Shown piece by piece: positions 1 through 64,000 of a DNA stretch of 64,000 nucleotides (position 1 is its first letter; the number at the start of each line of letters is the position of its first letter). Made by a program: the position numbers and the translations under genes. Origin of the DNA: Actinopolyspora lacussalsi subsp. righensis (GTDB taxonomy: Bacteria; Actinomycetota; Actinomycetes; Mycobacteriales; Pseudonocardiaceae); NCBI RefSeq assembly GCF_900116555.1, contig NZ_FPAT01000003.1:124001-188000 (forward strand). Direction: 5' to 3'. The notes beneath the pieces were generated by a model. The model did not search any database. It saw only the letters and a list, made by a program, of their open reading frames with translations, and was not told the origin of the DNA.

Positions 1-1
1 G

Positions 2-3000
2 CGGGACGCGCTGCTGGAGTTCGGCACCGAACCGCCGGACGATCCGACGTGGCGGCACCGCTATCCGGGCAGGCGGGACGGTTCCGAACTCGGATTCAGC
101 ACCGACTTTCCCGTGACGGTTCCCGACCACTCCGAACTGTCCACGGCGGAACAGCCGACCGCCGAGGACTCCCCTGTCGAGGAACCGGCAGAAAGCGCCG
201 ACGAGAACGCGGGTTCCTCGACGGAGGAGGCGAGCGAGGCCGAAGGACGTCCCGGTGCGGCGGACACGTCCCGGAAACCGGTGCTCGGCTGTCTGCTGGG
301 TGGGGCGGTCGGTGACGCGCTGGGCTACCCGGTGGAGTTCGACTCGCTGCGCGCGATCCGTGACCGGTTCGGCCCCGAGGGGGTCACCGGCCTCGAACCG
401 AGCGGAGCGGACACCGCTCCGATCAGTGACGACACCCAGTTGACGCTGTTCACGCTGGACGGACTCATCCGCGCCGGTCACAGCATGCGCCGTGGGTTGG
501 CGACCGATCCGGTCGAGCTGGTGCAGCACTCCTACCAACGCTGGCTGCACACCCAGGGCTTCGAGAGTGATGAGGTCACCGGCCCCGGCTGCACCGAACC
601 GGACGGTTGGCTGCTCACCCGGTCCGAGCTGTTCGACCGGCGAGCGCCGGGAACGACCTGCCTCGAGGCGCTGCGGGGATTCGCCGCGGGCGAGAGGCCC
701 GGTTCGTCGCACAACCCGCTGAACGAGTCCAAGGGATGCGGCGCGGTCATGCGTGCCGCTCCGGCGGCACTGTGGTCGGCCGATGTGGACGAGGTGTTCC
801 GGCTGGGCGCCGAGACGGGGATGCTGACCCACGGCCATCCCAGCGGGTATCTGCCCGCCGGGACGCTGGCCGTGTTGGTGCGTCGGTTGTTGGAGGGGGA
901 CACGCTGCGGCGGGCCCTCGACACCGCGTTGGCGCGACTGGCGACCTGGGACGGGCACGAGGAGACGACCGAGTGCCTGTTGCGGGCGGAGGAGCTGGTC
1001 TCGCTGGGCGAGCCAGGCCCCGAGGTGATCGAACAGCAGCTCGGCGGTGGCTGGGTGGGCGAAGAGGCACTCGCCATAGCTGTCTACGCCGCGCTGAGCC
1101 ACCCCGACTCGTTCACCGACGCGGTGCTGTTGGCGGTCAACCACTCCGGCGACAGCGACTCCACCGGGGCGATCTGCGGCAATATCATGGGCAGCACGTC
1201 GCGGGTCGAGCGAATTCCCGCGGAATGGCTGGAATCGCTGGAACTGCGCGAGTCGATCGAGCGACTCGCGCGGGACGCGGAGCTCGAGTTCGGCGCTGAG
1301 ACGCCACCCGAGCGGGACTGGGCGGAACGGTATCCGGTACCCGACGGTGAAAGGGTCGGTGTGGTGGCGCCGAGGTGGCCGCTGCGGGAACGGGCGCTGG
1401 CCACGGAGCCGGGAACAGGCGCGGCGGACGAGGCCGGACAGTCGAACGAGGCGGAGCACTCGAACGAGGCGGGAGCGTCGGAAGAACCCGCCGAGGAGAC
1501 GGTCACGGCGGTGCCGAACGGGCACGGGAGCGAACCGGACGTGGCCGAGCAGGACGGCGGGAAACCGGACGCCGGGGAACAGCACGAGGAGGACGACCAG
1601 TCCACCGCGGACGTGGAAAGCACGGACGGACAACGGGACGCGGTCGGCTCCGAGAGCTCACCCGTGGACACGGCGGCCGTGGCGGACACGGCCGAGGAAG
1701 AGGCGGAGGGGGTGGCCACCGCGGCGGACTTCGCGAGCAGCGACCTCCCGGCCACGGACTCCGTCCCCGAACCGGAGCGGGACGCCACGCTGGAGGCCGA
1801 CGCCGCATCGACGAGCGCGCGAACGGCGGAGTACCTGAACACGGCGGAGCACCACGCGGTGAACGGTGGGCCCCGCGGCACAGCGGACGACGAAACCGGG
1901 GAAGAGCACCGACAGCGGGCGGTGGGAGCGACCTCCGAGGAGACGTCCGGCCGGCCTGCCGGAGCCACCTCGGACGAACCGGTCGCGGCGTCCACTCCCT
2001 CCGAGACACCCGAGGCGCCCGGAACACCGAAGATGACGACAGCCGCACCGGCACCGGCACCGGAATCCGACGCTCCCGACGGAACCAGCTCACCGGGGGA
2101 ATCGGCGGGAACGGAACTGTCCGCGGAGGAGACGCGGCTGCTGGCCGCTTGGCGCAAGCTCAGGGAGAGCCCCGAGGAGGTTCCCGACGAGCTCGCCGGG
2201 GAGCTCCGCGAACTCACCGCGCGGGCCTTCGGCGACGAACGGGCCGCGCTGCTGTTCGGTGAGCAGCCCGATGAATCCGCCGATTCCGGGGTACTGGTGC
2301 GGGAAACCCCGCTGAGCCTGGACCTCGAGGAGCGGCTGGCGGGTTGTGTGCTGGGAGCGGCCTGCGGTGACGCGTTCGGAGCGCCCTGGATGCTCGGGCG
2401 GGCGGACCGGTTGCGACGTCCGGAATCGATCGGGTTGGCCGAGGCGTTCGGGGGCAGCGGGCGTGGCACGGCGGCGACGCAGCAACTCGCCTTCGTGCTG
2501 GCGGGAACGATCCGCGCCGACCTGCTCGGACGCAAGAGCGGAACCGACTACGTGACCGACGTGCGGGAGGCGCTGCGGCACTGGGTCCGTACGCAGGGCG
2601 TGGCTATCGATCCGCCCGTCACGACCGACTGGCTCTCGCACTGTTCCGAGCTCAACGCCCAGCGCTTCCCCGATCACGCCGGGACGGCCGCGTTGGTCGA
2701 ACCGCGTGACGAGGACGAGCTTCCCGGCCCGGCGGACCCGCCCAACGACTCGGCCGGATACCTGGCCACCGTGCGCGCGGCTCCGCTGGGGCTGCTGGCC
2801 GACGACACCGGCGCGGCCTTCACGCTCGGCGCGCGAACGGCCGTGCTCACCCACGGCGCTCCGGACGGCTATCTGCCGGCGGGTGCGCTCGCCGCGCTGA
2901 ACCACGAGCTGCTGCGGGGAGCAACGCTGGCCGAGGCCGTGGCCGCCGTGCTGACCGAACTGGACAAGTACGACGGCTGCGAGAACACGGCGGACGCGCT

Positions 3001-3394
3001 CCGCTCGGCGGTTCGAGTGGCACGACGGGGAACACCGAGCGACTCGGCGCTGCGTTCGCTGGGAACGGGATGGCACGGCCCGAGTGCGCTGGGAATCGGT
3101 GTGCTGGCGGCCCTGTCGTACCCGGACTCCTGGCGCCGGGCCGTGGTGCTCGCGGCGAGTCACGCGGGTAACAGCGCCGCCACGGCGGCGGTCTGCGGTG
3201 CCGTGGTGGGGGTTTCCCGGGGGAGCAGCGCGCTGCCCGCGAAGTGGCTGGACCGGCTGGAGGTGCGCGAGATCGCGGACCGGCTGCTCGCCGACCGTCG
3301 AGGTGTCGCTGACATCGCACCGAACGGAAATCTTCCGGCCTGGGCACGCGCCTACATCACCGAAACCGAACGATCTTCATACCGTCAGCGGTAA
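2..3394 (+). CDS. Multi-domain ADP-ribosylglycohydrolase family protein (5' end outside window)
   Basis: The reading frame is open from base 2, so the GTG at 113 is not the true start. Residues before it (RDALLEFGTEPPDDPTW) match the C-terminal tail of an ARH/DraG domain, so at least one more domain lies upstream. A complete domain spans about 281-1330: GAVGDALGYPVEF, SDDTQ at 425-439, GCGAVMRAAP, THGHPSGYLPAG and HSGDSDSTG at 1142-1168. These give the Asp/Ser/Thr ligands of the two Mg ions used to cleave ADP-ribose from proteins. About 250 residues of Glu/Ala/Thr-rich linker follow. A third domain (about 2335-3394) keeps the fold but has GTAATQQ and SHAGNSAATAA where the metal ligands should be, so it is probably inactive. 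Family identity is secure; the substrate is unknown. Confidence 0.85.
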   Translation, partial: RDALLEFGTEPPDDPTWRHRYPGRRDGSELGFSTDFPVTVPDHSELSTAEQPTAEDSPVEEPAESADENAGSSTEEASEAEGRPGAADTSRKPVLGCLLGGAVGDALGYPVEFDSLRAIRDRFGPEGVTGLEPSGADTAPISDDTQLTLFTLDGLIRAGHSMRRGLATDPVELVQHSYQRWLHTQGFESDEVTGPGCTEPDGWLLTRSELFDRRAPGTTCLEALRGFAAGERPGSSHNPLNESKGCGAVMRAAPAALWSADVDEVFRLGAETGMLTHGHPSGYLPAGTLAVLVRRLLEGDTLRRALDTALARLATWDGHEETTECLLRAEELVSLGEPGPEVIEQQLGGGWVGEEALAIAVYAALSHPDSFTDAVLLAVNHSGDSDSTGAICGNIMGSTSRVERIPAEWLESLELRESIERLARDAELEFGAETPPERDWAERYPVPDGERVGVVAPRWPLRERALATEPGTGAADEAGQSNEAEHSNEAGASEEPAEETVTAVPNGHGSEPDVAEQDGGKPDAGEQHEEDDQSTADVESTDGQRDAVGSESSPVDTAAVADTAEEEAEGVATAADFASSDLPATDSVPEPERDATLEADAASTSARTAEYLNTAEHHAVNGGPRGTADDETGEEHRQRAVGATSEETSGRPAGATSDEPVAASTPSETPEAPGTPKMTTAAPAPAPESDAPDGTSSPGESAGTELSAEETRLLAAWRKLRESPEEVPDELAGELRELTARAFGDERAALLFGEQPDESADSGVLVRETPLSLDLEERLAGCVLGAACGDAFGAPWMLGRADRLRRPESIGLAEAFGGSGRGTAATQQLAFVLAGTIRADLLGRKSGTDYVTDVREALRHWVRTQGVAIDPPVTTDWLSHCSELNAQRFPDHAGTAALVEPRDEDELPGPADPPNDSAGYLATVRAAPLGLLADDTGAAFTLGARTAVLTHGAPDGYLPAGALAALNHELLRGATLAEAVAAVLTELDKYDGCENTADALRSAVRVARRGTPSDSALRSLGTGWHGPSALGIGVLAALSYPDSWRRAVVLAASHAGNSAATAAVCGAVVGVSRGSSALPAKWLDRLEVREIADRLLADRRGVADIAPNGNLPAWARAYITETERSSYRQR

Positions 3395-3418
3395 CGGCCC
3401 ACGACGGGGCCCGCTAGG

Positions 3419-5863
3419 ATGACGAACGCTTTGGACGAGAACACCCTGGAAGACGACGAGAAGCGATTACTGAACGCTCTTCGCGCACGCGAGAACTCGC
3501 GCCGGAAACGGGCGGAATCGGACGCGGCGGTTGATCCGACCACGTGGCTGGTGCGGAGCTGGCGGGAACTCGTGGCCGACCCGGCGGCAACGCCGCTCTG
3601 GGCCACCGGCCTGCGTTACCGGCTCGCCGAGGAGACCGCATCGACCGGGAAACCGGGCTCCGACGTCTCCGGGGGACTGTTCGACGTGGACGGTTTCGTG
3701 GCTCGCTCTCCCGGTCGGCTGCTGGGGATGCTCTACGGCGGCGCGCTCGGTGAGAGCGTCGCGCGGCAGGACAGCCGGGGCACGGAGCGCACCGCCGCCC
3801 TGCTGTGCGCGCTGGACGGGCTGATCCACGCCCACGCCGAACTGCGGGAACTCGGGCGGGCCGATCCGCTGCGAGCGGTGCTCGCGGGACAACAGCACTG
3901 GCTGCGCAGCCGGGGCGCCCCCGTGCATCCGTCCGCCGAGCGGCACGGATCCACGTCGCCCCGGCTGTCTCGGCCGGACGATCCGCTGCTGGTGGGGTCC
4001 GGCGGTGGCGACCCGGTGATGCTGACGGTGCTGGCTCGTCTCACGCCGGAGGAGACACCCGCGAGCCCGGAACACCCGGGCAACGACGTCGAGTCGGCGG
4101 CGGCCGTGCCGCTCGGCTCGATCGCCGCGCTGTGGGCCGAGGACGACCGGAGTGCTTTCCGGCTGGGATGCGAGATCGCCGCCGTCACGCACGGCGGGAC
4201 GCGGGGTCATCTGCCCGCCGGGGTGCTCGCCGTCCTGGTGTTACGGCTGTTACGCGGCCACGGGCTCGCGGAGGCGGCGGAGCTCGCCATCGGGCTGTGC
4301 CCGGACCAGGACATCGCGGCGGAGCTGTCCGAAGCGGTGCGGCTGGCCGGTTTCCGACCGGCGGGCAGCCTGCCCAGTGCGGGGAACCTGGCGGCCGCGG
4401 CCGACGGCGGCACCGGCAGCGGGACGCTCGCGATCGCGCTGCGGGTGGCGTTGTCGGCCTCCGACGACTGCGCCGCGGCGATCGACGTCGCCGCCCGTCA
4501 CGACGGGGACACCGCGACCTCGGCGATGCTGTGCGGTCAGCTGCTCGGCGCCCTGCACGGACCGGAGCGGATGAACCGCACCGGCGAGACCTCGCCGCGG
4601 ATCGGGCCGCTGCTGGAACGCGTGACCGCCGCCGCCGTCGCCGAGTTCGGGCCTGCCCCGACCGATACCGCACCGCACGGGGAAGACCTTTCGGCGGAAC
4701 CCTCGCTGCGGCCGGAGCTCGCCGAGCACGGTGGGAGCGGCGAGATGTCCGTCGCGGACTCGGCCGATTCGGCATGGCAACCGCGTTTCGTGCGGGCCGT
4801 GCTGGGGTGCGCCGTCGGGGAAGCACTGGGCGGGGCCGTCACGTCCGACAGCTGGCGCGAGATCAGGGACCGCTACGGCGAGGAGGGACTGCGGGAGTAC
4901 GTACCGGCCGGTCATCCGTCGGGGCGGATCGGCAGTGACACCCAGCTGCTGCTGTTCACCCTGGAGGGCACGATCCGGGCAGGGGTGTCCCGCAGATCAT
5001 TCGACGGGGTGCGGCGCCCCACGCGGCACGTGCAGCACGCCTATCAGCGATGGCTGCACACCCAGCACCTGAGCTGGCCCCGCGCGGCGGGCGAGTTCCT
5101 GTCCACCTCGTCCGAACCGGACGGCTGGCTGGTGGGGTTGCGCGGGCTGTTCCAGACCCGCAGCCCCGGCAGGACCATGATGCGCACGCTGATCGCCTTC
5201 GCGAAGGGGCAGCAGGCCATGGGCTCGCCGGAGGCGCCGATCAGCGACTCGGACGGCAGCAGCGCGCTGCTGCGGGCGGTCCCGGCGATGTTGTGGACGC
5301 CCCGAGCGGACGAGACCTTCCGGGTGGCCACCGAGACGGCGGCACTCACCCACGGCCACCCCACCGCCTGGCTGAGCGCGGGCACGCTGGGGGTGATCGT
5401 CTCGCGGCTGTCCCGGGGCGAGGTGCTCTCGGAATCCGTCGACGCGGCCATGACCGAGCTGGGGCGGCATCCGGAGCACGAGCCCGTGACGCGCAGGATC
5501 GATGCGGCACGCAAGCTCGCCGAGTCGGGCGTCGTCGAGCCGGAGCGGCTGGAGCGCACCCTCGGCACGGGTTTCAACGCGGCCGAGGCACTGGCGATCG
5601 GGCTGTACGCGGCGCTGGTGGCCGAGGGGGACTTCGCGGCCGGGCTGCGCACCGCCGTGAACCACTCCGGCAACAGCGGGGTTTGCGGCGCGGTGACGGG
5701 CACGCTGCTGGCGATGTCGGCGGACGAGGAGATCCCCGAGCACTGGACGCAGCAGCTCGAACTGGGTGAAACAGTCCGAGCGCTCGCCGAGGACGGCTGC
5801 CTGGAGTTCGGACCGAACCCGCCGGAGACCCCGGCGTGGTTCGAGCGTTATCCGAGTTCCTGA
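3419..5863 (+). CDS. Tandem-domain ADP-ribosylglycohydrolase-like protein with degenerate metal sites
   Basis: An 814-residue protein 24 nt downstream of the previous ARH gene and probably co-transcribed with it. The N-terminal 90 residues are charged and not recognised. Domain A (about 3700-4650) is a weak ARH domain: it lacks SDDTQ and ends in ARHDGDTATSAMLCGQLLG. Domain B (about 4780-5860) is closer to the family (GCAVGEALGG, QHAYQRWLHTQ, THGHPTAWLSAG) but has GSDTQ for SDDTQ and NHSGNSGVCG for HSGDSDSTG, so one or both Mg ions are unlikely to bind. I infer a non-catalytic partner or ADP-ribose reader for the upstream enzyme. The ATG at 3419 has only a weak ribosome-binding site (GCTAGG close to the start). 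Confidence 0.8.
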   Translation: MTNALDENTLEDDEKRLLNALRARENSRRKRAESDAAVDPTTWLVRSWRELVADPAATPLWATGLRYRLAEETASTGKPGSDVSGGLFDVDGFVARSPGRLLGMLYGGALGESVARQDSRGTERTAALLCALDGLIHAHAELRELGRADPLRAVLAGQQHWLRSRGAPVHPSAERHGSTSPRLSRPDDPLLVGSGGGDPVMLTVLARLTPEETPASPEHPGNDVESAAAVPLGSIAALWAEDDRSAFRLGCEIAAVTHGGTRGHLPAGVLAVLVLRLLRGHGLAEAAELAIGLCPDQDIAAELSEAVRLAGFRPAGSLPSAGNLAAAADGGTGSGTLAIALRVALSASDDCAAAIDVAARHDGDTATSAMLCGQLLGALHGPERMNRTGETSPRIGPLLERVTAAAVAEFGPAPTDTAPHGEDLSAEPSLRPELAEHGGSGEMSVADSADSAWQPRFVRAVLGCAVGEALGGAVTSDSWREIRDRYGEEGLREYVPAGHPSGRIGSDTQLLLFTLEGTIRAGVSRRSFDGVRRPTRHVQHAYQRWLHTQHLSWPRAAGEFLSTSSEPDGWLVGLRGLFQTRSPGRTMMRTLIAFAKGQQAMGSPEAPISDSDGSSALLRAVPAMLWTPRADETFRVATETAALTHGHPTAWLSAGTLGVIVSRLSRGEVLSESVDAAMTELGRHPEHEPVTRRIDAARKLAESGVVEPERLERTLGTGFNAAEALAIGLYAALVAEGDFAAGLRTAVNHSGNSGVCGAVTGTLLAMSADEEIPEHWTQQLELGETVRALAEDGCLEFGPNPPETPAWFERYPSS

Positions 5864-6009
5864 GCGGCGGGACTTTCCTGACTGGCAGGACTTTCCGGAG
5901 TGGACGCGGTCGCTGCCGTGTCGCGGTGGTGTCCCGCGGCTCACCGGAATCGGGCTGCCGCTCACGGGCGGATCAGTGGGAGAGCGAGACGAGAGGAGCG
6001 TTTTCAGCG

Positions 6010-6153
6010 ATGCGACGAATGAACCGCGGAACGAACCAGATCTACTTCTTCCTGTTGTTCGCCGTAGGAGCGCTTTTCCCGCTGCTGGCGGAGTGGACGC
6101 TCGGGCTCTTCGCTTCAACCGGTGAGTGCGACACGCGGCTTGACCTGGAGTGA
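6010..6153 (+). pseudogene. Truncated copy of small membrane protein gene
   Basis: The 47 codons start MRRMNRGTNQIYFFLLFAVG. Codons 1-32 match the intact gene at 9239-9481 at near-identical DNA level. Identity stops after the TLG codons near 6105, where the intact copy continues with a second membrane segment and a basic tail. Here the frame runs into unrelated residues and a TGA at 6151. It therefore looks like a duplicate interrupted by the left edge of the island between the two copies. A single-TM peptide could still be made. Confidence 0.6.
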
Positions 6154-6220
6154 GGGCGCTTAGGCCGGTCCCATCGGGCAGGCACGACCTGCCAGGCAAC
6201 AAGCCCGATCAGCGCCCTCA
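6151..6220. repeat. Nested inverted repeat at island left edge
   Basis: TGAGGGCGCT (6151-6160) pairs perfectly with AGCGCCCTCA (6211-6220). Inside, ATCGGGC (6173-6179) can pair with GCCCGAT (6203-6209), or GGCAGG (6177-6182) with CCTGCC (6188-6193). It covers the stop codon of the truncated copy and lies just before the drop in GC content. It could be a bidirectional terminator or a scar of the insertion; no transposase gene is nearby. Confidence 0.5.
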
Positions 6221-6332
6221 TGAGAGCACCTAGTCAAGCCATTCCAAGCTGTTGCACTCACTTCTTGAGACCGCCCATTGCTATAGAAAAACTCGGAGCC
6301 TTGAAATTCTACACAAGACCCCAAGAATCTTT

Positions 6333-6515
6333 CTATTTGTCACTGTTTTTGTCTGCCAGCTGCATCAACCGCGAAGACACTATGAGCACTACGGAAAAAA
6401 TTATGAGAATTATTTTTACTTTTCTTCCGGGGTCAGGGATATACAAAGCTACCAGGTAAGCCGCTACTCCACACAGACCGAGCCCCATCAAACAGCGACG
6501 TACGAATTTTTTCAT
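6333..6515 (-). CDS. Small two-TM protein, candidate immunity protein to the RHS toxin tip
   Basis: Sixty residues beginning MKKFVRRCLMGLGLCGVAAY, with hydrophobic segments at about 9-27 and 33-53 separated by a PDPGRK turn, and a charged C-terminus. It starts 39 nt after the stop of the RHS C-terminal remnant on the same strand, the usual position of an immunity gene in polymorphic toxin loci. The local DNA is clearly more AT-rich than the rest of the window, with AAA/AAT/ATT codons, which suggests recent transfer. A weak AGAG precedes the ATG. The immunity role rests on position and composition only. Confidence 0.5.
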   Translation of the reverse strand: MKKFVRRCLMGLGLCGVAAYLVALYIPDPGRKVKIILIIFSVVLIVSSRLMQLADKNSDK

Positions 6516-6554
6516 CGAGCTCTATTATTGTTGATCTTATCTTTTCGGGAAGTT

Positions 6555-7460
6555 TCAACATGATTCATCTGTGGGCATGACGCTCCAATATAGGCTTATA
6601 GCGCCGAATCCTACAGTGAATGCTATTCCGGCTCCGACAGGGCCACCGGCCACAAGAGCGCCGGTTGCTATTCCTCCGAGCGTTGTCACCCTAGAACCGT
6701 AAGTCACTTGACTAGCGCAGGGCGCGAGCCCGGTGGGGTCCATCAGGTTGGTCGGATTGCATTGGGCGTAGGCGTAGAGGTTGGACTCCGACCTGCTTGG
6801 ATCGGTCTGGGTGAACCGCTTGGTCTCGGTGTCGTAGTAACGATGGCCGAACATGTAGTCACCGGTGTCGAGCCGGTACCCGCCGGTGTAGCGGAACGGG
6901 TTCTCCTTGGCGGCTTCCCCCTTGGAAGTGGTCTCACCGTAGGTGCCGTACTCGTAACTACCCGCGATGGTGCCGTCCTCGGCCAGCAACGCCAGCACCG
7001 TGCCACGTTGATCGGTGATCGCGTTGTAGCGCGTGCCGTCCGACCCGACCTCGGTGATCAGTTTTCCGGAGGGGTCACGGAAGTAACCGGTGCGCTGCCC
7101 GTTGTCGGCGATGCTGGTGATCCCGACCGCGGTGTGGGTGAACACGTGTCGCACCGTGTCGCCGTCGGCGGTCTCGGTCAGGGAACGAGGCGTGGCCCGG
7201 TCCGTGGTGCCATAGCCGTACGAACCACTGCCGGATCCGTTGGAAGTGACGCGTTGCAGTGCGTCGTAGTCGTAGCTGTTGCCGGTGCCGTCGATGTTCC
7301 GGGACTGCAGCAGGGTGGTGTCCGAACCGTCCGACGCGGCGTAGGAGTAGCTCGTGTCGAACTTCGTGGCCCCGTCGGTGCCGGTGACCGTGATACCGGT
7401 CTGTCGCCCGGGTGCGGCTGGGTGTGTGACGCGTTGTCCGCGAGTGGTCACCGAGCATTT
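6555..7460 (-). pseudogene. RHS-repeat protein C-terminal remnant with hydrophobic toxin tip
   Basis: Reading leftward from about 7460, the frame contains YD-type repeats (NSYDYDALQRVTSNG), the RHS core-associated region (FRYTGGYRLDTGDYMFGHRY, QTDPSRSESNLYAYAQCNP) and the core end NLMDPTGLAP. About 55 residues of variable tip follow, starting CASQVTYGSR. The tip is glycine-rich and hydrophobic (GGIATGALVAGGPVGAGIAF), unlike the core, and lower in GC. Upstream of 7460 the homology ends abruptly in the 3' end of the AbiEii gene, so signal, N-terminal and most repeat regions are missing. It is a detached C-terminal cassette, probably silent. The tip may be a membrane-active toxin (inference). 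Confidence 0.75.
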
Positions 7461-8227
7461 CCATCGTGGTTTTCCCGTGATGAGGCGTCGAGCCAGGCGT
7501 CGCGGACGTGGGCGAGGGCGGCGTGCGCGGTGATGTCGAGGTGGGTTTGCCCCGCGAGTTCTCGCTGCCACGTTTCCTCGTCGGGGGCGTGGGTGAAGAG
7601 TGCGTTCGACGGAGGCCTGTTGGTGGGGCCGAAGCGTGTGAACAGCTCCGCCGCCTCGGTGGTGATGGCCCCGAGACGGGCGAGCAGCCAGAGATCGTAG
7701 AGATCTCGGGAGGTGGCGCGGTGCGCCCAGGCGGTGGTTTTCCAGGCCGCGAAGGCGGCTGCGGTGGGCACACGCAGCGCGGCGGGTCCAGCGTCGCTGT
7801 AGCGCTGCACGAGCCGGCAGCGCTCGGTCGGCCAGGGCGCATAGCCGATGGAGCCCAGCAGCTGCACGCGCACGGTCGTGCCCTCGGGGGCGACGAGCAC
7901 GGCGGGCGTCACATCGCGGACCGAGGTGAGTGCCGGTTGCCAGCGTAGCCCCGGAAATTCGCGCCGGGTCCCGCGAAGCAGGGTCGTCTCGAGCACGTCG
8001 GCCGTGCTGCTGCGACTGCTGCGAGCGATGAGGTCGATGTCTTCGGACAGCCGTCCCTCGGGGGCCAGCGTGCGGGAGAGTGCGGTGCCGCCGAAGAAGA
8101 CGACCTCGTCGGCCAGCCGGTCACTGATGGCCGCGAGCAGGTGGGAGATGAGATGGTCCCGGCGCACCTGGGCGCGGGCCACGCCGAACTGCTCGGCGAC
8201 GGCGGCTTCCTCCTGAGGATCGAGCAT
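7448..8227 (-). CDS. AbiEii/AbiGii-type nucleotidyltransferase toxin
   Basis: A 259-residue protein with the nucleotidyltransferase signature FFGGTALSRTL about 45 residues in, followed by GRLSEDIDL carrying the metal-binding Asp pair. ATSRDLYDLWLLARLG near residue 170 is typical of the family. These proteins are the toxin of type IV toxin-antitoxin/phage-abortive pairs and transfer nucleotides to tRNA or other targets. It follows the AbiEi-like gene with a 2-nt gap, so translation is probably coupled. Its TGA at 7448-7450 lies within about 10 nt of the point where RHS homology begins, so the C-terminus may have been set by the recombination that joined them. Confidence 0.85.
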   Translation of the reverse strand: MLDPQEEAAVAEQFGVARAQVRRDHLISHLLAAISDRLADEVVFFGGTALSRTLAPEGRLSEDIDLIARSSRSSTADVLETTLLRGTRREFPGLRWQPALTSVRDVTPAVLVAPEGTTVRVQLLGSIGYAPWPTERCRLVQRYSDAGPAALRVPTAAAFAAWKTTAWAHRATSRDLYDLWLLARLGAITTEAAELFTRFGPTNRPPSNALFTHAPDEETWQRELAGQTHLDITAHAALAHVRDAWLDASSRENHDGNAR

Positions 8228-8229
8228 GG

Positions 8230-8862
8230 TCAGGCCGCTTCGAGTAGACGGGCAAGGCTGGCTTGGCGGCGCTGTCCGACTGCCAGTTCATCCAGCAGTC
8301 GACGATCACAACGGTCCAACAGATCGTGGGCGGCGGCACGGGCCTGCTCGGGCAGACCCCCCAGATCGGGGCGGGCGGCGAGATCGAGCACCGTCTGTTC
8401 GACCGTGGTGACCCACCCCTGGCCCAGCTCGCTGGTGTGGCGTTGCACGTCCAGGGCGGCTACGCGACGACGAACGAAACACACGGTGGCCTCGCGGTCG
8501 GCCAACCGCAACGTCGACCGGTGACGAGTGGCAGCCACGACCGCAACCCCCAGTGCCCGCGGGACGGCCCCGTGAACACGGGCGGCGGACAAGCCCATCA
8601 GCGCGACCGAGTCGATACCCACGTCAGCGACCGCGATACCCAGCGCGGCCGCCTCCAGCTCGGGAATCCAGCCCCGGTCGAGCTGATCATCGGGAACCAC
8701 GGCGTAATAACCGGTCGCCAACCGGTGCAACGCTCCGGCACGGGCCAGCCGCGCGAACTCAGGACGCGGGTTGACATACACACCGGCAGCGTCGCGAGGC
8801 CGCAACACCCTGGAAGACCCCCGCAGCAGCAGTGAGGGCACGCGCGCCGTGATGTGTGCCAT
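8230..8862 (-). CDS. AbiEi-family antitoxin/transcriptional regulator
   Basis: A 210-residue protein upstream of the AbiEii gene in one operon. The N-terminal part (AHITARVPSLLLRGSSRVLR, then GVYVNPRPEFARLARAGAL) fits the winged-helix segment of AbiEi antitoxins. The rest, with VEQTVLDLAARPDLGG, fits the C-terminal antitoxin domain. I chose the ATG at 8862 because GGAGG sits 8 nt upstream; the GTG at 8871 overlaps that site. AbiEi proteins repress their own promoter by binding inverted repeats, and a perfect one lies just upstream at 8876-8892. Confidence 0.8.
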   Translation of the reverse strand: MAHITARVPSLLLRGSSRVLRPRDAAGVYVNPRPEFARLARAGALHRLATGYYAVVPDDQLDRGWIPELEAAALGIAVADVGIDSVALMGLSAARVHGAVPRALGVAVVAATRHRSTLRLADREATVCFVRRRVAALDVQRHTSELGQGWVTTVEQTVLDLAARPDLGGLPEQARAAAHDLLDRCDRRLLDELAVGQRRQASLARLLEAA

Positions 8863-8875
8863 TACCGTCACCTCC

Positions 8876-8892
8876 GTAGGCTAACAGCCTAC
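8876..8892 (-). promoter_or_regulatory. Candidate AbiEi operator palindrome
   Basis: GTAGGCT-AAC-AGCCTAC is a perfect 7-bp-arm inverted repeat directly upstream of the GGAGG ribosome-binding site of the AbiEi gene. Known AbiEi proteins bind inverted repeats in their own promoter, so this is the obvious autorepression site. It could instead be a short leader hairpin. Confidence 0.5.
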
Positions 8893-8937
8893 TCTCATGC
8901 CACGCACAAGTATATCTGCGCCACTGGTATCCTCGCG

Positions 8938-9132
8938 CTGGACCCAACCAGCGTGCGGCTTCAGCCAAAGCTCGGTGGCGCGGTCTGGCTGGTGTTGTCG
9001 CTGCGGCGGGCGAACCACACGATCGACCGGATCCCGCGTGAGGAACTCGACCAGGACCGCTCGGAAGATTCGGCGGACTCCGAGTCGTCGCTCTTCGGGG
9101 GCACGCTCCCCGTGTTCCGAACGCAGCGGTAA
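8938..9132 (+). pseudogene. Possible 3' remnant of an unidentified gene
   Basis: An open frame here has host-like codon use and encodes about 64 residues with a hydrophobic start (GGAVWLVLSLRRANHTIDRI) and an acidic tail (EELDQDRSEDSADSESS) before a TAA. It has no convincing start codon or ribosome-binding site. It sits between the AbiE operon promoter and the intact small membrane protein gene. It may be the end of a gene cut by the island; I do not recognise the family. It could also be chance. Confidence 0.25.
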
Positions 9133-9238
9133 CGCTCACCGGTTCGGAAGCGGCGCGGCGCCTCGGAACTCCCGGTCGCCGCACCGCTGTCCACGGACGG
9201 CTCGACGACAGGGCAACACGGCAGGAGCACTCCGAACG

Positions 9239-9481
9239 ATGCGGCGAACGAATCGCGGAACGAACCAGATCCACCTCTTCCTGTTGATCGCCGTAGGAGC
9301 GCTCTTCCCGCTGCTGGCGGAGTGGACGCTCGGCCCCGTGGAAAAGGCGCCCTGGTGGTCGCTCATCGCGCTGGCGACGCTGCTGTTCGGATGCTTCTCC
9401 CTGATTTTCCTGGGCACCACCAAAGCGATCCAGCGCAAGAATCAGAGCAAGAACACAGCTCACCGGGAGAGCCGTGCATAA
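9239..9481 (+). CDS. Small two-TM membrane protein (intact copy)
   Basis: An 80-residue protein starting MRRTNRGTNQIHLFLLIAVG, with TM segments at about 11-30 and 40-60 and a basic, polar tail (TTKAIQRKNQSKNTAHRESR). GGCAGGAG lies 11 nt before the ATG. The first 32 codons match the broken copy at 6010. It is not recognised as a named family. The repeated copies on either side of the RHS/AbiE island make it a marker of the duplication that built this segment. Confidence 0.6.
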   Translation: MRRTNRGTNQIHLFLLIAVGALFPLLAEWTLGPVEKAPWWSLIALATLLFGCFSLIFLGTTKAIQRKNQSKNTAHRESRA

Positions 9482-9529
9482 CTCTCCGCATCGCCGAAGT
9501 ACCACGACCGCCGAATCCGAGGTCAGTCC

Positions 9530-10759
9530 TCACTCATTCGTACCGGAGAGGCGTCGTAGCCGGTGTCTGAGGTGCTGTCGCTCGGCGAGATTGACGGTGG
9601 CGGCGATGGCTCGCCGGTAAGCGTTCGCCGCGTCCTCGGGTCTGTTGGCCTGCTCCAGTAGGTGGGCTCGTACGGCGTTGAGCCGGGGAAGGCGGGAATG
9701 CTCGGCTTCCAGCACATCGATCTGGGCGAGCGCGGTGTCGTTTCCGTCGACCATGGCCTGGGCAACGATGCGGTTGAGAGTGATCGTGGGGTTGCCGTGA
9801 CCTGTCACGAGTTCGAGGACCCGGTAGAGCGCGAGGATCTCGTCCCAATCCGTTGTCGCGATGTCGGGGGCTTCGGCGTGCAGGGCCGCGATGCACGCCT
9901 GGAGCAGGTAAGGGCCTGGTTCGGCACCTGGAGCGGCTTGTTCGACGAGCTTGGTTCCCTCGTCGATCAGTTCCCGGTCCCACAACGTACGATCCTGCTC
10001 GTCGAACGGCTTGAGGTTTCCGTCCGGCCCTACTCTGGAGGGGTGGCGGGACTCGCTGAGCAGCATCAACGCGAGGAGCCCCGCGACCTCGGTGGACGCG
10101 GGGAGGCTGTGGCGAAGGAGCCGTGTCAGGTGAATCGCCTCCGCGGCGAGATCCGCGTCGCGGGGTGGTGCGCCGGTGGTTGTGTGGTGTGCCTCGGTGA
10201 ACATCACGTAGAGCACGTCGAGCACGGCGGTGACGCGCTCCGCGGCGTGTTCGGGGGACGGGAGCGGCCGGCCGAGTTCGGAGACTCGCCGCTTGGCCCG
10301 TGTGATCCGTTGGGCGATGGTGCTCTCGGGGATCTGGTAGACATTGGCGATCTGTGCCGTGGTCAGTCCGGCGACGGCCCGTAGGGTCAACGCGACCTGT
10401 CCGGAGCGTGGCAGATCGGGGTGGCAGCACAACTGCAGCACCAGCAGCGAGTCGTCACGCTGGGCTGCCTCCGGCGACACGGGAGGATGCAACGACGCGG
10501 CACGCGTCTCGCGATGGCGACGCCGGGCGTCGCCGCGGGCGTGGTCGGCATAACGACGGCGGGCGGTCGCCGTGAGCCACCCCAGCGGGTCGTCCGGGAG
10601 CTGTGTCGGCCATCGCTGGTACGCGTGCAGGAGGGCCTCCTGGACGGCGTCTTCGCACAGGTCGAACCGGGCGCTGCCGTAGGTGCGCACCAACCGGGCG
10701 AGGGCCTGTCGCGTGAGTTCACGCCACAGCCCCTCGCCCGTCCGAGAATCGGCAGTCAC
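9530..10759 (-). CDS. ECF42-type RNA polymerase sigma factor with C-terminal extension
   Basis: A 409-residue protein. Residues about 10-75 form sigma region 2 (DLCEDAVQEALLHAYQRWP, PLGWLTATARRRYADHAR) and about 115-165 sigma region 4 (LTLRAVAGLTTAQIANVYQI, PESTIAQRITRAKRRV). The remaining 240 residues (DVLYVMFTEAHHTT and later helical repeats) are the long extension that defines the ECF42 group. The GTG start overlaps the TGA of the upstream DGPF gene (GTGA), the standard ECF42 pairing. ECF42 factors have no anti-sigma factor; the extension is thought to control activity. Promoter selectivity is not known here beyond the candidate at 11172-11199. Confidence 0.85.
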   Translation of the reverse strand: MTADSRTGEGLWRELTRQALARLVRTYGSARFDLCEDAVQEALLHAYQRWPTQLPDDPLGWLTATARRRYADHARGDARRRHRETRAASLHPPVSPEAAQRDDSLLVLQLCCHPDLPRSGQVALTLRAVAGLTTAQIANVYQIPESTIAQRITRAKRRVSELGRPLPSPEHAAERVTAVLDVLYVMFTEAHHTTTGAPPRDADLAAEAIHLTRLLRHSLPASTEVAGLLALMLLSESRHPSRVGPDGNLKPFDEQDRTLWDRELIDEGTKLVEQAAPGAEPGPYLLQACIAALHAEAPDIATTDWDEILALYRVLELVTGHGNPTITLNRIVAQAMVDGNDTALAQIDVLEAEHSRLPRLNAVRAHLLEQANRPEDAANAYRRAIAATVNLAERQHLRHRLRRLSGTNE

Positions 10760-11124
10760 CCGTCCCCCAGGTCGGCGAACATCACCGGACGTAGCTCGAG
10801 CGCGAGGCCGGGGATGTTCGCATCGGGGATCTGCTCGGCGAGCTCCACAGCTCGGGCCTCATCCGCGACATCGACGAGGTAGAAGCCTCCCATGAACTCC
10901 TTGCTCTCGACGAACGGCCCATCGGTCACCTCGGGCCCGTTCCCGGAGCTGCGAATGACCTTCGACTGACTGGGGTCGGCGAGGGCCTGAGTGGCGATGA
11001 ACTCACCTCGCTCCTTGGCCTCGGCCATGAACGCGCCGTGTCCTTCCTGGAGCTGCCGCTGCTGCTCGTCGGTGAGCTGCTCCAGCACCGCCGGATCGAC
11101 CTGCATCAGGATCAAGTACTTCAC
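10756..11124 (-). CDS. DGPF/YCII-domain protein, ECF42 partner
   Basis: A 122-residue protein with the YCII fold. It carries the motif TDGPFVESKEFMGGFYLVD that names DGPF proteins, which are genetically tied to ECF42 sigma factors. The start is GTG at 11124, chosen because GAGGAGG ends 5 nt upstream; longer in-frame extensions show no such site. It is translated just before the sigma gene with a 4-nt overlap, so the two are probably made together. The biochemical role of DGPF proteins is unclear. Confidence 0.85.
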   Translation of the reverse strand: MKYLILMQVDPAVLEQLTDEQQRQLQEGHGAFMAEAKERGEFIATQALADPSQSKVIRSSGNGPEVTDGPFVESKEFMGGFYLVDVADEARAVELAEQIPDANIPGLALELRPVMFADLGDG

Positions 11125-11171
11125 TGTTTCCTCCTCGGTAAGTGGACCACCCTTGTGGCGACTCACCAGAG

Positions 11172-11199
11172 GGTCGTCACCGACCCGGCGAACACGACA
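11172..11199 (-). promoter_or_regulatory. Candidate ECF42-type promoter
   Basis: On the minus strand TGTCGT (11199-11194) and ACGACC (11177-11172) are 16 nt apart, about 50 nt before the DGPF start. This resembles the TGTCGA / CGA-C pattern described for ECF42 promoters, which drive DGPF genes. It is a consensus match only. Confidence 0.35.
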
Positions 11200-11365
11200 C
11201 CACGCGATCAAAATTTTCATCCGGGAGTTTCCGCCACCGCGCACCGCCCCCGCCCGAGGGGTCGATCCCACGGTCGTGCTCCGGCTGACCCGCTCGGGAA
11301 CGAGACCGGCTCGTTCGACGAGCACACCGTGGTGACACGCCACGAGTACGGCTAGGCTGCGGCGC

Positions 11366-12142
11366 ATGGCTGACGAACTCGTGCATCACGAGGTAACCGG
11401 CGGGATCGCCACGATCACGCTGGACTCGCCGCACAACCGCAACGCGCTGTCCGCGCGGCTGCGCGGGGAGCTGCTGGCGGCGCTGCGGAACTCGATCGAC
11501 GACGAGACGGTGCGGGTGATCCTGCTGACCCACACCGGCACCGTCTTCTGCGCGGGCATGGATCTCAAGGAGTCCCGTTCGGAGAGCGCGGAGAACCAGG
11601 GGATCAATGAGGTACCCGGCCTGCTGGAGTGCGTCCGGAACAGCCCGAAGCCGGTGGTGGCCAAACTGAGCGGCCCCGCGCGGGCCGGTGGCATCGGGAT
11701 CGTGGCCGCCTGCGACATCGCGGTGGCCGCCGAGGACGCCACCTTCGCGTTCAGCGAGGTGCGGATCGGGGTCGTCCCCGCGGTGATCTCGGTGACCGTG
11801 CTGCCCAGACTGCACGCCAGGCAGGCCCACGAACTGTTCCTGACCGGGGAGACCTTCGACGCGAAGCGGGCCGAGGCGATCGGACTGCTCAACGCGGCGG
11901 TTCCGGAGTCGGAACTGGACAGCGCCGTGGAGCGCTACCTCGACATGCTGGCAAAGGGCGGACCGAACGCGATGGCGGCCACCAAGGCGATGCTGCGACA
12001 GCCCCGTCCGGACGACGTGGACAAGGACTTCGCCGACATGCTGCGGCTGTCCGCCGAGCACTTCGCGGGTGAGGAGGGCCAGGAGGGCATGCGGGCCTTC
12101 GCCGAGAAGCGCTCCCCCAACTGGGTCCCAAACCGGGACTGA
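11366..12142 (+). CDS. Enoyl-CoA hydratase/isomerase (crotonase) family protein
   Basis: A 258-residue crotonase. GIATITLDSPHNRNALSARL opens the fold, VFCAGMDLKE forms one side of the oxyanion hole, and PVVAKLSGPARAGGIGIVAA the other. ATFAFSEVRIGVVPAVIS lies in the active-site region, with the usual hydratase Glu replaced in part, so the exact reaction (hydratase, isomerase or other) is open. It is a single gene divergent from the ECF42/DGPF operon and convergent with the barstar-like gene. The valine operon further on lacks a hydratase, and this gene could supply that step. Confidence 0.8.
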   Translation: MADELVHHEVTGGIATITLDSPHNRNALSARLRGELLAALRNSIDDETVRVILLTHTGTVFCAGMDLKESRSESAENQGINEVPGLLECVRNSPKPVVAKLSGPARAGGIGIVAACDIAVAAEDATFAFSEVRIGVVPAVISVTVLPRLHARQAHELFLTGETFDAKRAEAIGLLNAAVPESELDSAVERYLDMLAKGGPNAMAATKAMLRQPRPDDVDKDFADMLRLSAEHFAGEEGQEGMRAFAEKRSPNWVPNRD

Positions 12143-12162
12143 CCCCGCACGGGGACACCACA

Positions 12163-12325
12163 GGCCGAACTACCACCACGCCCGCGGGGCGAACCCCCCA
12201 CCACTCACGCGGTCGGCACCGCCGCGGGTTCTCCCGTGCGGCTCTCGCGAGGAAGGCCCGACGTTGTGTAGGTCGCTACCCGATGTCGGGCCTCCCCGGA
12301 GCGAGAGCCGTGCCAGAGGTTCCGC
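12163..12325 (+). repeat. Dispersed double-stem element, copy 1
   Basis: Two degenerate 24-nt units (GGCCGAACTACCACCACGCC and the next) lead into a long hairpin. The outer stem is CGGCTCTCGC (12239-12248) with GCGAGAGCCG (12301-12310). The inner stem is GGCCCGAC (12255-12262) with GTCGGGCC (12285-12292). The loop contains GTAGGTCGCTAC. The tail GTGCCAGAGGTTCCGCC is also conserved between copies. It fills the gap between two convergent genes, which suggests a bidirectional 3'-end signal. Confidence 0.8.
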
Positions 12326-12362
12326 CAACTGAGCACCCACGCAGCCGGAGCCGAGGAACCGG

Positions 12363-12728
12363 TCAGTCCGTAGTGCAGACGGCGCGGAACACTCGTTCGC
12401 CGGACTCCTGCGCCGCCGCCACCAGCACCGAACCGATACCGCGGTACGCCTTGGGATCGTGCTCGGCCAGCACCCGGTGACCGGACCAGATCAACACGTG
12501 CTCCCCGCTCGGGAGCCAGGACAGGTCGATCAGGCAGTCGTAGAGCGCGTCGAGATTGCGTCCGGCCCATTCCGGGAACGAGAGCTGGGCGGCGATCGCG
12601 CACAGCATCATGCGCTTGTTGACCAGCTCGCTGCCGTCGACCACATGGGGACAGGCCCCCGCCGAACGGACCTGCTCGACCGCCTGTGCGGTGGTGCCCA
12701 CGACGGGCAGCGGGGCGGGCTCGACCAC
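12363..12728 (-). CDS. Barstar-family protein
   Basis: A barstar (ribonuclease inhibitor) type protein. The family pattern is visible: VVDGSELVNKRMMLCAIAAQ, then LSFPEWAGRNLDALYDCLID and LSWLPSGEHVLIW, where the Asp/Trp-rich helix contacts the nuclease. I placed the start at the GTG at 12728, which has AGGAAGGA 7 nt upstream. An upstream ATG run at 12776-12782 would add 16-18 residues but has no clear ribosome-binding site. No barnase-like nuclease gene is adjacent, so the target is unknown. Confidence 0.75.
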   Translation of the reverse strand: MVEPAPLPVVGTTAQAVEQVRSAGACPHVVDGSELVNKRMMLCAIAAQLSFPEWAGRNLDALYDCLIDLSWLPSGEHVLIWSGHRVLAEHDPKAYRGIGSVLVAAAQESGERVFRAVCTTD

Positions 12729-12831
12729 TGACGTGTCCTTCCTGGCGTGTCGCTTCAGGAAGCCTACCGCATTCATCATCATCAACCGTGCGATTCAATC
12801 CTGCCGGATCGGTGCCTGGAGTCCACGACGC

Positions 12832-12924
12832 TCACATTCCGTCGACGTACTGGCCCAACCAGCCGAGAACGACCAGTACGAGCAACAGCACCAGGGTGCC
12901 GGTGATCCGAGCGCGCGAACTCAT
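12832..12924 (-). CDS. 30-residue single-TM microprotein
   Basis: The frame reads MSSRARITGTLVLLLVLVVL and then a short GWLGQYVDGM tail, ending in TGA. It is one basic N-terminus, one membrane helix and a short outside tail. GGGGGAGG lies 5 nt before the ATG, an unusually strong site for so short a frame, and codon third positions are GC-rich as in real genes. It lies between the barstar-like gene and another small membrane protein on the same strand. Function unknown. Confidence 0.6.
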   Translation of the reverse strand: MSSRARITGTLVLLLVLVVLGWLGQYVDGM

Positions 12925-12951
12925 CCACGCCTCCCCCGGAACGACACATGA

Positions 12952-13233
12952 TCACGAAACACCGTGCCACTCCCGTTCGGAGCCGTCACGGTTCGAACTC
13001 GTCTCAGCGCCCGCGTGGCGCTCGTAGCTCTCCTTGCTGCGCAACGGAGGTTCGGCGTCGCGAATCCTGCTCGCCTTGGCCGAGATCTCGTCGACGATGC
13101 GGTCGACGAGTCGCGCCACCAACCAGCACAGCGGCACGAGAACCACCAGTACCAGCGCCACCTGGAACGGGTAGGGAAGCAGCACGAGCCACGACTCGAC
13201 CCCGTCCCACAACGCGACCAGCTCGCCCATCAC
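12952..13233 (-). CDS. Small membrane protein, unknown function
   Basis: A 93-residue protein with one strong TM segment (PFQVALVLVVLVPLCWLVAR, about residues 22-43), then an amphipathic stretch (LVDRIVDEISAKASRIRDAE) and a polar charged tail. The start is GTG 13233 or ATG 13230; neither has a strong Shine-Dalgarno sequence. It lies upstream of the microprotein on the same strand with a 27-nt gap, so the two may form an operon. I do not recognise the family. Confidence 0.6.
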   Translation of the reverse strand: MMGELVALWDGVESWLVLLPYPFQVALVLVVLVPLCWLVARLVDRIVDEISAKASRIRDAEPPLRSKESYERHAGAETSSNRDGSEREWHGVS

Positions 13234-13412
13234 GGACCGTCAGCGTACTCCCGGGGTGGTTCCAGCGTGCGCCGGGCACCCCGGGTGACGGAACGGCCCG
13301 CGGCGCCGGGAATCACTGGACCGGTCCAGCCGGGTACTCCTGGATCGGACGTGAATCGGCTGCCGTACTCGGTCGCGTCGATTCCGACCAGACGCTCGCC
13401 CCTCACACCCGC

Positions 13413-13622
13413 GCCGAACTCCCACCACTCCCGTAGCCGAGCCCCGACCACCCTCGAAAGTCGCACTCCGACCACCCCCGCAGGCCGAGCTCCGGCCACT
13501 CTCACCACCGGCACCGCCGCGGGTTCTCCCGTGCGGCTCTCGCGAGGACGCCGGAGACGTTGTGTAGGTCGCTACCCGATGTCGCCGGACCCGCAGCGAG
13601 AGCCGTGCGAGAGGTTCCGCCA
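13413..13622 (+). repeat. Dispersed double-stem element, copy 2
   Basis: The longest copy: four degenerate 24-nt units (about 13413-13510) and then the hairpin. The outer stem is CGGCTCTCGC (13534-13543) with GCGAGAGCCG (13596-13605). The inner arms are CCGGAGAC (13551-13558) and GTCGCCGG (13581-13588), different from copy 1 on both sides yet still pairing at 7 of 8 positions. The loop GTAGGTCGCTAC is unchanged. It lies downstream of mmsB, which is read from the other strand, and fills most of the 437-nt gap to the small membrane gene. Confidence 0.8.
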
Positions 13623-13669
13623 CCCGCACCGCTATGCGGGCCGAACCGCGAACCCCGTGAGGGCCAAAG

Positions 13670-14557
13670 CTAGCTTTCGGAGTGGCGGCGGACGGACTCG
13701 ATCACGGCGCTGAAGTCGTAACCCCCGCCGCCCTCCGAGTTGAACCGGTCGTAGATCCGCGCGGCCAACCGCCCCACCTCGGTGTCGGTGCCGCTCTGCT
13801 CGGCCGCCGAAACGGCGAGGTTGAGGTCCTTGAGCATCAGCGAGGCCGCGAAACCCGGTTCGTAGTCGTGATTCGCCCTGCTGGTCTCCACCATGCCCGG
13901 CACGGGGCAGTTGGTGGTCAGCGACCAGCTCTGTCCGGTGGACACGGAGGTCACGTCGTAGAGCGCCTGGTGCGGGAGTCCGAGTTTCTCCCCCAGCACG
14001 AACGCTTCGGCCGTGCCGAGCATGGCCGCCGCCAGCATGAGGTTGTTGCACATCTTGGTGACCTGGCCGTTGCCGTCGCCACCGCAGTGGATCACCTTCC
14101 GCGCCATGGGCTCCAGGAAGGGCTGCGCGGCCTGGTAGGCCCGCTCGGAGCCACCGACCATGAACGTCAACGTGCCCGCCTCGGCACCGGCCGTGCCACC
14201 GGAGACCGGGGCGTCTATCGCGTCCAGCCCCGCGGCCGCGGCCAGCTCGTGCGCCCTGCGCGAGTCGGCCACGTCCACGGTGGAGGAATCGACCAGCAGC
14301 GTGCCCGGCGCGACCGAGCCCAGCATCCCGTCGTAGCAGTCCAGCAGCTGCTTGCCCCCCGGCAACATCGTGATCACGGCGTCGGCGCCGGTAACCACCT
14401 CGGCCGCCGAGTCGACCGTGGTCACCCCGTTCGCCGCCGCGCGCTCGATCACTTCCGGCATCAGGTCGAAACCCCGCACGGTGTGGCCGGCGTTGACCAG
14501 GTTCGTCGACATCGGGCCGCCCATGTGCCCCAACCCGATGAATCCGATGACTGCCAT
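13670..14557 (-). CDS. mmsB: 3-hydroxyisobutyrate dehydrogenase
   Basis: A 295-residue NAD-dependent beta-hydroxyacid dehydrogenase. It has the Rossmann motif GFIGLGHMGGPM at the N-terminus, the substrate-binding DAPVSGGTAGAEAGTL at about 120, and the catalytic Lys in QVTKMCNNLML at about 170. It oxidises 3-hydroxyisobutyrate to methylmalonate semialdehyde in valine breakdown. It is the last gene of the leftward block mmsA, acyl-CoA dehydrogenase, hydrolase, mmsB, 56 nt after the hydrolase, so it supplies the substrate of MmsA. Confidence 0.9.
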   Translation of the reverse strand: MAVIGFIGLGHMGGPMSTNLVNAGHTVRGFDLMPEVIERAAANGVTTVDSAAEVVTGADAVITMLPGGKQLLDCYDGMLGSVAPGTLLVDSSTVDVADSRRAHELAAAAGLDAIDAPVSGGTAGAEAGTLTFMVGGSERAYQAAQPFLEPMARKVIHCGGDGNGQVTKMCNNLMLAAAMLGTAEAFVLGEKLGLPHQALYDVTSVSTGQSWSLTTNCPVPGMVETSRANHDYEPGFAASLMLKDLNLAVSAAEQSGTDTEVGRLAARIYDRFNSEGGGGYDFSAVIESVRRHSES

Positions 14558-14613
14558 GGTCGATTACCTTTCTCGCGATCCGACACTGTCACGAAAACCG
14601 GGGGACGGGGAGA

Positions 14614-15672
14614 TCAGTCGGACAGACCGAGATCCCCGTTGGTGGGAGTGCGGAAGAACGCGGCGACGTGCTCCTCGCCCACGTCCTCCAGCTGGGCCGG
14701 GGACCAGGCCGGGTTACGGTCCTTGTCCACGAGGGTGGCGCGCACGCCCTCCAGGAAGTCGCCGCGGTGCACGCAGGCCAGCGAGACGCGGTACTCCTGG
14801 TCGAGCACTTCCTCCAGGGAGTTCAGCCGCGCGGCCGACCGCAGCGCGCGCAGCGTCACCTTCAGCGAGGTGGGCGACTTCGTGGCGATGGTCTCGGCCG
14901 CTTCGCCGGCCTCCGGCTCGCTCCGGGACCGGAGTTCGGTCAGGATTCCCTCCACGGACTCGGCCGCGTAGACCTCGTCGATCCAGCTCGCGGCGGCGCG
15001 CAGCCCGGACTCGGGAGCCACTGTGGCGTACTTGTCCAGCACGGCCGAGGCGTCTCCCTCGGTCAGGGCGTTGACCAGTTCGTCGAGTTCGGAACTGTCG
15101 ACGTAGTGGTCGGCCAGCCCGCAGTGGATCGCGTCCGCACCGCTGACGGGAGCTCCGGTCAGCGCCATGTGGGTGCCGAGCTGCCCGGGGGCGCGGGAGA
15201 GCAGATAGGTGCCGCCGACGTCCGGGGCGAAGCCGATGCCGACCTCGGGCATGCCGACCTTGGAGCGCTCGGTGACCACGCGGTGCGAACCGTGTGCCGA
15301 GATGCCGACTCCGCCGCCCATGCAGATGCCGTCCATGATGCCGACGACCGGTTTGGGGTAGTGCGACAGCGCGGCGTTCATCCGGTACTCGGCTGCCCAG
15401 AACTCCTCGGTCCGTTCGGGCTCGCCCGCCTTGACCGCGTCGTACATGGCGCGGATGTCCCCGCCCGCGCACAGTCCGCGGTCCCCGGCGCCCTCGATGA
15501 GCACCGTGCGCACCCGGTCGTCGGCGCGCCACTCCTCCAGCGCGTCCAGTACCGAGGTGACCATCTCCATGGTCAGCGAGTTGAGGGCCTTCGGCCGGTT
15601 GAGCGTGATCCGGCCGAGGGATCCCTGCACGTCGAGCAGCACCTGCTGCTGTTCGGCGGCGTGAGTTGTCAT
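14614..15672 (-). CDS. 3-hydroxyisobutyryl-CoA hydrolase
   Basis: A 352-residue crotonase-superfamily protein of the long HIBCH type. GRITLNRPKALNSLTMEMV, DRGLCAGGDIRAMYDAV and GICMGGGVGISAHGSHRVVT mark the CoA-binding and oxyanion regions, and PEVGIGFAPDVGGTYLLSRA holds the catalytic Glu. The length and the C-terminal half (FLEGVRATLVDKDRNPAWSP) separate HIBCH from ordinary hydratases. It releases 3-hydroxyisobutyrate from its CoA ester in valine degradation. The ATG at 15672 overlaps the TGA of the acyl-CoA dehydrogenase (ATGA). Confidence 0.88.
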   Translation of the reverse strand: MTTHAAEQQQVLLDVQGSLGRITLNRPKALNSLTMEMVTSVLDALEEWRADDRVRTVLIEGAGDRGLCAGGDIRAMYDAVKAGEPERTEEFWAAEYRMNAALSHYPKPVVGIMDGICMGGGVGISAHGSHRVVTERSKVGMPEVGIGFAPDVGGTYLLSRAPGQLGTHMALTGAPVSGADAIHCGLADHYVDSSELDELVNALTEGDASAVLDKYATVAPESGLRAAASWIDEVYAAESVEGILTELRSRSEPEAGEAAETIATKSPTSLKVTLRALRSAARLNSLEEVLDQEYRVSLACVHRGDFLEGVRATLVDKDRNPAWSPAQLEDVGEEHVAAFFRTPTNGDLGLSD

Positions 15673-16850
15673 TGGTCCGACTCCAACATTCCACGGGAAA
15701 TGATCAATCGCATGATCTCGTTCGTGCCCTCCAGGATCTGATGCACCCGCAGGTCGCGAACGATCTTCTCCATGCCGTACTCGGCAAGGTATCCGTAACC
15801 TCCGTGGAGCTGAAGGGCTTCGTTGGCCACGTTGAATCCGCTGTCGGTGGCGAGCCGCTTGGCCATGGCGCAGAGTTTTGTCGCCTCGGGGTCCTTGGCG
15901 TCCAGCGCGGCGGCGGCGCGCCACAGCAGGGTGCGGGCGGCCTCCAGTTCGGTGGCCATGTCGGCCAGCTTGAATCGCAGCGCCTGGAAATCGCCGATCC
16001 TGCTTCCGAAGGCGGAGCGCTGCCCGACGTAGGCCAGTCCGCGTTCCAGTGCGGCGCGAGCTCCGCCGAGCGAGCAGGCACCGATGTTGAGTCTGCCGCC
16101 GTCCAGTCCGGACATGGCGATGCGGAAGCCGATGCCCTCCTCGCCGAGCCGGTTGCGCACCGGAACCCGCACGTCGGTGAACACGACCTGGCGGGTGGGT
16201 TGGGCGTTCCAGCCCATCTTGTCCTCTTCGGGGCCGAACGAGATGCCCTCGCTGGCACCGTCGACGACGAGGGCGGAGATACCGCCGGGGCCGGGCTCGC
16301 CGGTGCGGACCATCACCACGTAGACGCCGGAGTAGCCGCTTCCGGAGATGAACTGCTTGACCCCGTTGACCACGTACTCGTCGCCCTCGCGAACCGCCCT
16401 GGTGCGCAGCGCGGCCGCGTCCGAACCGGCGTCGGGTTCGGTGAGGCAGTAACTGCCCAGACTCCGCATGGCGCACAGCTCGGGCAGCCACTGTTCGCGT
16501 TGCCGCTGGTCGCCGAACGCGTCGATCATCCAGGCGACCATGTTGTGTATCGAGATGTAGGCCGCGATGGTGGGACAGCCGGTGGCCAGCTCCTCGAACA
16601 CGAGGGCGGCGTCGAACCGGCTGAGCCCGGTGCCGCCGTACTGCTCGTCGACGTAGATCCCACCCATGCCGAGTTCGCCCGCCTCGGCCAGCACGTCCAC
16701 GGGGAAGTGTTTCTCCCGGTCCCACCGCAGCGCGTTGGGGGCGATGCGTTCCGCGGCGAACTCGCCCGCCGTCTCCTTGAGCGCACGCTGGTCGTCGGTG
16801 AGCGCGAACGGGGATCGCGGTGTTTCGGAGGCGATCACGGAAGCGGTCAT
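15669..16850 (-). CDS. Acyl-CoA dehydrogenase, probably isobutyryl-CoA dehydrogenase
   Basis: A 393-residue FAD enzyme. YCLTEPDAGSDAAALRTRA is the FAD/substrate motif, GSRIGDFQALRFKLADMATE the helical domain, and LHGGYGYLAEYGMEKIVRDL with ILEGTNEIMRLII closes the active site. The start is the ATG at 16850, with AGGAG 8 nt upstream; an extension to 16940 adds residues untypical of the family. Context in the valine block (followed at once by the hydrolase with a 4-nt overlap) suggests isobutyryl-CoA to methacrylyl-CoA. Chain length cannot be proved from sequence. Confidence 0.88.
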   Translation of the reverse strand: MTASVIASETPRSPFALTDDQRALKETAGEFAAERIAPNALRWDREKHFPVDVLAEAGELGMGGIYVDEQYGGTGLSRFDAALVFEELATGCPTIAAYISIHNMVAWMIDAFGDQRQREQWLPELCAMRSLGSYCLTEPDAGSDAAALRTRAVREGDEYVVNGVKQFISGSGYSGVYVVMVRTGEPGPGGISALVVDGASEGISFGPEEDKMGWNAQPTRQVVFTDVRVPVRNRLGEEGIGFRIAMSGLDGGRLNIGACSLGGARAALERGLAYVGQRSAFGSRIGDFQALRFKLADMATELEAARTLLWRAAAALDAKDPEATKLCAMAKRLATDSGFNVANEALQLHGGYGYLAEYGMEKIVRDLRVHQILEGTNEIMRLIISRGMLESDQ

Positions 16851-16937
16851 GTGGGACTCCTGCTCGATCGGGGACGCCGGATCGCGGCGTCGGGCCTCTC
16901 GCGGTGGCGGCACCACCGGTTCGCGGTCCGTGGTGGT

Positions 16938-16970
16938 CACACCGCCGGTGGGGTCACCACCGGCGGTGTG
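16938..16970 (-). terminator. 13-bp perfect hairpin between mmsA and acyl-CoA dehydrogenase
   Basis: CACACCGCCGGTG (16938-16950) pairs perfectly with CACCGGCGGTGTG (16958-16970) across a 7-nt loop. There is no U tract, as is common in high-GC actinomycetes. It lies 56 nt after the mmsA stop and 88 nt before the next start, so it may set the mmsA 3' end or reduce read-through. Confidence 0.5.
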
Positions 16971-17025
16971 GACCGGTCGGCACGATGGCGCGGCGGACGG
17001 CCCACCGGCTCACCGGCGGAGCGGC

Positions 17026-18525
17026 TCAGTGCATGGTCGGGATCGTGAAGCTGGCCTCCTCCTTCCGACCGGAGGGCCAGCGCGAGGTCACGGTCTTGGT
17101 CCTGGTGTAGAACCGGATGGAGTCGGGGCCGTGCTGGTTGAGATCGCCGAATCCGGAACGCTTCCAGCCGCCGAAGGTGTGGTAGGCGATCGGCACCGGG
17201 ATCGGCACGTTGATACCGACCATGCCGGTGTCCACGCGGCCCGCGAACTCGCGTGCGGCGTCGCCGTCCCTGGTGAAGATGGCGACACCGTTGCCGTACT
17301 GGTGTTGGCTGGGCAGCCGCAGCGCCTCCTCGTAGTCGGCGGCGCGGACCACCGAGAGCACGGGGCCGAAGATCTCCTCGTTGTAGATCCGCATGTCCGA
17401 GGTGACGTTGTCGAACAGCGAGGCACCGGTGAAGAAGCCGTTCTCGTGTTCGGGCATCCGGAAACCGCGGCCGTCCACCAGCAGGTCCGCGCCTTCCTCG
17501 ACGCCGAGACCGATGTAGTCGTCGACCCGCTGCTTGGCGGCGGCCGTCACCAGCGGGCCGAAGTCGGCGGAGTCGTCGAAGCTGGTGCCGATCCGGAGTC
17601 CGTTGACTCGTTCGGTGAGCTTTTCCACCAGCGCCTCGGCCGTGGGTCGTCCGACGGGAACGGCCACCGAGATGGCCATGCAGCGCTCCCCCGCGGAGCC
17701 GTACCCGGCACCGACCAGGGCTTCCACCGCCTGGTCGAGGTCGGCGTCGGGCATGATGATCATGTGGTTCTTCGCGCCGCCGAAGCACTGCGCCCGCTTG
17801 CCGTGGGCGGTGGCCGTGGAGTGGATGTACTCGGCTATGTCGGAGGATCCGACGAAGCCGATCGCGGCCACGTCCTGGTGGGTCAGCAGCGCGTCCACCG
17901 CGGTCTTGTCGCCGTTGACCACGTTGAACACGCCGGGGGGCAGCCCCGCCTCGACGAACAGCTCGGCGAGCCGCAGCGGCACCGAGGGGTCGCGCTCGGA
18001 GGGCTTGAGCACGAAGGAGTTGCCGCAGGCGATGGCCGGGGCGGCCTTCCACAGCGGGATCATCGCCGGGAAGTTGAACGGGGTTATCCCCGCGGTCACC
18101 CCCAGTGGCTGGCGCATCGAGTAAACGTCGATGCCCGCGCCCGCGCCCTCGGTGTACTCCCCCTTGAGCAGGTGGGGAATGCCCGTGGCGAACTCGACGA
18201 CCTCCAGGCCGCGCTGCACGTCGCCCTTGGCGTCGGGCACCGTCTTGCCGTGCTCGGAGGCCAGCAGCCGCGCCAGCGAGTCCAACTCCTCGCGGCACAG
18301 TTCGAGGAACCGCATCAGCACGCGTGCCCGGCGCTGGGGGTTCCAGTTCGCCCACTCGCGTTGCGCCTCGGCGGCGCCGCGCACGGCGGCGTCGACCTCT
18401 CCGGAGGAGGCCAGCGGCACCCTGGCCTGCACGCCTCCGGTGTTCGGATCGAACACGTCGTCGTGGTTACCGGAGGTCCCGGCGACGCGCTTGCCGTCGA
18501 TGAAGTGCTCCAGCTCGGTGGTCAT
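17026..18525 (-). CDS. mmsA: CoA-acylating methylmalonate-semialdehyde dehydrogenase
   Basis: A 499-residue aldehyde dehydrogenase. GITPFNFPAMIPLWKAAPAI and VLKPSERDPSVPLRLAEL bind NAD and CoA. FVGSSDIAEYIHSTATAHGK and the catalytic Cys in GYGSAGERCMAIS are typical of MmsA, and EEIFGPVLSVV and NVPIPVPIAYHTFGGWKRS complete the family signature. It converts methylmalonate semialdehyde to propionyl-CoA. I use the ATG at 18525; upstream in-frame codons are not family-like. It heads the leftward valine-degradation block. Confidence 0.93.
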   Translation of the reverse strand: MTTELEHFIDGKRVAGTSGNHDDVFDPNTGGVQARVPLASSGEVDAAVRGAAEAQREWANWNPQRRARVLMRFLELCREELDSLARLLASEHGKTVPDAKGDVQRGLEVVEFATGIPHLLKGEYTEGAGAGIDVYSMRQPLGVTAGITPFNFPAMIPLWKAAPAIACGNSFVLKPSERDPSVPLRLAELFVEAGLPPGVFNVVNGDKTAVDALLTHQDVAAIGFVGSSDIAEYIHSTATAHGKRAQCFGGAKNHMIIMPDADLDQAVEALVGAGYGSAGERCMAISVAVPVGRPTAEALVEKLTERVNGLRIGTSFDDSADFGPLVTAAAKQRVDDYIGLGVEEGADLLVDGRGFRMPEHENGFFTGASLFDNVTSDMRIYNEEIFGPVLSVVRAADYEEALRLPSQHQYGNGVAIFTRDGDAAREFAGRVDTGMVGINVPIPVPIAYHTFGGWKRSGFGDLNQHGPDSIRFYTRTKTVTSRWPSGRKEEASFTIPTMH

Positions 18526-18773
18526 TCCGCTACGCACCCTTCCCTCGCACCGGTCGCCGACTCCCGCTATGCGCTTGGAAGCCAAACTTTTGGTAGTCCA
18601 ATCATTGCCCCAATGCAACACATCACAACAGGGTGTGCTGCGTCACAACACGATTGTGTGAGGTCAACGGCCGAACCGGAAGGAAGCGCGGCACCATAGT
18701 CCCCGCACTTCGCCACGCGCACCGGCGGCACCCCGCCGACACGCGAGCAGCGGCAGCGGGGGAGGATCCGGCG

Positions 18774-18836
18774 GTGGAGCCGATTCACGAACCGTTCGCC
18801 ACCTTGCCGAGCAAGGAGATCCGGGAGTTCACGTGA
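18774..18836 (+). CDS. 20-codon ORF coupled to the MazF-like gene
   Basis: GTG at 18774 opens a 20-residue frame (MEPIHEPFATLPSKEIREFT) with GGGGGAGG 8 nt upstream. Its TGA overlaps the GTG of the toxin gene (GTGA at 18833-18836), the layout of a translationally coupled antitoxin-toxin pair. It is far shorter than known MazE antitoxins. The frame stays open further upstream to 18633, but that part has no ribosome-binding site and does not look coding. It may be a minimal antitoxin tail or a leader peptide. Confidence 0.4.
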   Translation: MEPIHEPFATLPSKEIREFT

Positions 18837-19174
18837 CCGCCCAACCGATCAGTCCCGGTGACGTCTGGATCGTCGATCTCGATCCGGTGCACGACGAGGA
18901 ACAGGCCGGGCAATGCCCGGTTCTCGTGGTCTCGTCGCGTTTCCACCTGGAATTGACCAACAGCGCGCTGGTCAACGCACTGCCGCTGACCGGCGAGGAA
19001 CGGAGCGAGCGGTCGCAGCGCGTCCACGTGGCGGCCGCCGACAGCTGGGTCGCCACCGAGCGGGTACACACCGTGGCCGCGCGGAATCTCCGACGGTTCG
19101 CTCCGGAACTGGCCCCCACCGAGGAGGAACTCTCGGAGGTGCGGCGAGCACTCGCCCGCACACTCGACATCTGA
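18833..19174 (+). CDS. PemK/MazF-family endoribonuclease toxin
   Basis: A 113-residue protein with the MazF SH3-like barrel. PISPGDVWIVDLDPVHDEEQ is the N-terminal strand pair, followed by CPVLVVSSRFHLELTNSALV. The later strands (WVATERVHTVAARNLRRF) carry the usual catalytic region of these mRNA interferases. The start GTG overlaps the stop of the 20-codon ORF. A standard MazE-size antitoxin is not visible on either side: downstream is the convergent MOSC gene, 41 nt away. Confidence 0.8.
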   Translation: MTAQPISPGDVWIVDLDPVHDEEQAGQCPVLVVSSRFHLELTNSALVNALPLTGEERSERSQRVHVAAADSWVATERVHTVAARNLRRFAPELAPTEEELSEVRRALARTLDI

Positions 19175-19214
19175 GCCACGCACCAGCACAGCTAACCGCA
19201 AGCGGCGGAAACCT

Positions 19215-19841
19215 CTAACGAACCTTCGCCGCCCAGTACTCGGGCAGATCGGGCTCGGCCGCCGCCACGTGTTCGGCCAGTTCGGGCGTCGCGCGCCCCA
19301 TCCGGAAGGCGAAGAGCTCGGCTATGGTCACACCGTGCTCCGGTCGGTACAGCACCTCGCGGGCATCGCCCGCCGTGATCTCCCCGGGCCGCTCCACCGC
19401 GAGATAGGCTCCGGGCCTGCCGTAGTCGGTGAAACGCTTGATCAGCCCCCGCATGTTCCAGAAGCCCGCGAAAACCCTGCAGGGAGTCCGCGGTCCGGTC
19501 ACGCGCAGCACGGTCGTACCGATCCGCCAGCGCTCCCCGATAACCGCGTTGCCGCAGTCGCAGTCTTCCAGGGTCAGGTTCTCCCCGATATTGCCCGGTC
19601 GCAGTTCCCGCCCGGTCTCGCCGGACCAGTACCGCAGGTCCTCGATGTCGTAGGCGTAGACGGCCTGGAACCAGCGGCCGTGGTTGTCGGTGTCGCAGAC
19701 CGTGTCCCCCTCGACCCCCGAGACGTCGACCCGCACCGGCCTTCGTGCCGGTCGCTTGTCGATCCCGCTGGCACCGATCCGCCCCGTCCACTCCCCCGTG
19801 CTGGCGGTGGCTGCGAGGTTGACCTCGTTCACGCGACTCAC
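19215..19841 (-). CDS. MOSC domain-containing protein
   Basis: A 208-residue stand-alone MOSC protein of the YiiM type. DVSGVEGDTVCDTDNHGRWF, the core motif GNIGENLTLEDCDC and TGPRTPCRVFAGFWNMRG, with the conserved Cys, are visible. MOSC domains handle sulfur bound to molybdenum cofactor or reduce N-hydroxylated compounds. There is no N-terminal beta-barrel domain as in mARC or MocoS proteins. It is convergent with the MazF-like gene and shows no pathway neighbours. Confidence 0.85.
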   Translation of the reverse strand: MSRVNEVNLAATASTGEWTGRIGASGIDKRPARRPVRVDVSGVEGDTVCDTDNHGRWFQAVYAYDIEDLRYWSGETGRELRPGNIGENLTLEDCDCGNAVIGERWRIGTTVLRVTGPRTPCRVFAGFWNMRGLIKRFTDYGRPGAYLAVERPGEITAGDAREVLYRPEHGVTIAELFAFRMGRATPELAEHVAAAEPDLPEYWAAKVR

Positions 19842-20009
19842 GGGGCCAGCCTATGCGTCGCACGACTCCCGATCGAGCGGAATTCGAAATCAACTCGGGA
19901 TGCGGGAGACAGCCGTCGCTCGGCGAACCGACTGTCGGGCACGGAGCGCGGAGCGTATCCGGTTCCACCCGATGCCGGCGGGCACCGCGACGGGCCCGAC
20001 ACACAAGCA

Positions 20010-20043
20010 TGGGCGGGAACCCACCGATCCGGGTTCCCGCCCA
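20010..20043 (-). terminator. 13-bp hairpin downstream of aceA
   Basis: TGGGCGGGAACCC (20010-20022) pairs perfectly with GGGTTCCCGCCCA (20031-20043) across 8 nt. It lies in the 461-nt gap between the aceA stop (20303) and the MOSC start (19841), oriented to end aceA transcription. The rest of that gap (20044-20302) has GC-rich short palindromes and no convincing gene. Confidence 0.55.
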
Positions 20044-20302
20044 CTCGCACCATCGCGATCATCACACCCCGCCACAGGGCCGCTGGTGCGTCTTGGTGAA
20101 CGCCGCCGCAGGAGTACGGCGCTCACTGTCGTTGCCCTCCGCCGCGAGAACCGGAAGGCGCCTCACCGGGTCGCGGCGGAAGGGGTCTCGTGCCGTACCG
20201 CGGCTCACCACGGGCCGCGGCACGGCCACTCGACGTCGGGCCTGCCCGAGCGGTGGCCGGAAGGTTCGGGAAACCAGTCGACGACCGGCCCGGGAGGGCC
20301 CC

Positions 20303-21625
20303 TCAGAACTGCGCGGTCTCGGTGGACCCGGCCAGCGCGGTGGTCGAGGAGTCCGGGTTGACCGCCATGCTGATCTGGTCGAAGTAGCCGGTTCCGGCCT
20401 CGCGCTGGTGCTTGGTGGCCGTGTAGCCGTCCTTCTCCGCGGCGAACTCCCTGTCCTGCAGGTCGACGTAGGCCGTCATGTCCTCCGAGGCGTAGTTCTT
20501 CGCCAGGTCGAACATGCTGTAGTTCAGCGCGTGGAAACCGGCCAGCGTGATGAACTGGAACTTGTAACCCATCTGGCCGAGCTCACGCTGGAACTTGGCG
20601 ATGGTGCTGTCGTCGAGGTTCTTGCGCCAGTTGAACGACGGCGAGCAGTTGTAGGCCAGCATCTTGTCGGGGTACTGGGCCTTGATGGACTCGGCGAACC
20701 GCTTGGCCACGTCCAGGTCCGGTGTGGAGGTCTCCATCCAGATCAGGTCGGAGTACGGCGCGTAGGCCAGCCCGCGGTCGATGCAGGGCTCGATGCCGTT
20801 GTTGACCTTGTAGAAGCCCTCCGAGGTGCGCTCACCGGTGACGTACTTCTGGTCACGCTCGTCGACGTCGCTGGTCAACAGGGTGGCTGCCTGCGCGTCG
20901 GTGCGGGCGACCACGAGGGAGGGAACCCCGGCGACGTCGGCGGCCAGCCGGGCGGAATTGAGGGTCTTGACGTGCTGGCTGGTGGGGATGAGCACCTTGC
21001 CACCGAGGTGGCCGCACTTCTTCTCGGAAGCGAGCTGGTCCTCCCAGTGCACACCGGCGGCGCCCGCCTGGATCATGCCCTTCATCAGCTCGTAGGCGTT
21101 GAGCACACCACCGAACCCGGCCTCGGCGTCGGCGACGATCGGGGCCAGCCAGTGCCGGTCCTCCTGCTCGACCTCGGTGGCCTCGGCGTCCAGCGCCTCG
21201 GCCCAGGCGACCTGGTCGGCGCGCTTGAGCGCGTTGTTGATCCGCCGAACCACCTGCGGGACCGAGTTGGCCGGGTACAGGCTCTGGTCCGGGTAGGTCT
21301 CACCGGCGAGGTTCGCGTCGGCGGCGACCTGCCAACCCGAGAGGTAGATGGCCTGGAGTCCGGCGCGGACCTGCTGGACGGCCTGGTTGCCGGTCAGCGC
21401 ACCGAGCGCGTGGATGTAGTCGTTGTCGTGCAGCAGGTTCCAGAGCCGTTCGGCGCCCAGCCTGGCCAGGGTGTTGTCCTCCTGCACCGAGCCACGGAGT
21501 CGGATGACGTCACCAGCGGAGTAGGTGCGCTCGACGCCCTTCCAACGGGGGTTGGTCTCCCAGTCGCGCTGCAGATCCTTGGCGGCCTGCAGGGCCTGTT
21601 CACGGGTACCGGGCTGAGGGCTCAT
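20303..21625 (-). CDS. aceA: Isocitrate lyase
   Basis: A 440-residue enzyme that splits isocitrate to glyoxylate and succinate in the glyoxylate shunt. [20 protein letters not shown] contains the catalytic KKCGH loop. [31 protein letters not shown] and [13 protein letters not shown] are further family motifs. The start ATG at 21625 has AAGGTG 8 nt upstream; longer frames cross the promoter. It is divergent from ramB with a 115-nt gap carrying an AT-rich palindrome, so RamB control is expected. Confidence 0.95.
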
Positions 21626-21704
21626 GGCTTTCACCTTCCGATCGCTTGCGGCCTGTTGATCCCAGTGTTGGTACTCGACCAAGAAAAAACGAGCCCCAAT
21701 CCGG

Positions 21705-21716
21705 ACAAAATTTTGT
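21705..21716. promoter_or_regulatory. Palindrome in the aceA-ramB divergent promoter
   Basis: ACAAAATTTTGT is a perfect 12-bp palindrome in an AT-rich patch (about 21680-21730) of otherwise GC-rich DNA, between the two divergent starts. RamB boxes in corynebacteria are AT-rich with AAA-TTTGCAA patterns, so this is a candidate RamB site. It is not an exact match to that consensus. Confidence 0.45.
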
Positions 21717-21740
21717 ATTTTTTCTGCTAGGGTGAACTGC

Positions 21741-23216
21741 ATGTCGGAGTTTACGGCTGAGTCGACGGAAGAACGCGGCACTTTTTCCAACGAGCAGGAC
21801 CTGCTCGTCTTCGGGCAGCGGCTGCGCCACATGCGCAAGGCGGCCGGGTTGACCCTCTCCGAACTGGGACAACGGGTCGATCGGGCACCTTCGCAGCTCT
21901 CGCTGCTGGAGAACGGGCACCGCGAACCGAAGCTGTCGCTGCTGCGCTCGCTGGCCGTGGCGTTGAACAGCTCGGTGGACGAGCTGATGTCCAAGAAGCC
22001 GCCGAACCGGCGTGCCGAGCTGGAGATAGCCGTGGAGCAGGCACAGCTGGACCCGCTCTACCAACAGCTGGACGTGCCACCGCTGAAGATCGGCAAGCGG
22101 GTCCCCACCGAGGCGTTGGAACACGTGCTGGCGCTCTACGAGGAACTACGACGCAGGGAGACGAAGCGGGTGGCCACACCCGAGGAGGCCCGGGCCGCCA
22201 ACGCGGAGCTGCGCGGCATGATGCGCGAACACGGCAACTACTTCCCCGAGATCGAGAAATCGGCGGGCGAGATCCTGCGGGGCGTCGGTTACCACGGGGG
22301 GCCGCTGTCCGAAGGGCTGATCCAGTCGATCGCCACGCATCTCGGGTACGGGCTTCGCTTCGTCACCGACCTGCCCCGTTCGGTGCGGTCGGTGACCGAC
22401 CTGCGGCACAACCGGATCTTTTTGCGACGCGAATCGCTGGGAATGCACAGCCCCCGCACGATCCTGCTGCAGACCCTCGGGCACCTGAACCTGGGACACC
22501 GCCAGCCACGCGACTTCGCCGACTTCCTGCGGCAGCGTGTGGAGGCGAACTACTTCGCCGCCGCCGTGCTGATCCCCGAGAGCGCCGCGGTGAGCTACCT
22601 GCGCCAGGCCAAAGCGGACCGGGATCTGGCCGTGGAGGACCTGCGTGACGTGTTCTCGGTCTCCTACGAGATGGCCGCCCACCGGTTCACCAACCTCGCC
22701 ACGCAGTACCTGGATCTGGTCTGCCACTTCGTGCGCAACGACGAGACCGGGATCATCTACAAGGCATACGCCAACGACGGGCTGGAGTTCCCCGCCGACC
22801 CCACCGGGGCGATCGAGGGGCAGCGGATGTGTCGGTACTGGGCCGGGCGGCAGGTGTTCGCCTCCGCGGACCGCTACTCCACCCACTACCAGTACACCGA
22901 CAAACCCGGTGCCACCCACTGGTGTGTGGCGCACGTCGACCCGAGCAGGGGACGCGACTTCGCCATCACGCTCGGCGTTCCCTACACCGAGTCCCGGTGG
23001 TTCCGGGGGCGGGAGACCACGAACCACTCCAAGTCGGGCTGCCCGAACGGCGAGTGCTGCCAACGCCCGCCCGCGGAACTGGCCAATCGGTGGCAGGGCA
23101 TGGTCTGGCCGTCGGCCCGGGCGCACTCCCACGTGCTGTCGGCGCTGCCCTCCGACACCTTTCCCGGGGTGGACGAGGCTGACGTCTACTCGTTCCTGGA
23201 AACCCACCAGGGTTGA
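21741..23216 (+). CDS. ramB: RamB-type regulator of acetate metabolism
   Basis: A 491-residue regulator. The N-terminal XRE helix-turn-helix is [20 protein letters not shown] with [20 protein letters not shown]. The centre is an ImmA/IrrE-like segment ([20 protein letters not shown]), and the C-terminal short-chain-regulator domain carries a Cys cluster ([10 protein letters not shown]). RamB controls aceA/aceB and acetate genes in Corynebacterium and Mycobacterium, and aceA is divergent here. The start may be ATG 21741 or GTG 21732; the first has AGGGTG nearby. Confidence 0.9.
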
Positions 23217-23248
23217 ACCCCGGTTCCGGAAACGGCGTGCCAGAAAAA

Positions 23249-23283
23249 GGACGCTCCTCCCGCCACCTGCGGGAGGAGCGTCC
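23249..23283 (+). terminator. 15-bp perfect hairpin after ramB
   Basis: GGACGCTCCTCCCGC (23249-23263) pairs perfectly with GCGGGAGGAGCGTCC (23269-23283) across a 5-nt loop, 33 nt after the ramB stop. It is preceded by AAAAA and has no U tract. It is a clear intrinsic-type terminator and could also stop leftward transcription from the BCCT operon. Confidence 0.75.
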
Positions 23284-23306
23284 ACAACGACGCGAAGCGC
23301 CGAGGG

Positions 23307-23552
23307 TCACGTGGCGACCCGACCGACTCGGCGTGGTGACCCATGCGTCGGAGCCGCGGGGAGGGAAATGCACGCGCCGGCTTCTGCCGACGACCTGCCC
23401 GCTGTCTCCTCGGCCCACAGCACACACGCCACCAATCCGAGCACGGTGACCCCTGGTCCGAAATACACGGTTACCGAAGGTGACGAACCGTTCCAGCTAC
23501 ACCGGCACCGGATCCGAACATCCGGGTAGCCGTGATCACCCGAGGTGGTCAC
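23307..23552 (-). CDS. Doubtful small ORF after the BCCT gene
   Basis: GTG at 23552 overlaps the BCCT stop (GTGA) and opens an 81-residue frame with one modest hydrophobic stretch (VTVYFGPGVTVLGLVACVLW). Small genes do sit behind some BCCT genes, and the overlap is suggestive. The codon third positions are less GC-rich than in neighbours and no family is recognised. Confidence 0.28.
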   Translation of the reverse strand: MTTSGDHGYPDVRIRCRCSWNGSSPSVTVYFGPGVTVLGLVACVLWAEETAGRSSAEAGACISLPAAPTHGSPRRVGRVAT

Positions 23553-25198
23553 GGAAGGTGCACTCGCTCGTCAGAATGTTCCTCGCGTTCGATCCGCCTG
23601 TTCCCGGAGTCGCTGCCCTCGGAGTCGCTGTCCCCGGGCTCGCCGCCCTCGGACTCGGTGGCTCGGCTGCACGAGGGTTCCACCGCGGGAGGAACGTGCT
23701 CCCCGGACAGGGTCTTGTAGAGGGACACGCAGATTCCGATCAGGAGGATCGCGAACGGTGTCCCGGTGAGCACCGAGGCCTTCTGCAGCGCACCGAGGCC
23801 ACCGGAGACCAGCAGGACCGCCGCGACACCCGCCAGCAGGAGTCCCCAGAGAACTCGAACCCAGACCTTGGGGTTCGGGGAGCCGCCGGTGGAGAGTTCA
23901 CCCAACACCACGGTGCCGGAGTCGGCACTGGCGACGAAGAACACCCACAGCACCACCAGCGTGATGATCGACAGGAGAATGGGTAGCGGGTACTGCTGGA
24001 TGAAGACGAACATGCCCGCGGCCGGGCTCTGCGCCACGGTCTCGGCGATGGCGGAGGCCTGCCCGTCGCGAGCCAGCCGCAGCGCCGCTCCACCGAACAC
24101 GGCGATCCAGATTATGCTGACGACACTGGGACCGAGGACGGTTGCCCCGACGAACTCGCGGATGCTTCGTCCGCGGGAGATGCGCGCCATGAACATTCCC
24201 ACGTACGGGGCCCAGGCGATCCACCAGGACCAGTAGAAAACGGTCCAGCTCCCCAACCAATCCGTGTTCGGATCGAACGCGTCCAGCCGGAAGCTCATCG
24301 GGACTATGTTGGACAGGTAGTCACCGAGGCCTTCGGTGAGGACGTTGAGCTGTGTGACGGTCGGTCCGACGACGAAGTAGAAGACCAGCAGCAGCGGCGC
24401 GATGAGCATACTGATGTTGGCGAGCCACTTGATGCCGTGCTCGATCCGCGTCGTCGCCGACACCATGAACGCCGCCGTGGTGAGGCCGAGGACCACGAGG
24501 TGCACCAGCATCACAGTGGGCAACCCGAACGTCTGACCGAGCCCCGCCGTCAGCTGCAGTCCGGCCTGCCCGAGGGCCACGGCGATACCGAACACGACCG
24601 CCAGTACCGCCAGGATGTCGATCGTCTTCCCCACCGGACCGTCGACGCGGTCGCCCAACAAGGGCCGGAAAATGGCGCTTACCAGTGCCTTCTCACCTTT
24701 GCGGTGGGTGAAGTAAGCCACGGCCAGGCCGACGGTGGCGTAGATCGCCCAAGGGTGCAACGCCCAGTGGAAAAAGGAGTACTGCACTGCCACCCCGGCG
24801 GCCTCGTCCGAACCGGGCTCGGCAAGACCGAACGGCACGTTGACATAGTGCGACAGCGGTTCGGCCAGGCCCCAGAAGATGATGGAGGGACCCATGCCCG
24901 CCTGAAACATCATGGCGAACCAGGACAGCCGACCGAAATCGGGTCTGTCGTTCTTCTTCCCGAGTTTGATCCTGCCGTACCTGCTCAGCGCCAGGTAGAT
25001 CACGAATACCAGGAACACGTTCGCCGCGAGCAGGAAGAACCAGCTCAGATCCGACACCACGTAGCCGAGAAGCCGATTGGTGACGGCCCCGAAGTTCTTC
25101 GGCGCCACCGCGCCCCACAGGACCACCAGCGCCGTGAGCGCGACGGAGACGAAGAAAACGACTCCGATCCCGGACCGATTCGTTTTTAACGTTTGCAT
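23549..25198 (-). CDS. BCCT-family osmolyte/betaine-type transporter
   Basis: About 549 residues with 12 TM segments. The substrate-site segment reads AGMGPSIIFWGLAEPLSHY, where glycine-betaine carriers have GMGID or GIGI and CaiT has GMGAA; the P-S pair is unusual. The conserved aromatic signature appears as WTVFYWSWWIAWAPYVGMF followed by ARISRGRSIREF. The cytoplasmic C-terminus is long, acidic then basic (SEGGEPGDSDSEGSDSGNRR), as in osmosensing carriers. It has its own upstream region but lies next to the LysR/FGE/sulfatase operon, which suggests uptake of a sulfated or sulfur-containing zwitterion (inference). Confidence 0.88.
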   Translation of the reverse strand: MQTLKTNRSGIGVVFFVSVALTALVVLWGAVAPKNFGAVTNRLLGYVVSDLSWFFLLAANVFLVFVIYLALSRYGRIKLGKKNDRPDFGRLSWFAMMFQAGMGPSIIFWGLAEPLSHYVNVPFGLAEPGSDEAAGVAVQYSFFHWALHPWAIYATVGLAVAYFTHRKGEKALVSAIFRPLLGDRVDGPVGKTIDILAVLAVVFGIAVALGQAGLQLTAGLGQTFGLPTVMLVHLVVLGLTTAAFMVSATTRIEHGIKWLANISMLIAPLLLVFYFVVGPTVTQLNVLTEGLGDYLSNIVPMSFRLDAFDPNTDWLGSWTVFYWSWWIAWAPYVGMFMARISRGRSIREFVGATVLGPSVVSIIWIAVFGGAALRLARDGQASAIAETVAQSPAAGMFVFIQQYPLPILLSIITLVVLWVFFVASADSGTVVLGELSTGGSPNPKVWVRVLWGLLLAGVAAVLLVSGGLGALQKASVLTGTPFAILLIGICVSLYKTLSGEHVPPAVEPSCSRATESEGGEPGDSDSEGSDSGNRRIEREEHSDERVHLP

Positions 25199-25533
25199 GG
25201 AAACCACTATCTATAAGATTGGATACATGCGGACAAAGCGGATGACTTCAACACCTCGGAAGCAACAGCGCCCCGCGCGAGCAGTGAATTCGAGTCCGAC
25301 AGAACTTCCGATCCCCGCACTGCCGACCCGGAATCCGATGTGAGCATAATCGAGCACAACCTCCCTTCCACTCCCGGTATTGCCCACCGACGAACAAACA
25401 CGACCAGAATTACCGGAACATCCTTCCGCATCAGAATCGACAGTCGCTTCCCCACCGTCCAACGATTTCACCGAGCCAACCGAGACAGGTTTCGAAAAAA
25501 CCCTCATTTCATCGAACCTCTCGGTTTCCGAAA
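25199..25533. other. Intergenic region upstream of BCCT gene
   Basis: No convincing gene. The strip is less GC-rich than its surroundings. On the minus strand TTATAGAT lies about 13 nt before the BCCT ATG, with TTGTCC about 16 nt further up, which could be a sigma-70-type promoter giving a very short leader. An 82-codon minus frame (25207-25455) has no ribosome-binding site and atypical composition. Confidence 0.4.
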
Positions 25534-25559
25534 GAGACGATTCCGAACCGAATCGTCTC
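25534..25559 (-). terminator. 10-bp hairpin after the LysR gene
   Basis: GAGACGATTC (25534-25543) pairs perfectly with GAATCGTCTC (25550-25559) across 6 nt. On the minus strand it is followed by TTTC. It lies 83 nt after the LysR stop and would end the sulfatase-FGE-LysR transcript before the BCCT promoter. Confidence 0.6.
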
Positions 25560-25641
25560 GTCTTTCGAGGTGGGAACGATCCGTACCGCTCCGCGGTGCG
25601 CGGCGAACGAGGGCCGTTGGTCCGCGCCCCGCACCAGACCA

Positions 25642-26547
25642 CTACTCCCGGGAGCGGTATCCCGGTCCACGTCGCACGAGTTCCTCCACCAGGCTCACGA
25701 ACTCCGCCGCCGAGGGCGACAGCGGACCCCGGCGCCAGAAGAGCACCCCGCGCCGGATCACCCGGGGCCGCAGCGAGACGGTCACCGCGCCGCGCTCGGC
25801 GGCCTCCCGGGCCATCGACGCGGGCAGCAGCGTGGCCCCCGCTCCGGCCAGCACGCTGGGCACGATCATCGCCTGGTGGGCGGTCTCGACCGCCACGTGT
25901 GGACTGCTGCCCTGGGTTCCCACGGTGTTCTCGATGACCTCGCGGGGCGCGGTTCCCTTCGGAGTACTGACCCAGTCCAGCGCGGCGAGGTCGGCGGGCG
26001 TCAGCGCGGAACGTCCCGGATCGGCCGAAGCGGGCAGCACTGCCAGGAACTCCCGCCCCGGCAGCACCATGCTGCCGAGATCGTCCACCGTCTCCTCGGT
26101 CGAGTCGACCATGCCGAGCTCGCACTCGCCCGCCCGTACGGCGGCCGTGACATCGGATCCCAGCTCGGGATCCGTGATGCGCACGGCCACCTTCGGATGC
26201 ACGCGCAGGAACGAACCGACCAGATCGGCCAGCGGATCCACGGCCAGGGTGGTCTGGGCGACGATGTCCAGCCTGCCGCCCGCGAGCCCCAGTACTCTGC
26301 GCACCGAGTCGGTGGCCGTGCTGAAGTCACGCATCACCTGCCGTGCCGGTTCCAGCAGCGCCTCGCCCGCCGGGGTCAGGCTCACTCCCTGTGCGAGCCG
26401 GTGGAACACCCTGCCGCCGAGCCGGTTCTCCAACGACGCGATCGCGTGCGACAGCGAGGGTTGCGCGACGCGCAGCGTCTGGGCCGCGGCCGTGAAACTG
26501 CCCTGGTCGGCAATGGTCAGGAAGTACTCGAGCTCCCTGCGTTCCAT
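25642..26547 (-). CDS. LysR-family transcriptional regulator
   Basis: A 301-residue protein with a standard N-terminal winged HTH (LEYFLTIADQGSFTAAAQTL, VAQPSLSHAIASLENRLGGR) and a C-terminal effector domain (GRLDIVAQTTLAVDPLADLV onward). Its start overlaps the FGE gene by 31 nt, so it is the third gene of the sulfatase operon. It probably responds to a sulfated substrate or its product and may also act on the BCCT gene downstream. The ligand is unknown. Confidence 0.9.
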   Translation of the reverse strand: MERRELEYFLTIADQGSFTAAAQTLRVAQPSLSHAIASLENRLGGRVFHRLAQGVSLTPAGEALLEPARQVMRDFSTATDSVRRVLGLAGGRLDIVAQTTLAVDPLADLVGSFLRVHPKVAVRITDPELGSDVTAAVRAGECELGMVDSTEETVDDLGSMVLPGREFLAVLPASADPGRSALTPADLAALDWVSTPKGTAPREVIENTVGTQGSSPHVAVETAHQAMIVPSVLAGAGATLLPASMAREAAERGAVTVSLRPRVIRRGVLFWRRGPLSPSAAEFVSLVEELVRRGPGYRSRE

Positions 26548-27524
26548 CCCGCCGCCTCCTGATCCTCGTCACTCGGCCACACGTCGCGGACGCACCGGAA
26601 CCCGATGTTGCCGATGGACGAGTCAGGGGTGACTCCCTGACGCGCCGAAACCCGGTAACGCCGGCAGTAGGACTCGTGGCACAGGTAGGAACCGCCGCGC
26701 GCACTGCGCCGTTCCCCACTGTCGGGCCCCCTCGGGTTGATCCGGGTGTCCCGTGCCGGGAAGTCCGGATCGAACCGGTCGGCACACCACTCCCAAACGT
26801 TGCCGGTCGTGTTGTGCAGCCCGTAACCGTTCGGTTCGAAGGCGTCCACGGGGCAGGTTCCGTACCAGCCGTCCGAGCACTCGTTGCGCCCGGGGAACTC
26901 ACCCTGCCAGACGTTCATCCGGTGCCGACCGGAAGGCTCCAGCTGTTCACCCCACGGAAAGGGGCTTCCCTCGAGCCCTCCCCTGGCCGCGTACTCCCAC
27001 TCGGCCTCGGTCGGCAGCCGCAGCCCGGCCCAGTCGCAGTAGGCGAGCGCGTCCCGGAAGGACACGTGGGTGACCGGATGGTCCGGCCGGTCCCCGGCAT
27101 CGGAGCCCGGCCCCTCCGGCCGCCACCAGTAGGCGCCCTCGACCTGGCGCCACCAGGGAGCGGCGGCGACTCCGCGCGTGGGTGGGAAGTCGTCCGGCAA
27201 CAACCCGCCGAACACGAACGACCACCCCCAACGCTCGGCGTCGGTGCGGTAGGCGGTGGCGTCCACGAAGGCGGCGAAGTCGGCCACCGACACGGCTGTC
27301 GGGCTGATCCAGAACGGGTCGAGCCGCACCGTCCGCACCGGCCCCTCGCCGTCCTGCGGGTACGCCTCGTCCCGCTCGCTTCCCATCCGGAACTCGCCGC
27401 CGTCGAGCCGCACCAACCCCGCGGTGGAACCGGAGTGGACCCGGGTGCGTACCGTCTCCGTCCGCGGCGCACCGCTCGCGGTCCGCGTGGGTGCGCAGCA
27501 GTCTCCCGTTGTCGTGTCAGTCAT
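26517..27524 (-). CDS. Formylglycine-generating enzyme (sulfatase-modifying factor)
   Basis: A 335-residue FGE-family protein. GLVRLDGGEFRMGSERDEAY opens the domain, GLRLPTEAEWEYAARGG and NTTGNVWEWCADRF are the classic motifs, and RGGSYLCHESYCRRYRVSAR holds the two copper-binding catalytic cysteines. It oxidises the Cys of the CxPxR sulfatase motif to formylglycine. The ATG overlaps the sulfatase stop by 8 nt, so it is translated together with its client. A few Cys near the N-terminus (GDCCAPT) are extra. Confidence 0.93.
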   Translation of the reverse strand: MTDTTTGDCCAPTRTASGAPRTETVRTRVHSGSTAGLVRLDGGEFRMGSERDEAYPQDGEGPVRTVRLDPFWISPTAVSVADFAAFVDATAYRTDAERWGWSFVFGGLLPDDFPPTRGVAAAPWWRQVEGAYWWRPEGPGSDAGDRPDHPVTHVSFRDALAYCDWAGLRLPTEAEWEYAARGGLEGSPFPWGEQLEPSGRHRMNVWQGEFPGRNECSDGWYGTCPVDAFEPNGYGLHNTTGNVWEWCADRFDPDFPARDTRINPRGPDSGERRSARGGSYLCHESYCRRYRVSARQGVTPDSSIGNIGFRCVRDVWPSDEDQEAAGWNAGSSSTS

Positions 27525-29880
27525 GAGCCGCCCTGAACAGTTCGCGGTCACGTTCGCTGTCGCTGTCGCTGTGCAGATCGTCGCCGAGATCCACCCGCAC
27601 GCTGTGCAGCGTGCCCGTGTAGGCGTTGTCCACCGGTGGGTAGTCGTCGGTGACCGGTGACGCACGGTCGACTCCGATGTCGAACGTCTCGTCGAAGGCG
27701 AAGTAGTACGGAATGGTGCCGCCCACCCGCTGCTGCCCGCGCTGCTCACCGTCGACGTGGAGGGTCGCGGTACCGCCCATGCCGACACCGCCGCCGTCGT
27801 AGGCGAAGTCCAACACGATCTCGTGCTCGCCGGTGGGGAGCGGTTCATCCGTGCTCACCCGGTAGACCTCGAGCCCGAAGTAGTTGTACGCGTAGCAGGC
27901 GCGCCCCCGGTGCACGTACAGCGACCAGCCGCCGAACCGTCCGCCCTGGGCCACCAGCACTCCGTCCGCACCGGACTCGGGGACCTCGATACGGGCGGTC
28001 AGGGTGTGCGAGCGGTTCTTGACGTTGGGCGCCGTCTCCTCGGTCAACCGCGAGGCGGAGGCGTGGAACGTGATCGACCGACGGTCGCCGTGCAGGTCGC
28101 GCCGCCCGGCCTCGCGCGGGTTCTCCCGCTCGGTCATGCGGTCGTCGAGGGGGAAGACGTTGTAACGACTGGCCTCCACCAGGAAAAGCTGTTGCAGTTC
28201 CCGGAGTTTGCCCGGGTGTTCCGCCGCGAGGTCGTGGGCCTGGCTCCAGTCCACATTGGTGTCGTAGAGCTCCCAGCGGTCGTCGTCGAAGTAGTGCCGG
28301 GTGCCGTCCTGCACCATGTCCCACGGGGTGCCGTGCCTGGTGACCGCCATCCAGCCGTCGTGGTAGATGCCCCGGTTGCCCACCATCTCGAAGTACTGGA
28401 TCCGGCGGCGTTCCGCCGCCGAGGCGTCGTTGAAGCTGTAGAGCATGCTCGTGCCCTCGACCGGCTGCTGCGTGACCCCGTTGACCTCATCGGGCTGTGG
28501 GATCCCGGCCGCTTCTAGGACGGTGGGCAGCACGTCGATGACGTGGTGGAACTGGTCGCGGATACCACCGCGTTCGGCGATACCGCGTGGCCAGTGCACG
28601 ATCATGCCGTCCCTGGTTCCGCCGAAGTGCGAGGCGACCTGTTTCGTCCACTGGTACGGCGTGTTCATCGCCAGCGCCCAGCCGACCGGATAGTGGGCGT
28701 GCGTGGTCGCGTCACCCAGTTCCTCCCGGTGGCGGTTGATCGTCTCGGCGTCGTCGGGGATACCGCTGGCGTGCCGGTGCTCGTTGAGCGTCCCACCGAG
28801 TCCGCCCTCCGCGGAGGCGCCGTTGTCGCCGAGGATGTAGACGAACAGGGTGTTGTCGAGTTCGCCCTGCTGCTCCAGCTCGTCGACGAGACGGCCGATC
28901 TGGTCGTCGGTGTGCTCGGCGAATCCCGCGTAGAGCTCCATCAACGAGGCGGCGGACTCCCTCTCCTGCTCGGACAGTTCGTCCCAGTGCGGCACGCCCT
29001 CGGCCCACGGGGCCAGTTCCGTTTCGGGGGGAACGACTCCCAGTTCCTTCTGTCGTTCCAGGGTGATCTCACGCTGCCGGTCCCAACCGTGGTCGAACCT
29101 GCCCCGGTACTTGTCGCGGTACTCCTTCGGAACGTGGTAGGGCGCGTGGGTCGCGCCGAAGGGGAGGTAGGCGAAGAAGGGGGTTTCGGGCTTGAGTGAC
29201 TTCTGGTCGCGCACCCAGTCGATCGCACGGTCGACCAGGTCCTCGGAGAGGTGATAGCCGTCCTCCGGCCCACGGTCGGGTTCCACCGGTGTGGTGCCGT
29301 CGAACAGCACGGGGTACCAGTGGTTCATCTCCGCGCACACGAAGCCGTAGAACTTCTCGAAGCCCTCACCGGTGGGCCAGCGATCGAACGGACCCGCCAC
29401 GCTGACGTCGCGCGCCGGGGTCTGGTGCCACTTGCCGAACGCCGCGGTGTTGTAGCCGTTACCCGCCAGGATCTGACCCATCGTTCCCGCGCTCAGCGGC
29501 CGTATCCCGTTGTAGCCCGGAGCGGCGCTGGCCATCTCGGTGGTGACTCCCATCCCCACCGAGTGGTGGTTGCGTCCGGTCAGCAGCGACTGCCGGGTCG
29601 GTGAGCACACCGCGGTCACGTGGAACCGCGTGTAGCGCAGCCCGCCCCCGGCCAGTCGATCGGCCGTGGGCATCTCGCACGGCCCGCCGAACGCGCTGGG
29701 AGCGCCGAAACCCATGTCGTCCAGCAGCACGACCACCACGTTGGGAGCCCCCTCGGGCGCGCTCGGCGGCTCCGGCGGGGAGAACGGTGGATCCTGCTCG
29801 CGGATGTCCAGCGATGACGCGTGCTGCCGAGTCGCTCCCCGGATCGGGAGACTCGTCCGCGACATCTCCGGATCACTCAT
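27517..29880 (-). CDS. Arylsulfatase (type I, formylglycine-dependent)
   Basis: A 787-residue sulfatase. NVVVVLLDDMGFGAPSAFGG gives the first metal ligands and CSPTRQSLLTGRNHHS near residue 92 contains the CxPxR motif for formylglycine. FGKWHQTP and YILGDNGASAEGGLGG add the other active-site residues. The length and the C-terminal beta-sandwich-like half (SHTLTARIEVPESGADGVLV) match the large actinobacterial AtsA type. No signal peptide is seen, so it is probably cytoplasmic. GGAGG sits 6 nt before the ATG. It leads the operon sulfatase-FGE-LysR. Confidence 0.92.
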   Translation of the reverse strand: MSDPEMSRTSLPIRGATRQHASSLDIREQDPPFSPPEPPSAPEGAPNVVVVLLDDMGFGAPSAFGGPCEMPTADRLAGGGLRYTRFHVTAVCSPTRQSLLTGRNHHSVGMGVTTEMASAAPGYNGIRPLSAGTMGQILAGNGYNTAAFGKWHQTPARDVSVAGPFDRWPTGEGFEKFYGFVCAEMNHWYPVLFDGTTPVEPDRGPEDGYHLSEDLVDRAIDWVRDQKSLKPETPFFAYLPFGATHAPYHVPKEYRDKYRGRFDHGWDRQREITLERQKELGVVPPETELAPWAEGVPHWDELSEQERESAASLMELYAGFAEHTDDQIGRLVDELEQQGELDNTLFVYILGDNGASAEGGLGGTLNEHRHASGIPDDAETINRHREELGDATTHAHYPVGWALAMNTPYQWTKQVASHFGGTRDGMIVHWPRGIAERGGIRDQFHHVIDVLPTVLEAAGIPQPDEVNGVTQQPVEGTSMLYSFNDASAAERRRIQYFEMVGNRGIYHDGWMAVTRHGTPWDMVQDGTRHYFDDDRWELYDTNVDWSQAHDLAAEHPGKLRELQQLFLVEASRYNVFPLDDRMTERENPREAGRRDLHGDRRSITFHASASRLTEETAPNVKNRSHTLTARIEVPESGADGVLVAQGGRFGGWSLYVHRGRACYAYNYFGLEVYRVSTDEPLPTGEHEIVLDFAYDGGGVGMGGTATLHVDGEQRGQQRVGGTIPYYFAFDETFDIGVDRASPVTDDYPPVDNAYTGTLHSVRVDLGDDLHSDSDSERDRELFRAAHD

Positions 29881-30338
29881 GCCAGACCTCCTGAAATCGC
29901 AATGATCGGGACAGCGTCCGGTAGCCCACCGGTCGAAAACGAAAAACCGCGGGTGGCGGACGAGGATCGTCTTTGATCAATCACGCGCACCCGTGGGCAC
30001 CAACCGACGATTTCACCGGATTACCGAACTCGTCGAAACCGCCGTTATTCGCTGGGGCATACTAGCCGACGGCGCCGGAAACGCAACCCCCGAGACACCG
30101 AAACGGCTCACCACACCGCCACGCGGAATCGAGGCCAACGAAAGATAAGCGCAGGTCACCACACAAATCAGACACTCGCCAGACAATTTTTGAATTAAAG
30201 ACATAGACAGTATCTATAGGCAATAGCGAAAACGGCAGTGCGGGACAGGCGTCACACCAACCGAATATTTGTCGCCACCGGACAAGTAACCAACGAACCA
30301 CGCTGAGTGCCCGAAGCGGAGTGATATCCCGCCGCTCC
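29881..30338. other. Intergenic region upstream of the sulfatase operon
   Basis: About 460 nt without a convincing gene; AT content is higher than in neighbours, especially at 30150-30240. TTGATCAA at 29973-29980, about 95 nt before the sulfatase ATG, is a perfect palindrome and a possible LysR-type site. Minus-strand frames here (for example 30062-30367) lack ribosome-binding sites and coding composition. Confidence 0.4.
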
Positions 30339-30370
30339 CGGGTGTCGATTTCGCGCGAAATCGACACCCG
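30339..30370. repeat. 32-bp perfect palindrome, GATTTCGCGCGAAATC family
   Basis: CGGGTGTCGATTTCGC (30339-30354) is followed without spacer by its exact reverse complement (30355-30370). It lies 38 nt after the OsmC-family stop, so it can form the terminator of that gene. Its 16-bp core recurs at 33586-33601 and, with a changed centre, at 49565-49580. Confidence 0.75.
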
Positions 30371-30407
30371 AGGTTCCGGGAAGAAGGCCGGATCGCCCCC
30401 GGTCCGA

Positions 30408-30881
30408 TCAGCTCACCACGCGGATACCGGGCTCGTGACGGACCGGAAAGTTCACGGAATTGGCGATGAAGCACTTGCGGTGCGCCTGCTCGTGCAGTTT
30501 CTCGGCCCTGTCGCGCATCGACTCGCTCCGCACCGTCACCACCGGTCGCAGCACCACCTCGGTGAAACGACCTCCACCGCCCCGCTCCTCGGTCATGGTG
30601 CCGCGAGCCGCGTCGCGGTAGTCGGTGACCACGACGCCGGAGGAGGCACAGATCCCCAGATACCAGAGCATGTGGCACTGCGCGAGCGAGGCCACCAGCA
30701 GCTCCTCCGGGTTCAGCAGTTCCGGATCCCCGAGGAAGGCCGGATCGGCCGAGCCGCGCAGCGGCGCCTTGCCCACGACCTCGATCAGGTGCTCACGACC
30801 GTAGGAGTCGTACTCATCGGTACCGCTTCCACGGTTCCCGGTCCAGCGCACCACGGTCTCGTACTCGTGTCGTTCGGACAT
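30408..30881 (-). CDS. OsmC/Ohr-family protein
   Basis: A 157-residue protein with both family cysteines: LLVASLAQCHMLWYLGICAS and AHRKCFIANSVNFPVRHEP. OsmC-type proteins reduce organic hydroperoxides using this Cys pair. The N-terminal half (YETVVRWTGNRGSGTDEYDS) and the loop PAFLGDPELLNPEELL fit the YhfA-like OsmC branch rather than Ohr. GAGGGAAC precedes the ATG at 30881. It is a single gene between the sulfatase promoter region and lepA. Confidence 0.85.
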   Translation of the reverse strand: MSERHEYETVVRWTGNRGSGTDEYDSYGREHLIEVVGKAPLRGSADPAFLGDPELLNPEELLVASLAQCHMLWYLGICASSGVVVTDYRDAARGTMTEERGGGGRFTEVVLRPVVTVRSESMRDRAEKLHEQAHRKCFIANSVNFPVRHEPGIRVVS

Positions 30882-31104
30882 CGTTCCCTCGTTTCGACCC
30901 TCGACTGCGGCGAAGATCGATTCTAGGGAACACGGTCCGGTGTGGACTCGCCGTTTTCCCGGAACGCGCAACGGTTCGACGGGCTCCGACAGGCTGCAAC
31001 GCCGGACGAGCACCGGAACCCGGGTGTGGAGAGGGCGGGAGGCTCCATCGAACGAGCCCGGCGAAAACCGGGGCGACAAGGCCCCGCCGCTACTTCCCGT
31101 CCGG

Positions 31105-32967
<1,863 letters not shown>

Positions 32968-33143
32968 TGAAGTCTTCCTCGCGGGATGTCGACTCGCGTA
33001 CGGGCAGGGCTGCGTGCCCATGGTCCCACGAAAGTGCGGAATACCCGACCCCAACCCGGAAGTACGACCGCACGGGATGCGTCGCGGCGGAGCGGGACGG
33101 GCGGCTGAACCGACCGCCCCGCCGGGGCCGCACCGACAGCGCG

Positions 33144-33527
33144 TCAGGGATGTTGCCGAACGTCACTGCGCAGCGGATGTTCGGGAGGCACCTCCACCAG
33201 CACGATCCGCATCCCGTCGGGGTCGGCGACGGTTCCCTCGATCAGCCCCCAGGGTTGCCGTTCCGGTTCGGCGAGCACCTCGACGCCGAGCTCGCGCAGT
33301 TCACGGACGCTCTCGGCGGCGTCGCGCACCTGCAGCCACAGCATCTGGTCCTCACTGGGGCCGCTGCTGCCGCTTCCGGACACTTCCAGCAGTCCCTGCC
33401 CGAGGAAGAACACCGTGCCACCGGGAAATTCGCGGTGGATCGCGAGCCCGAGCGTGTCGCGGTAGAACCGCACCGAGCGATCGTGGTCGCCGGGACGCAG
33501 GATCATCCTGCTGTTGAGAACCTCCAT
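33144..33527 (-). CDS. VOC (glyoxalase/bleomycin resistance) family protein
   Basis: A 127-residue protein made of two beta-alpha-beta3 units. The first ([40 protein letters not shown]) and the second ([37 protein letters not shown]) are both complete. A His early and a Glu late could bind a metal. The family covers glyoxalases, ring-opening dioxygenases and resistance proteins, and nothing nearby fixes the substrate. Confidence 0.8.
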
Positions 33528-33573
33528 GCCCCCGTCCTACCCGATCGAGTAGGGATCCGCCGAGCAGCGACAA

Positions 33574-33609
33574 CGCTCGCGTGGCGATTTCGCGCGAAAT
33601 CCACGAGCG
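33574..33609. repeat. Palindrome of the GATTTCGCGCGAAATC family
   Basis: The core GATTTCGCGCGAAATC (33586-33601) is flanked by arms that pair with small bulges (CGCTCG...GTGG with CCACGAGCG). It lies upstream of both divergent genes (VOC protein on the minus strand, SPFH on the plus strand), so here it is not a terminator for either reading gene. Confidence 0.65.
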
Positions 33610-33677
33610 CCCCCCGCAGGTCTCCTACGAGCAACCGAGATCATCCGGCGATTTCGGGCTTTGCCCCCACACCGAAA

Positions 33678-33689
33678 AAGTGATATCAC
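33678..33689 (+). promoter_or_regulatory. Palindromic operator candidate upstream of the SPFH gene
   Basis: AGTGATATCACT is a perfect 12-bp palindrome 46 nt before the SPFH ATG, followed immediately by the related half-site ATGATGTC. Tandem short sites of this kind suit a ribbon-helix-helix dimer, and the second gene of the operon encodes such a protein, so autoregulation is likely. Confidence 0.5.
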
Positions 33690-33735
33690 TATGATGTCTT
33701 CCAGAAATCACGAAACACGCCAGAGGAGGAACCGG

Positions 33736-34653
33736 ATGGGCACCGAGGAAACCGGAACGGGAGTGGTGATGCCGGAGTCGGAGATCAGGGAACAGCCCGC
33801 GAGAAGAGCCCCGGGACTCCCGACGCTCGGACTGGGCGTCCTGCTGCTCCTCTTGGCCGCCGCGCTGGCAGCCCTCGGCGGAGTGACCTCCACCTGGTGG
33901 TTACTCGCGGCCGGGATCGTGTTGGAAGTCGCCACCCTGGTGAGCCTGGCCGGGCTGGTGACGGTCTCACCCGGCGAAGCACGGGTACTGCAGTTCCTCG
34001 GCCGCTACACGGGGACACTGCGCCAGGAGGGACTGCACTGGGTCAATCCGCTGACCACCGGCCGGACGCGCATCTCCACCCGGATCCGCAACCACGAGAC
34101 CAGCGTGATGAAGGTCAACGACGCCGAGGGCAACCCCATCGAGATCGCCGCCGTGGTGGTCTGGCAGGTCGATGACACCGCACAGGCCTCCTTCAGCGTC
34201 GACGACTTCGTCGAGTTCGTGCAGACTCAGACGGAAACGGCCGTACGGCACATCGCGACCAACTACGCCTACGACACCAGGGGCGGACAGGAGTTCTCGC
34301 TGCGGGAGAACGCCGAGGAGATCACCGCCAAGCTCTCCAAGGAGATCGCCGACCGGGTTCACTCGGCGGGTGTGAAGGTCGTCGAGTCCAGGCTCACCCA
34401 CCTCGCGTATGCTCCCGAGATCGCGCAGTCGATGCTGCAGCGCCAGCAGGCCGACGCGGTCGTGGCCGCACGGCAGCGCATCGTCGAGGGCGCGGTCGGC
34501 ATGGTCGAGTCGGCGCTCGGTCAGCTGGCAGAAGACGAGATCGTGGAACTGGACGAGGAGCGCAAGGCGTCGATGGTCAGCAACCTGCTGGTCGTGCTCT
34601 GCGGTGACAAGGCGACCCAACCGGTGGTCAACACCGGCTCGCTGTACCAGTGA
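33736..34653 (+). CDS. SPFH/band-7 (stomatin-like) membrane protein
   Basis: A 305-residue protein. Two TM segments lie at about 31-49 ([20 protein letters not shown]) and 54-73, followed by an SPFH domain ([60 protein letters not shown]) and a short coiled C-terminus. SPFH proteins form membrane-bound rings that organise lipid domains and proteases. AGAGGAGGAACC lies just before the ATG at 33736, which decides against in-frame starts further upstream. It is followed after 9 nt by a ribbon-helix-helix gene. Confidence 0.88.
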
Positions 34654-34662
34654 GGTAGTCGC

Positions 34663-34869
34663 GTGGCATCCCGCAAGAGCTTCCTGCTCCGCCTGGATCC
34701 GGCGGTACACGACGCGCTCGCGCGTTGGGCTGGCGACGAACTGCGCAGCACGAACGCGCAGATAGAGTTCCTGCTGCGCAAGGCGCTGCAGGATGCGGGC
34801 AGACTGCCGGGTGAGACCGGACGGCAGCGCGGCAGGGGAAGGCCCCGCAAGGACGACGACTCGGACTGA
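34663..34869 (+). CDS. Arc/CopG-type ribbon-helix-helix protein
   Basis: A 68-residue protein: [20 protein letters not shown] forms the DNA-binding strand and first helix, [20 protein letters not shown] the second helix. The tail [15 protein letters not shown] has an AT-hook-like RGRPRK. The GTG start has TGAGGTAG upstream and lies 9 nt after the SPFH stop. I infer that it represses its own operon through the AGTGATATCACT site rather than acting as an antitoxin; no toxin gene follows. Confidence 0.8.
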
Positions 34870-35177
34870 GCGACCACGACGGCACCCACCAGCGCTACTG
34901 GGTGTACGGGTGGGGACTCCTGGCCTCCTCATCGGGCGTCTCCAGCGGGCAGCGCCCTGACCAGCGGAACCGGGCGCGGCGGCGTGACGCGGTGTTGCTA
35001 CGATGGTCGATCGCACCGCGCGGCATTTCCGACGTGGAGGAAGGCTGCCCGCGAACCGTCGTGCCGGAACCGCCGGTGAACCGGGAAACCCCGGTGAACC
35101 GAAGCGTTTCCCGACGGGGGCAGCGCCGTTCGAGCGCGGTCGCGACATTCGAGTCGATCAGCGAAAGAGGCGCAACA
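34870..35177 (+). other. Leader region of rpsT
   Basis: No gene seen in these 308 nt. TACGAT at 34999-35004 could be a -10 box, which would give a leader of about 170 nt. The leader contains two direct copies of CCGGTGAACCG (about 35078-35101) separated by GGAAACC. A long leader is consistent with feedback control of S20, but no known leader motif is recognised. Confidence 0.35.
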
Positions 35178-35438
35178 GTGGCCAACATCAAGTCCTCCAA
35201 GAAGCGAGTCCTGATCAACGAGCGCAACCGTCTTCGCAACAAGTCGGTCAAGACCTCGATGAAGACCGCGATGCGTCGGTTCCGCGAGGCCGCTGCCACC
35301 GGTGACAAGGAAAAGGCCGCCGAGATGGAGCGTGCCGCCACCCGCCTGGTCGACAAGGCCGCCAAGAAGGGCGTCATCCACCGCAACCAGGCGGCCAACA
35401 AGAAGTCCTCGATGGCCAGGCAGCTCAACCAGCTCTGA
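35178..35438 (+). CDS. rpsT: 30S ribosomal protein S20
   Basis: An 86-residue basic protein with the full S20 pattern: [20 protein letters not shown] at the N-terminus and [20 protein letters not shown] near the C-terminus, where the helices bind 16S rRNA. The GTG start at 35178 is preceded by AAGAGG at a good distance. It is a single gene, convergent with holA. Confidence 0.97.
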
Positions 35439-35493
35439 TCGGACTCCCCGGACGGTCGACGGCGATCGGGAACCGTTCGGGAAACGCCGGTAC

Positions 35494-35526
35494 ACGGGCC
35501 TCTTCGCACGCCGCGGAGAGGCCCGT
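35494..35526. terminator. Hairpin between rpsT and holA
   Basis: ACGGGCCTCT (35494-35503) pairs perfectly with AGAGGCCCGT (35517-35526) across 13 nt. It lies 56 nt after rpsT and 48 nt after the convergent holA stop, so it can serve both strands. Confidence 0.6.
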
Positions 35527-35573
35527 ACGCCGTCTGCCCCCTCGCTGCCCGACGCCCCGCCCGACTTTCCAGC

Positions 35574-36554
35574 TCAGCCCTGGTTCCGGGAACTCCGGCT
35601 CGCGATCAACCCCAGCACCGCGCGTTCCAGGGCGTAGTCGGCATCGGCGGCCTGCCCCTTGACCTGGCCGTTGAGCGAAGCGACCAGCTGCATCGCCTCG
35701 GTCACTCCCGCAGCGTTCCAGCCCCGGGCCTGCGAGAGCGCCTTCTTGACCTTCCAGGCCGGCATACCGAGCTCCCGCGCGAGCCGGTACTGATCCCCGC
35801 CTCCGGCACTGGCCACTCGCCCGATGGTGCGCACGGCATCGGCCAACGCATCGGCGATCAGCACGTGCGGCACCCCCAGCTGCAGCGCCCAGCGCAACGC
35901 CTCCAAAGCGCCGGCCCGGTCCCCCATCACGGCCTTCTCCGCCACCACGAAGCCGGTGACCTCCGCCTTGCCCTGGTGGTAACGCCGTACCGCGGCCTCG
36001 TCGACCTTACCGTCGGTATCGGCGACCAGCTGGGACACCGAGGAGGACAACTCGCGCAGGTCGTTGCCCACCGTCTCCACGAGAGCGCTCACCGCGGCCG
36101 AGTCGATGCGTCCACCGGCCCTGGTGGCCTCCGCCCGGACGAAGCTCTCCCGCTCGGCGGGCCGCGTGATCCGGTTGCACTCGGTGACGGCGGCCCCCAT
36201 ACCGCGCAGCTCACCGGGGAGTTCCTTGGCGTGCTTTGCCCTGCCACCACCGTTGTGCAGCACCACGAGCACCACCCCTTCGGCCGGAGCGCGCGCGTGG
36301 CGGAGCACCGCCTCGGCGATCTCCTTGCTCGCGTCCTGCGCGCTGTCCAACGCGATCACGCGCCCCTCCGCGAACAACGAGGGACTCAGCATCTCGTCGA
36401 GTTCGGGAGGGGTGAGGTCACTCACCTTGGAACGACGTAGCTCGGCTTCGGGATCGGCCCGGCGAGCGGCGGCGAGGGATTCGGAAACAGCACGCTCGAC
36501 CAGCAGTTCTTCGTCACCGAGCACGAGATGCAACGAGGCGGGAGCCGAGTTCAT
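35574..36554 (-). CDS. holA: DNA polymerase III subunit delta
   Basis: A 326-residue clamp-loader subunit. LHLVLGDEELLVERAVSESL is the N-terminal AAA-like start (delta has no Walker site), RVIALDSAQDASKEIAEAVL and VLVVLHNGGGRAKHAKELPG follow, and the C-terminal collar domain ends with ADADYALERAVLGLIASR. It opens the sliding clamp for loading. The start could be ATG 36554 or 36563. In many actinomycetes holA lies between comEC and rpsT; here thrC is placed between comEC and holA. Confidence 0.93.
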   Translation of the reverse strand: MNSAPASLHLVLGDEELLVERAVSESLAAARRADPEAELRRSKVSDLTPPELDEMLSPSLFAEGRVIALDSAQDASKEIAEAVLRHARAPAEGVVLVVLHNGGGRAKHAKELPGELRGMGAAVTECNRITRPAERESFVRAEATRAGGRIDSAAVSALVETVGNDLRELSSSVSQLVADTDGKVDEAAVRRYHQGKAEVTGFVVAEKAVMGDRAGALEALRWALQLGVPHVLIADALADAVRTIGRVASAGGGDQYRLARELGMPAWKVKKALSQARGWNAAGVTEAMQLVASLNGQVKGQAADADYALERAVLGLIASRSSRNQG

Positions 36555-36662
36555 GGTCCGCATTCTCCCACTCGGGCCGACGGTCAACCCCGTCCCGGAT
36601 GCTGGATCAAAGTGGTCGGATGACGGGTTCATGCCGTAGCGTTGCCGAAACAACTTGGATAG

Positions 36663-36789
36663 CTCATCCAGAGGGGCAGAGGGACCGGCCCGGCGAAGCC
36701 CCGGCAACCAGCGTCGGCACCGCGACCACGTTCGTGGCGCGGATCGACGAAAACGGTGCCAATTCCGACCCGCCAGCGGGACAGATGAG
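36663..36789 (+). promoter_or_regulatory. SAM-I (S-box) riboswitch upstream of thrC
   Basis: All conserved parts are visible. P1 is CTCATC (36663-36668) with GATGAG (36784-36789). AGAGGGGCAGAGGGACCGGC, then CGAAGCC and GGCAACC, form the P2 and J regions. GGCACCG (36714-36720) with CGGTGCC (36754-36760) form P3, extended by CCACG/CGTGG. GGTGCCAATTCC is the typical motif after P3, and CCCGC/GCGGG form P4. The thrC ribosome-binding site AGGGGAAGG starts right at the end of P1, so control is probably on translation: ligand binding would hold or free that site. Confidence 0.9.
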
Positions 36790-36804
36790 GGGAAGGACCT
36801 CGCG

Positions 36805-38076
36805 ATGACAGCTGCCGCCCGAACACAGTCCGAGACGACCGACCGGAAGTTCGACCTCGGCCCCGCGGCCGAGCTCGTATCCAAGGAAGAGGGGCATCGG
36901 CAGCCCCTGGCTCCGGAGTTCGTCTGCCTGGAGGACTTCTCGCCGCTGGAAGTCGCCTACGACTTCGGCCGCGTGCGCAGGGAGGACATCGAGTCCGGCC
37001 CGCGCTCGATCTGGCGCTACAAGAACCTGCTGCCGGTTCCGTCCGATGTGGAGCGGCACCCGAACACCGATCCGGGCTGTACGAGGTTGGTCCGGGCCGA
37101 CGCGCTCGCCAACGCGCTGGGCGTCAAACGCATCTGGATCAAGGACGACACGGGGAACCCCACCCACTCCTTCAAGGACCGGGTCGTGGCGGTGGCACTG
37201 GCGGCCGCGCGCGAGTTCGGCTTCAAGGTACTGGCGTGCCCCTCCACCGGTAACCTCGCCAACGCGGTGGGAGCGGCCGCGGCACGCGCGGGCTGGGACT
37301 CGGTGGTGCTCGTTCCCTCCTCGCTGGAACGCGCCAAGGTACTGATGACCGCCGTCTACGACGGCTCGCTGCTGGCCGTCGACGGCAACTACGACGATGT
37401 GAACCGCCTGGCCACCGAGCTGGCCGGGGAACACGAGGACTGGGCGTTCGTCAACGTCAACGTGCGGCCCTACTACTCGGAAGGGTCCAAGACCCTCGCC
37501 TTCGAGGTGGCCGAACAGCTCGGCTGGCGCATTCCGGAGCAGGTCGTGGTTCCCATCGCCTCCGGATCACAGCTCACCAAGGTCGACAAGGGCTTCCGCG
37601 AGCTCGGCGAGGTCGGGCTGGTGGAACAGAGTCCCTACCGGATCTTCGGTGCGCAGGCCACGGGCTGCTCCCCCGTCGCGGACGCCTACAAGCAGAACCA
37701 CGACGTGGTGCAGCCGGTGCGGCCCGACACCATCGCGCGTTCGCTGGCGATCGGCGCCCCCGCCGACGGTCCGTACGTACTCGACACCGTGCGCCGCACC
37801 AACGGTGCGATCGAGGACGTCAGCGACGAGGAGGTCGTCGAGGGCATCCGGCTGCTGGCTCGCACGGAAGGCATCTTCGCCGAGACCGCGGGCGGCGTCA
37901 CCGTGGCCACCACGAAGAAGCTGATCGAGTCCGGACAACTGGACCCGGACTCGGAGACGGTACTGATGATCACCGGCGACGGTCTCAAGACGATGGACTC
38001 GCTGCAGGAGCACGTCGGTCCGAAGGCCACCGTGGCGCCGAGTACCGAAGCAGTGGACGAGGCACTGAACCTCTGA
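36805..38076 (+). CDS. thrC: Threonine synthase
   Basis: A 423-residue PLP enzyme that turns O-phosphohomoserine into threonine. PTHSFKDRVVAVALAAAREF contains the PLP-binding Lys, CPSTGNLANAVGAAAARAGW binds the phosphate, and VVPIASGSQLTKVDKGFREL lies near the active site. The ATG at 36805 follows the SAM-I riboswitch and a GGGGAAGG site. Because the substrate is shared at the homoserine branch with methionine synthesis, SAM-sensing control of this gene would balance the two products. Confidence 0.95.
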   Translation: MTAAARTQSETTDRKFDLGPAAELVSKEEGHRQPLAPEFVCLEDFSPLEVAYDFGRVRREDIESGPRSIWRYKNLLPVPSDVERHPNTDPGCTRLVRADALANALGVKRIWIKDDTGNPTHSFKDRVVAVALAAAREFGFKVLACPSTGNLANAVGAAAARAGWDSVVLVPSSLERAKVLMTAVYDGSLLAVDGNYDDVNRLATELAGEHEDWAFVNVNVRPYYSEGSKTLAFEVAEQLGWRIPEQVVVPIASGSQLTKVDKGFRELGEVGLVEQSPYRIFGAQATGCSPVADAYKQNHDVVQPVRPDTIARSLAIGAPADGPYVLDTVRRTNGAIEDVSDEEVVEGIRLLARTEGIFAETAGGVTVATTKKLIESGQLDPDSETVLMITGDGLKTMDSLQEHVGPKATVAPSTEAVDEALNL

Positions 38077-38117
38077 AGGAACGGTGCCGCTGAGCGCCTT
38101 TCGCGCTCGGTCGGTTA

Positions 38118-38217
38118 CCGGTCGCTGAGGCGGACGCTTGCCGCGTTGGGCCGCTCTTGAGTAGGCCGCTACGCGGCGAGCGGCCCTGCCTCGCAATCGA
38201 ACCACCTCAGCGACCGG
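38118..38217. repeat. Double-stem element related to the dispersed family
   Basis: CCGGTCGCTGAGG (38118-38130) pairs perfectly with CCTCAGCGACCGG (38205-38217), 13 bp. Inside, GGGCCGCTC (38148-38156) pairs with GAGCGGCCC (38178-38186), 9 bp. The inner loop contains GTAGGCCGCTAC, the same loop word as the dispersed elements at 12.2 and 49.7 kb, although the stem sequences differ. It lies 42 nt after the thrC stop in a convergent gap. Confidence 0.7.
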
Positions 38218-38263
38218 GGTTCTGCCGTTCCGAGCCTGCTGCCGGAGTTGTCGAAGCACTGCG

Positions 38264-38328
38264 TGGCGGAACCTCTCGCACCGCTCTCGCTGCGGGAGGC
38301 CCGACATCGGGTAGCGACCTCGGCCACA
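38264..38328 (-). repeat. Dispersed double-stem element, half copy 4 (inverted)
   Basis: On the minus strand this reads GGTCGCTACCCGATGTCGGG, then CCTCCCGCAGCGAGAGCGG and the conserved tail GTGCGAGAGGTTCCGCC, that is, the loop and right half of the family. The left stem arms are not recognisable. It follows directly after the 38118-38217 double stem, so this convergent thrC/comEC gap holds two related elements. Confidence 0.7.
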
Positions 38329-38348
38329 TCCCGCCCCGGGATTGACGC

Positions 38349-40730
38349 TCAGTCGTCGGGGCGGAACGGGTCGCCGGTGCTGGCGGTCCGCATTCCGAGG
38401 TTTCCGCCCAGCACTGCGATGTCGCCACGACGATCGGTGCGGCGTACCACGGCCCCGAGGCCACGCAGCGTCGTGACGATCCCGTCACTGGGATGCCCGT
38501 AGTCGTTCCCGTGCCCCACGCTGATCAGCGCCACCCGTGGGGAGACCGCCCGGAGGAACTCGTCACTGGTGTACCGGGAACCGTGGTGCGGTACCTTGAG
38601 CACTTCCGCGTCCAGCCGAACACCCGCCGAGAGCAGCTCGCGCTGCCCGGCCAGTTCGATGTCGCCGGTCAGCAGTACCCGCCCTGCCGGGGTGTTCGCC
38701 CGCAGCACCACCGAGGCGTCGTTGACCCGTTCCGCCGCCACGGGCGCGGCGTCCCCTGCCGGTGCCAGCACCTCGATCGCCAGAGCGGGCCAGCGGATCA
38801 GCTGCCCCGCGGACAGCCGCACCAGGTGCGCGTCGTTGTCGCGCGCACGTCGTCGAACGTCGGTGTCCGACCAGCTGGACGGACGAGACGTTCCCGTAGC
38901 CACCGCATCGACCTCGCGTCCCACCAGCACTCCGGAGATGCCGGCGTAGTGATCGGCGTGCGGGTGGGTGAGCACCAGCAACGGCACGTGCCGCACCCCG
39001 AGGCGGTCGAGACACCGATCGACCAGGGCGGCGCTGGGACCGGTATCCACCACGACGGCGGAACCGCGTACTCCGGTGGCCAGTACCAGGCTGTCCCCCT
39101 GCCCGACGTCACAGGCCACGACGCCCCAACCGGTCACGGGCCAACCCCCGGGCCGCAGCCCGATCGTGACCAACAGCAGTAGCACGGACAGCAGCGAACC
39201 GCCCAACAACATCCTGCCGGTGCGGAACCGGAGCAGCAGCAGGATCGCGGCCACCAGGGCGACCACGAGCGGTACCCCCGGAGCCCCGGAAGGCAACGGG
39301 ATCGTCGCCAGCGAGAAGCTCGCGGCACACCGGGCAACCAGCAGCACCCACTCCAGTTCCGGAACGGCCAGCAGCACCAGGAATTCCCCCAGCGGGGAGA
39401 ACCAGGGAGCGAGCAGCGTCGCCATCACCCCGAGTACCGTGGCAGGCGCGATCACCGGATCGACCAGCACGTTCGCCACGACGCCGACGAGGCTGAACTC
39501 TCCGGAAAGGGCGACCACCAGCGGCGCGGTGGCCAGTTGCGCGGCGGCGGGCACCGCCAGCGCCTGGGCCAACCGGAGGGGCACCCCACGCCGCCGCAAC
39601 CACCCCGACCATGTCGGGGCGAGCAGCACCAGGGCGGCCGTGGCCGCGACCGACAACGCGAACCCGGGGCTCACGGCCAGCTCGGGTTGCCACAACAGCA
39701 GCAGGATCACACAGCCCGCGAGCGCGGGCAGTGCCGTTCCGTTACGCCCCAGCGCGAGCGCGAGCAGCCCGAGCGCCCCCATGACGGCCGCCCGCAGCAC
39801 ACTGGGCTCGCCCCCGGCGAGAACCACGAATCCCGCCAGCGCTACCCCCGCGCAGCCCGCGGCCAAGAGCGGTGGAGCACGCATCGCGCGGAGCAGCAGC
39901 AGTACCGCACCGCAGACTATCGCCAGGTTCGCACCGGACACCGCGGTCAGATGGGTCAGCCCCGCCCTGCCGAAATCACGGCGGACCGTGTCGAGCAACC
40001 CGCTGGTGTCCCCCACCACCAGGCCGGGAAGCAGTCCTTCGGCGCGTGGGGAGAGTACGGACTCGGAAACGTCGCGCAGCCCCGCACGCAGCCGCTCGGC
40101 GAACCGTTGTGACACGGGCGGCCGAGTCACGTTCTCCGGCGGCTGGTGGACCGCGAGAACGATGACCAACAGATCGGCTCCACGCGGACGGAGCGCCGAA
40201 CCGGTGGTGGTGGCTCGCTGTCCCCGCAACAGCTCGCCCCAGGATTCGGCGGGCACCAGCAACAGCACCGAACCGGACTCCGCGCGCCACCTCTCCCCCT
40301 GTCGTACCGCGCGGATCCAGGCACGCACCACCGACCGTTCCCCGAGCCCACCTCCGCCCCCGGCCGAGGCACCGCTCACGGGTGTGGGGCGTTCGGTGAG
40401 TTCGACACGCAGCCGTACGCTCTCTCCCCGGGAGGCGGTTTCCCGAAGCGGGTGATCCTCGAGGGGCCGCAATCGCACTGCCAGCCCGAAACCGGCGGTT
40501 CCCACCAGAACCGAGCACACGATCACCCCGATCGCCCATCTCCGGCCCGCGAGGAACAGGCACACCGCTGCGGTCGTGGCACAGCAGCACGCCAACAGGG
40601 CGGCGGCGACCCAACCGGTGTGCAACCCGACCAGCGTCGCGCCCCAGACTCCGAGCGCTGCCGGCACCAATCGGAGGTCCAGCGGGCGAGCCGCCGACGC
40701 GGCAGTGCCCGGGTCTGCCCGGTCGGTCAT
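38349..40730 (-). CDS. comEC: ComEC/Rec2-family DNA uptake channel protein
   Basis: A 793-residue polytopic protein. It has N-terminal TM segments, the competence core (TAVSGANLAIVCGAVLLLL and following TM helices), and a C-terminal metallo-beta-lactamase-like domain with LVLTHPHADHYAGISGVL and LLTGDIELAGQRELLSAG, where the metal ligands sit. ComEC carries single-stranded DNA across the membrane, and the C-terminal domain may degrade the other strand. ATG 40730 has GAGG just upstream, within the end of comEA. Confidence 0.92.
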   Translation of the reverse strand: MTDRADPGTAASAARPLDLRLVPAALGVWGATLVGLHTGWVAAALLACCCATTAAVCLFLAGRRWAIGVIVCSVLVGTAGFGLAVRLRPLEDHPLRETASRGESVRLRVELTERPTPVSGASAGGGGGLGERSVVRAWIRAVRQGERWRAESGSVLLLVPAESWGELLRGQRATTTGSALRPRGADLLVIVLAVHQPPENVTRPPVSQRFAERLRAGLRDVSESVLSPRAEGLLPGLVVGDTSGLLDTVRRDFGRAGLTHLTAVSGANLAIVCGAVLLLLRAMRAPPLLAAGCAGVALAGFVVLAGGEPSVLRAAVMGALGLLALALGRNGTALPALAGCVILLLLWQPELAVSPGFALSVAATAALVLLAPTWSGWLRRRGVPLRLAQALAVPAAAQLATAPLVVALSGEFSLVGVVANVLVDPVIAPATVLGVMATLLAPWFSPLGEFLVLLAVPELEWVLLVARCAASFSLATIPLPSGAPGVPLVVALVAAILLLLRFRTGRMLLGGSLLSVLLLLVTIGLRPGGWPVTGWGVVACDVGQGDSLVLATGVRGSAVVVDTGPSAALVDRCLDRLGVRHVPLLVLTHPHADHYAGISGVLVGREVDAVATGTSRPSSWSDTDVRRRARDNDAHLVRLSAGQLIRWPALAIEVLAPAGDAAPVAAERVNDASVVLRANTPAGRVLLTGDIELAGQRELLSAGVRLDAEVLKVPHHGSRYTSDEFLRAVSPRVALISVGHGNDYGHPSDGIVTTLRGLGAVVRRTDRRGDIAVLGGNLGMRTASTGDPFRPDD

Positions 40731-40737
40731 CACCACC

Positions 40738-41589
40738 TCACACCCGGACCAGATCGCGCAACCGCGAGAACCGCACCGTCCCGATCCCGTCGACCTCGCG
40801 AAGCTGGCTCACCGACTCGAATCCACCGTTCTCGGAACGCCAGCGCAGGATCGCCCCGGCAGTGACCGGACCGATGCCGGGCAGCTCCCGCAGCCGTTGT
40901 TCGTCGGCTCGGTTGAGATCCACCTTCGAGGACTCGTCGGCGGCGGTGGAGCCGTCCGGTGCCGGCTTCGAGGCGCGTGACGGTACCGGGACCCCGACGT
41001 AGAGCTGTTCCCCGTCGGACAGTTCCCGTGCCAGGTTCAACGCCAGGGTGTCCGTCTCGGGTAACGGACCTCCCGCAGCTCGCAGCGCGTCGGCGACACG
41101 GGATCCCGCCGCCAGTGTCACCAGACCCGGTTCGTGCACCCTGCCCACCACGCTGACCACCAGCTCGGCCTCGGAGGAGGAGGTAGCGGCCGCATCGGTC
41201 ACCGCTGCCGGTCCCGGAGCGGGAATCCGAGTCGACGGAACCGCCGTGGTCCCGCCCTCGGAATCGCGGCCCACCAGCAGGACTGCGCAGCCGATCACCG
41301 CGGCGAGAACCACACCGAGGCATCCCGCTCGGCCCGGATCCAGCAGCACCTCGCGCGGTGTTCGGGGCAACCACCGCCGCGCCCGGTCCCCGGCCCCCGG
41401 CGTCTCACGGTTTTCCGTCGTCTCGGCGGTCTCCGCCGTATCGACCGCCGAGCGCGACTCGGAGGTTCCGTTCTCGGAACCCATCAGCTGCCGCAGCCGT
41501 CGACGGGCCGGGGAAAGCTCGTCAGTGGCCGCGGTGACGATTCGTTCCTCCGAAGGGGACGATCCGTCGGACCGGAAAAGATCGGGCAT
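40738..41589 (-). CDS. comEA: ComEA-family helix-hairpin-helix DNA-binding protein
   Basis: A 283-residue protein. Residues 1-95 are polar, a TM segment follows (GCLGVVLAAVIGCAVLLVG), then an SLBB domain (LVVSVVGRVHEPGLVTLAAG) and a C-terminal helix-hairpin-helix pair (KVDLNRADEQRLRELPGIGP, ISQLREVDGIG-like repeat). ComEA binds incoming DNA outside the membrane and hands it to ComEC, whose gene starts 7 nt later. The start is probably ATG 41589; a longer frame to 41670 has no clear site. Confidence 0.88.
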   Translation of the reverse strand: MPDLFRSDGSSPSEERIVTAATDELSPARRRLRQLMGSENGTSESRSAVDTAETAETTENRETPGAGDRARRWLPRTPREVLLDPGRAGCLGVVLAAVIGCAVLLVGRDSEGGTTAVPSTRIPAPGPAAVTDAAATSSSEAELVVSVVGRVHEPGLVTLAAGSRVADALRAAGGPLPETDTLALNLARELSDGEQLYVGVPVPSRASKPAPDGSTAADESSKVDLNRADEQRLRELPGIGPVTAGAILRWRSENGGFESVSQLREVDGIGTVRFSRLRDLVRV

Positions 41590-41832
41590 ACCGGCGAAGC
41601 TAACCGGCGGTGCACCCGCCGGGAACACCGAAGAACGCCTTCGGTGGACAGCCGAGTGCGTTGTGGACAAACACGCACGCGGCGAGCCGCACGATACGAG
41701 GTGGAGCCGAGTGCCGCGAGGCGATGTGGAAAATCGGAACGCGCCGCGGGGCGCCGTGCCCGGATCGCTGCCCGGCCATACTTTTGGGTTCCGCCGAGCG
41801 AGCGTCCCGACAACCCGGGCGGAAAATTCCGA

Positions 41833-42747
41833 TCAGTCGTCGAAAGGTGCGCTGCCGGTGGCAGCACTCCACCCGTCGGGCAACACGACGACCCCCACCG
41901 AGCCCGGTCCGATGTGGGCTCCGATGGTGGCTCCGACCTCGGAAACAACGCAGTCGGAGCACCCCGGCAGTCGCCCTCGGACATTTCGGGCGAGCGTCTC
42001 GGCCCGTCCCGGCGCCGCCAAGTGGTGGACGGCCAGCGCCGGTCGGCGCGGATCACCGGTGGGAGACTGCCGCGTGGACTCGGTCGTGGCCGCCTCGACG
42101 GCCAGTTGCTCCAGCCTTCGCACGGCCGCACTGGTGGTCCGCACCTTCTCGGCGGCGTCGATCACGCCGTCGTGCAGCCGCAGCAGCGGTTTGATCGCCA
42201 GCGCCGTTCCCAGCAGGGCGGAGGCGGTGCCGATGCGTCCGCCACGGCGCAGGTACTCCAGCGTCTGCACCGAGAACAGGATGGTCCCGCGTGCCGCGAC
42301 GCGCTCGGCCGCTTCGGTGACCTCGTGCAATCCGGCGCCTCCCACGGCCAGCTCCGCGGCAGCCAGCACGGCGAATCCCAACCCCATGGCCACGGAGCGG
42401 GAATCGACCACGTTGATGACCGAGGGCGCCACTTCACGCGCGGCGGTACGAGCGGCATCCACCGTGCCGGAGAGTTCACCGGAGAGGTGGATCGAGAGCA
42501 CACCCTCGGCTCCCGCGTCCAGCGCCGCGCGGTAGGCGGCGGCGAACTCGGCAACCGTCGCCCCCGAGGTGGTGACACGCCTGCCGCGGCGCAGCTGTTC
42601 GGTCAGGCGCCCCGGACCGAACGAGGTCTCGTCGCTGTACTGCTCGGCCTCCGTGCTCACGTGCAGCGGAACCACACGCACGCCGTAGTGCTCGACCCGT
42701 CGCGCGGGCAGGTACGCGGTCGAATCGGTGACCACGGCGACGCTCAA
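41833..42747 (-). CDS. DegV family fatty-acid-binding protein
   Basis: A 304-residue DegV protein: VAVVTDSTAYLPARRVEHYG at the N-terminus, RVTTSGATVAEFAAAYRAAL near the fatty-acid head site, and VLSIHLSGELSGTVDAARTA as the typical second motif. DegV proteins bind a long-chain fatty acid, and some (FakB) present it to a kinase. The start is a TTG at 42747 with GGAG 6 nt upstream; no ATG or GTG fits better. No fakA-like gene is adjacent. Confidence 0.9.
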   Translation of the reverse strand: MSVAVVTDSTAYLPARRVEHYGVRVVPLHVSTEAEQYSDETSFGPGRLTEQLRRGRRVTTSGATVAEFAAAYRAALDAGAEGVLSIHLSGELSGTVDAARTAAREVAPSVINVVDSRSVAMGLGFAVLAAAELAVGGAGLHEVTEAAERVAARGTILFSVQTLEYLRRGGRIGTASALLGTALAIKPLLRLHDGVIDAAEKVRTTSAAVRRLEQLAVEAATTESTRQSPTGDPRRPALAVHHLAAPGRAETLARNVRGRLPGCSDCVVSEVGATIGAHIGPGSVGVVVLPDGWSAATGSAPFDD

Positions 42748-42787
42748 CGCGGGCTCCGCCGAGAACCACGAGCGATCCGGGGGAGTG

Positions 42788-43402
42788 TCATTCGACGAAC
42801 CCGCCGTTGTAGGTAGTCAGCCGCCAACCGTGCTTGCCGAGGGTGCTGCGGGAGAGCACGGCCCAACCGCAGTTGCCCACCCCGCCGAGGCTGGACCAGA
42901 TCTCGGTCGGCCACCCCAGCAGTCTGGCGGTCAGCGCTGTTATCAGACCGCCGTGCGCGCACAGCAGCGCCGTGCCTTCCACGGCCTCGTCGAGTTCGCA
43001 CACCACCTCGTAGGCGCGCTCGGCTACCGCCACCCTGGTTTCGCCGTCCGGTGGCGCGAAGGTCGGCTGGGTGCGCCACGTACCCATCGCCCCGGGCCAC
43101 CCCTGCTCGACCTCGGCGCCGCTGAGTCCCTGCCACTGCCCGAGGTGGGTTTCGCGCAGCCGCTTGTCCAGCCGGACCTCCTGCCCGGTGACCTCGGCGA
43201 ACGCCGCGGCTGTGGTGCTGGCACGACGCAGGTCCGAGCTCACCGCCGCTTCGGGCCCGAACCCCGCCACCAGCGGCGCGGTGCGTTTGGCCTGTTCCAG
43301 CCCGAGTTCGGTGAGCTCGGAATCGAGGTGCCCCTGGATACGCCCCGCCAGGTTGTAGTCCGTCTCGCCGTGCCGCCAGAGCACCAGCCGTTGCAGGGTC
43401 AC
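42788..43402 (-). CDS. Histidine phosphatase family protein (phosphoglycerate mutase-like)
   Basis: A 204-residue enzyme with the catalytic RHG motif (RLVLWRHGETDYNLAGRIQG), a second active-site element (SSDLRRASTTAAAFAEVTGQ), LRETHLGQWQGLSG and the C-terminal ALLCAHGGLITALTARLLG. Position after rsfS is typical of actinobacterial glucosyl-3-phosphoglycerate phosphatase-type proteins, but the substrate cannot be fixed. The GTG start overlaps the rsfS stop (GTGA). Confidence 0.9.
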   Translation of the reverse strand: MTLQRLVLWRHGETDYNLAGRIQGHLDSELTELGLEQAKRTAPLVAGFGPEAAVSSDLRRASTTAAAFAEVTGQEVRLDKRLRETHLGQWQGLSGAEVEQGWPGAMGTWRTQPTFAPPDGETRVAVAERAYEVVCELDEAVEGTALLCAHGGLITALTARLLGWPTEIWSSLGGVGNCGWAVLSRSTLGKHGWRLTTYNGGFVE

Positions 43403-43809
43403 GCTTGACTGCCCTCTTCGCTGTGCTGCTCGGCGGAGTCGTCGGGAGCACCGTCGTGGTCGAACTCGATGACCGGGCAGTCCTTCCAGAGCCGTTCCAG
43501 CTCGTAGAAGGCGCGCTCCTCGGAGTGCTGCACGTGCACGATGACGTCGACGAAATCGAGCAGCACCCAACGTCCTTCCCGGGTGCCCTCCCTGCGAACC
43601 GGTTTCGTCCCCGCGGCCCGCATCTTCTCCTCGATCGCTTCGACTATCGCTCCGACCTGCCGCTCGTTGGAAGCGGAGGCGATCACGAAGCAGTCGGTGA
43701 TGATCAGTCGGTCGGACACGTCCAGCAGAAGCAGTTCCTCGGCCTTCTTGTCCGCAGCCGCCCGCGCGGCCACCAACGCCAAACTGCGGGCGTTCTCACT
43801 GGCTGCCAC
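43399..43809 (-). CDS. rsfS: Ribosomal silencing factor RsfS
   Basis: A 136-residue RsfS/YbeB protein. ADKKAEELLLLDVSDRLIIT, CFVIASASNERQVGAIVEAI and EGRWVLLDFVDVIVHVQHSE are the family core, which binds ribosomal protein L14 and blocks subunit joining in poor growth conditions. The C-terminus is acidic (DHDGAPDDSAEQHSEEG). I placed the start at GTG 43809 behind GAGAGGAG; GTG 43830 is the alternative. It lies between nadD and the phosphatase gene, as in many actinomycetes. Confidence 0.93.
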   Translation of the reverse strand: MAASENARSLALVAARAAADKKAEELLLLDVSDRLIITDCFVIASASNERQVGAIVEAIEEKMRAAGTKPVRREGTREGRWVLLDFVDVIVHVQHSEERAFYELERLWKDCPVIEFDHDGAPDDSAEQHSEEGSQA

Positions 43810-43984
43810 ATCGCTCCTCTCGGTGGTCACGGTCTGCCACCCGTACTCCGAACGAGGATAACCGTCCCCCGCTCGACGGGCGGAATCCACCGGACCGTAC
43901 CGGTCGCCGCGGGCGAGGTGCCGGACGAGTGGGAGAGGGCCGGACCGGTTGCCCGCCGCACGCGTAACGCTCGGCCCGGGCCGC

Positions 43985-44608
43985 CTACGGTCCCCACTCC
44001 TGCGCCGGTGACTGCCCGAAACGGCGGTAGAGACCTCGCTTGCTGATGTACTGGACTATTCCGTCCGGAACGAGGTACCAGACCGGCAGACCGGACGCGA
44101 CGCGCTGCCTGCATCCGGTGGAGGAGATGGCCATGGCGGGGATCTCGACCAGGCTGACCGAACCACGCGGCAGGTGCTCGTCGTCCAGGGAGTACCCCGG
44201 ACGTGTGACTCCGATGAAGTGCGCCAGATCGAACAGGTCGTCCACCCGGTGCCAGGAGAGGATCTGCTCCAGCGCGTCCGCCCCGGTTATGAAGTACAAC
44301 TCCGCGTCGGGGTACTGCCGCCGCAGATCGGAGAGCGTGTCTATCGTGTAGGTCGGCCCGCTGCGGTCGATGTCGACCCTGCTGACCGAGAACCGCGGGT
44401 TGGAGGCGGTGGCGATCACCGTCATCAGGTAGCGGTCCTCGGCCGAGCTCACATCCTCGTGGCCCTTCTGCCAGGGCTGCCCGGTCGGCACGAACAGCAC
44501 CTGCTCCATGCCGAACTGGGCCTGCACCTCACTCGCTGCGACGAGATGGCCGTGATGGACGGGGTCGAAGGTTCCCCCCATGACGCCGATTCGGCGAGGA
44601 CGCGACAT
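43985..44608 (-). CDS. nadD: Nicotinate-nucleotide adenylyltransferase
   Basis: A 207-residue enzyme of NAD synthesis. [20 protein letters not shown] has the nucleotidyltransferase HxGH motif, [16 protein letters not shown] binds substrate, and [20 protein letters not shown] is the C-terminal ISSTxxR motif. It joins ATP and nicotinate mononucleotide. It lies 175 nt upstream of rsfS on the same strand. Confidence 0.95.
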
Positions 44609-44737
44609 GGTGCCCCAGCATAGTCGCCACGCGACGGAAAGATCCCGGAAGGACGCCGTGCCGTGACTGACCCCACCGGGGACGGCGCACGATCACCCGC
44701 GGGTCGCGGCGTGAAACCCCTCGGCAAGGCGCCCCGG

Positions 44738-44959
44738 TCACGGCTCGGGTGCCAACGTGCGGCCGGACTGTGCGTCGCGAACGCGGATCGCCTCCACCGG
44801 GCAGGACTCGGCGGCGTCCACCACGTCGTCATCCGGTTCGGTGTCCGTTCGTAACGGGCGCGAGACACCGTCGACCAGCTGGAAGTGCTCCTCGGCGATG
44901 GCGGCGCACATTCCCGAGCCGATACACGTCTCGCCGTCGACCTCTACCTGCCAACTCAT
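44738..44959 (-). CDS. Ferredoxin, single [3Fe-4S]-type cluster
   Basis: A 73-residue acidic ferredoxin: VEVDGETCIGSGMCAAIAEE and DAAESCPVEAIRV supply three or four Cys, with the first group spaced C-x5-C as in [3Fe-4S] P450 partners. AGGTGA precedes the ATG at 44959. It starts 128 nt after the P450 gene on the same strand and is probably its electron donor. Confidence 0.88.
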   Translation of the reverse strand: MSWQVEVDGETCIGSGMCAAIAEEHFQLVDGVSRPLRTDTEPDDDVVDAAESCPVEAIRVRDAQSGRTLAPEP

Positions 44960-45087
44960 CCGATCACCTTTCACGTTTCCGGCGCTGACGTCACCGGTTC
45001 CGCGTGTTCGTCCCACGGCTCGTCCCCTGCCCGGAGAGTCCGACGGAAGGATCCGCCGGACTCCGGACGGCGGGCACCGTCACCGGA

Positions 45088-46287
45088 TCACCAAGTCACC
45101 GGGAGATTTCTCGGTCCGCGCACCAGCATCCCGGTCTTCCAGGAGACATCCGGTTCGTCCACCGCGAGCCGCAGATCCTCGAAGTCCCGCAGCAACGTGC
45201 CCAACGCCACCTGCAGTTCCATCCGCGCCAACTGCGCTCCGAGGCAATGGTGCGGCCCGTGCCCGAAGCCGATGTGGGAGTTGGAGTCGCGTCGCAGGTC
45301 GAGCTGGTCGGCATCCTCGAAGACGGACTCGTCCCGATTGGCCGAAGCGAGGCTGGCCAGGACCGGCTCACCAGCGCGGATCAGTACACCACCGAGCTCG
45401 ACGTCCTCCAGGGCATAACGTGGAAAGGCCGCGTTCACCCCCAGCGGGACGAACCGCATGAGTTCCTCGACGGCCGCGGGAATCCGTTCCGGATCGGCAC
45501 GCAGCCAGTCGAGTTCCTCGGGATGTGTCAGCAGCACATAGACGAAGTTGGGGATCTGGGTGGCCGTGGTCTCGTGTCCGGCCACGAGCAGCCCCACCGA
45601 GAGGTCCAGCAGTTCGGTCTCGGAGAGTTTGTCCTGTTCGTCCCTCGCCTGGATCAGCGCGCTGAGCAGATCGTCGGCGGGATGCTCCCGCCGCTGCTCG
45701 ACCAACCCGGCCATGTAGGCGCGCATCTGTCCGATGTAGTCGTTGACCTGCTGCTCGGACAGCTTGCTCGTGGACAGGAAGGCGTCCGACCAGACCCGGA
45801 AGTCGGTTCTGTCCTCGTAGGGAACCCCGAGGAGTTCGCAGATCACGGTGATCGGCAGCGGCAGCGCGAACTCCTCGACCAGATCCAGCGGGGGCCCGTC
45901 GCGCCGCATGGCCCGACTCAGGTCATCGGCGATCCGCTGTGCGCGGGGTCGCAGCTGCTCGACCCTGCGAGCGGTGAACGCCTTGGCCACCAGCTTGCGC
46001 AGCCTGGTGTGCTCCGGTGGATCCATGGTCAGGATGCCGGTCTGCTGCGGGATCGGGCGCGCGCGTGGCTCGTCCTTGTCCACCGTGGCCGCGCGGCTGA
46101 ACCGCGGATCCGCGAAGACGGTGCGCACATCGGAGTATCTGGTGGCCAGCCATGCCGCTTCGCCGTAGGGAAGCTGCACCCGTGAGACCGGTTCCTGCTT
46201 GCGCAGTTCCGCGTAGAACGGGTCCAGGCGCAGCCTGTCGGGCGCGCTGAACGGATAGGTTCGCGGCGTCGGGTCGATGGTGGTCAT
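45088..46287 (-). CDS. Cytochrome P450
   Basis: A 399-residue soluble bacterial P450. LLVAGHETTATQIPNFVYVL is the oxygen-binding I helix, PAAVEELMRFVPLGVNAAFP has the ExxR pair and PR motif, and HIGFGHGPHHCLGAQLARME the heme Cys. TMDPPEHTRLRKLVAKAFTA is the C-helix signature. The ATG at 46287 has GGGAG 6 nt upstream. It is followed by a ferredoxin gene and preceded by a TetR gene with a double operator between them. Substrate unknown; the sequence resembles the CYP105/107-like bacterial group. Confidence 0.93.
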   Translation of the reverse strand: MTTIDPTPRTYPFSAPDRLRLDPFYAELRKQEPVSRVQLPYGEAAWLATRYSDVRTVFADPRFSRAATVDKDEPRARPIPQQTGILTMDPPEHTRLRKLVAKAFTARRVEQLRPRAQRIADDLSRAMRRDGPPLDLVEEFALPLPITVICELLGVPYEDRTDFRVWSDAFLSTSKLSEQQVNDYIGQMRAYMAGLVEQRREHPADDLLSALIQARDEQDKLSETELLDLSVGLLVAGHETTATQIPNFVYVLLTHPEELDWLRADPERIPAAVEELMRFVPLGVNAAFPRYALEDVELGGVLIRAGEPVLASLASANRDESVFEDADQLDLRRDSNSHIGFGHGPHHCLGAQLARMELQVALGTLLRDFEDLRLAVDEPDVSWKTGMLVRGPRNLPVTW

Positions 46288-46313
46288 GCTCGGCTCCCGC
46301 ACACGAGACGACA

Positions 46314-46345
46314 AGTAAGCAACCGCTTACTATCCGCATAGTAAG
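46314..46345. promoter_or_regulatory. Double TetR-type operator in the P450 promoter
   Basis: Two overlapping perfect inverted repeats share an arm: AGTAAGC-AACC-GCTTACT (46314-46331) and CTTACTAT-CCGC-ATAGTAAG (46326-46345). They lie 27-58 nt upstream of the P450 ATG and 106 nt downstream of the TetR gene's stop. Overlapping palindromes of this size fit two TetR dimers bound to opposite faces of the DNA, repressing the P450-ferredoxin operon. Confidence 0.75.
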
Positions 46346-46450
46346 AGCCCGGACCGTGCCACGCATTCCGCCGAACAGGTAACGGAAGCACCCATCGCCC
46401 GGAAGTACCCGCGCTCGGGAGTACACTCCGGAACGACCGGAGAACATCGG

Positions 46451-47074
46451 TCACTCGTCGTCGGAAGACGCGTTCCGCTCCAGGAGCAGCGGAACGGCAC
46501 GCATCAGGTAGTCGACGATCACCTCGGGCGAGGCCTCGGCCAGCGGACTCTTGCGCAGTACGGATCGCATCATGCCCACACCGAAGAACCAGGCCAGCAC
46601 GAGGTCGGCACGCAGCTCGGCATCGGGGGCGTCGGTGAGCGAGGCCAGCCGCTCCGAGTAGGAACCACCCAGCTCGTCGCGCAACAACGTGGCCGCCCGC
46701 TCGTCGCTGAGGGAGCGCAGCAGGGCCACCAGCGTGTGCTCGGCACCGGAACGCGTGTGCTCGGAGAGCACGCTCTCCAGGATGCGACGCGGTAACTCCG
46801 CCGCGGGGCCGTTCCGCAGCAGGGCCTCGCTGTTGTGACTGAGCACCTCGGCGAACAGTTCCTGCTTGGAACCGAAGTACCGGAACAACAGTGCCTGGTT
46901 GACCTCGGCACGCGCGGCGACCTCGCGGACCGTGGTCTGATCGAAACCGCGCTCGGCGAACAGTTCGCCCGCCGCGCGCAACAGCGCCGTCCTGGTCGCC
47001 GTCGGATCGCGCTTTCGCCGTGGCTGCCGGTCCTCGCACAAACCCGCCTCCCGAGACGGTGCCGACACGCTCAT
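46451..47074 (-). CDS. TetR-family transcriptional regulator
   Basis: A 207-residue protein with an N-terminal TetR HTH (TRTALLRAAGELFAERGFDQ, TTVREVAARAEVNQALLFRY, FGSKQELFAEVLSHNSEALL) and a helical ligand domain. It lies directly upstream of the P450-ferredoxin pair on the same strand, with a double palindrome in the gap, so it very probably controls them. No obvious extra motif shows the ligand. Confidence 0.92.
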   Translation of the reverse strand: MSVSAPSREAGLCEDRQPRRKRDPTATRTALLRAAGELFAERGFDQTTVREVAARAEVNQALLFRYFGSKQELFAEVLSHNSEALLRNGPAAELPRRILESVLSEHTRSGAEHTLVALLRSLSDERAATLLRDELGGSYSERLASLTDAPDAELRADLVLAWFFGVGMMRSVLRKSPLAEASPEVIVDYLMRAVPLLLERNASSDDE

Positions 47075-47317
47075 CCGATCACCGGAAGTAACTCACCGAA
47101 CGCCGGAAATCGTGACACGGCCCACTACAACACAGGAGTGAGGCGAGGAACACTTCAGCAGTGTCCGATTCGTGGTCACCTCACACGGTCAGCCGTGCTT
47201 TTCGGTACCCTATCGCTCCGCTCGGTCGTCCGCCGCGTGTTCGACGGTCGTACGGCGTGCCCACGAGGCGCGTGGGTGTCGCGGGCGATCCGATGACACC
47301 CGAGAAGCCATCGGACG

Positions 47318-49489
47318 ATGGACGGCAACCCACCCGTTAACCCGACGACAGCGGGTTTCGGTAAGAATCGGCCCGTGGACGAACAGGCGCTTCGAGAAAT
47401 GGCCGAACAACACCTCCGTGCGCTGGCCGGACCGACGGCCACGCTGCGCGAGGACCAGTGGAGCGCCATCCGCGCCCTGGTGCTGGAGCGGCGTCGGGCC
47501 CTCGTGGTGCAGCGGACCGGTTGGGGCAAGTCAGCCGTCTACTTCGTGGCCACGGCCCTGCTGCGCGACCTGGGCGAAGGACCGACCGTCATCGTCTCCC
47601 CACTGCTGGCGCTGATGCGCAACCAGGTCGAGGCCGCCGCCGCTGCGGGGGTGCACGCCGCCACCATAAACTCGGCCAACCAGGAGGAGTGGGCCTCGAT
47701 CGAGGAGGAAGTCGCCGTCGGCGATGTGGACGTACTGCTGGTCAGCCCGGAGCGACTGAACAACCCCGACTTCAGGGACAACGTACTGCCGGAACTCACC
47801 CGCAACACCGGTCTGGTGGTGGTCGACGAAGCCCACTGCATCTCCGACTGGGGGCACGACTTCCGGCCCGACTACCGCAGACTGCGGACCCTGCTGACCG
47901 AGCTGCCCGACGGGGTGCCGGTGCTGGCCACGACCGCCACCGCCAACGACCGGGTGGTGCACGACGTCTCCGAGCAGCTCGGGGTCACCGAGGATTCGGA
48001 CGCTCCCAACACCCCGCTGGTGCTGCGCGGCTCGCTGGACCGCGAGAGCCTGCGGCTCGGCGTGGTCCCGCTGCACTCCACCCGGGAACGCCTGGCGTGG
48101 CTGGCCGACAACCTCGAACGACTTCCCGGTTCCGGGATCATCTACACCCTGACGGTGTCCACCGCTGCGGAGGTCGCGGACTTCCTGGGTGACCGCGGTT
48201 TCGCTGTCAGCTCGTACTCCGGGCGCACCGAGGCGAACGAGCGGGCCGCAGCGGAGTCGGCACTGCTGAACAACGAGGTCAAGGCACTGGTGGCGACCTC
48301 GGCACTGGGTATGGGCTTCGACAAACCGGACCTCGGTTTCGTGATACACCTGGGCGCACCCGCCTCCCCGATCGCCTACTACCAGCAGATCGGCCGCGCC
48401 GGGCGCGGTGTGGAACGAGCCGAGGTGGTGCTGCTGCCCGGTGACGAGGACCGTCGGATCTGGGACTACTTCACTTCACTGACCTTCCCCGGCGAGGACA
48501 CCGTGCGCGCGGTACTGGCGACCCTGGAGAGCGCCGACAAACCGCTCGCCACCGCCGCGCTGGAACCGCACGTGGAGCTGAGCAGGTCCCGGCTGGAGAT
48601 GGTGCTCAAAGTGCTCGATGTGGACGGCGCGGTGCGGCGCGTGAAGGGCGGCTGGACCAGCACCGGCGTCGAGTGGTCCTACGAGAGCGAACGTTACGAA
48701 CGGATCGCGCGGCAGCGAGAGGTCGAACAACAGTCGATGCTGGAGTACCAGCGAACCACGAAGTGCCGCATGGAGTTCCTGCGTGCCGAGCTGGACGATC
48801 CCCACGCCGCACCGTGCGGACGTTGTGACAACTGCACCGGAACGGTCTACTCCACCGAGGTGAGCCCGGACACCTCCGAGTCCGCCCGGCAACGACTGGA
48901 ACGCGCCGGGATCACGCTGAGCCCCCGCAAGATGTGGCCGAACGGGATGCGGGAGGTCGGGATCCCCGTCTCGGGCAAGATCCCACCGGCCGAACAGCAC
49001 GAACCGGGACGTGCGCTCGGCAGGCTGAGCGACATCGGGTGGGGTGACAAGCTGCGCGAGCTGCTGCGTCCGGACACTTCCGATCGCGAGGTTCCGGAGG
49101 AGCTGGTGCAGGCCTGTGTACGGGTGCTCGCCGAATGGGAGTGGAAGGAACGACCGGTGGGGGTCGTGGCCGTGGGATCGTCCTCGCGACCGATGCTGGT
49201 TTCCGGGCTGGCGGAGCGCATCGCCACCATCGGCAGGCTACGGTTGCTCGGTCACGTGGCACACGATCCGACTCGGACACCGCGACGCAGTCACAACAGT
49301 GCACGGCGGCTGGCCGGGCTGTGGTCACGGTTCAGCCTGCCGGAGGAAGTCCCCCTCGCCGATCTCGGCGGGCCGGTGCTGCTGGTGGACGACTACGCCG
49401 ACACCGGATGGACCCTCACCGTGGTGGCCCGCATGCTGCGCGAGTCCGGCGCGTCCGGGGTGCTCCCCCTGACCCTCGCCAGCACGTGA
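47318..49489 (+). CDS. RecQ-family helicase fused to a phosphoribosyltransferase-like domain
   Basis: A 723-residue protein. RALVVQRTGWGKSAVYFVAT is Walker A (GWGKS), VVVDEAHCISDWGHDFRPDY the DEAH box, VATSALGMGFDKPDLGFVIH and YYQQIGRAGRGVERAEVVLL motifs V-VI, and CGRCDNC part of the RecQ zinc site. The C-terminal 200 residues end with GPVLLVDDYADTGWTLTVVA, the PRPP-binding loop of type I phosphoribosyltransferases. The fusion is known in actinobacteria; the role of the extra domain is unclear. The start is ATG 47318 or GTG 47375, neither with a strong site. Confidence 0.9.
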   Translation: MDGNPPVNPTTAGFGKNRPVDEQALREMAEQHLRALAGPTATLREDQWSAIRALVLERRRALVVQRTGWGKSAVYFVATALLRDLGEGPTVIVSPLLALMRNQVEAAAAAGVHAATINSANQEEWASIEEEVAVGDVDVLLVSPERLNNPDFRDNVLPELTRNTGLVVVDEAHCISDWGHDFRPDYRRLRTLLTELPDGVPVLATTATANDRVVHDVSEQLGVTEDSDAPNTPLVLRGSLDRESLRLGVVPLHSTRERLAWLADNLERLPGSGIIYTLTVSTAAEVADFLGDRGFAVSSYSGRTEANERAAAESALLNNEVKALVATSALGMGFDKPDLGFVIHLGAPASPIAYYQQIGRAGRGVERAEVVLLPGDEDRRIWDYFTSLTFPGEDTVRAVLATLESADKPLATAALEPHVELSRSRLEMVLKVLDVDGAVRRVKGGWTSTGVEWSYESERYERIARQREVEQQSMLEYQRTTKCRMEFLRAELDDPHAAPCGRCDNCTGTVYSTEVSPDTSESARQRLERAGITLSPRKMWPNGMREVGIPVSGKIPPAEQHEPGRALGRLSDIGWGDKLRELLRPDTSDREVPEELVQACVRVLAEWEWKERPVGVVAVGSSSRPMLVSGLAERIATIGRLRLLGHVAHDPTRTPRRSHNSARRLAGLWSRFSLPEEVPLADLGGPVLLVDDYADTGWTLTVVARMLRESGASGVLPLTLAST

Positions 49490-49559
49490 GGGGACTTTAG
49501 TCGGGCTCATCGCCGGAGATACTCAGGTAGCGGAACCTCCGACGGCGCCTTTGAGGGGC

Positions 49560-49588
49560 GCGGCGATTTCTCGCGAAATCGACGCCGC
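49560..49588. repeat. Variant palindrome of the GATTTC...GAAATC family
   Basis: GATTTC-TCGC-GAAATC (49565-49580) with outer arms GCGGCG and CGCCGC (TC bulge) forms a hairpin 71 nt after the RecQ-like gene. A second imperfect half (CAATTTCCCACGAAATCG) follows near 49610. The core matches the palindromes at 30.3 and 33.6 kb except in the loop. Confidence 0.6.
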
Positions 49589-49645
49589 GGTGGTGTGGCT
49601 CCGGCTCCGTCAATTTCCCACGAAATCGCCGGGCCATCGACGCAA

Positions 49646-49826
49646 GGCTGAGCTCTCACCACGCCCGCAGGCCGAACCCCCTCGCAAGCCGGACTCCTAC
49701 CACTTACGCAGTCGGCACCGCCGCGGGTTCTCCGGTGCGGCTCTCGCGAGGAAGGCCCGACGTTGTGTAGGCCGCTACCCGAAGTCGGGCCTCCCCGCAG
49801 CGAGAGCCGTGCCAGAGGTTCCGCCA
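49646..49826 (+). repeat. Dispersed double-stem element, copy 3
   Basis: Three degenerate 24-nt units (49646-49711) precede the hairpin. The outer stem is CGGCTCTCGC (49738-49747) with GCGAGAGCCG (49800-49809). The inner stem is GGCCCGAC (49754-49761) with GTCGGGCC (49784-49791). The loop has GTAGGCCGCTAC, with one change from copy 1 (T to C). The tail GTGCCAGAGGTTCCGCC is identical to copy 1. It lies between the convergent RecQ-like and proB genes. Confidence 0.8.
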
Positions 49827-49866
49827 CCCGAACACGTACGCAAACCGAGATGACCGTACAAACACC

Positions 49867-51003
49867 TCAGGTGAGGGGGGCGAGGTCATCGGCGTGCACG
49901 ACCTCACGCCGCTGTTCGAACGGCAGCTCGTGGCTGGAACGGCCGATCAGGTCGGGCAGCTCGGCGGCGTCGAAGCACACCACGCCGCGTGCCACCACCG
50001 CGCCGGAGGGTCCCGCCAGCTCGACGACGTCGCCGCCCTCGAACGCCCCCTCGACACCGGTGATACCGGCGCTCAGCAGGGAACGCCGTCGCCGCAGCAC
50101 GGCGTCAACGGCTCCCTCGTCGAGGTGCAGCCTGCCCTGCGCTCCAGCTGCGTGTGCCAGCCAGAAACGTCGCGCCGACAACCGCGGTCCGGTCGCCGCG
50201 AACACGGTGCCCACGTCGGCCTTCCCGAGAGCGTCGCCGGCCAGGTCCGCCGAGGTGAGCAGGACGGGGATACCGGCCGAACAGGCCACCCGGGCGGCCT
50301 GCACCTTGGAGGCCATCCCGCCGGTCCCCAGCCCGGAGGCTCCGCTCGCCCCGACTGTGATCCCTTCCAGGTCCCGCGCCGCCGAGATCTCGCGAACCGG
50401 ACCGGCCGCACCGTCACGCGGGTCGCCGTCGTAGAGCGCGTCGACGTCGGAGAGCAGCACCAGGGCGTCGGCACCGACGAGATGGGCCACCAGCGCGGCC
50501 AACCGGTCGTTGTCACCGAAGCGGATCTCGGCGGTGGCGACCGTGTCGTTCTCGTTGACCACCGGGACGGCACCGAGGTTCAACAACCGGTGCAGCGTGC
50601 GGTGCGCGTTGCGGTAGTGCGCCCTGCGGACGACGTCGTCGGCGGTCAGCAGTACCTGTCCCACGGTGAGTCGGAACCTCGCGAACGAGGCGGCGTAGGC
50701 GTGTGCCAGCGCCTGTTGCCCCACGCTGGCGGCAGCCTGCTGGGTGGCCAGATCCCTGGGCCGTTTCCCCAGCCCCAGCGGAGCGATTCCCGCCGCGATG
50801 GCTCCGGAGGAGACGAGCACGAGCTGACTGCCCTCCGCCATTCGTGCGGCGACGGTTTCCACCAGAGCCGTCAGACGGTTCTCGTCGAGACCGCCCTCGG
50901 CCGTGGTCAACGAGGAGGAACCGATCTTGACCACGACCCGGCGCGCCGCCGAGATCGCGTTCCGGGTCGGAGATGTCAGGGCGGCGAGTTCACCGGAACT
51001 CAT
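49867..51003 (-). CDS. proB: Glutamate 5-kinase
   Basis: A 378-residue kinase for the first step of proline synthesis. [20 protein letters not shown] and [20 protein letters not shown] are the amino-acid-kinase start, [20 protein letters not shown] the substrate site, and [20 protein letters not shown] the nucleotide site. A C-terminal PUA domain follows ([20 protein letters not shown]-like segment). The ATG overlaps the obg stop (ATGA). proA is not in the window. Confidence 0.95.
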
Positions 51004-52496
51004 AGCGAGTCGTCCTCGTCGTCGGAGTCCTCGATCGTGTCGTACTCGGCCATGGGGTGCCCGGACTCGTCGGTCGTCCCGGTACGTCGGGCACGTTTGG
51101 CGGCCTTGCGCTGGTCGGCCGAGGTTCGGGGCTGTCCCCCGGCACGAGTGGCACGCACGGCGGCGTTGCCCTCCGGGGTGGTTGGTTCCCAGTCGAAGGT
51201 GACCGAACCGATCGTGACCTGACTGCCGGGCTGGGCCCCCTGCCTGGCCAGTTCCTCCTCGACGCCGAGTTTGGCCAGCCTGTCGGACAGGTAGTCGACG
51301 GCCTCCTCGTTGTCGAAGCTGGTCTGCATCACCCACCGCTCGGGCTTGTCCCCCCGCACCACGTAGGCGTCGGGCTCTTCGGGATCGGCTTCCACGGTGA
51401 AACCCCCGCTGTCGACGGCCTTCGGCCGCACCGTCGGGCGGCTGGGCTCGGGGGCGGGCAGGCTCGCCCGGAACCGCTCCACTTCCTCGGCCAGGGCGAA
51501 GCGCAGTTCCCGGAGCCCGTCGTGGGTGGCGGTGGAGACCTCGAACACCGGCCAACCGCGTTCGCGCACCTGCTCGTGAACCAGATCGGCCATGGCGCGG
51601 CCGTCGGGGATGTCCATCTTGTTCAGCACGATCAGTCGCGGTCGTTCGGCGAGGTCAACCGCGCCCTGCTCCTCGCTCAGGGCAGGGGTGTAGCGATCCA
51701 GCTCGCTTTCCAGCGCGTCGATGTCGGAGAGCGGGTCGCGCTCGGGATCGAAACTCGCGCAGTCGACCACGTGGACCAGCACCGCGCACCGTTCGAGATG
51801 CCGCAGGAACTCCAGCCCGAGGCCGCGTCCCTCGCTGGCACCGGGAATGAGCCCGGGAACATCGGCGACGGTGAAGACCTTGTCGTCCGCGCTCACCACA
51901 CCCAGGTTGGGGGTCAGCGTGGTGAACGGGTATTCGGCGATGCGGGGTTTGGCGGCGGAAAGCACCGACACCAGGGAGGACTTGCCGGCCGAGGGGAACC
52001 CGACCAGCCCAACGTCGGCTACCGACTTCAGCTCCAGCACCACGTCCTGCCGCTGGCCGGGCTCGCCCAGCAGCGCGAAGCCGGGAGCCTTGCGGGCCCT
52101 GGAGATGAGCGCGGCGTTGCCCAGTCCGCCTCGGCCGCCACTGGCGACCACGAACCTGGTGCCCTCACCGACGAGGTCGGCCAGTACCTCCCCGTCGGGA
52201 GTGGAGACGACGGTTCCCTCCGGAACCGGCAGTTCCAGGTCCGCACCGGCGGCGCCGTTGCGCATACTGCCGCGGCCCTGGGTACCGCGGGTCGCGGTGA
52301 CGTGCGGACGGTAGTGGAAGTCCAGCAGGGTGTGCACCCCGGAGTCCACCACGAGCGTGACGTCACCACCCTTGCCCCCGTTGCCGCCGTCCGGCCCCCC
52401 CAGTGGCTTGAACTTCTCCCGGTGGATCGAGGCGCAACCATTACCTCCGTCACCTGCGGCGACATGAATCGTCACGCGATCGACGAAGCGCGACAC
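51000..52496 (-). CDS. obg: GTPase Obg/CgtA
   Basis: A 498-residue ribosome-assembly GTPase. The glycine-rich Obg domain ([36 protein letters not shown]) is at the N-terminus. The G domain carries [40 protein letters not shown] and [13 protein letters not shown]. The OCT domain and an acidic tail ([13 protein letters not shown]) end the protein. GTG 52496 has GGAGG 6 nt upstream. It follows rplU-rpmA and precedes proB, the standard actinobacterial order. Confidence 0.95.
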
Positions 52497-52675
52497 GAAA
52501 ACCTCCAGGACCGGGGAGAAACCAAGCGAGGGGCGGGTCACGGTGCACGGACCGGACCCGCCCCTCGCGGAAAACAAGTGTGTGCCCGAAAGCGGATCGC
52601 CCTACCGGAGTCGATCACCTCGTGCGAGGGAGTCCGGTCCGGGAGTTCCCGCTCGGGGCACGTGGCGAAGCCGGT

Positions 52676-52933
52676 TCAGGCCTCGCTCGGTACGACGTTG
52701 ACAAACTTCCGGCCGCGCCTGCGCGCGAACTCCACCGAGCCGGCCGAGAGTGCGAACAGCGTGTCGTCGCCGCCGCGCCCCACGTTGCCGCCGGGGTGGA
52801 ACTTGGTACCGCGCTGCCGCACCAGGATCTCGCCTGCGTTTACCTTCTGGCCGCCGAAACGCTTCACTCCCAGGAATTTGGGATTCGAGTCACGGCCGTT
52901 CCGAGAGTTGGACGCGCCCTTCTTGGTTGACAT
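52676..52933 (-). CDS. rpmA: 50S ribosomal protein L27
   Basis: An 85-residue protein with the full L27 pattern ([40 protein letters not shown]). The N-terminal arm reaches the peptidyl-transferase centre. It lies 14 nt after rplU and 179 nt before obg. Confidence 0.97.
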
Positions 52934-52947
52934 GTATTCTCACGCCC

Positions 52948-53256
52948 TCACTTGGTGATGCCGGTGACCTCGACGCGGGTCAGCTTCTGCCGATGTCCCA
53001 GCCGCTTGTGATAGCCGGTCTTGTTCTTGAACTTGTGGATCCGGATCTTGGGACCCTTGGTCTGCTCGACCAGCTTGCCGGTCACCGAGACCTTCCGCAG
53101 CGCTTCGGCGTCGGCGGTGACTTCGGAGCCGTCGACGACCATCAGCGCCGGGAGGGTGACCTCGGAACCCTGCTCGCCCTCGAGCTTCTCAACCTCGACG
53201 ACGTCCCCGACGGCCACTTTGTACTGTTTGCCGCCGGTCTTGACGATCGCGTACAT
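52948..53256 (-). CDS. rplU: 50S ribosomal protein L21
   Basis: A 102-residue protein: [20 protein letters not shown] at the start and [20 protein letters not shown], the conserved RNA-binding stretch, near the end. It is the first gene of the rplU-rpmA-obg-proB block. Confidence 0.97.
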
Positions 53257-53485
53257 GAGTCGGAAGTCTCCTGCTGCTCGGTTTCGCTAGTTCACCAGTC
53301 TGCGACGGACGCCCTCCCCGGCTGTCCGGAGATCCCAGTACGCCGACCAGGCGGCGTCACAGGGGGTTCTCGCCACAGCGACGAAGCTGACCCTGCCGGG
53401 TGAGCCCCATTCGGATGAGCCCCGTCTCCTACAGGCGTGGAACCCCTGCCGCCCGTCCGGCGGCGAGAATTTCCCGCTTATCATA
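53257..53485 (-). promoter_or_regulatory. rplU promoter and long leader
   Basis: TATGAT (53485-53480 on the minus strand) is the best -10 box in the 291-nt gap and would give a leader of about 215 nt. The leader has several GC-rich stems (for example around 53438-53470) but matches no leader I recognise. Feedback by L21 is plausible, as in Firmicutes L21 leaders. The -35 side is not convincing. Confidence 0.4.
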
Positions 53486-53547
53486 CAGTCCGACATCCGG
53501 CGCCCCGCCGCAGGGGCCGAACCGTGCCGAGCCGGTGGGACAGTCGA

Positions 53548-54408
53548 TCATTCCAGGGTTATCCCCGCACCCGGTATGAACAGTTTACCGCCACTGAGCT
53601 CGGCGTTGCGCACCACCGCGTCGCTGAACGTCAGCTCGGGCAGTTCCAGGAAGCCGAGATCCACGTCGGGCAGCAGGAACGCCTCGGGCGACATCTCCAC
53701 GGGGACCAGCGGATAGCCGACCACGTTGAGCGTGCCGGTCAGTTTCTGGGTGTAGAGCTCGATGGGACCCTCGGTGATGGTCGACACCGACCCCGGGTCC
53801 GCCGCCACCCGGGCCACCTTGCCGTTGCCCAGGTCACCACGCTGCACGAGGTCGCGTATCAGCAGCTCGTCGACGGTGAAGTGCATCGTGCGCACCTGCT
53901 CACCAGCGACTTCCCGCATGACGAAACCGTGGTAGTGCACCCCGCGCAGCGTCAGGGAGCTCGCGGTCAGCGTCCAGCTGCGCCCCGGGCCCGGGCGTAC
54001 GTCCGGGGATTGCTCCGAGGCGAGCGGGAGCCGGGTGTCCCCGTTCTCGGAAGGGGATGCCGTGGCACCGGTCTCCGTGGAAGCCGGGGGCGAGGAGCTC
54101 GTCCCGGTCTCCGTGGAAGATGCCTCTGATGCCGGGGGGACCGTGGATTCCGGAGACGCGGTTCCCTCCGGAGCAGCGGTGGTTTCCGGCCCTGCGGACG
54201 GTGAACCGGGTTCGCTCGGCGCCGCTTCCGAGCCCGACGGCTGCGGCTGTTGTGCCGCCACGAGAGCGGGCCGGGTCAACCCGCCCGCGCTTCCCAGCAC
54301 CACCAGCCCGGCGAGCAGCGCGGCCACGGCGCCGACACGGGGATGAGGGGGCACCAGTCCCGACACTCGCCTCGGGCCGCCCCGCCGGGTTCGCTGTTCC
54401 TCCCTCAC
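53548..54408 (-). CDS. Membrane-anchored or secreted protein with low-complexity linker, unknown function
   Basis: A 286-residue protein. A basic N-terminus (REEQRTRRGGPRRVSG) leads into one hydrophobic segment (VGAVAALLAGLVVLGSAGGL), then about 90 Ser/Thr/Glu/Pro-rich residues, then a globular domain (SWTLTASSLTLRGVHYHGFV onward). The globular part resembles the DUF6230-type domain of the first gene in this cluster in its ASSLTLRGV / DVDLGFLELPELTFSDAVV strands. Its GTG overlaps the DUF6114 gene stop by 4 nt. Confidence 0.7.
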   Translation of the reverse strand: MREEQRTRRGGPRRVSGLVPPHPRVGAVAALLAGLVVLGSAGGLTRPALVAAQQPQPSGSEAAPSEPGSPSAGPETTAAPEGTASPESTVPPASEASSTETGTSSSPPASTETGATASPSENGDTRLPLASEQSPDVRPGPGRSWTLTASSLTLRGVHYHGFVMREVAGEQVRTMHFTVDELLIRDLVQRGDLGNGKVARVAADPGSVSTITEGPIELYTQKLTGTLNVVGYPLVPVEMSPEAFLLPDVDLGFLELPELTFSDAVVRNAELSGGKLFIPGAGITLE

Positions 54409-54968
54409 TTGTCTCCTTCGCCGATTCTCGTCGCCTCGGCCAACTCTGCCGTCTCCCCGCCGCGTGACCCGTTCTCCCGAGGAACCGGGGAGGGCTTGTA
54501 CGCGGCAGGCCCCCGCCGACCACGCTCGGAGCGTTCGGAGTGGTCAGCGGTGGCTTCGCGGGTTTCGCGTCCCGGCGCGCGCCGGGGCGACCAGGCGATC
54601 GCGAGCGAGGAGCCGATCACCCCCAGCGTCGTTCCGACCAGGAAGGACCCGAGATTGACGACCACCAACGCGACCAAGGACAGCAACAGCGCCACGATGC
54701 CCGCGGACAACCGCCACTCGGGACGGATCCAGAACGACAGAGCACAGGCGATCATCACCACTCCGATCACCAGAGCGGAGATACCGGCCGTCGTACGCAG
54801 TGACACCTCGATATCGCCGAACTTCAACGAGGCGTAGGGCGGATACAACAGCAGCAGGGCCGCGAGCAGGGTGAACAGCCCACCCCAGAAGGGTCTCGTG
54901 CGACGCCAGCGCCGGAATCCGGCCAGTACGGCCGGGACACCGCCACGGTTGCCGATGGTTCCTCTCAT
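54405..54968 (-). CDS. DUF6114 family membrane protein
   Basis: A 187-residue protein with four TM segments: RPFWGGLFTLLAALLLLYPP, TTAGISALVIGVVMIACALS, WRLSAGIVALLLSLVALVVV and LGSFLVGTTLGVIGSSLAIA. A polar C-terminal tail follows. The arrangement matches DUF6114 proteins, which in actinomycetes regularly accompany DUF6230 proteins. GGAGGGAGG precedes the ATG. Function unknown. Confidence 0.8.
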   Translation of the reverse strand: MRGTIGNRGGVPAVLAGFRRWRRTRPFWGGLFTLLAALLLLYPPYASLKFGDIEVSLRTTAGISALVIGVVMIACALSFWIRPEWRLSAGIVALLLSLVALVVVNLGSFLVGTTLGVIGSSLAIAWSPRRAPGRETREATADHSERSERGRRGPAAYKPSPVPRENGSRGGETAELAEATRIGEGDK

Positions 54969-55071
54969 CGTTGGTCCTCCCTCCCGGTGCGACCGAGCCG
55001 TGGGCCCGTTCCTTCTTCCCGAGCGGACGCGAGGCCGCCCGCCGCGTAATCAGAAGCGGTCCACCCCGTGA

Positions 55072-55704
55072 TCAGAAGCAGGGGTGATGACCGGGTTTGG
55101 TCGTGATCTCGACGTCCCGGAGATTGAGCGTGGAGGCGGTGGTCGACCACGCCTGCTGCCGCAGACCGTCGATCCGCGCACCGGTGGCCTGGATACCGAA
55201 CGCTCCAGGAGAACCGCCCACGCCCTCGGGGCCGAGGTCCAGCTGGGAAGCGTCCCTGCCGATCTGCACGTTGTTGAGGGTGAGGTCACCGTTGACCTTC
55301 TCCACTCCGAGCACGAGGCGCTGCGCCTCCATACCGCCGGGCGCCTCGATGCGGACAGTGGCATCACCGATCCCGGGCAGATCTTCCACCACGAAGGACT
55401 GGCAGAAATCACTCAGCTCGGCGTGCTTGAACGCGTTGACCAACACGGGGTGGTTCTTCTCGCCGGATCCCTTGTCATAGGCGCCGAATTGGGCCACTCC
55501 CTCGGCCACCAATTTGTCGGCCGACGCTTTGTAGGTGACTCCCGACACGGCGAAGTTGGCGGCCATCGCCCCCTTGGAAAGACCGGTCAGCATCAACGCG
55601 ATCGCGGAAAAACTTCCGAGCAACACCAGCGCGAAGACGCGCCACCGGGTGCGCCCGTTGGACGCGTTGCCGTCATCGGTTTCGATCTCGCGATTCGCCG
55701 CCAT
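55072..55704 (-). CDS. DUF6230 family secreted or anchored protein
   Basis: A 210-residue protein: one TM/signal segment at about 23-45 (WRVFALVLLGSFSAIALMLT), then AMAANFAVSGVTYKASADKL and a beta-rich domain ending KPGHHPCF. DUF6230 proteins are conserved in filamentous actinomycetes and are sometimes misnamed cholesterol esterase. GAGGTG lies 6 nt before the ATG at 55704. It leads a three-gene set with DUF6114 and the linker protein, 103 nt before the next gene. Confidence 0.8.
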   Translation of the reverse strand: MAANREIETDDGNASNGRTRWRVFALVLLGSFSAIALMLTGLSKGAMAANFAVSGVTYKASADKLVAEGVAQFGAYDKGSGEKNHPVLVNAFKHAELSDFCQSFVVEDLPGIGDATVRIEAPGGMEAQRLVLGVEKVNGDLTLNNVQIGRDASQLDLGPEGVGGSPGAFGIQATGARIDGLRQQAWSTTASTLNLRDVEITTKPGHHPCF

Positions 55705-55786
55705 GTATTCACCTCGGTGTGTGCGGTACTTGATCAGACAGTCCCCACCGGAGCGTTGCGACACAGAACACAGTGAGTGACCTGTA

Positions 55787-55806
55787 TTACTCTTACCGAG
55801 GAGTAA
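55787..55806. promoter_or_regulatory. Inverted repeat upstream of the DUF6230 operon
   Basis: TTACTC (55787-55792) and GAGTAA (55801-55806), 8 nt apart, form a TetR-like operator about 85 nt upstream of the DUF6230 ATG. Sites of the type TTACTC-N-GAGTAA are seen with lipid-related TetR regulators, but no regulator gene is adjacent. Confidence 0.45.
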
Positions 55807-56440
55807 CCATAGACGGAAATCACAGCGAACACCATACCGTGACACTAAACACGAATGATTTTCGTGAAGTTAGTCACGCTCTGCCACTGTACGTGTCCAG
55901 GCGAACCGGCAAGGCCGCCACCCGAAACAACGATCTCGCTACGAGAATCTCGCACGAAAGAATCAGACGGAACCGATCAAGCTGTCCGCGCCCCACACGA
56001 TTGAGTGGATATCGATCGCGAAGCGGAGGAAATCGAACACGGCGGCCGTCATCACCGAAGAGTTCGGCGAAGTCGAAGACGCGATCTCAACCGCCGCGAA
56101 AAACCGAAATCGGCCGGGACGGCGAAAGTCACGCACCGGGAGCGGTGTCGCCATGTCCCGGAAACCGTTTCCCGATTCGGGAAGAACCAACACCCGCGAC
56201 GTGCCGAACGGGCAGATCGAACTCCACGCGCGATAAACGAAATATCGGACCTGCCCGAAAGGGCCGTCCGAACACCGCGGGTGTTTCCGCGGCACCGTCC
56301 AACGGCCGGTGGCTACCGGCGAACCGAACACCGGCTCGCAGACGTTCTCAGACGTGCCCGACCACCGAAGGACGCCCCTTGAGTCGGCCCATCGTCGGCC
56401 TCGGGTCGGCGCCCGGACGGTAACGGGCACGCGACGTGGT
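55807..56440. other. Long intergenic region between DUF6230 operon and rne 3' end
   Basis: No convincing gene in about 630 nt. A plus-strand frame (55773-56423) stays open but its protein is basic and low-complexity, with no ribosome-binding site. Composition is less GC-rich at 55800-56000, consistent with a promoter region for the leftward DUF6230 operon. Confidence 0.4.
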
Positions 56441-56546
56441 GGTGGGGCTCCCGCCTCGCCTTCTCCCGGGGAAGGACCGACGTGGTACAGCTGTCCACTC
56501 GATGTCGGTCCCACCCTGCGAGCGCGGGCGGGAAGGTCCGCCAACC
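56441..56546 (+). repeat. Dispersed double-stem element, diverged copy 6
   Basis: TCCCGCC (56449-56455) pairs with GGCGGGA (56527-56533), extended by TCGC/GCGA with a bulge. The inner stem is GGACCGAC (56474-56481) with GTCGGTCC (56504-56511). Compared with copies 1 and 3 (GGCCCGAC/GTCGGGCC), the third base pair has changed from C-G to A-T on both sides. The tail GGAAGGTCCGCCAACC resembles AGAGGTTCCGCC. It lies 67 nt after the rne stop. Confidence 0.65.
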
Positions 56547-56612
56547 GGGTGTCCCGGCGAACCGGGACGACAACACTCCGCTACGACCCGTCACGAAACG
56601 ACCGGGTCGGTT

Positions 56613-59600
56613 TCACTCCGACTCGGAGCCCGTCCCCGCCGCCGCGGGAGGTCCGGCCGCACGTCCGGCCGCACGCCGGGACGAACGTTGTACCGGACCG
56701 GCGGAAACCGCCGTGGAACTCGTGGAGCCGGCGGGTTCGGAGACGTTGCCCTCGGTCCGCTCCGCGGGATCCAGCACGACAGGCTGTGGGGCCGTGCCGG
56801 TGATACCGGTCGGCCTGCTGGCCTTGCGTCTGCCCCGCTGAGCCGGTTCGGTTTCGTGCTGAGCGGCCTTGTCCGAAGTGGCGCCGTCCGCTCCGAGCTT
56901 GCCGGCGGCTGGCTCGGCAGCGGCGGCCCGCTGAGCCACCGGGGCCGACGAGGTCTCCGGAGCAGCCGAGGACTCCGACGAGCGCGCACTTCCGTTGGAA
57001 GCCGGTTCGGCAGCCGACTTGGCAGGCTGCTCGGCCACCACCTCCTTGGGGGCCTCGGCGGTCCGACGCACCGCCTGATCCGCGTTGCCCGAACCGTTCT
57101 GACGTCGCTGACGTCGACGGGAACGGGAGTCGGATCCGTTGTCACCGTCGGCACGGGTGGTCTCGCTCTCGGCCGCCGGGGTCTCCGCCCGAGCGGATTC
57201 CGTCACCTCACCGGTGCTCTCGGCCTGCTGACCCGACTTGTTGCGCTGCTTACCGCGGCGGGAGCCGCTCGTGGCCGTGACGTGCTGACTGTGATCGATC
57301 GGTTCCGTGGAAACAAGGACACCGCGCCCACGGCAGTGCTCACAGGTACTGCTGTAGGCCTCCAGCAGACCCGTACCGACCCGCTTGCGGGTCATCTGCA
57401 CCAGACCGAGCGAGGTCACCTCGGCGACCTGATGCCGGGTCCGGTCCCGGCCGAGGCACTCGGTCAACCTGCGCAGCACCAGATCACGGTTGGCCTCCAG
57501 GACCATGTCGATGAAGTCGATGACGATGATGCCACCGATGTCGCGCAACCTGAGCTGACGCACGATCTCCTCGGCGGCCTCCAGGTTGTTGCGGGTCACC
57601 GTCTCCTCGAGATTTCCGCCGGAACCGGTGAACTTGCCGGTGTTGACGTCGATGACGGTCATCGCCTCGGTGCGGTCGACCACCAAGTATCCCCCGGAAG
57701 GCAACCAGACCTTGCGGTCGAGGGCCTTGGAGATCTGCTCGTCGATCCGGTACTCGGTGAAGACGTCCTTGGTGCCGACGTGCTTGCTCAGCCGGGTCAA
57801 CAGATCCGGTGCCACGTGCTTGACGTAGGCCTCGATCGTTTCCCACGCCTGGCCGCCCTGCACCGCCAGCGAGGAGAAGTCCTCGGTGAACAGGTCCCGA
57901 ACCACCTTGATCAGCAGGTCCGGTTCGGCGTAGAGCAGCTGCGGGGCCTGCGCTCCGGAGGACTCGGCCTTGTCCCGGATGTCCTCCCACTGCGCCTGCA
58001 GCCGACGGACGTCCCGGTCCAGCGCCTGCTCGCTGGTTCCTTCCGAGGCGGTGCGGATGATCACGCCCGAGTCCTCGGGGACGATCCGCTTGAGGATGTC
58101 CTTGAGCCGCTTGCGCTCGTTGTCCGGCAGTTTGCGGCTGATACCGGTGGCACCGCCGCCCGGCACGTACACCAGGAAACGTCCCGGAAGGCTGACCTGG
58201 GTGGTCAGCCTGGCGCCCTTGTGCCCCAGCGGATCCTTGGTGACCTGCACCAGCACGCTGTCTCCCGTGGAGAGGGCCTGCTCGATCCGGCGGGACTTGC
58301 CGGCCAGCCCGGCGGATTCCCAGTCGACCTCACCGGCGTAGAGCACCGCGTTACGGCCCCTGCCGATGTCGACGAACGCGGCCTCCATGCTCGGCAGCAC
58401 GTTCTGCACGCGCCCCAGGTAGACGTTACCGACCAGTGAGCCACTGCCGGAGGAGGTCACGAAGTTCTCGACCAGGACGTCGTCCTCCAGGACGGCGACC
58501 TGGGTCTGTCCCTCGTTCTCACGCACGACCATCTTGCGGTCGACCGACTCCCTGCGTGCCAGGAACTCGGACTCGGACAGCACCGGAGCACGTTTGCGGC
58601 CCGCTTCCCTGCCGTCCCTGCGCCGCTGGCGCTTGGCCTCCAGCCGGGTGGAGCCCTTGACGGAGCGGACCTCGTCCTCCGCGTCCTGCCGGGAATTGTC
58701 GGGCGCGGTCTCGCGCACGTGCACGACGGTGTTCGGCGGATCGTCGTCCCGGCTGGCCACGTTCTCGGACTCACCCGAGGACTTGCGGCGCCTGCGTCGT
58801 CTGCGCTTGCTGCCGGCGCCACCACTGCCGGAGTCGGTGTCCTCGTCCACCGCATCGGAACGTTCGGCTTCCCGCTCGCTCGTCTCGGCCGGTTCCTCCG
58901 AGCCGGAGCCACGGGATCCCCCGCTCCGCTGACCGCTGGGCTTGTTCTCACCCTCCGCGGACTTGTCCTTCTTGTCCTTCTTGCTCTTCTTGTCCTTCTT
59001 GGGCCCCCGGGACGATTTCTCGACGTTGTCCGGTTCGGCCGTGGTCGCGGCTTCCGCGCCGGACTCGGAACCCGAGCCCTCGGAGTCGGCGGAACTCTCG
59101 GAGTCGCCCTCGCCGCCGCGCCCACGCCCACGACCACGCCTGCCCCGACGCCGCCGACGGCGCGTGGCGACGCTCTCGGACTGCTCCTCCTCCGAAGGCG
59201 TCCCGTCGTCGGAGTCCGAGGAGGGCTCCGCTGCCTCCGCCACGGCCTCGGTGGCGGATTCCGCGGATTCCGACCGCGATGACGAGCCCGTCTCGGACGG
59301 AGCCAGGAACATCGCCTGCGGGGCCGCGAAGGCCGGCGCGAACGCACTGTTGTCCGAAGTATCGTCGCCGGTGGCGGCGACCCCGTCGGAACCGCTGTCC
59401 CTACCCGTCCGCACCTCGTCGGAGGCGGTGCCGCTCTTCACTGCCGCATCCTCACCGCTGTCGGTTGCCGCCCCCTGGTCCGTCGTCGACGTGCCCGTGG
59501 CGGACCGCGCCTCGGACGCACTCGACTGCCGGGAACCGGAACCACCCGCCGAATGGCCGCCCCCGGCGTCCGACGTCGTGACCCGCTCGTCGGTGGCCCG

Positions 59601-59900
59601 CTGTTCGGACTTCCCCTCCGACTCGGACTGGATCCGGTCCGGACGCAACGAGCGCACCACGTTGAGCGCGACATCCCGGGTGATATTGGACTGCGCACTG
59701 CGCACGGACTCACCGAGTTCACCGAGTGTGGCTATGACCTCGCGGCTGGTGGCCCCCAGCATCTTGGCCAGCGCGTGTACCCGCAGCTTGGCGGGCATCT
59801 CGAAAGTCCGGTGAGCGGATTCGCCCTGTGCCCGCTCTTGCTGCTCCGATGTAGCCGAAGATCCGCTGGAGTTACCAGCGGACGTCTCCCTGTTCAACAT
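56613..59900 (-). CDS. rne: Ribonuclease E/G
   Basis: A 1095-residue endoribonuclease. About 440 N-terminal residues are low-complexity, acidic with basic patches (TRRRRRRGRRGRGRGRGGEG, GPKKDKKSKKDKKDKSAEG), after an IF2N-like start (RTFEMPAKLRVHALAKMLG). The S1 domain (GSLVGNVYLGRVQNVLPSME) and catalytic core follow: MTVIDVNTGKFTGSGG and GGIIVIDFIDMVLEANRDLV hold the metal Asp residues, and CEHCRGRGVLVS the zinc-link cysteines. The C-terminus is again disordered. AAGGAG precedes the ATG. Confidence 0.95.
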   Translation of the reverse strand: MLNRETSAGNSSGSSATSEQQERAQGESAHRTFEMPAKLRVHALAKMLGATSREVIATLGELGESVRSAQSNITRDVALNVVRSLRPDRIQSESEGKSEQRATDERVTTSDAGGGHSAGGSGSRQSSASEARSATGTSTTDQGAATDSGEDAAVKSGTASDEVRTGRDSGSDGVAATGDDTSDNSAFAPAFAAPQAMFLAPSETGSSSRSESAESATEAVAEAAEPSSDSDDGTPSEEEQSESVATRRRRRRGRRGRGRGRGGEGDSESSADSEGSGSESGAEAATTAEPDNVEKSSRGPKKDKKSKKDKKDKSAEGENKPSGQRSGGSRGSGSEEPAETSEREAERSDAVDEDTDSGSGGAGSKRRRRRRRKSSGESENVASRDDDPPNTVVHVRETAPDNSRQDAEDEVRSVKGSTRLEAKRQRRRDGREAGRKRAPVLSESEFLARRESVDRKMVVRENEGQTQVAVLEDDVLVENFVTSSGSGSLVGNVYLGRVQNVLPSMEAAFVDIGRGRNAVLYAGEVDWESAGLAGKSRRIEQALSTGDSVLVQVTKDPLGHKGARLTTQVSLPGRFLVYVPGGGATGISRKLPDNERKRLKDILKRIVPEDSGVIIRTASEGTSEQALDRDVRRLQAQWEDIRDKAESSGAQAPQLLYAEPDLLIKVVRDLFTEDFSSLAVQGGQAWETIEAYVKHVAPDLLTRLSKHVGTKDVFTEYRIDEQISKALDRKVWLPSGGYLVVDRTEAMTVIDVNTGKFTGSGGNLEETVTRNNLEAAEEIVRQLRLRDIGGIIVIDFIDMVLEANRDLVLRRLTECLGRDRTRHQVAEVTSLGLVQMTRKRVGTGLLEAYSSTCEHCRGRGVLVSTEPIDHSQHVTATSGSRRGKQRNKSGQQAESTGEVTESARAETPAAESETTRADGDNGSDSRSRRRQRRQNGSGNADQAVRRTAEAPKEVVAEQPAKSAAEPASNGSARSSESSAAPETSSAPVAQRAAAAEPAAGKLGADGATSDKAAQHETEPAQRGRRKASRPTGITGTAPQPVVLDPAERTEGNVSEPAGSTSSTAVSAGPVQRSSRRAAGRAAGPPAAAGTGSESE

Positions 59901-60904
59901 TCAGCTCCTTCGCCCCCGGGCGCGTCCGACGCGGACGCGGCCGCACGAGGGTCTGCATACGTTCGCTGCCCTCCGCCACTGGTGGCGGTAATTCTGTTCG
60001 CTCCCCCTGCTTCCCTGGTCCGAACCCAGGAACCGCACGGTGGGTCGACGGCGCCCCCGCCGAAATCCGTCACCCTAGGGTGAGATCCACCTGTCGAGAT
60101 CCGGCCGCCGCCCTGTCCTCGGACAGCGGTTCGGCGATCGCGCCTCCTCCGTCGGGCCGACCCTGCGCCAACCGTGTGGCTCGCGCAACCCCCGGCACGG
60201 GCGAGTCGGCGACGACGCGAAGGGCGTCGAGTACGTCGTCGGGTCGCACGACCGGAGTAGCATGCCGTACGACCATTACGATTATCCCATATTGTCTCGC
60301 GCGATCCGGGCAATCGTCCGTCTGTGGGGCGTCAACCGAAAAACGGTCACGCACCGCGTTCAACCGAACACCTCGCCCGGAAAAACCGTGGATCGGCAGA
60401 CCACCACCGTGCCACGGGTTTCACAACACGTCGCCACTCGTGACGACATACTTCCACCGCCGCTCGGCTACCCGCTGCGACGGCCGGGAAACCGGTACCC
60501 GTGAGCGGACCGGTGGGGTACCGACCGGCGCACGGAGCCGGGTAACGCGTGCTCGAAAGTACGCGCCGGATCACGATGCGAGACGAACCGTGACTGATCA
60601 CGTCCGAAGCTCCGGTCGAGAGCTATCCGCGGCGCCACGGCCGCGGCCTGGTAGTGACTCAGCGTTTCCTCCGTAGTCCGATCGAAGGTCCGCCCCGCCG
60701 AAACCGCTCGGGAGGCACCCCGCACCCTACAGCCTAGGCCGGGGGCACACGGCCGCTTCGAAAGCAGCGTTTCGGACGGTTTCCGGAGGCGTTCGAACCG
60801 CGAGGACCCGGCGGCCCCACAGCGGATCCGAAACCGACCACTCCGCCACAACCGAGGGGCCGTCCCCGCACGGTGGGACGGACCAGGTCGCTCGGAACGT
60901 CCGG
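59901..60904. other. Long region upstream of rne
   Basis: About 1 kb between the rne start and the GNAT stop. Apart from the doubtful 68-codon ORF at 60070-60276, I see no gene. The region holds AT-rich stretches near 60270-60300 that could be promoters for rne. A long 5' leader would fit RNase E feedback control, but no structure is recognised. Confidence 0.4.
60070..60276 (-). CDS. Small hypothetical protein upstream of rne
   Basis: A 68-residue frame from ATG 60276: VVRHATPVVRPDDVLDALRV, then VADSPVPGVARATRLAQGRP and a polar C-terminus. Codon third positions are moderately GC-rich. No good ribosome-binding site precedes the ATG, and no family is recognised. It may be a small gene in the rne leader or chance. 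Confidence 0.3.
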   Translation of the reverse strand: MVVRHATPVVRPDDVLDALRVVADSPVPGVARATRLAQGRPDGGGAIAEPLSEDRAAAGSRQVDLTLG

Positions 60905-61441
60905 TCAGAGGTCGCGAGTCAACCAGACCTCGTCCCTCGAATCACCTTCCCCCACGAGCAACGAACCGGGCCAGCGACCACGCTCGGTCCAACCCCGCTC
61001 GGTGTAGAAGCCCTCGGAGTCGGGGGCCGAACGCATCCGCAGCTGCAACCGGGTGATCCCCAGCGCACGGGCGTGCGACTCGGCGGCGTCCAGCAGCTGT
61101 GCACCGATGCCACGCTCGACCACCTGCGGATCGACCAGCAACCACTCCAGCTCGGCCCGGTGCCGCTCCACCGGGAGTTCTCCCGGCCGCAGCACCACCG
61201 CACCGGCGAGGGTGTGCTGCTTGCCCGCCGTGAGCACGTGGCGTCGTTTCGGCCTGGTGGAAGCGTCGTCGACGATCGCCTGCGCGGTCGTGGTCAGCGT
61301 CTCCAACTCGGCATCCGCGGTGAAACCGGTGGCACCGCCTGCCACGGTGACCCGCCCCAGCAGATCGGCCAGTGCCTGCGCCAGCTCGGGATGCGGCTGG
61401 TCCACCCGATGGGGGCCGCTGATGAACTCCGCTTCGGTCAT
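60905..61441 (-). CDS. GNAT-family N-acetyltransferase
   Basis: A 178-residue protein. [20 protein letters not shown] is the central strand, [20 protein letters not shown] the acetyl-CoA loop (V-x-R-G-I-G), and [37 protein letters not shown] the C-terminal part. The substrate is unknown. ATG 61441 overlaps the ndk stop (ATGA), so it is translated with ndk. Confidence 0.88.
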
Positions 61442-61854
61442 GCCGACAGGTCCGGGAACCACAGCTTGAGTTCGCGCTCGGCCGACTCGGCGGAGTCGGA
61501 ACCGTGCACCAGGTTGTACTGCACTTCCAGCCCGTAGTCGCCGCGCAGACTGCCCGCCTCGGCCTTCTCCACCGGGTCGGTGCCGCCCGCGAGCTGCCGG
61601 AAAGCGGCGACGGCCTTGGGGCCCTCCACAACGGCGGCCACCACGGGCCCCGACATGATGAACTCCAGCAGCGAACCGAAGAAAGGCTTGCCGTCGTGCT
61701 CGGCGTAGTGCTGCTCGGCGAGTTGTTGGTCGACCTGGCGCATTTCGAGCGCGACCAGCTTGAGCCCCTTGCGCTCGATTCGGCTGATCACCTCACCGAC
61801 CAGGCCTCGCTCGACGCCATCGGGTTTGACGAGGACGAGAGTGCGCTCGCTCAA
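61438..61854 (-). CDS. ndk: Nucleoside diphosphate kinase
   Basis: A 138-residue enzyme that moves phosphate from ATP to other nucleoside diphosphates. [20 protein letters not shown] and [20 protein letters not shown] are family motifs, and [20 protein letters not shown] contains the catalytic His. The start is a TTG at 61854 with AAGGAG 9 nt upstream; this gives the normal family length, while upstream starts do not. It heads a short operon with the GNAT gene. Confidence 0.95.
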
Positions 61855-62064
61855 CGGGTGTTCTCCTTGGTTTGCTGGGGCCGTCGCGGGCCCGGCCGAC
61901 AACGGTCGATGCTTACGTTGTCAAGGGTATTCGCAACCGGTGCGCTACCGATGGGGTGGGTAGCTCCCCCCACTGTCAAGTCTGGTCCGCGATTCGTTCG
62001 CACGATAGCTTCTGGTCAAGCATACCGACCGGCTGGTCTGTCGCCGAGTGATGAGGAGCCCCGC

Positions 62065-63165
62065 ATGCGCGCCGCCGTACACACCGCAGCGAACGAACCG
62101 CTGCGGATCGAGGAGATCGAAGCAGAGCGTCCCGCCGAGGGTGAGGTTGCCATCGACGTGACTTCCTGCGGTGCGTGCCACTCGGACCTGCACGTGCTGA
62201 AGGGCGAGTTGCCGTTTCCCACCCCCGCGGTGCTCGGCCACGAGGTCGCCGGGGTGATCAGCGAGCTGGGAAGTTCGGTCAGCGGTCTGGAGGTCGGTGA
62301 CCGCGTGGTCACCAGCTTCATCATGCCGTGCGGCAGATGCGCGCAGTGCGCGGCGGGCAACGAGGAGATCTGCCTGGAGTTCTTCGCCTACAACCGCGCC
62401 AAGGGGCAGCTCTACGACGGGCGGACCAGGCTCTCGCGCGGCGACGGTGAACCTGTGTGGATGTACTCGATGGGTGGGCTGGCCCAACGCGCGGTCACCC
62501 CCGCCACCTCGGTGTACCGGGTGCCGGACGGGGTGGAGCTTACGGACGTGGCGGCTGTCGGCTGTTCGACCATGACCGCCTACGGGGCGCTGCGGCACGC
62601 CGCCGACGTGCGGGTGGGCGACACGGTGGCCGTGGTCGCTGCCGGAGGCGTGGGATCGGCGCTGATCCAGCTGGCGCGGGTCTTCGGGGCCGCCGAGATC
62701 ATCGCGGTGGACGTCGCGGCGGAGAAGTTGGAGGCGGCTCGGGAGCTCGGCGCCACCAGCACGGTCAACTCGACCGAGACGGACCCGGCGACGGCGGTCC
62801 GCGAACTCACCGGTGGACGCGGTGTGGACGTCGCCTTCGAGGCGCTGGGCTCGTCCCGGACCTTCGAGGTGGCGCGGGACTCGGTGGTCGAGGGCGGTCA
62901 GGTCGTCGTGGTGGGCATCGCGCCGCCCGGTGACATGGGAGAGCTGAACCTGGGCACCATCGCCCGACGCAAACTGCAGGTCAAGGGCTCCTACGGCGCC
63001 AAACCCCGCAGGGACATGCCGGTGCTGCTGGATCTGGTGGCCCGTGGACTGCTGCGGCCGCAGGACGCGATCAGCGAGCACTACCCGCTGGAGCGGGCGG
63101 CCGAGGCATTCGCCGCGCTGGACCGGGGGGAGATCCGCGGGAGGGCCGTGATCGACGTGGCGTAA
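62065..63165 (+). CDS. Zinc-dependent alcohol dehydrogenase family protein
   Basis: A 366-residue MDR enzyme. SCGACHSDLHVLKGE and VLGHEVAGVISELGSSVSGL give the catalytic zinc ligands. CGRCAQCAAGNEEIC is the four-Cys structural zinc lobe, and VVAAGGVGSALIQLARVFGA the NAD(P) fold. ATG 62065 has TGAGGAG upstream. It is a single gene; the alcohol or aldehyde substrate is open. Confidence 0.9.
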   Translation: MRAAVHTAANEPLRIEEIEAERPAEGEVAIDVTSCGACHSDLHVLKGELPFPTPAVLGHEVAGVISELGSSVSGLEVGDRVVTSFIMPCGRCAQCAAGNEEICLEFFAYNRAKGQLYDGRTRLSRGDGEPVWMYSMGGLAQRAVTPATSVYRVPDGVELTDVAAVGCSTMTAYGALRHAADVRVGDTVAVVAAGGVGSALIQLARVFGAAEIIAVDVAAEKLEAARELGATSTVNSTETDPATAVRELTGGRGVDVAFEALGSSRTFEVARDSVVEGGQVVVVGIAPPGDMGELNLGTIARRKLQVKGSYGAKPRRDMPVLLDLVARGLLRPQDAISEHYPLERAAEAFAALDRGEIRGRAVIDVA

Positions 63166-63208
63166 TGATTACTTCGGCGTCTCGGGAGCTTGGCGGGGTG
63201 GTCGAAGT

Positions 63209-63265
63209 GGCGGAACCTCTCGTACGGCTCTCGCTGCGGCGAAGCCCGAGATCGAGTAGTTACTG
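63209..63265 (-). repeat. Dispersed double-stem element, half copy 5 (inverted)
   Basis: On the minus strand it reads ACTCGATCTCGGGCTTCGCC, GCAGCGAGAGCCGTACGAGA and GGTTCCGCC: the right half of the family with a few changes. The left arms are missing. It lies between the convergent alcohol dehydrogenase and PIN-domain genes. Confidence 0.65.
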
Positions 63266-63311
63266 CGGGAGGGGTTCGCCATCGAGGTCTGCGACACCCG
63301 TGAGGAGAGCT

Positions 63312-63740
63312 TCAGCCCAGCGGGTGGCGCCAGCGGAGTCCGGGGTAGCGGGCGAACCCGCGATCGGCGGTGATCCATTCGCAGCCGTGCTCGATGGCGA
63401 TGGCTGCGAGGTAAGCGTCCGGAACGAGGTTCCCCTTGGCCTCGGCCTTGCGACACAGCTCGGTGAAGATCTCCCAGTGGCGCGGGCCGGGTTCGGCGGG
63501 GACGAAAGCGGGCGCGGAACGGATGGTGGCAACCATGTCGAGCGCCGACTCGACCGACAGTGGACGATCGAAGATCTTCTTGTTCGTCACGATCCGCACG
63601 TACCCACTGAACACCAGCGAAGGTATCGCCAGCGGTACCGGGCCGTTCAGCGCCTCCTGCAGCCAACGATAGTACTCGGGTTGCTCGGCGAATGAGACGT
63701 TCTGCGAGTTGACCAGAACGTTCACGTCACAAGCGATCAA
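63312..63740 (-). CDS. PIN-domain toxin (VapC-type)
   Basis: A 142-residue protein. ACDVNVLVNSQNVSFAEQPE holds the first Asp, PLAIPSLVFSGYVRIVTNKK a conserved Ser, and LVPDAYLAAIAIEHGCEWIT, ADRGFARYPGLRW the further acidic residues of the RNase active site. It starts with TTG, overlapping the antitoxin stop by 4 nt (TTGA), so it is coupled to it. Confidence 0.88.
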   Translation of the reverse strand: MIACDVNVLVNSQNVSFAEQPEYYRWLQEALNGPVPLAIPSLVFSGYVRIVTNKKIFDRPLSVESALDMVATIRSAPAFVPAEPGPRHWEIFTELCRKAEAKGNLVPDAYLAAIAIEHGCEWITADRGFARYPGLRWRHPLG

Positions 63741-63994
63741 TCCTGGTTCTCCATCATTTCGAGCAGCGCGGCGTTGTCGTTCAGGTCGACGCCGGGACGC
63801 ACTCCGCCGAGATCATAGGTCGGCAGCGTGAATTCGGACCCGGTGTCACTGCTCATGCGGGCGTACTGTAGCTCGGCGAAACGAAGGTCCTGTTCGATCA
63901 GCGCGCTGACCGTGGTCTGCTGCTCGAGAGCACGCGACTTGAGCTCACCGAGCAGCTGTTCGTCTATCGTGATCGTCGTCCTCGTAGTGCTCAT
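63737..63994 (-). CDS. VapB-type ribbon-helix-helix antitoxin
   Basis: An 85-residue protein: TTRTTITIDEQLLGELKSRA and LEQQTTVSALIEQDLRFAEL are the strand-helix-helix DNA-binding part, and the C-terminal half (GSEFTLPTYDLGGVRPGVDL, NDNAALLEMMENQD) is the toxin-binding tail. It precedes the PIN-domain gene in the usual order. Its promoter lies mostly beyond the window's right edge. Confidence 0.85.
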   Translation of the reverse strand: MSTTRTTITIDEQLLGELKSRALEQQTTVSALIEQDLRFAELQYARMSSDTGSEFTLPTYDLGGVRPGVDLNDNAALLEMMENQD

Positions 63995-64000
63995 ACATCC

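What the first reader, a model, noticed from the sequence alone, without database searches (positions are those of the whole stretch)
12163..63265. Dispersed double-stem element at gene 3' ends with compensatory base changes
Full copies at 12163-12325, 13413-13622 and 49646-49826, a diverged copy at 56441-56546 and half copies at 38264-38328 and 63209-63265 share an outer stem, an inner stem and a loop word GTAGGYCGCTAC. Inner arms differ between copies but still pair: GGCCCGAC/GTCGGGCC, CCGGAGAC/GTCGCCGG (7 of 8) and GGACCGAC/GTCGGTCC. Four of the six lie between convergent genes, the others just after a gene end. This suggests a selected structure acting as a bidirectional 3'-end signal, or a small mobile palindrome kept there.
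Basis: partly seen in the sequence, partly recalled or inferred. Interest (0 to 1): 0.85.

Follow-up and report, generated by a model that had tools for sequence, protein, structure and literature searches.

The report
Stop-codon-anchored, fork-polarised RNA hairpin repeat
A roughly 200-base repeat that folds as a long RNA hairpin is scattered in many copies through several related actinobacteria, usually sitting backwards just behind the stop codon of a gene and usually pointing against the movement of DNA replication; it looks like a small spreading element that may stop stray transcription running backwards into genes.

Summary
The copies belong to a dispersed family: 143 model hits in the window's genome (an Actinopolyspora), and hits in 30 of 120 sampled genomes of its GTDB family, 12 of 46 genera. 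The hairpin covaries strongly: 95.0% of cells paired against 80.0% in shuffles; 470 double changes against 118. No Rfam family matched. In the outer and middle stems G-U outnumbers A-C 63 to 11, so one particular strand is the folded one.

'Bidirectional' is not supported: the element is polar. Its 3' end lies 28-52 nt from the stop codon of an opposite-strand gene in 182 of 279 copies; where such a gene flanks it on that side, 175 of 216, with 25.2 expected. A diverged subfamily (B) behaves alike (27 of 32). The folded strand runs against the replication fork in 271 of 362 listed copies from nine genomes. Between convergent genes its 3' end faces the leading-strand gene in 35 of 40.

Occupancy differs between lineages, so it seems to spread; no target duplication or transposase was established. 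Best reading: a mobile structured-RNA repeat acting as a one-way stopper of antisense, head-on transcription. That function is inferred (confidence 0.4).

The parts
12217..12327 (+). full hairpin element A; 3' end 35 nt from the stop codon of the antisense gene 12363-12782
13512..13622 (+). full hairpin element A (inner stem class CCGGAGAC); 3' end 47 nt from the stop of antisense gene 13670-14557
49716..49826 (+). full hairpin element A; 3' end 40 nt from the stop of antisense gene 49867-51003
38116..38224 (-).
   Evidence: subfamily B
38264..38327 (-). 3' half of an A element (model positions 48-111); lies behind the B copy; the orthologous locus in A. mzabensis holds a near-full copy
63208..63260 (-). 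3' half of an A element (positions 60-111); 3' end 42 nt from the stop of antisense gene 62065-63165; full copy in A. mzabensis
56435..56543 (+). strongly diverged A-like copy; 69 nt from the stop of antisense gene 56613-59798
   Evidence: 24.9 bits, E 2.8e-4
12328..12362 (+). 3' tail between hairpin and antisense stop codon; among copies the hairpin-near part is conserved, the part next to the stop is not
49827..49866 (+). 3' tail between hairpin and antisense stop codon
49665..49715 (+). conserved 5' flank of the element; limits approximate

Best explanation
Shown: a family of dispersed elements (hairpin core of 111 nt, about 35 nt of 3' tail, about 50 nt of 5' flank), found so far in one GTDB family. 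One strand folds into a nearly continuous RNA-type hairpin of about 40 base pairs, with variable covarying helices and conserved internal loops. Sister lineages carry copies behind different genes. A copy mostly sits just behind a stop codon, antisense to that gene, and its folded strand mostly points against the replication fork, so that the adjacent gene is mostly a leading-strand gene. Inferred: the folded strand is made as RNA by transcription running towards that gene's 3' end (read-through of the convergent neighbour, or stray antisense transcription). The hairpin then acts as a one-way stopper, by release of RNA polymerase or by RNase III cleavage, so that head-on antisense transcription does not enter the gene, and copies in this position and polarity are kept. 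How new copies arise is not known.
For: Covariation: 95.0% paired cells against 80.0 in shuffles and 38-53% for slid partners; 470 double-change cells against 118 +/- 8. Strand: G-U 63 cells against A-C 11, 41 against 10 genus-column events, besides two columns that are G-U in 58 of 58. Placement: 28-52 nt from an antisense stop in 182 of 279 copies; where such a gene flanks the 3' side, 131 of 152 (Actinopolyspora) and 44 of 64 (other genera), against 15.1 and 10.1 expected for uniform placement in the same gaps. Subfamily B: 27 of 32 within 21-51 nt. Against the fork: G012 32/34, G072 77/114, G013 28/36, G052 26/30, G101 69/97, G079 18/23, G014 6/7, G302 10/11, G064 5/10 listed copies. Convergent pairs: 3' end faces the leading gene in 17/21 (G072) and 18/19 (G012). 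Own genome against G072: 0 occupied genes shared, 3 private to each, 96 orthologues. In S. erythraea antisense transcription is reported to be enriched at gene 3' ends (PMC3610266, passages seen).
Against: No transcript data were examined. No T-run terminator and no promoter consensus in the one 1.6-kb stretch scanned. 49 of 272 copies have the 3'-side gene facing the other way. In tandem gaps the element is antisense in 41 of 65, 25 of 35 and 11 of 14, so a third or so are not, and there no convergent gene supplies the sense RNA. G064 shows no fork bias (5/10) and G014 is not significant alone. The leading-strand preference may reflect expression or conservation of the gene rather than the fork. 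The complement strand also folds strongly, and in two cross-genus copies (L156, L184) slightly better.
Confidence: 0.4

Rival explanations
1. A selfish element whose insertion machinery is coupled to the replication fork and to gene ends (HUH/REP-like or reverse-transcriptase-based). Orientation and stop-codon anchoring reflect how it inserts; the fold serves its own copying, not the host.
For: Different occupancy between lineages, strand-specific fold, a majority against the fork in eight of nine genomes, no clear target duplication, as for HUH elements. PMC6006769 (passages) describes HUH elements acting on the lagging-strand template.
Against: For HUH the polarity is the wrong way round: the folded strand is the leading-strand template. 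The six Y1_Tnp loci of the own genome contain no element copy. Stop-codon anchoring is not a property of HUH elements that I recall. Half copies look like later deletions, not the 5' truncations of reverse transcription. Reverse transcriptases were not searched for.
Confidence: 0.33
2. A non-autonomous transposon (MITE) of an IS5-family transposase that duplicates T-N-A, so that it lands on TGA stop codons and regenerates them.
For: Part of the 34 S. erythraea copies, judged by eye, have ends like GNGCCTGTCTT, as local PF13340 insertion sequences have, with TCA beside them.
Against: In the region searched (42-100 nt before the hairpin) no duplication above shuffles in G072, own or G013; weak signals in G012 (4 of 17, reached by 10 of 500 shuffles) and in the four-species set (3 of 59 hexamers, 7 of 500). 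Partner stops are enriched in TAG, which is not T-N-A (42 of 159 against 206 of 1801). No conserved end in Actinopolyspora.
Confidence: 0.1
3. The compensatory changes come from template switching at an inverted repeat during replication and from conversion between copies, without selection on RNA; the element is a decaying palindrome.
For: Whole arms switch between a few classes; chimeric copies with mismatched arms exist (L030, L044, L049, L070); template switching can create and maintain hairpins (PMC8794818, passages).
Against: Conserved non-pairing internal loops and two columns that are G-U in 58 of 58 would be erased by such correction; the excess of G-U over A-C is unexplained; twelve genera keep the same loop positions.
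Confidence: 0.08
4. The hairpin belongs to the mRNA of the adjacent gene as its 3' terminus or stabiliser (complement strand functional).
For: Near-fixed distance from, and polarity to, that gene's stop codon.
Against: The complement strand carries C-A where the other has G-U and folded less well in 7 of 7 copies (but better in 2 cross-genus copies).
Confidence: 0.09

Closest known systems
REP/BIME/REPIN repeats with RAYT (Y1 HUH) transposases
   Same: short dispersed extragenic palindromes in high copy number, several families per genome
   Different: 111-nt multi-part hairpin instead of 20-40 nt; no GTAG foot at the stem base (GTAG lies in the apical stem of Actinopolyspora copies); no RAYT found beside copies in the own genome; antisense stop-codon anchoring; fork polarity opposite to HUH expectation
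Transcribed dispersed RNA repeats: bcr1 of Bacillus cereus, ERIC/IRU, Correia/NEMIS (recalled)
   Same: 100-200 bp, intergenic, foldable as RNA, mobile by comparative evidence
   Different: none is recalled as placed antisense behind a stop codon with replication polarity
MITEs of IS5-family elements
   Same: non-autonomous, dispersed; part of the S. erythraea copies show IS5-like ends (by eye)
   Different: duplication not supported; no conserved terminal repeats in Actinopolyspora copies
Bidirectional intrinsic terminators between convergent genes
   Same: hairpin between convergent genes close to stop codons
   Different: no T-run found; polar, not symmetric; a homologous sequence family that spreads; occurs in tandem gaps as well

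Membership tests
[quoted passage not shown]
   the foot is close to GCGGGTTCT/AGGTTCCGC in the 58 aligned copies; GTAG is apical and not conserved in other genera
REP / RAYT system | RAYT gene flanked by copies of the repeat | tested here: not met
   6 PF01797 loci in the own genome, none with an element in the fetched 3 kb; other genomes not tested
IS200/IS605-type ssDNA mobility | folded strand on the lagging-strand template | tested here: not met
   folded strand opposes the fork in 271 of 362 listed copies
MITE (IS5 family) | terminal inverted repeats shared with an autonomous IS | tested here: inconclusive
   seen by eye in part of the 34 S. erythraea copies; no conserved end in Actinopolyspora
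MITE (IS5 family) | target-site duplication | tested here: not met
   not above shuffles in G072, own, G013; weak in G012 (4 of 17) and in the four-species set (3 of 59 hexamers); only 42-100 nt before the hairpin was searched
Intrinsic terminator | hairpin followed by a T-run | tested here: not met
   0 sites in 12100-13700, two copies covered
Known Rfam RNA family | match to a covariance model | tested here: not met
   window: one SAM riboswitch, elsewhere; 10 cross-genus loci: one tRNA only at E up to 0.1
Structured RNA family (generic) | covariation beyond shuffles with conserved unpaired loops | tested here: met
Structured RNA family (generic) | expression of the folded strand | not testable with these tools
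   no transcript data held

The most novel reading that the evidence does not exclude
A new class of bacterial mobile RNA element: copied through its folded RNA (SINE-like), integrated with its 3' end just behind native stop codons in antisense and against the replication fork, and serving as a one-way barrier to head-on antisense transcription around leading-strand genes.
Probability: 0.15. Interest if true: 0.95.

Novelty: new variant of a known kind. Interest (0 to 1): 0.78.

Why it matters
Dispersed palindromes are common, but this one has three features that make its function testable: a strand-specific covarying fold kept in twelve genera, a near-fixed antisense distance to stop codons, and a polarity relative to the replication fork. 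If it blocks head-on antisense transcription, it would be a direct handle on how bacteria limit transcription-replication conflicts at gene 3' ends. If it is purely selfish, it points to an insertion process that senses gene ends and fork direction. One host has the genome length of Saccharopolyspora erythraea NRRL 2338, the erythromycin producer, so it can be tested in a tractable organism.

Tried and rejected
IS5/MITE with T-N-A duplication as the general explanation: attractive from the S. erythraea ends, but the duplication test gave no general support and partner stops are TAG-enriched.

RAYT/Y1 partner: six Y1_Tnp loci in the own genome, none next to an element. The polarity also disagrees.

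Reverse-transcription-type 5' truncation: on the own contig 8 hits cover only about the last half of the hairpin and keep its 3' end, but both halves in the window are near-full or full in A. mzabensis, so deletion explains those two; the 3' half is probably kept because it abuts a gene.

Stop codon supplied by the element: by eye, in 5 of 7 genes an orthologue without the element ends at the same place; the other two are too diverged to say.

Differential deletion of the better hairpin on the lagging template: the mean energy difference between strands is similar for copies against (11.1 kcal/mol, n=45) and with (9.7, n=18) the fork in G072 (no significance test run).

Gene-strand bias alone as cause of fork polarity: leading genes are 322 of 525 (G072) and 121 of 201 (G012), less than the element bias, and convergent pairs remove this base rate. 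Expression level was not tested.

Plasmids and phages: one window copy with flanks (211 bases) had no match at E 1e-5.

Literature: the listed results show no paper describing this repeat; listings were short parts of longer result sets, subscription papers are not held, and supplements could not be read.

Caveats on counts. Fork counts use only hits that the outputs listed: G072 114 of 145 and G013 36 of 131, G012 34 of 42 and G014 7 of 7, G101 97 of 125, G079 23 of 32, G052 30 of 38, where only 12 candidates per genome were scored, G302 11 of 12 (the one on another contig dropped) and G064 10 of 12. Origin is taken as dnaA and terminus as opposite; several genome lengths are rounded. Copies from the own genome and the four named Actinopolyspora species include orthologues (15 partner-gene pairs shared), so counts are not all independent; the named-species loci were fetched by an exact loop word and favour well-kept copies. 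Gene calls come from my own codon-score caller, not an annotation. A2 contains 12 low-scoring rows that are the reverse strand of copies already in it; A3 has none.
Full report
Observation. Reading the window confirms three full copies (12217-12327, 13512-13622, 49716-49826), two half copies and one strongly diverged copy. A cross-genus model adds one complete copy of a diverged subfamily, B, at 38116-38224 on the - strand (51.5 bits). The loop word occurs 85 times in the genome against 7 for the reversed pattern.

Extent. A covariance model from 72 copies gives 143 hits at E up to 0.01 in the window's genome, with 150 of 8,647 candidates scored, and hits in 30 of 120 sampled genomes of the same family, own genome included, 12 of 46 genera. 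A second model from 58 copies of 12 genera found hits in 20 of 298 genomes of the order, all 20 in the same family; that search scored only 12 candidates per genome and is not sensitive. The family is the tool's (GTDB) family; I recall it as Pseudonocardiaceae, while NCBI puts Actinopolyspora in Actinopolysporaceae. G012 has 8,212,805 bases, which I recall as Saccharopolyspora erythraea NRRL 2338; a paper holding that number and that species name was listed.

Structure. The aligned copies form one nearly continuous hairpin: an outer stem with the near-invariant motifs GCGGGTTCT / AGGTTCCGC, a variable middle stem, a conserved internal loop (GCGAGGAC / CCCG[GC]AGC), a variable inner stem and a variable apical stem-loop; two window copies fold with about 40 base pairs. 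On 119 distinct rows 95.0% of cells form a standard pair (80.0 in shuffles; 38-53% for slid partners), 24 of 32 pairs show a change on both sides, and double-change cells are 470 against 118. In the 58-row alignment the outer and middle stems hold 1058 Watson-Crick, 63 G-U, 11 A-C and 27 other cells, leaving out two columns that are G-U in 58 of 58. G-U and A-C are exchanged when the other strand is read, so the excess says which strand folds. That strand has the lower energy in 7 of 7 copies and in 27 of 29 cross-genus copies of known strand (L156 and L184 are the exceptions, by 1.6 and 0.2 kcal/mol).

Position. With genes called by codon score, 223 of 272 copies with a 3'-side neighbour have a gene there whose stop codon faces the element; in 182 of these (of 279 copies in all) the distance is 28-52 nt. 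For copies with both neighbours placed this is 131 of 152 in Actinopolyspora and 44 of 64 elsewhere, against 15.1 and 10.1 expected for uniform placement in the same gaps. The distance to a facing stop on the 5' side is broad (medians 101-205). No near-full copy lies inside a called gene (0 of 175). In tandem gaps the element is antisense to the genes in 41 of 65, 25 of 35 and 11 of 14. In the window, 35, 47, 40, 39 (B copy) and 42 nt (half copy) follow the rule; the diverged copy (69 nt) and the half copy behind B do not. In subfamily B, 27 of 32 copies with such a gene lie 21-51 nt from it, read on the strand that folds better in 31 of 41 copies (that script had taken the other strand as sense).

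Replication. With dnaA as origin, the folded strand runs against the fork in 77 of 114 (G072), 28 of 36 (G013), 32 of 34 (G012), 26 of 30 (G052), 69 of 97 (G101), 18 of 23 (G079), 6 of 7 (G014), 10 of 11 (G302) and 5 of 10 (G064) listed copies. In a sample of 63 full copies of G072 it is 45 to 18. Between convergent genes, which supply one leading and one lagging gene each, the element's 3' end faces the leading gene in 17 of 21 (G072) and 18 of 19 (G012). In G072, 97 of 114 listed copies lie in the origin-proximal half; in G101 they are spread.

Spread. I counted, among reciprocal best orthologues near the window, genes with an antisense element within 150 nt of the stop and over 40 bits. Own against G072 (96 orthologues): 0 shared, 3 private to each; at one of the G072 genes the own genome has an element further off in the other orientation. 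Own against G097 (114): 3 private to own. Own against G038 (54): 2 shared, 1 private to each. Own against A. mzabensis (168): 3 shared, 3 counted only in A. mzabensis, but at two of those the own genome keeps a half copy or remnant, so only one is a clean absence. Of 48 G072 partner proteins 4 match a partner in the four-species set and 1 in the own set, both partial samples. Copies private to a lineage keep the same anatomy. At one shared gene the tail and 5' flank differ between own and A. mzabensis although the proteins are 97% identical, and chimeric arms occur, so copies also recombine or replace one another.

Mechanism. Shown: strand-specific fold, antisense placement behind stop codons, fork polarity, differing occupancy. 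Inferred: transcription of the folded strand towards the stop codon, and blocking or cleavage there. S. erythraea RNA-seq is reported to show antisense transcription enriched at gene 3' ends and overall enrichment of leading-strand transcription (PMC3610266, passages seen), which fits but does not test the idea. Selection for this position and a position-specific insertion process are not separated by my data. The polarity is opposite to that expected for HUH single-strand transposition, which acts on the lagging-strand template (PMC6006769, passages). Template switching can create compensatory changes (PMC8794818, passages) but would not keep conserved non-pairing positions.

Known families. 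No Rfam match. REP/RAYT, MITE and intrinsic-terminator definitions each failed at least one tested feature (see membership test). The listed results show nothing describing this repeat; this covers only the open library and only what was listed. PMC3827479 (abstract and passages) predicts 647 S. erythraea small RNAs, 265 of them intergenic; I could not see whether any is this element.

Noticed in passing
window 30347-30362, 33586-33601, 49565-49580: Palindrome GATTTC(N)CG(N)GAAATC, 3 exact matches against 0 expected. It recurs upstream of many element copies and stands at one orthologous site where A. mzabensis has an element.
   Followed up: partly
window 38116-38224, and 41 full copies in fetched loci: Subfamily B shares the apical word GTAGGYCGCTAC and the stop-codon rule with A, although its stems differ; in the window copy the apical loop reads in the opposite sense.
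   Followed up: partly
L279, L282, L246 (S. erythraea-length genome G012): IS5-family insertion sequences (PF13340) sit inside the element, at the CCTGA/TGAGG base of the hairpin, in either orientation.
   Followed up: partly
partner genes: TAG stop codons are enriched among genes followed by an element: 42 of 159 against 206 of 1801 background stops. Unexplained.
   Followed up: no
G033, G067, G095, G116 (genus g34): Four genomes of one genus carry a single high-scoring copy each, possibly one conserved locus; a fifth, G327, has 3.
   Followed up: no
about 40 nt 5' of the hairpin in G012 and other genera: A small conserved hairpin AAGCGGCGNAGCCGCTT precedes many copies.
   Followed up: no
window 36661-36791: SAM riboswitch, 70.1 bits.
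   Followed up: no
window 12217-13622: Two copies 1.3 kb apart behind two successive genes are kept as a pair in A. mzabensis and G038.
   Followed up: partly
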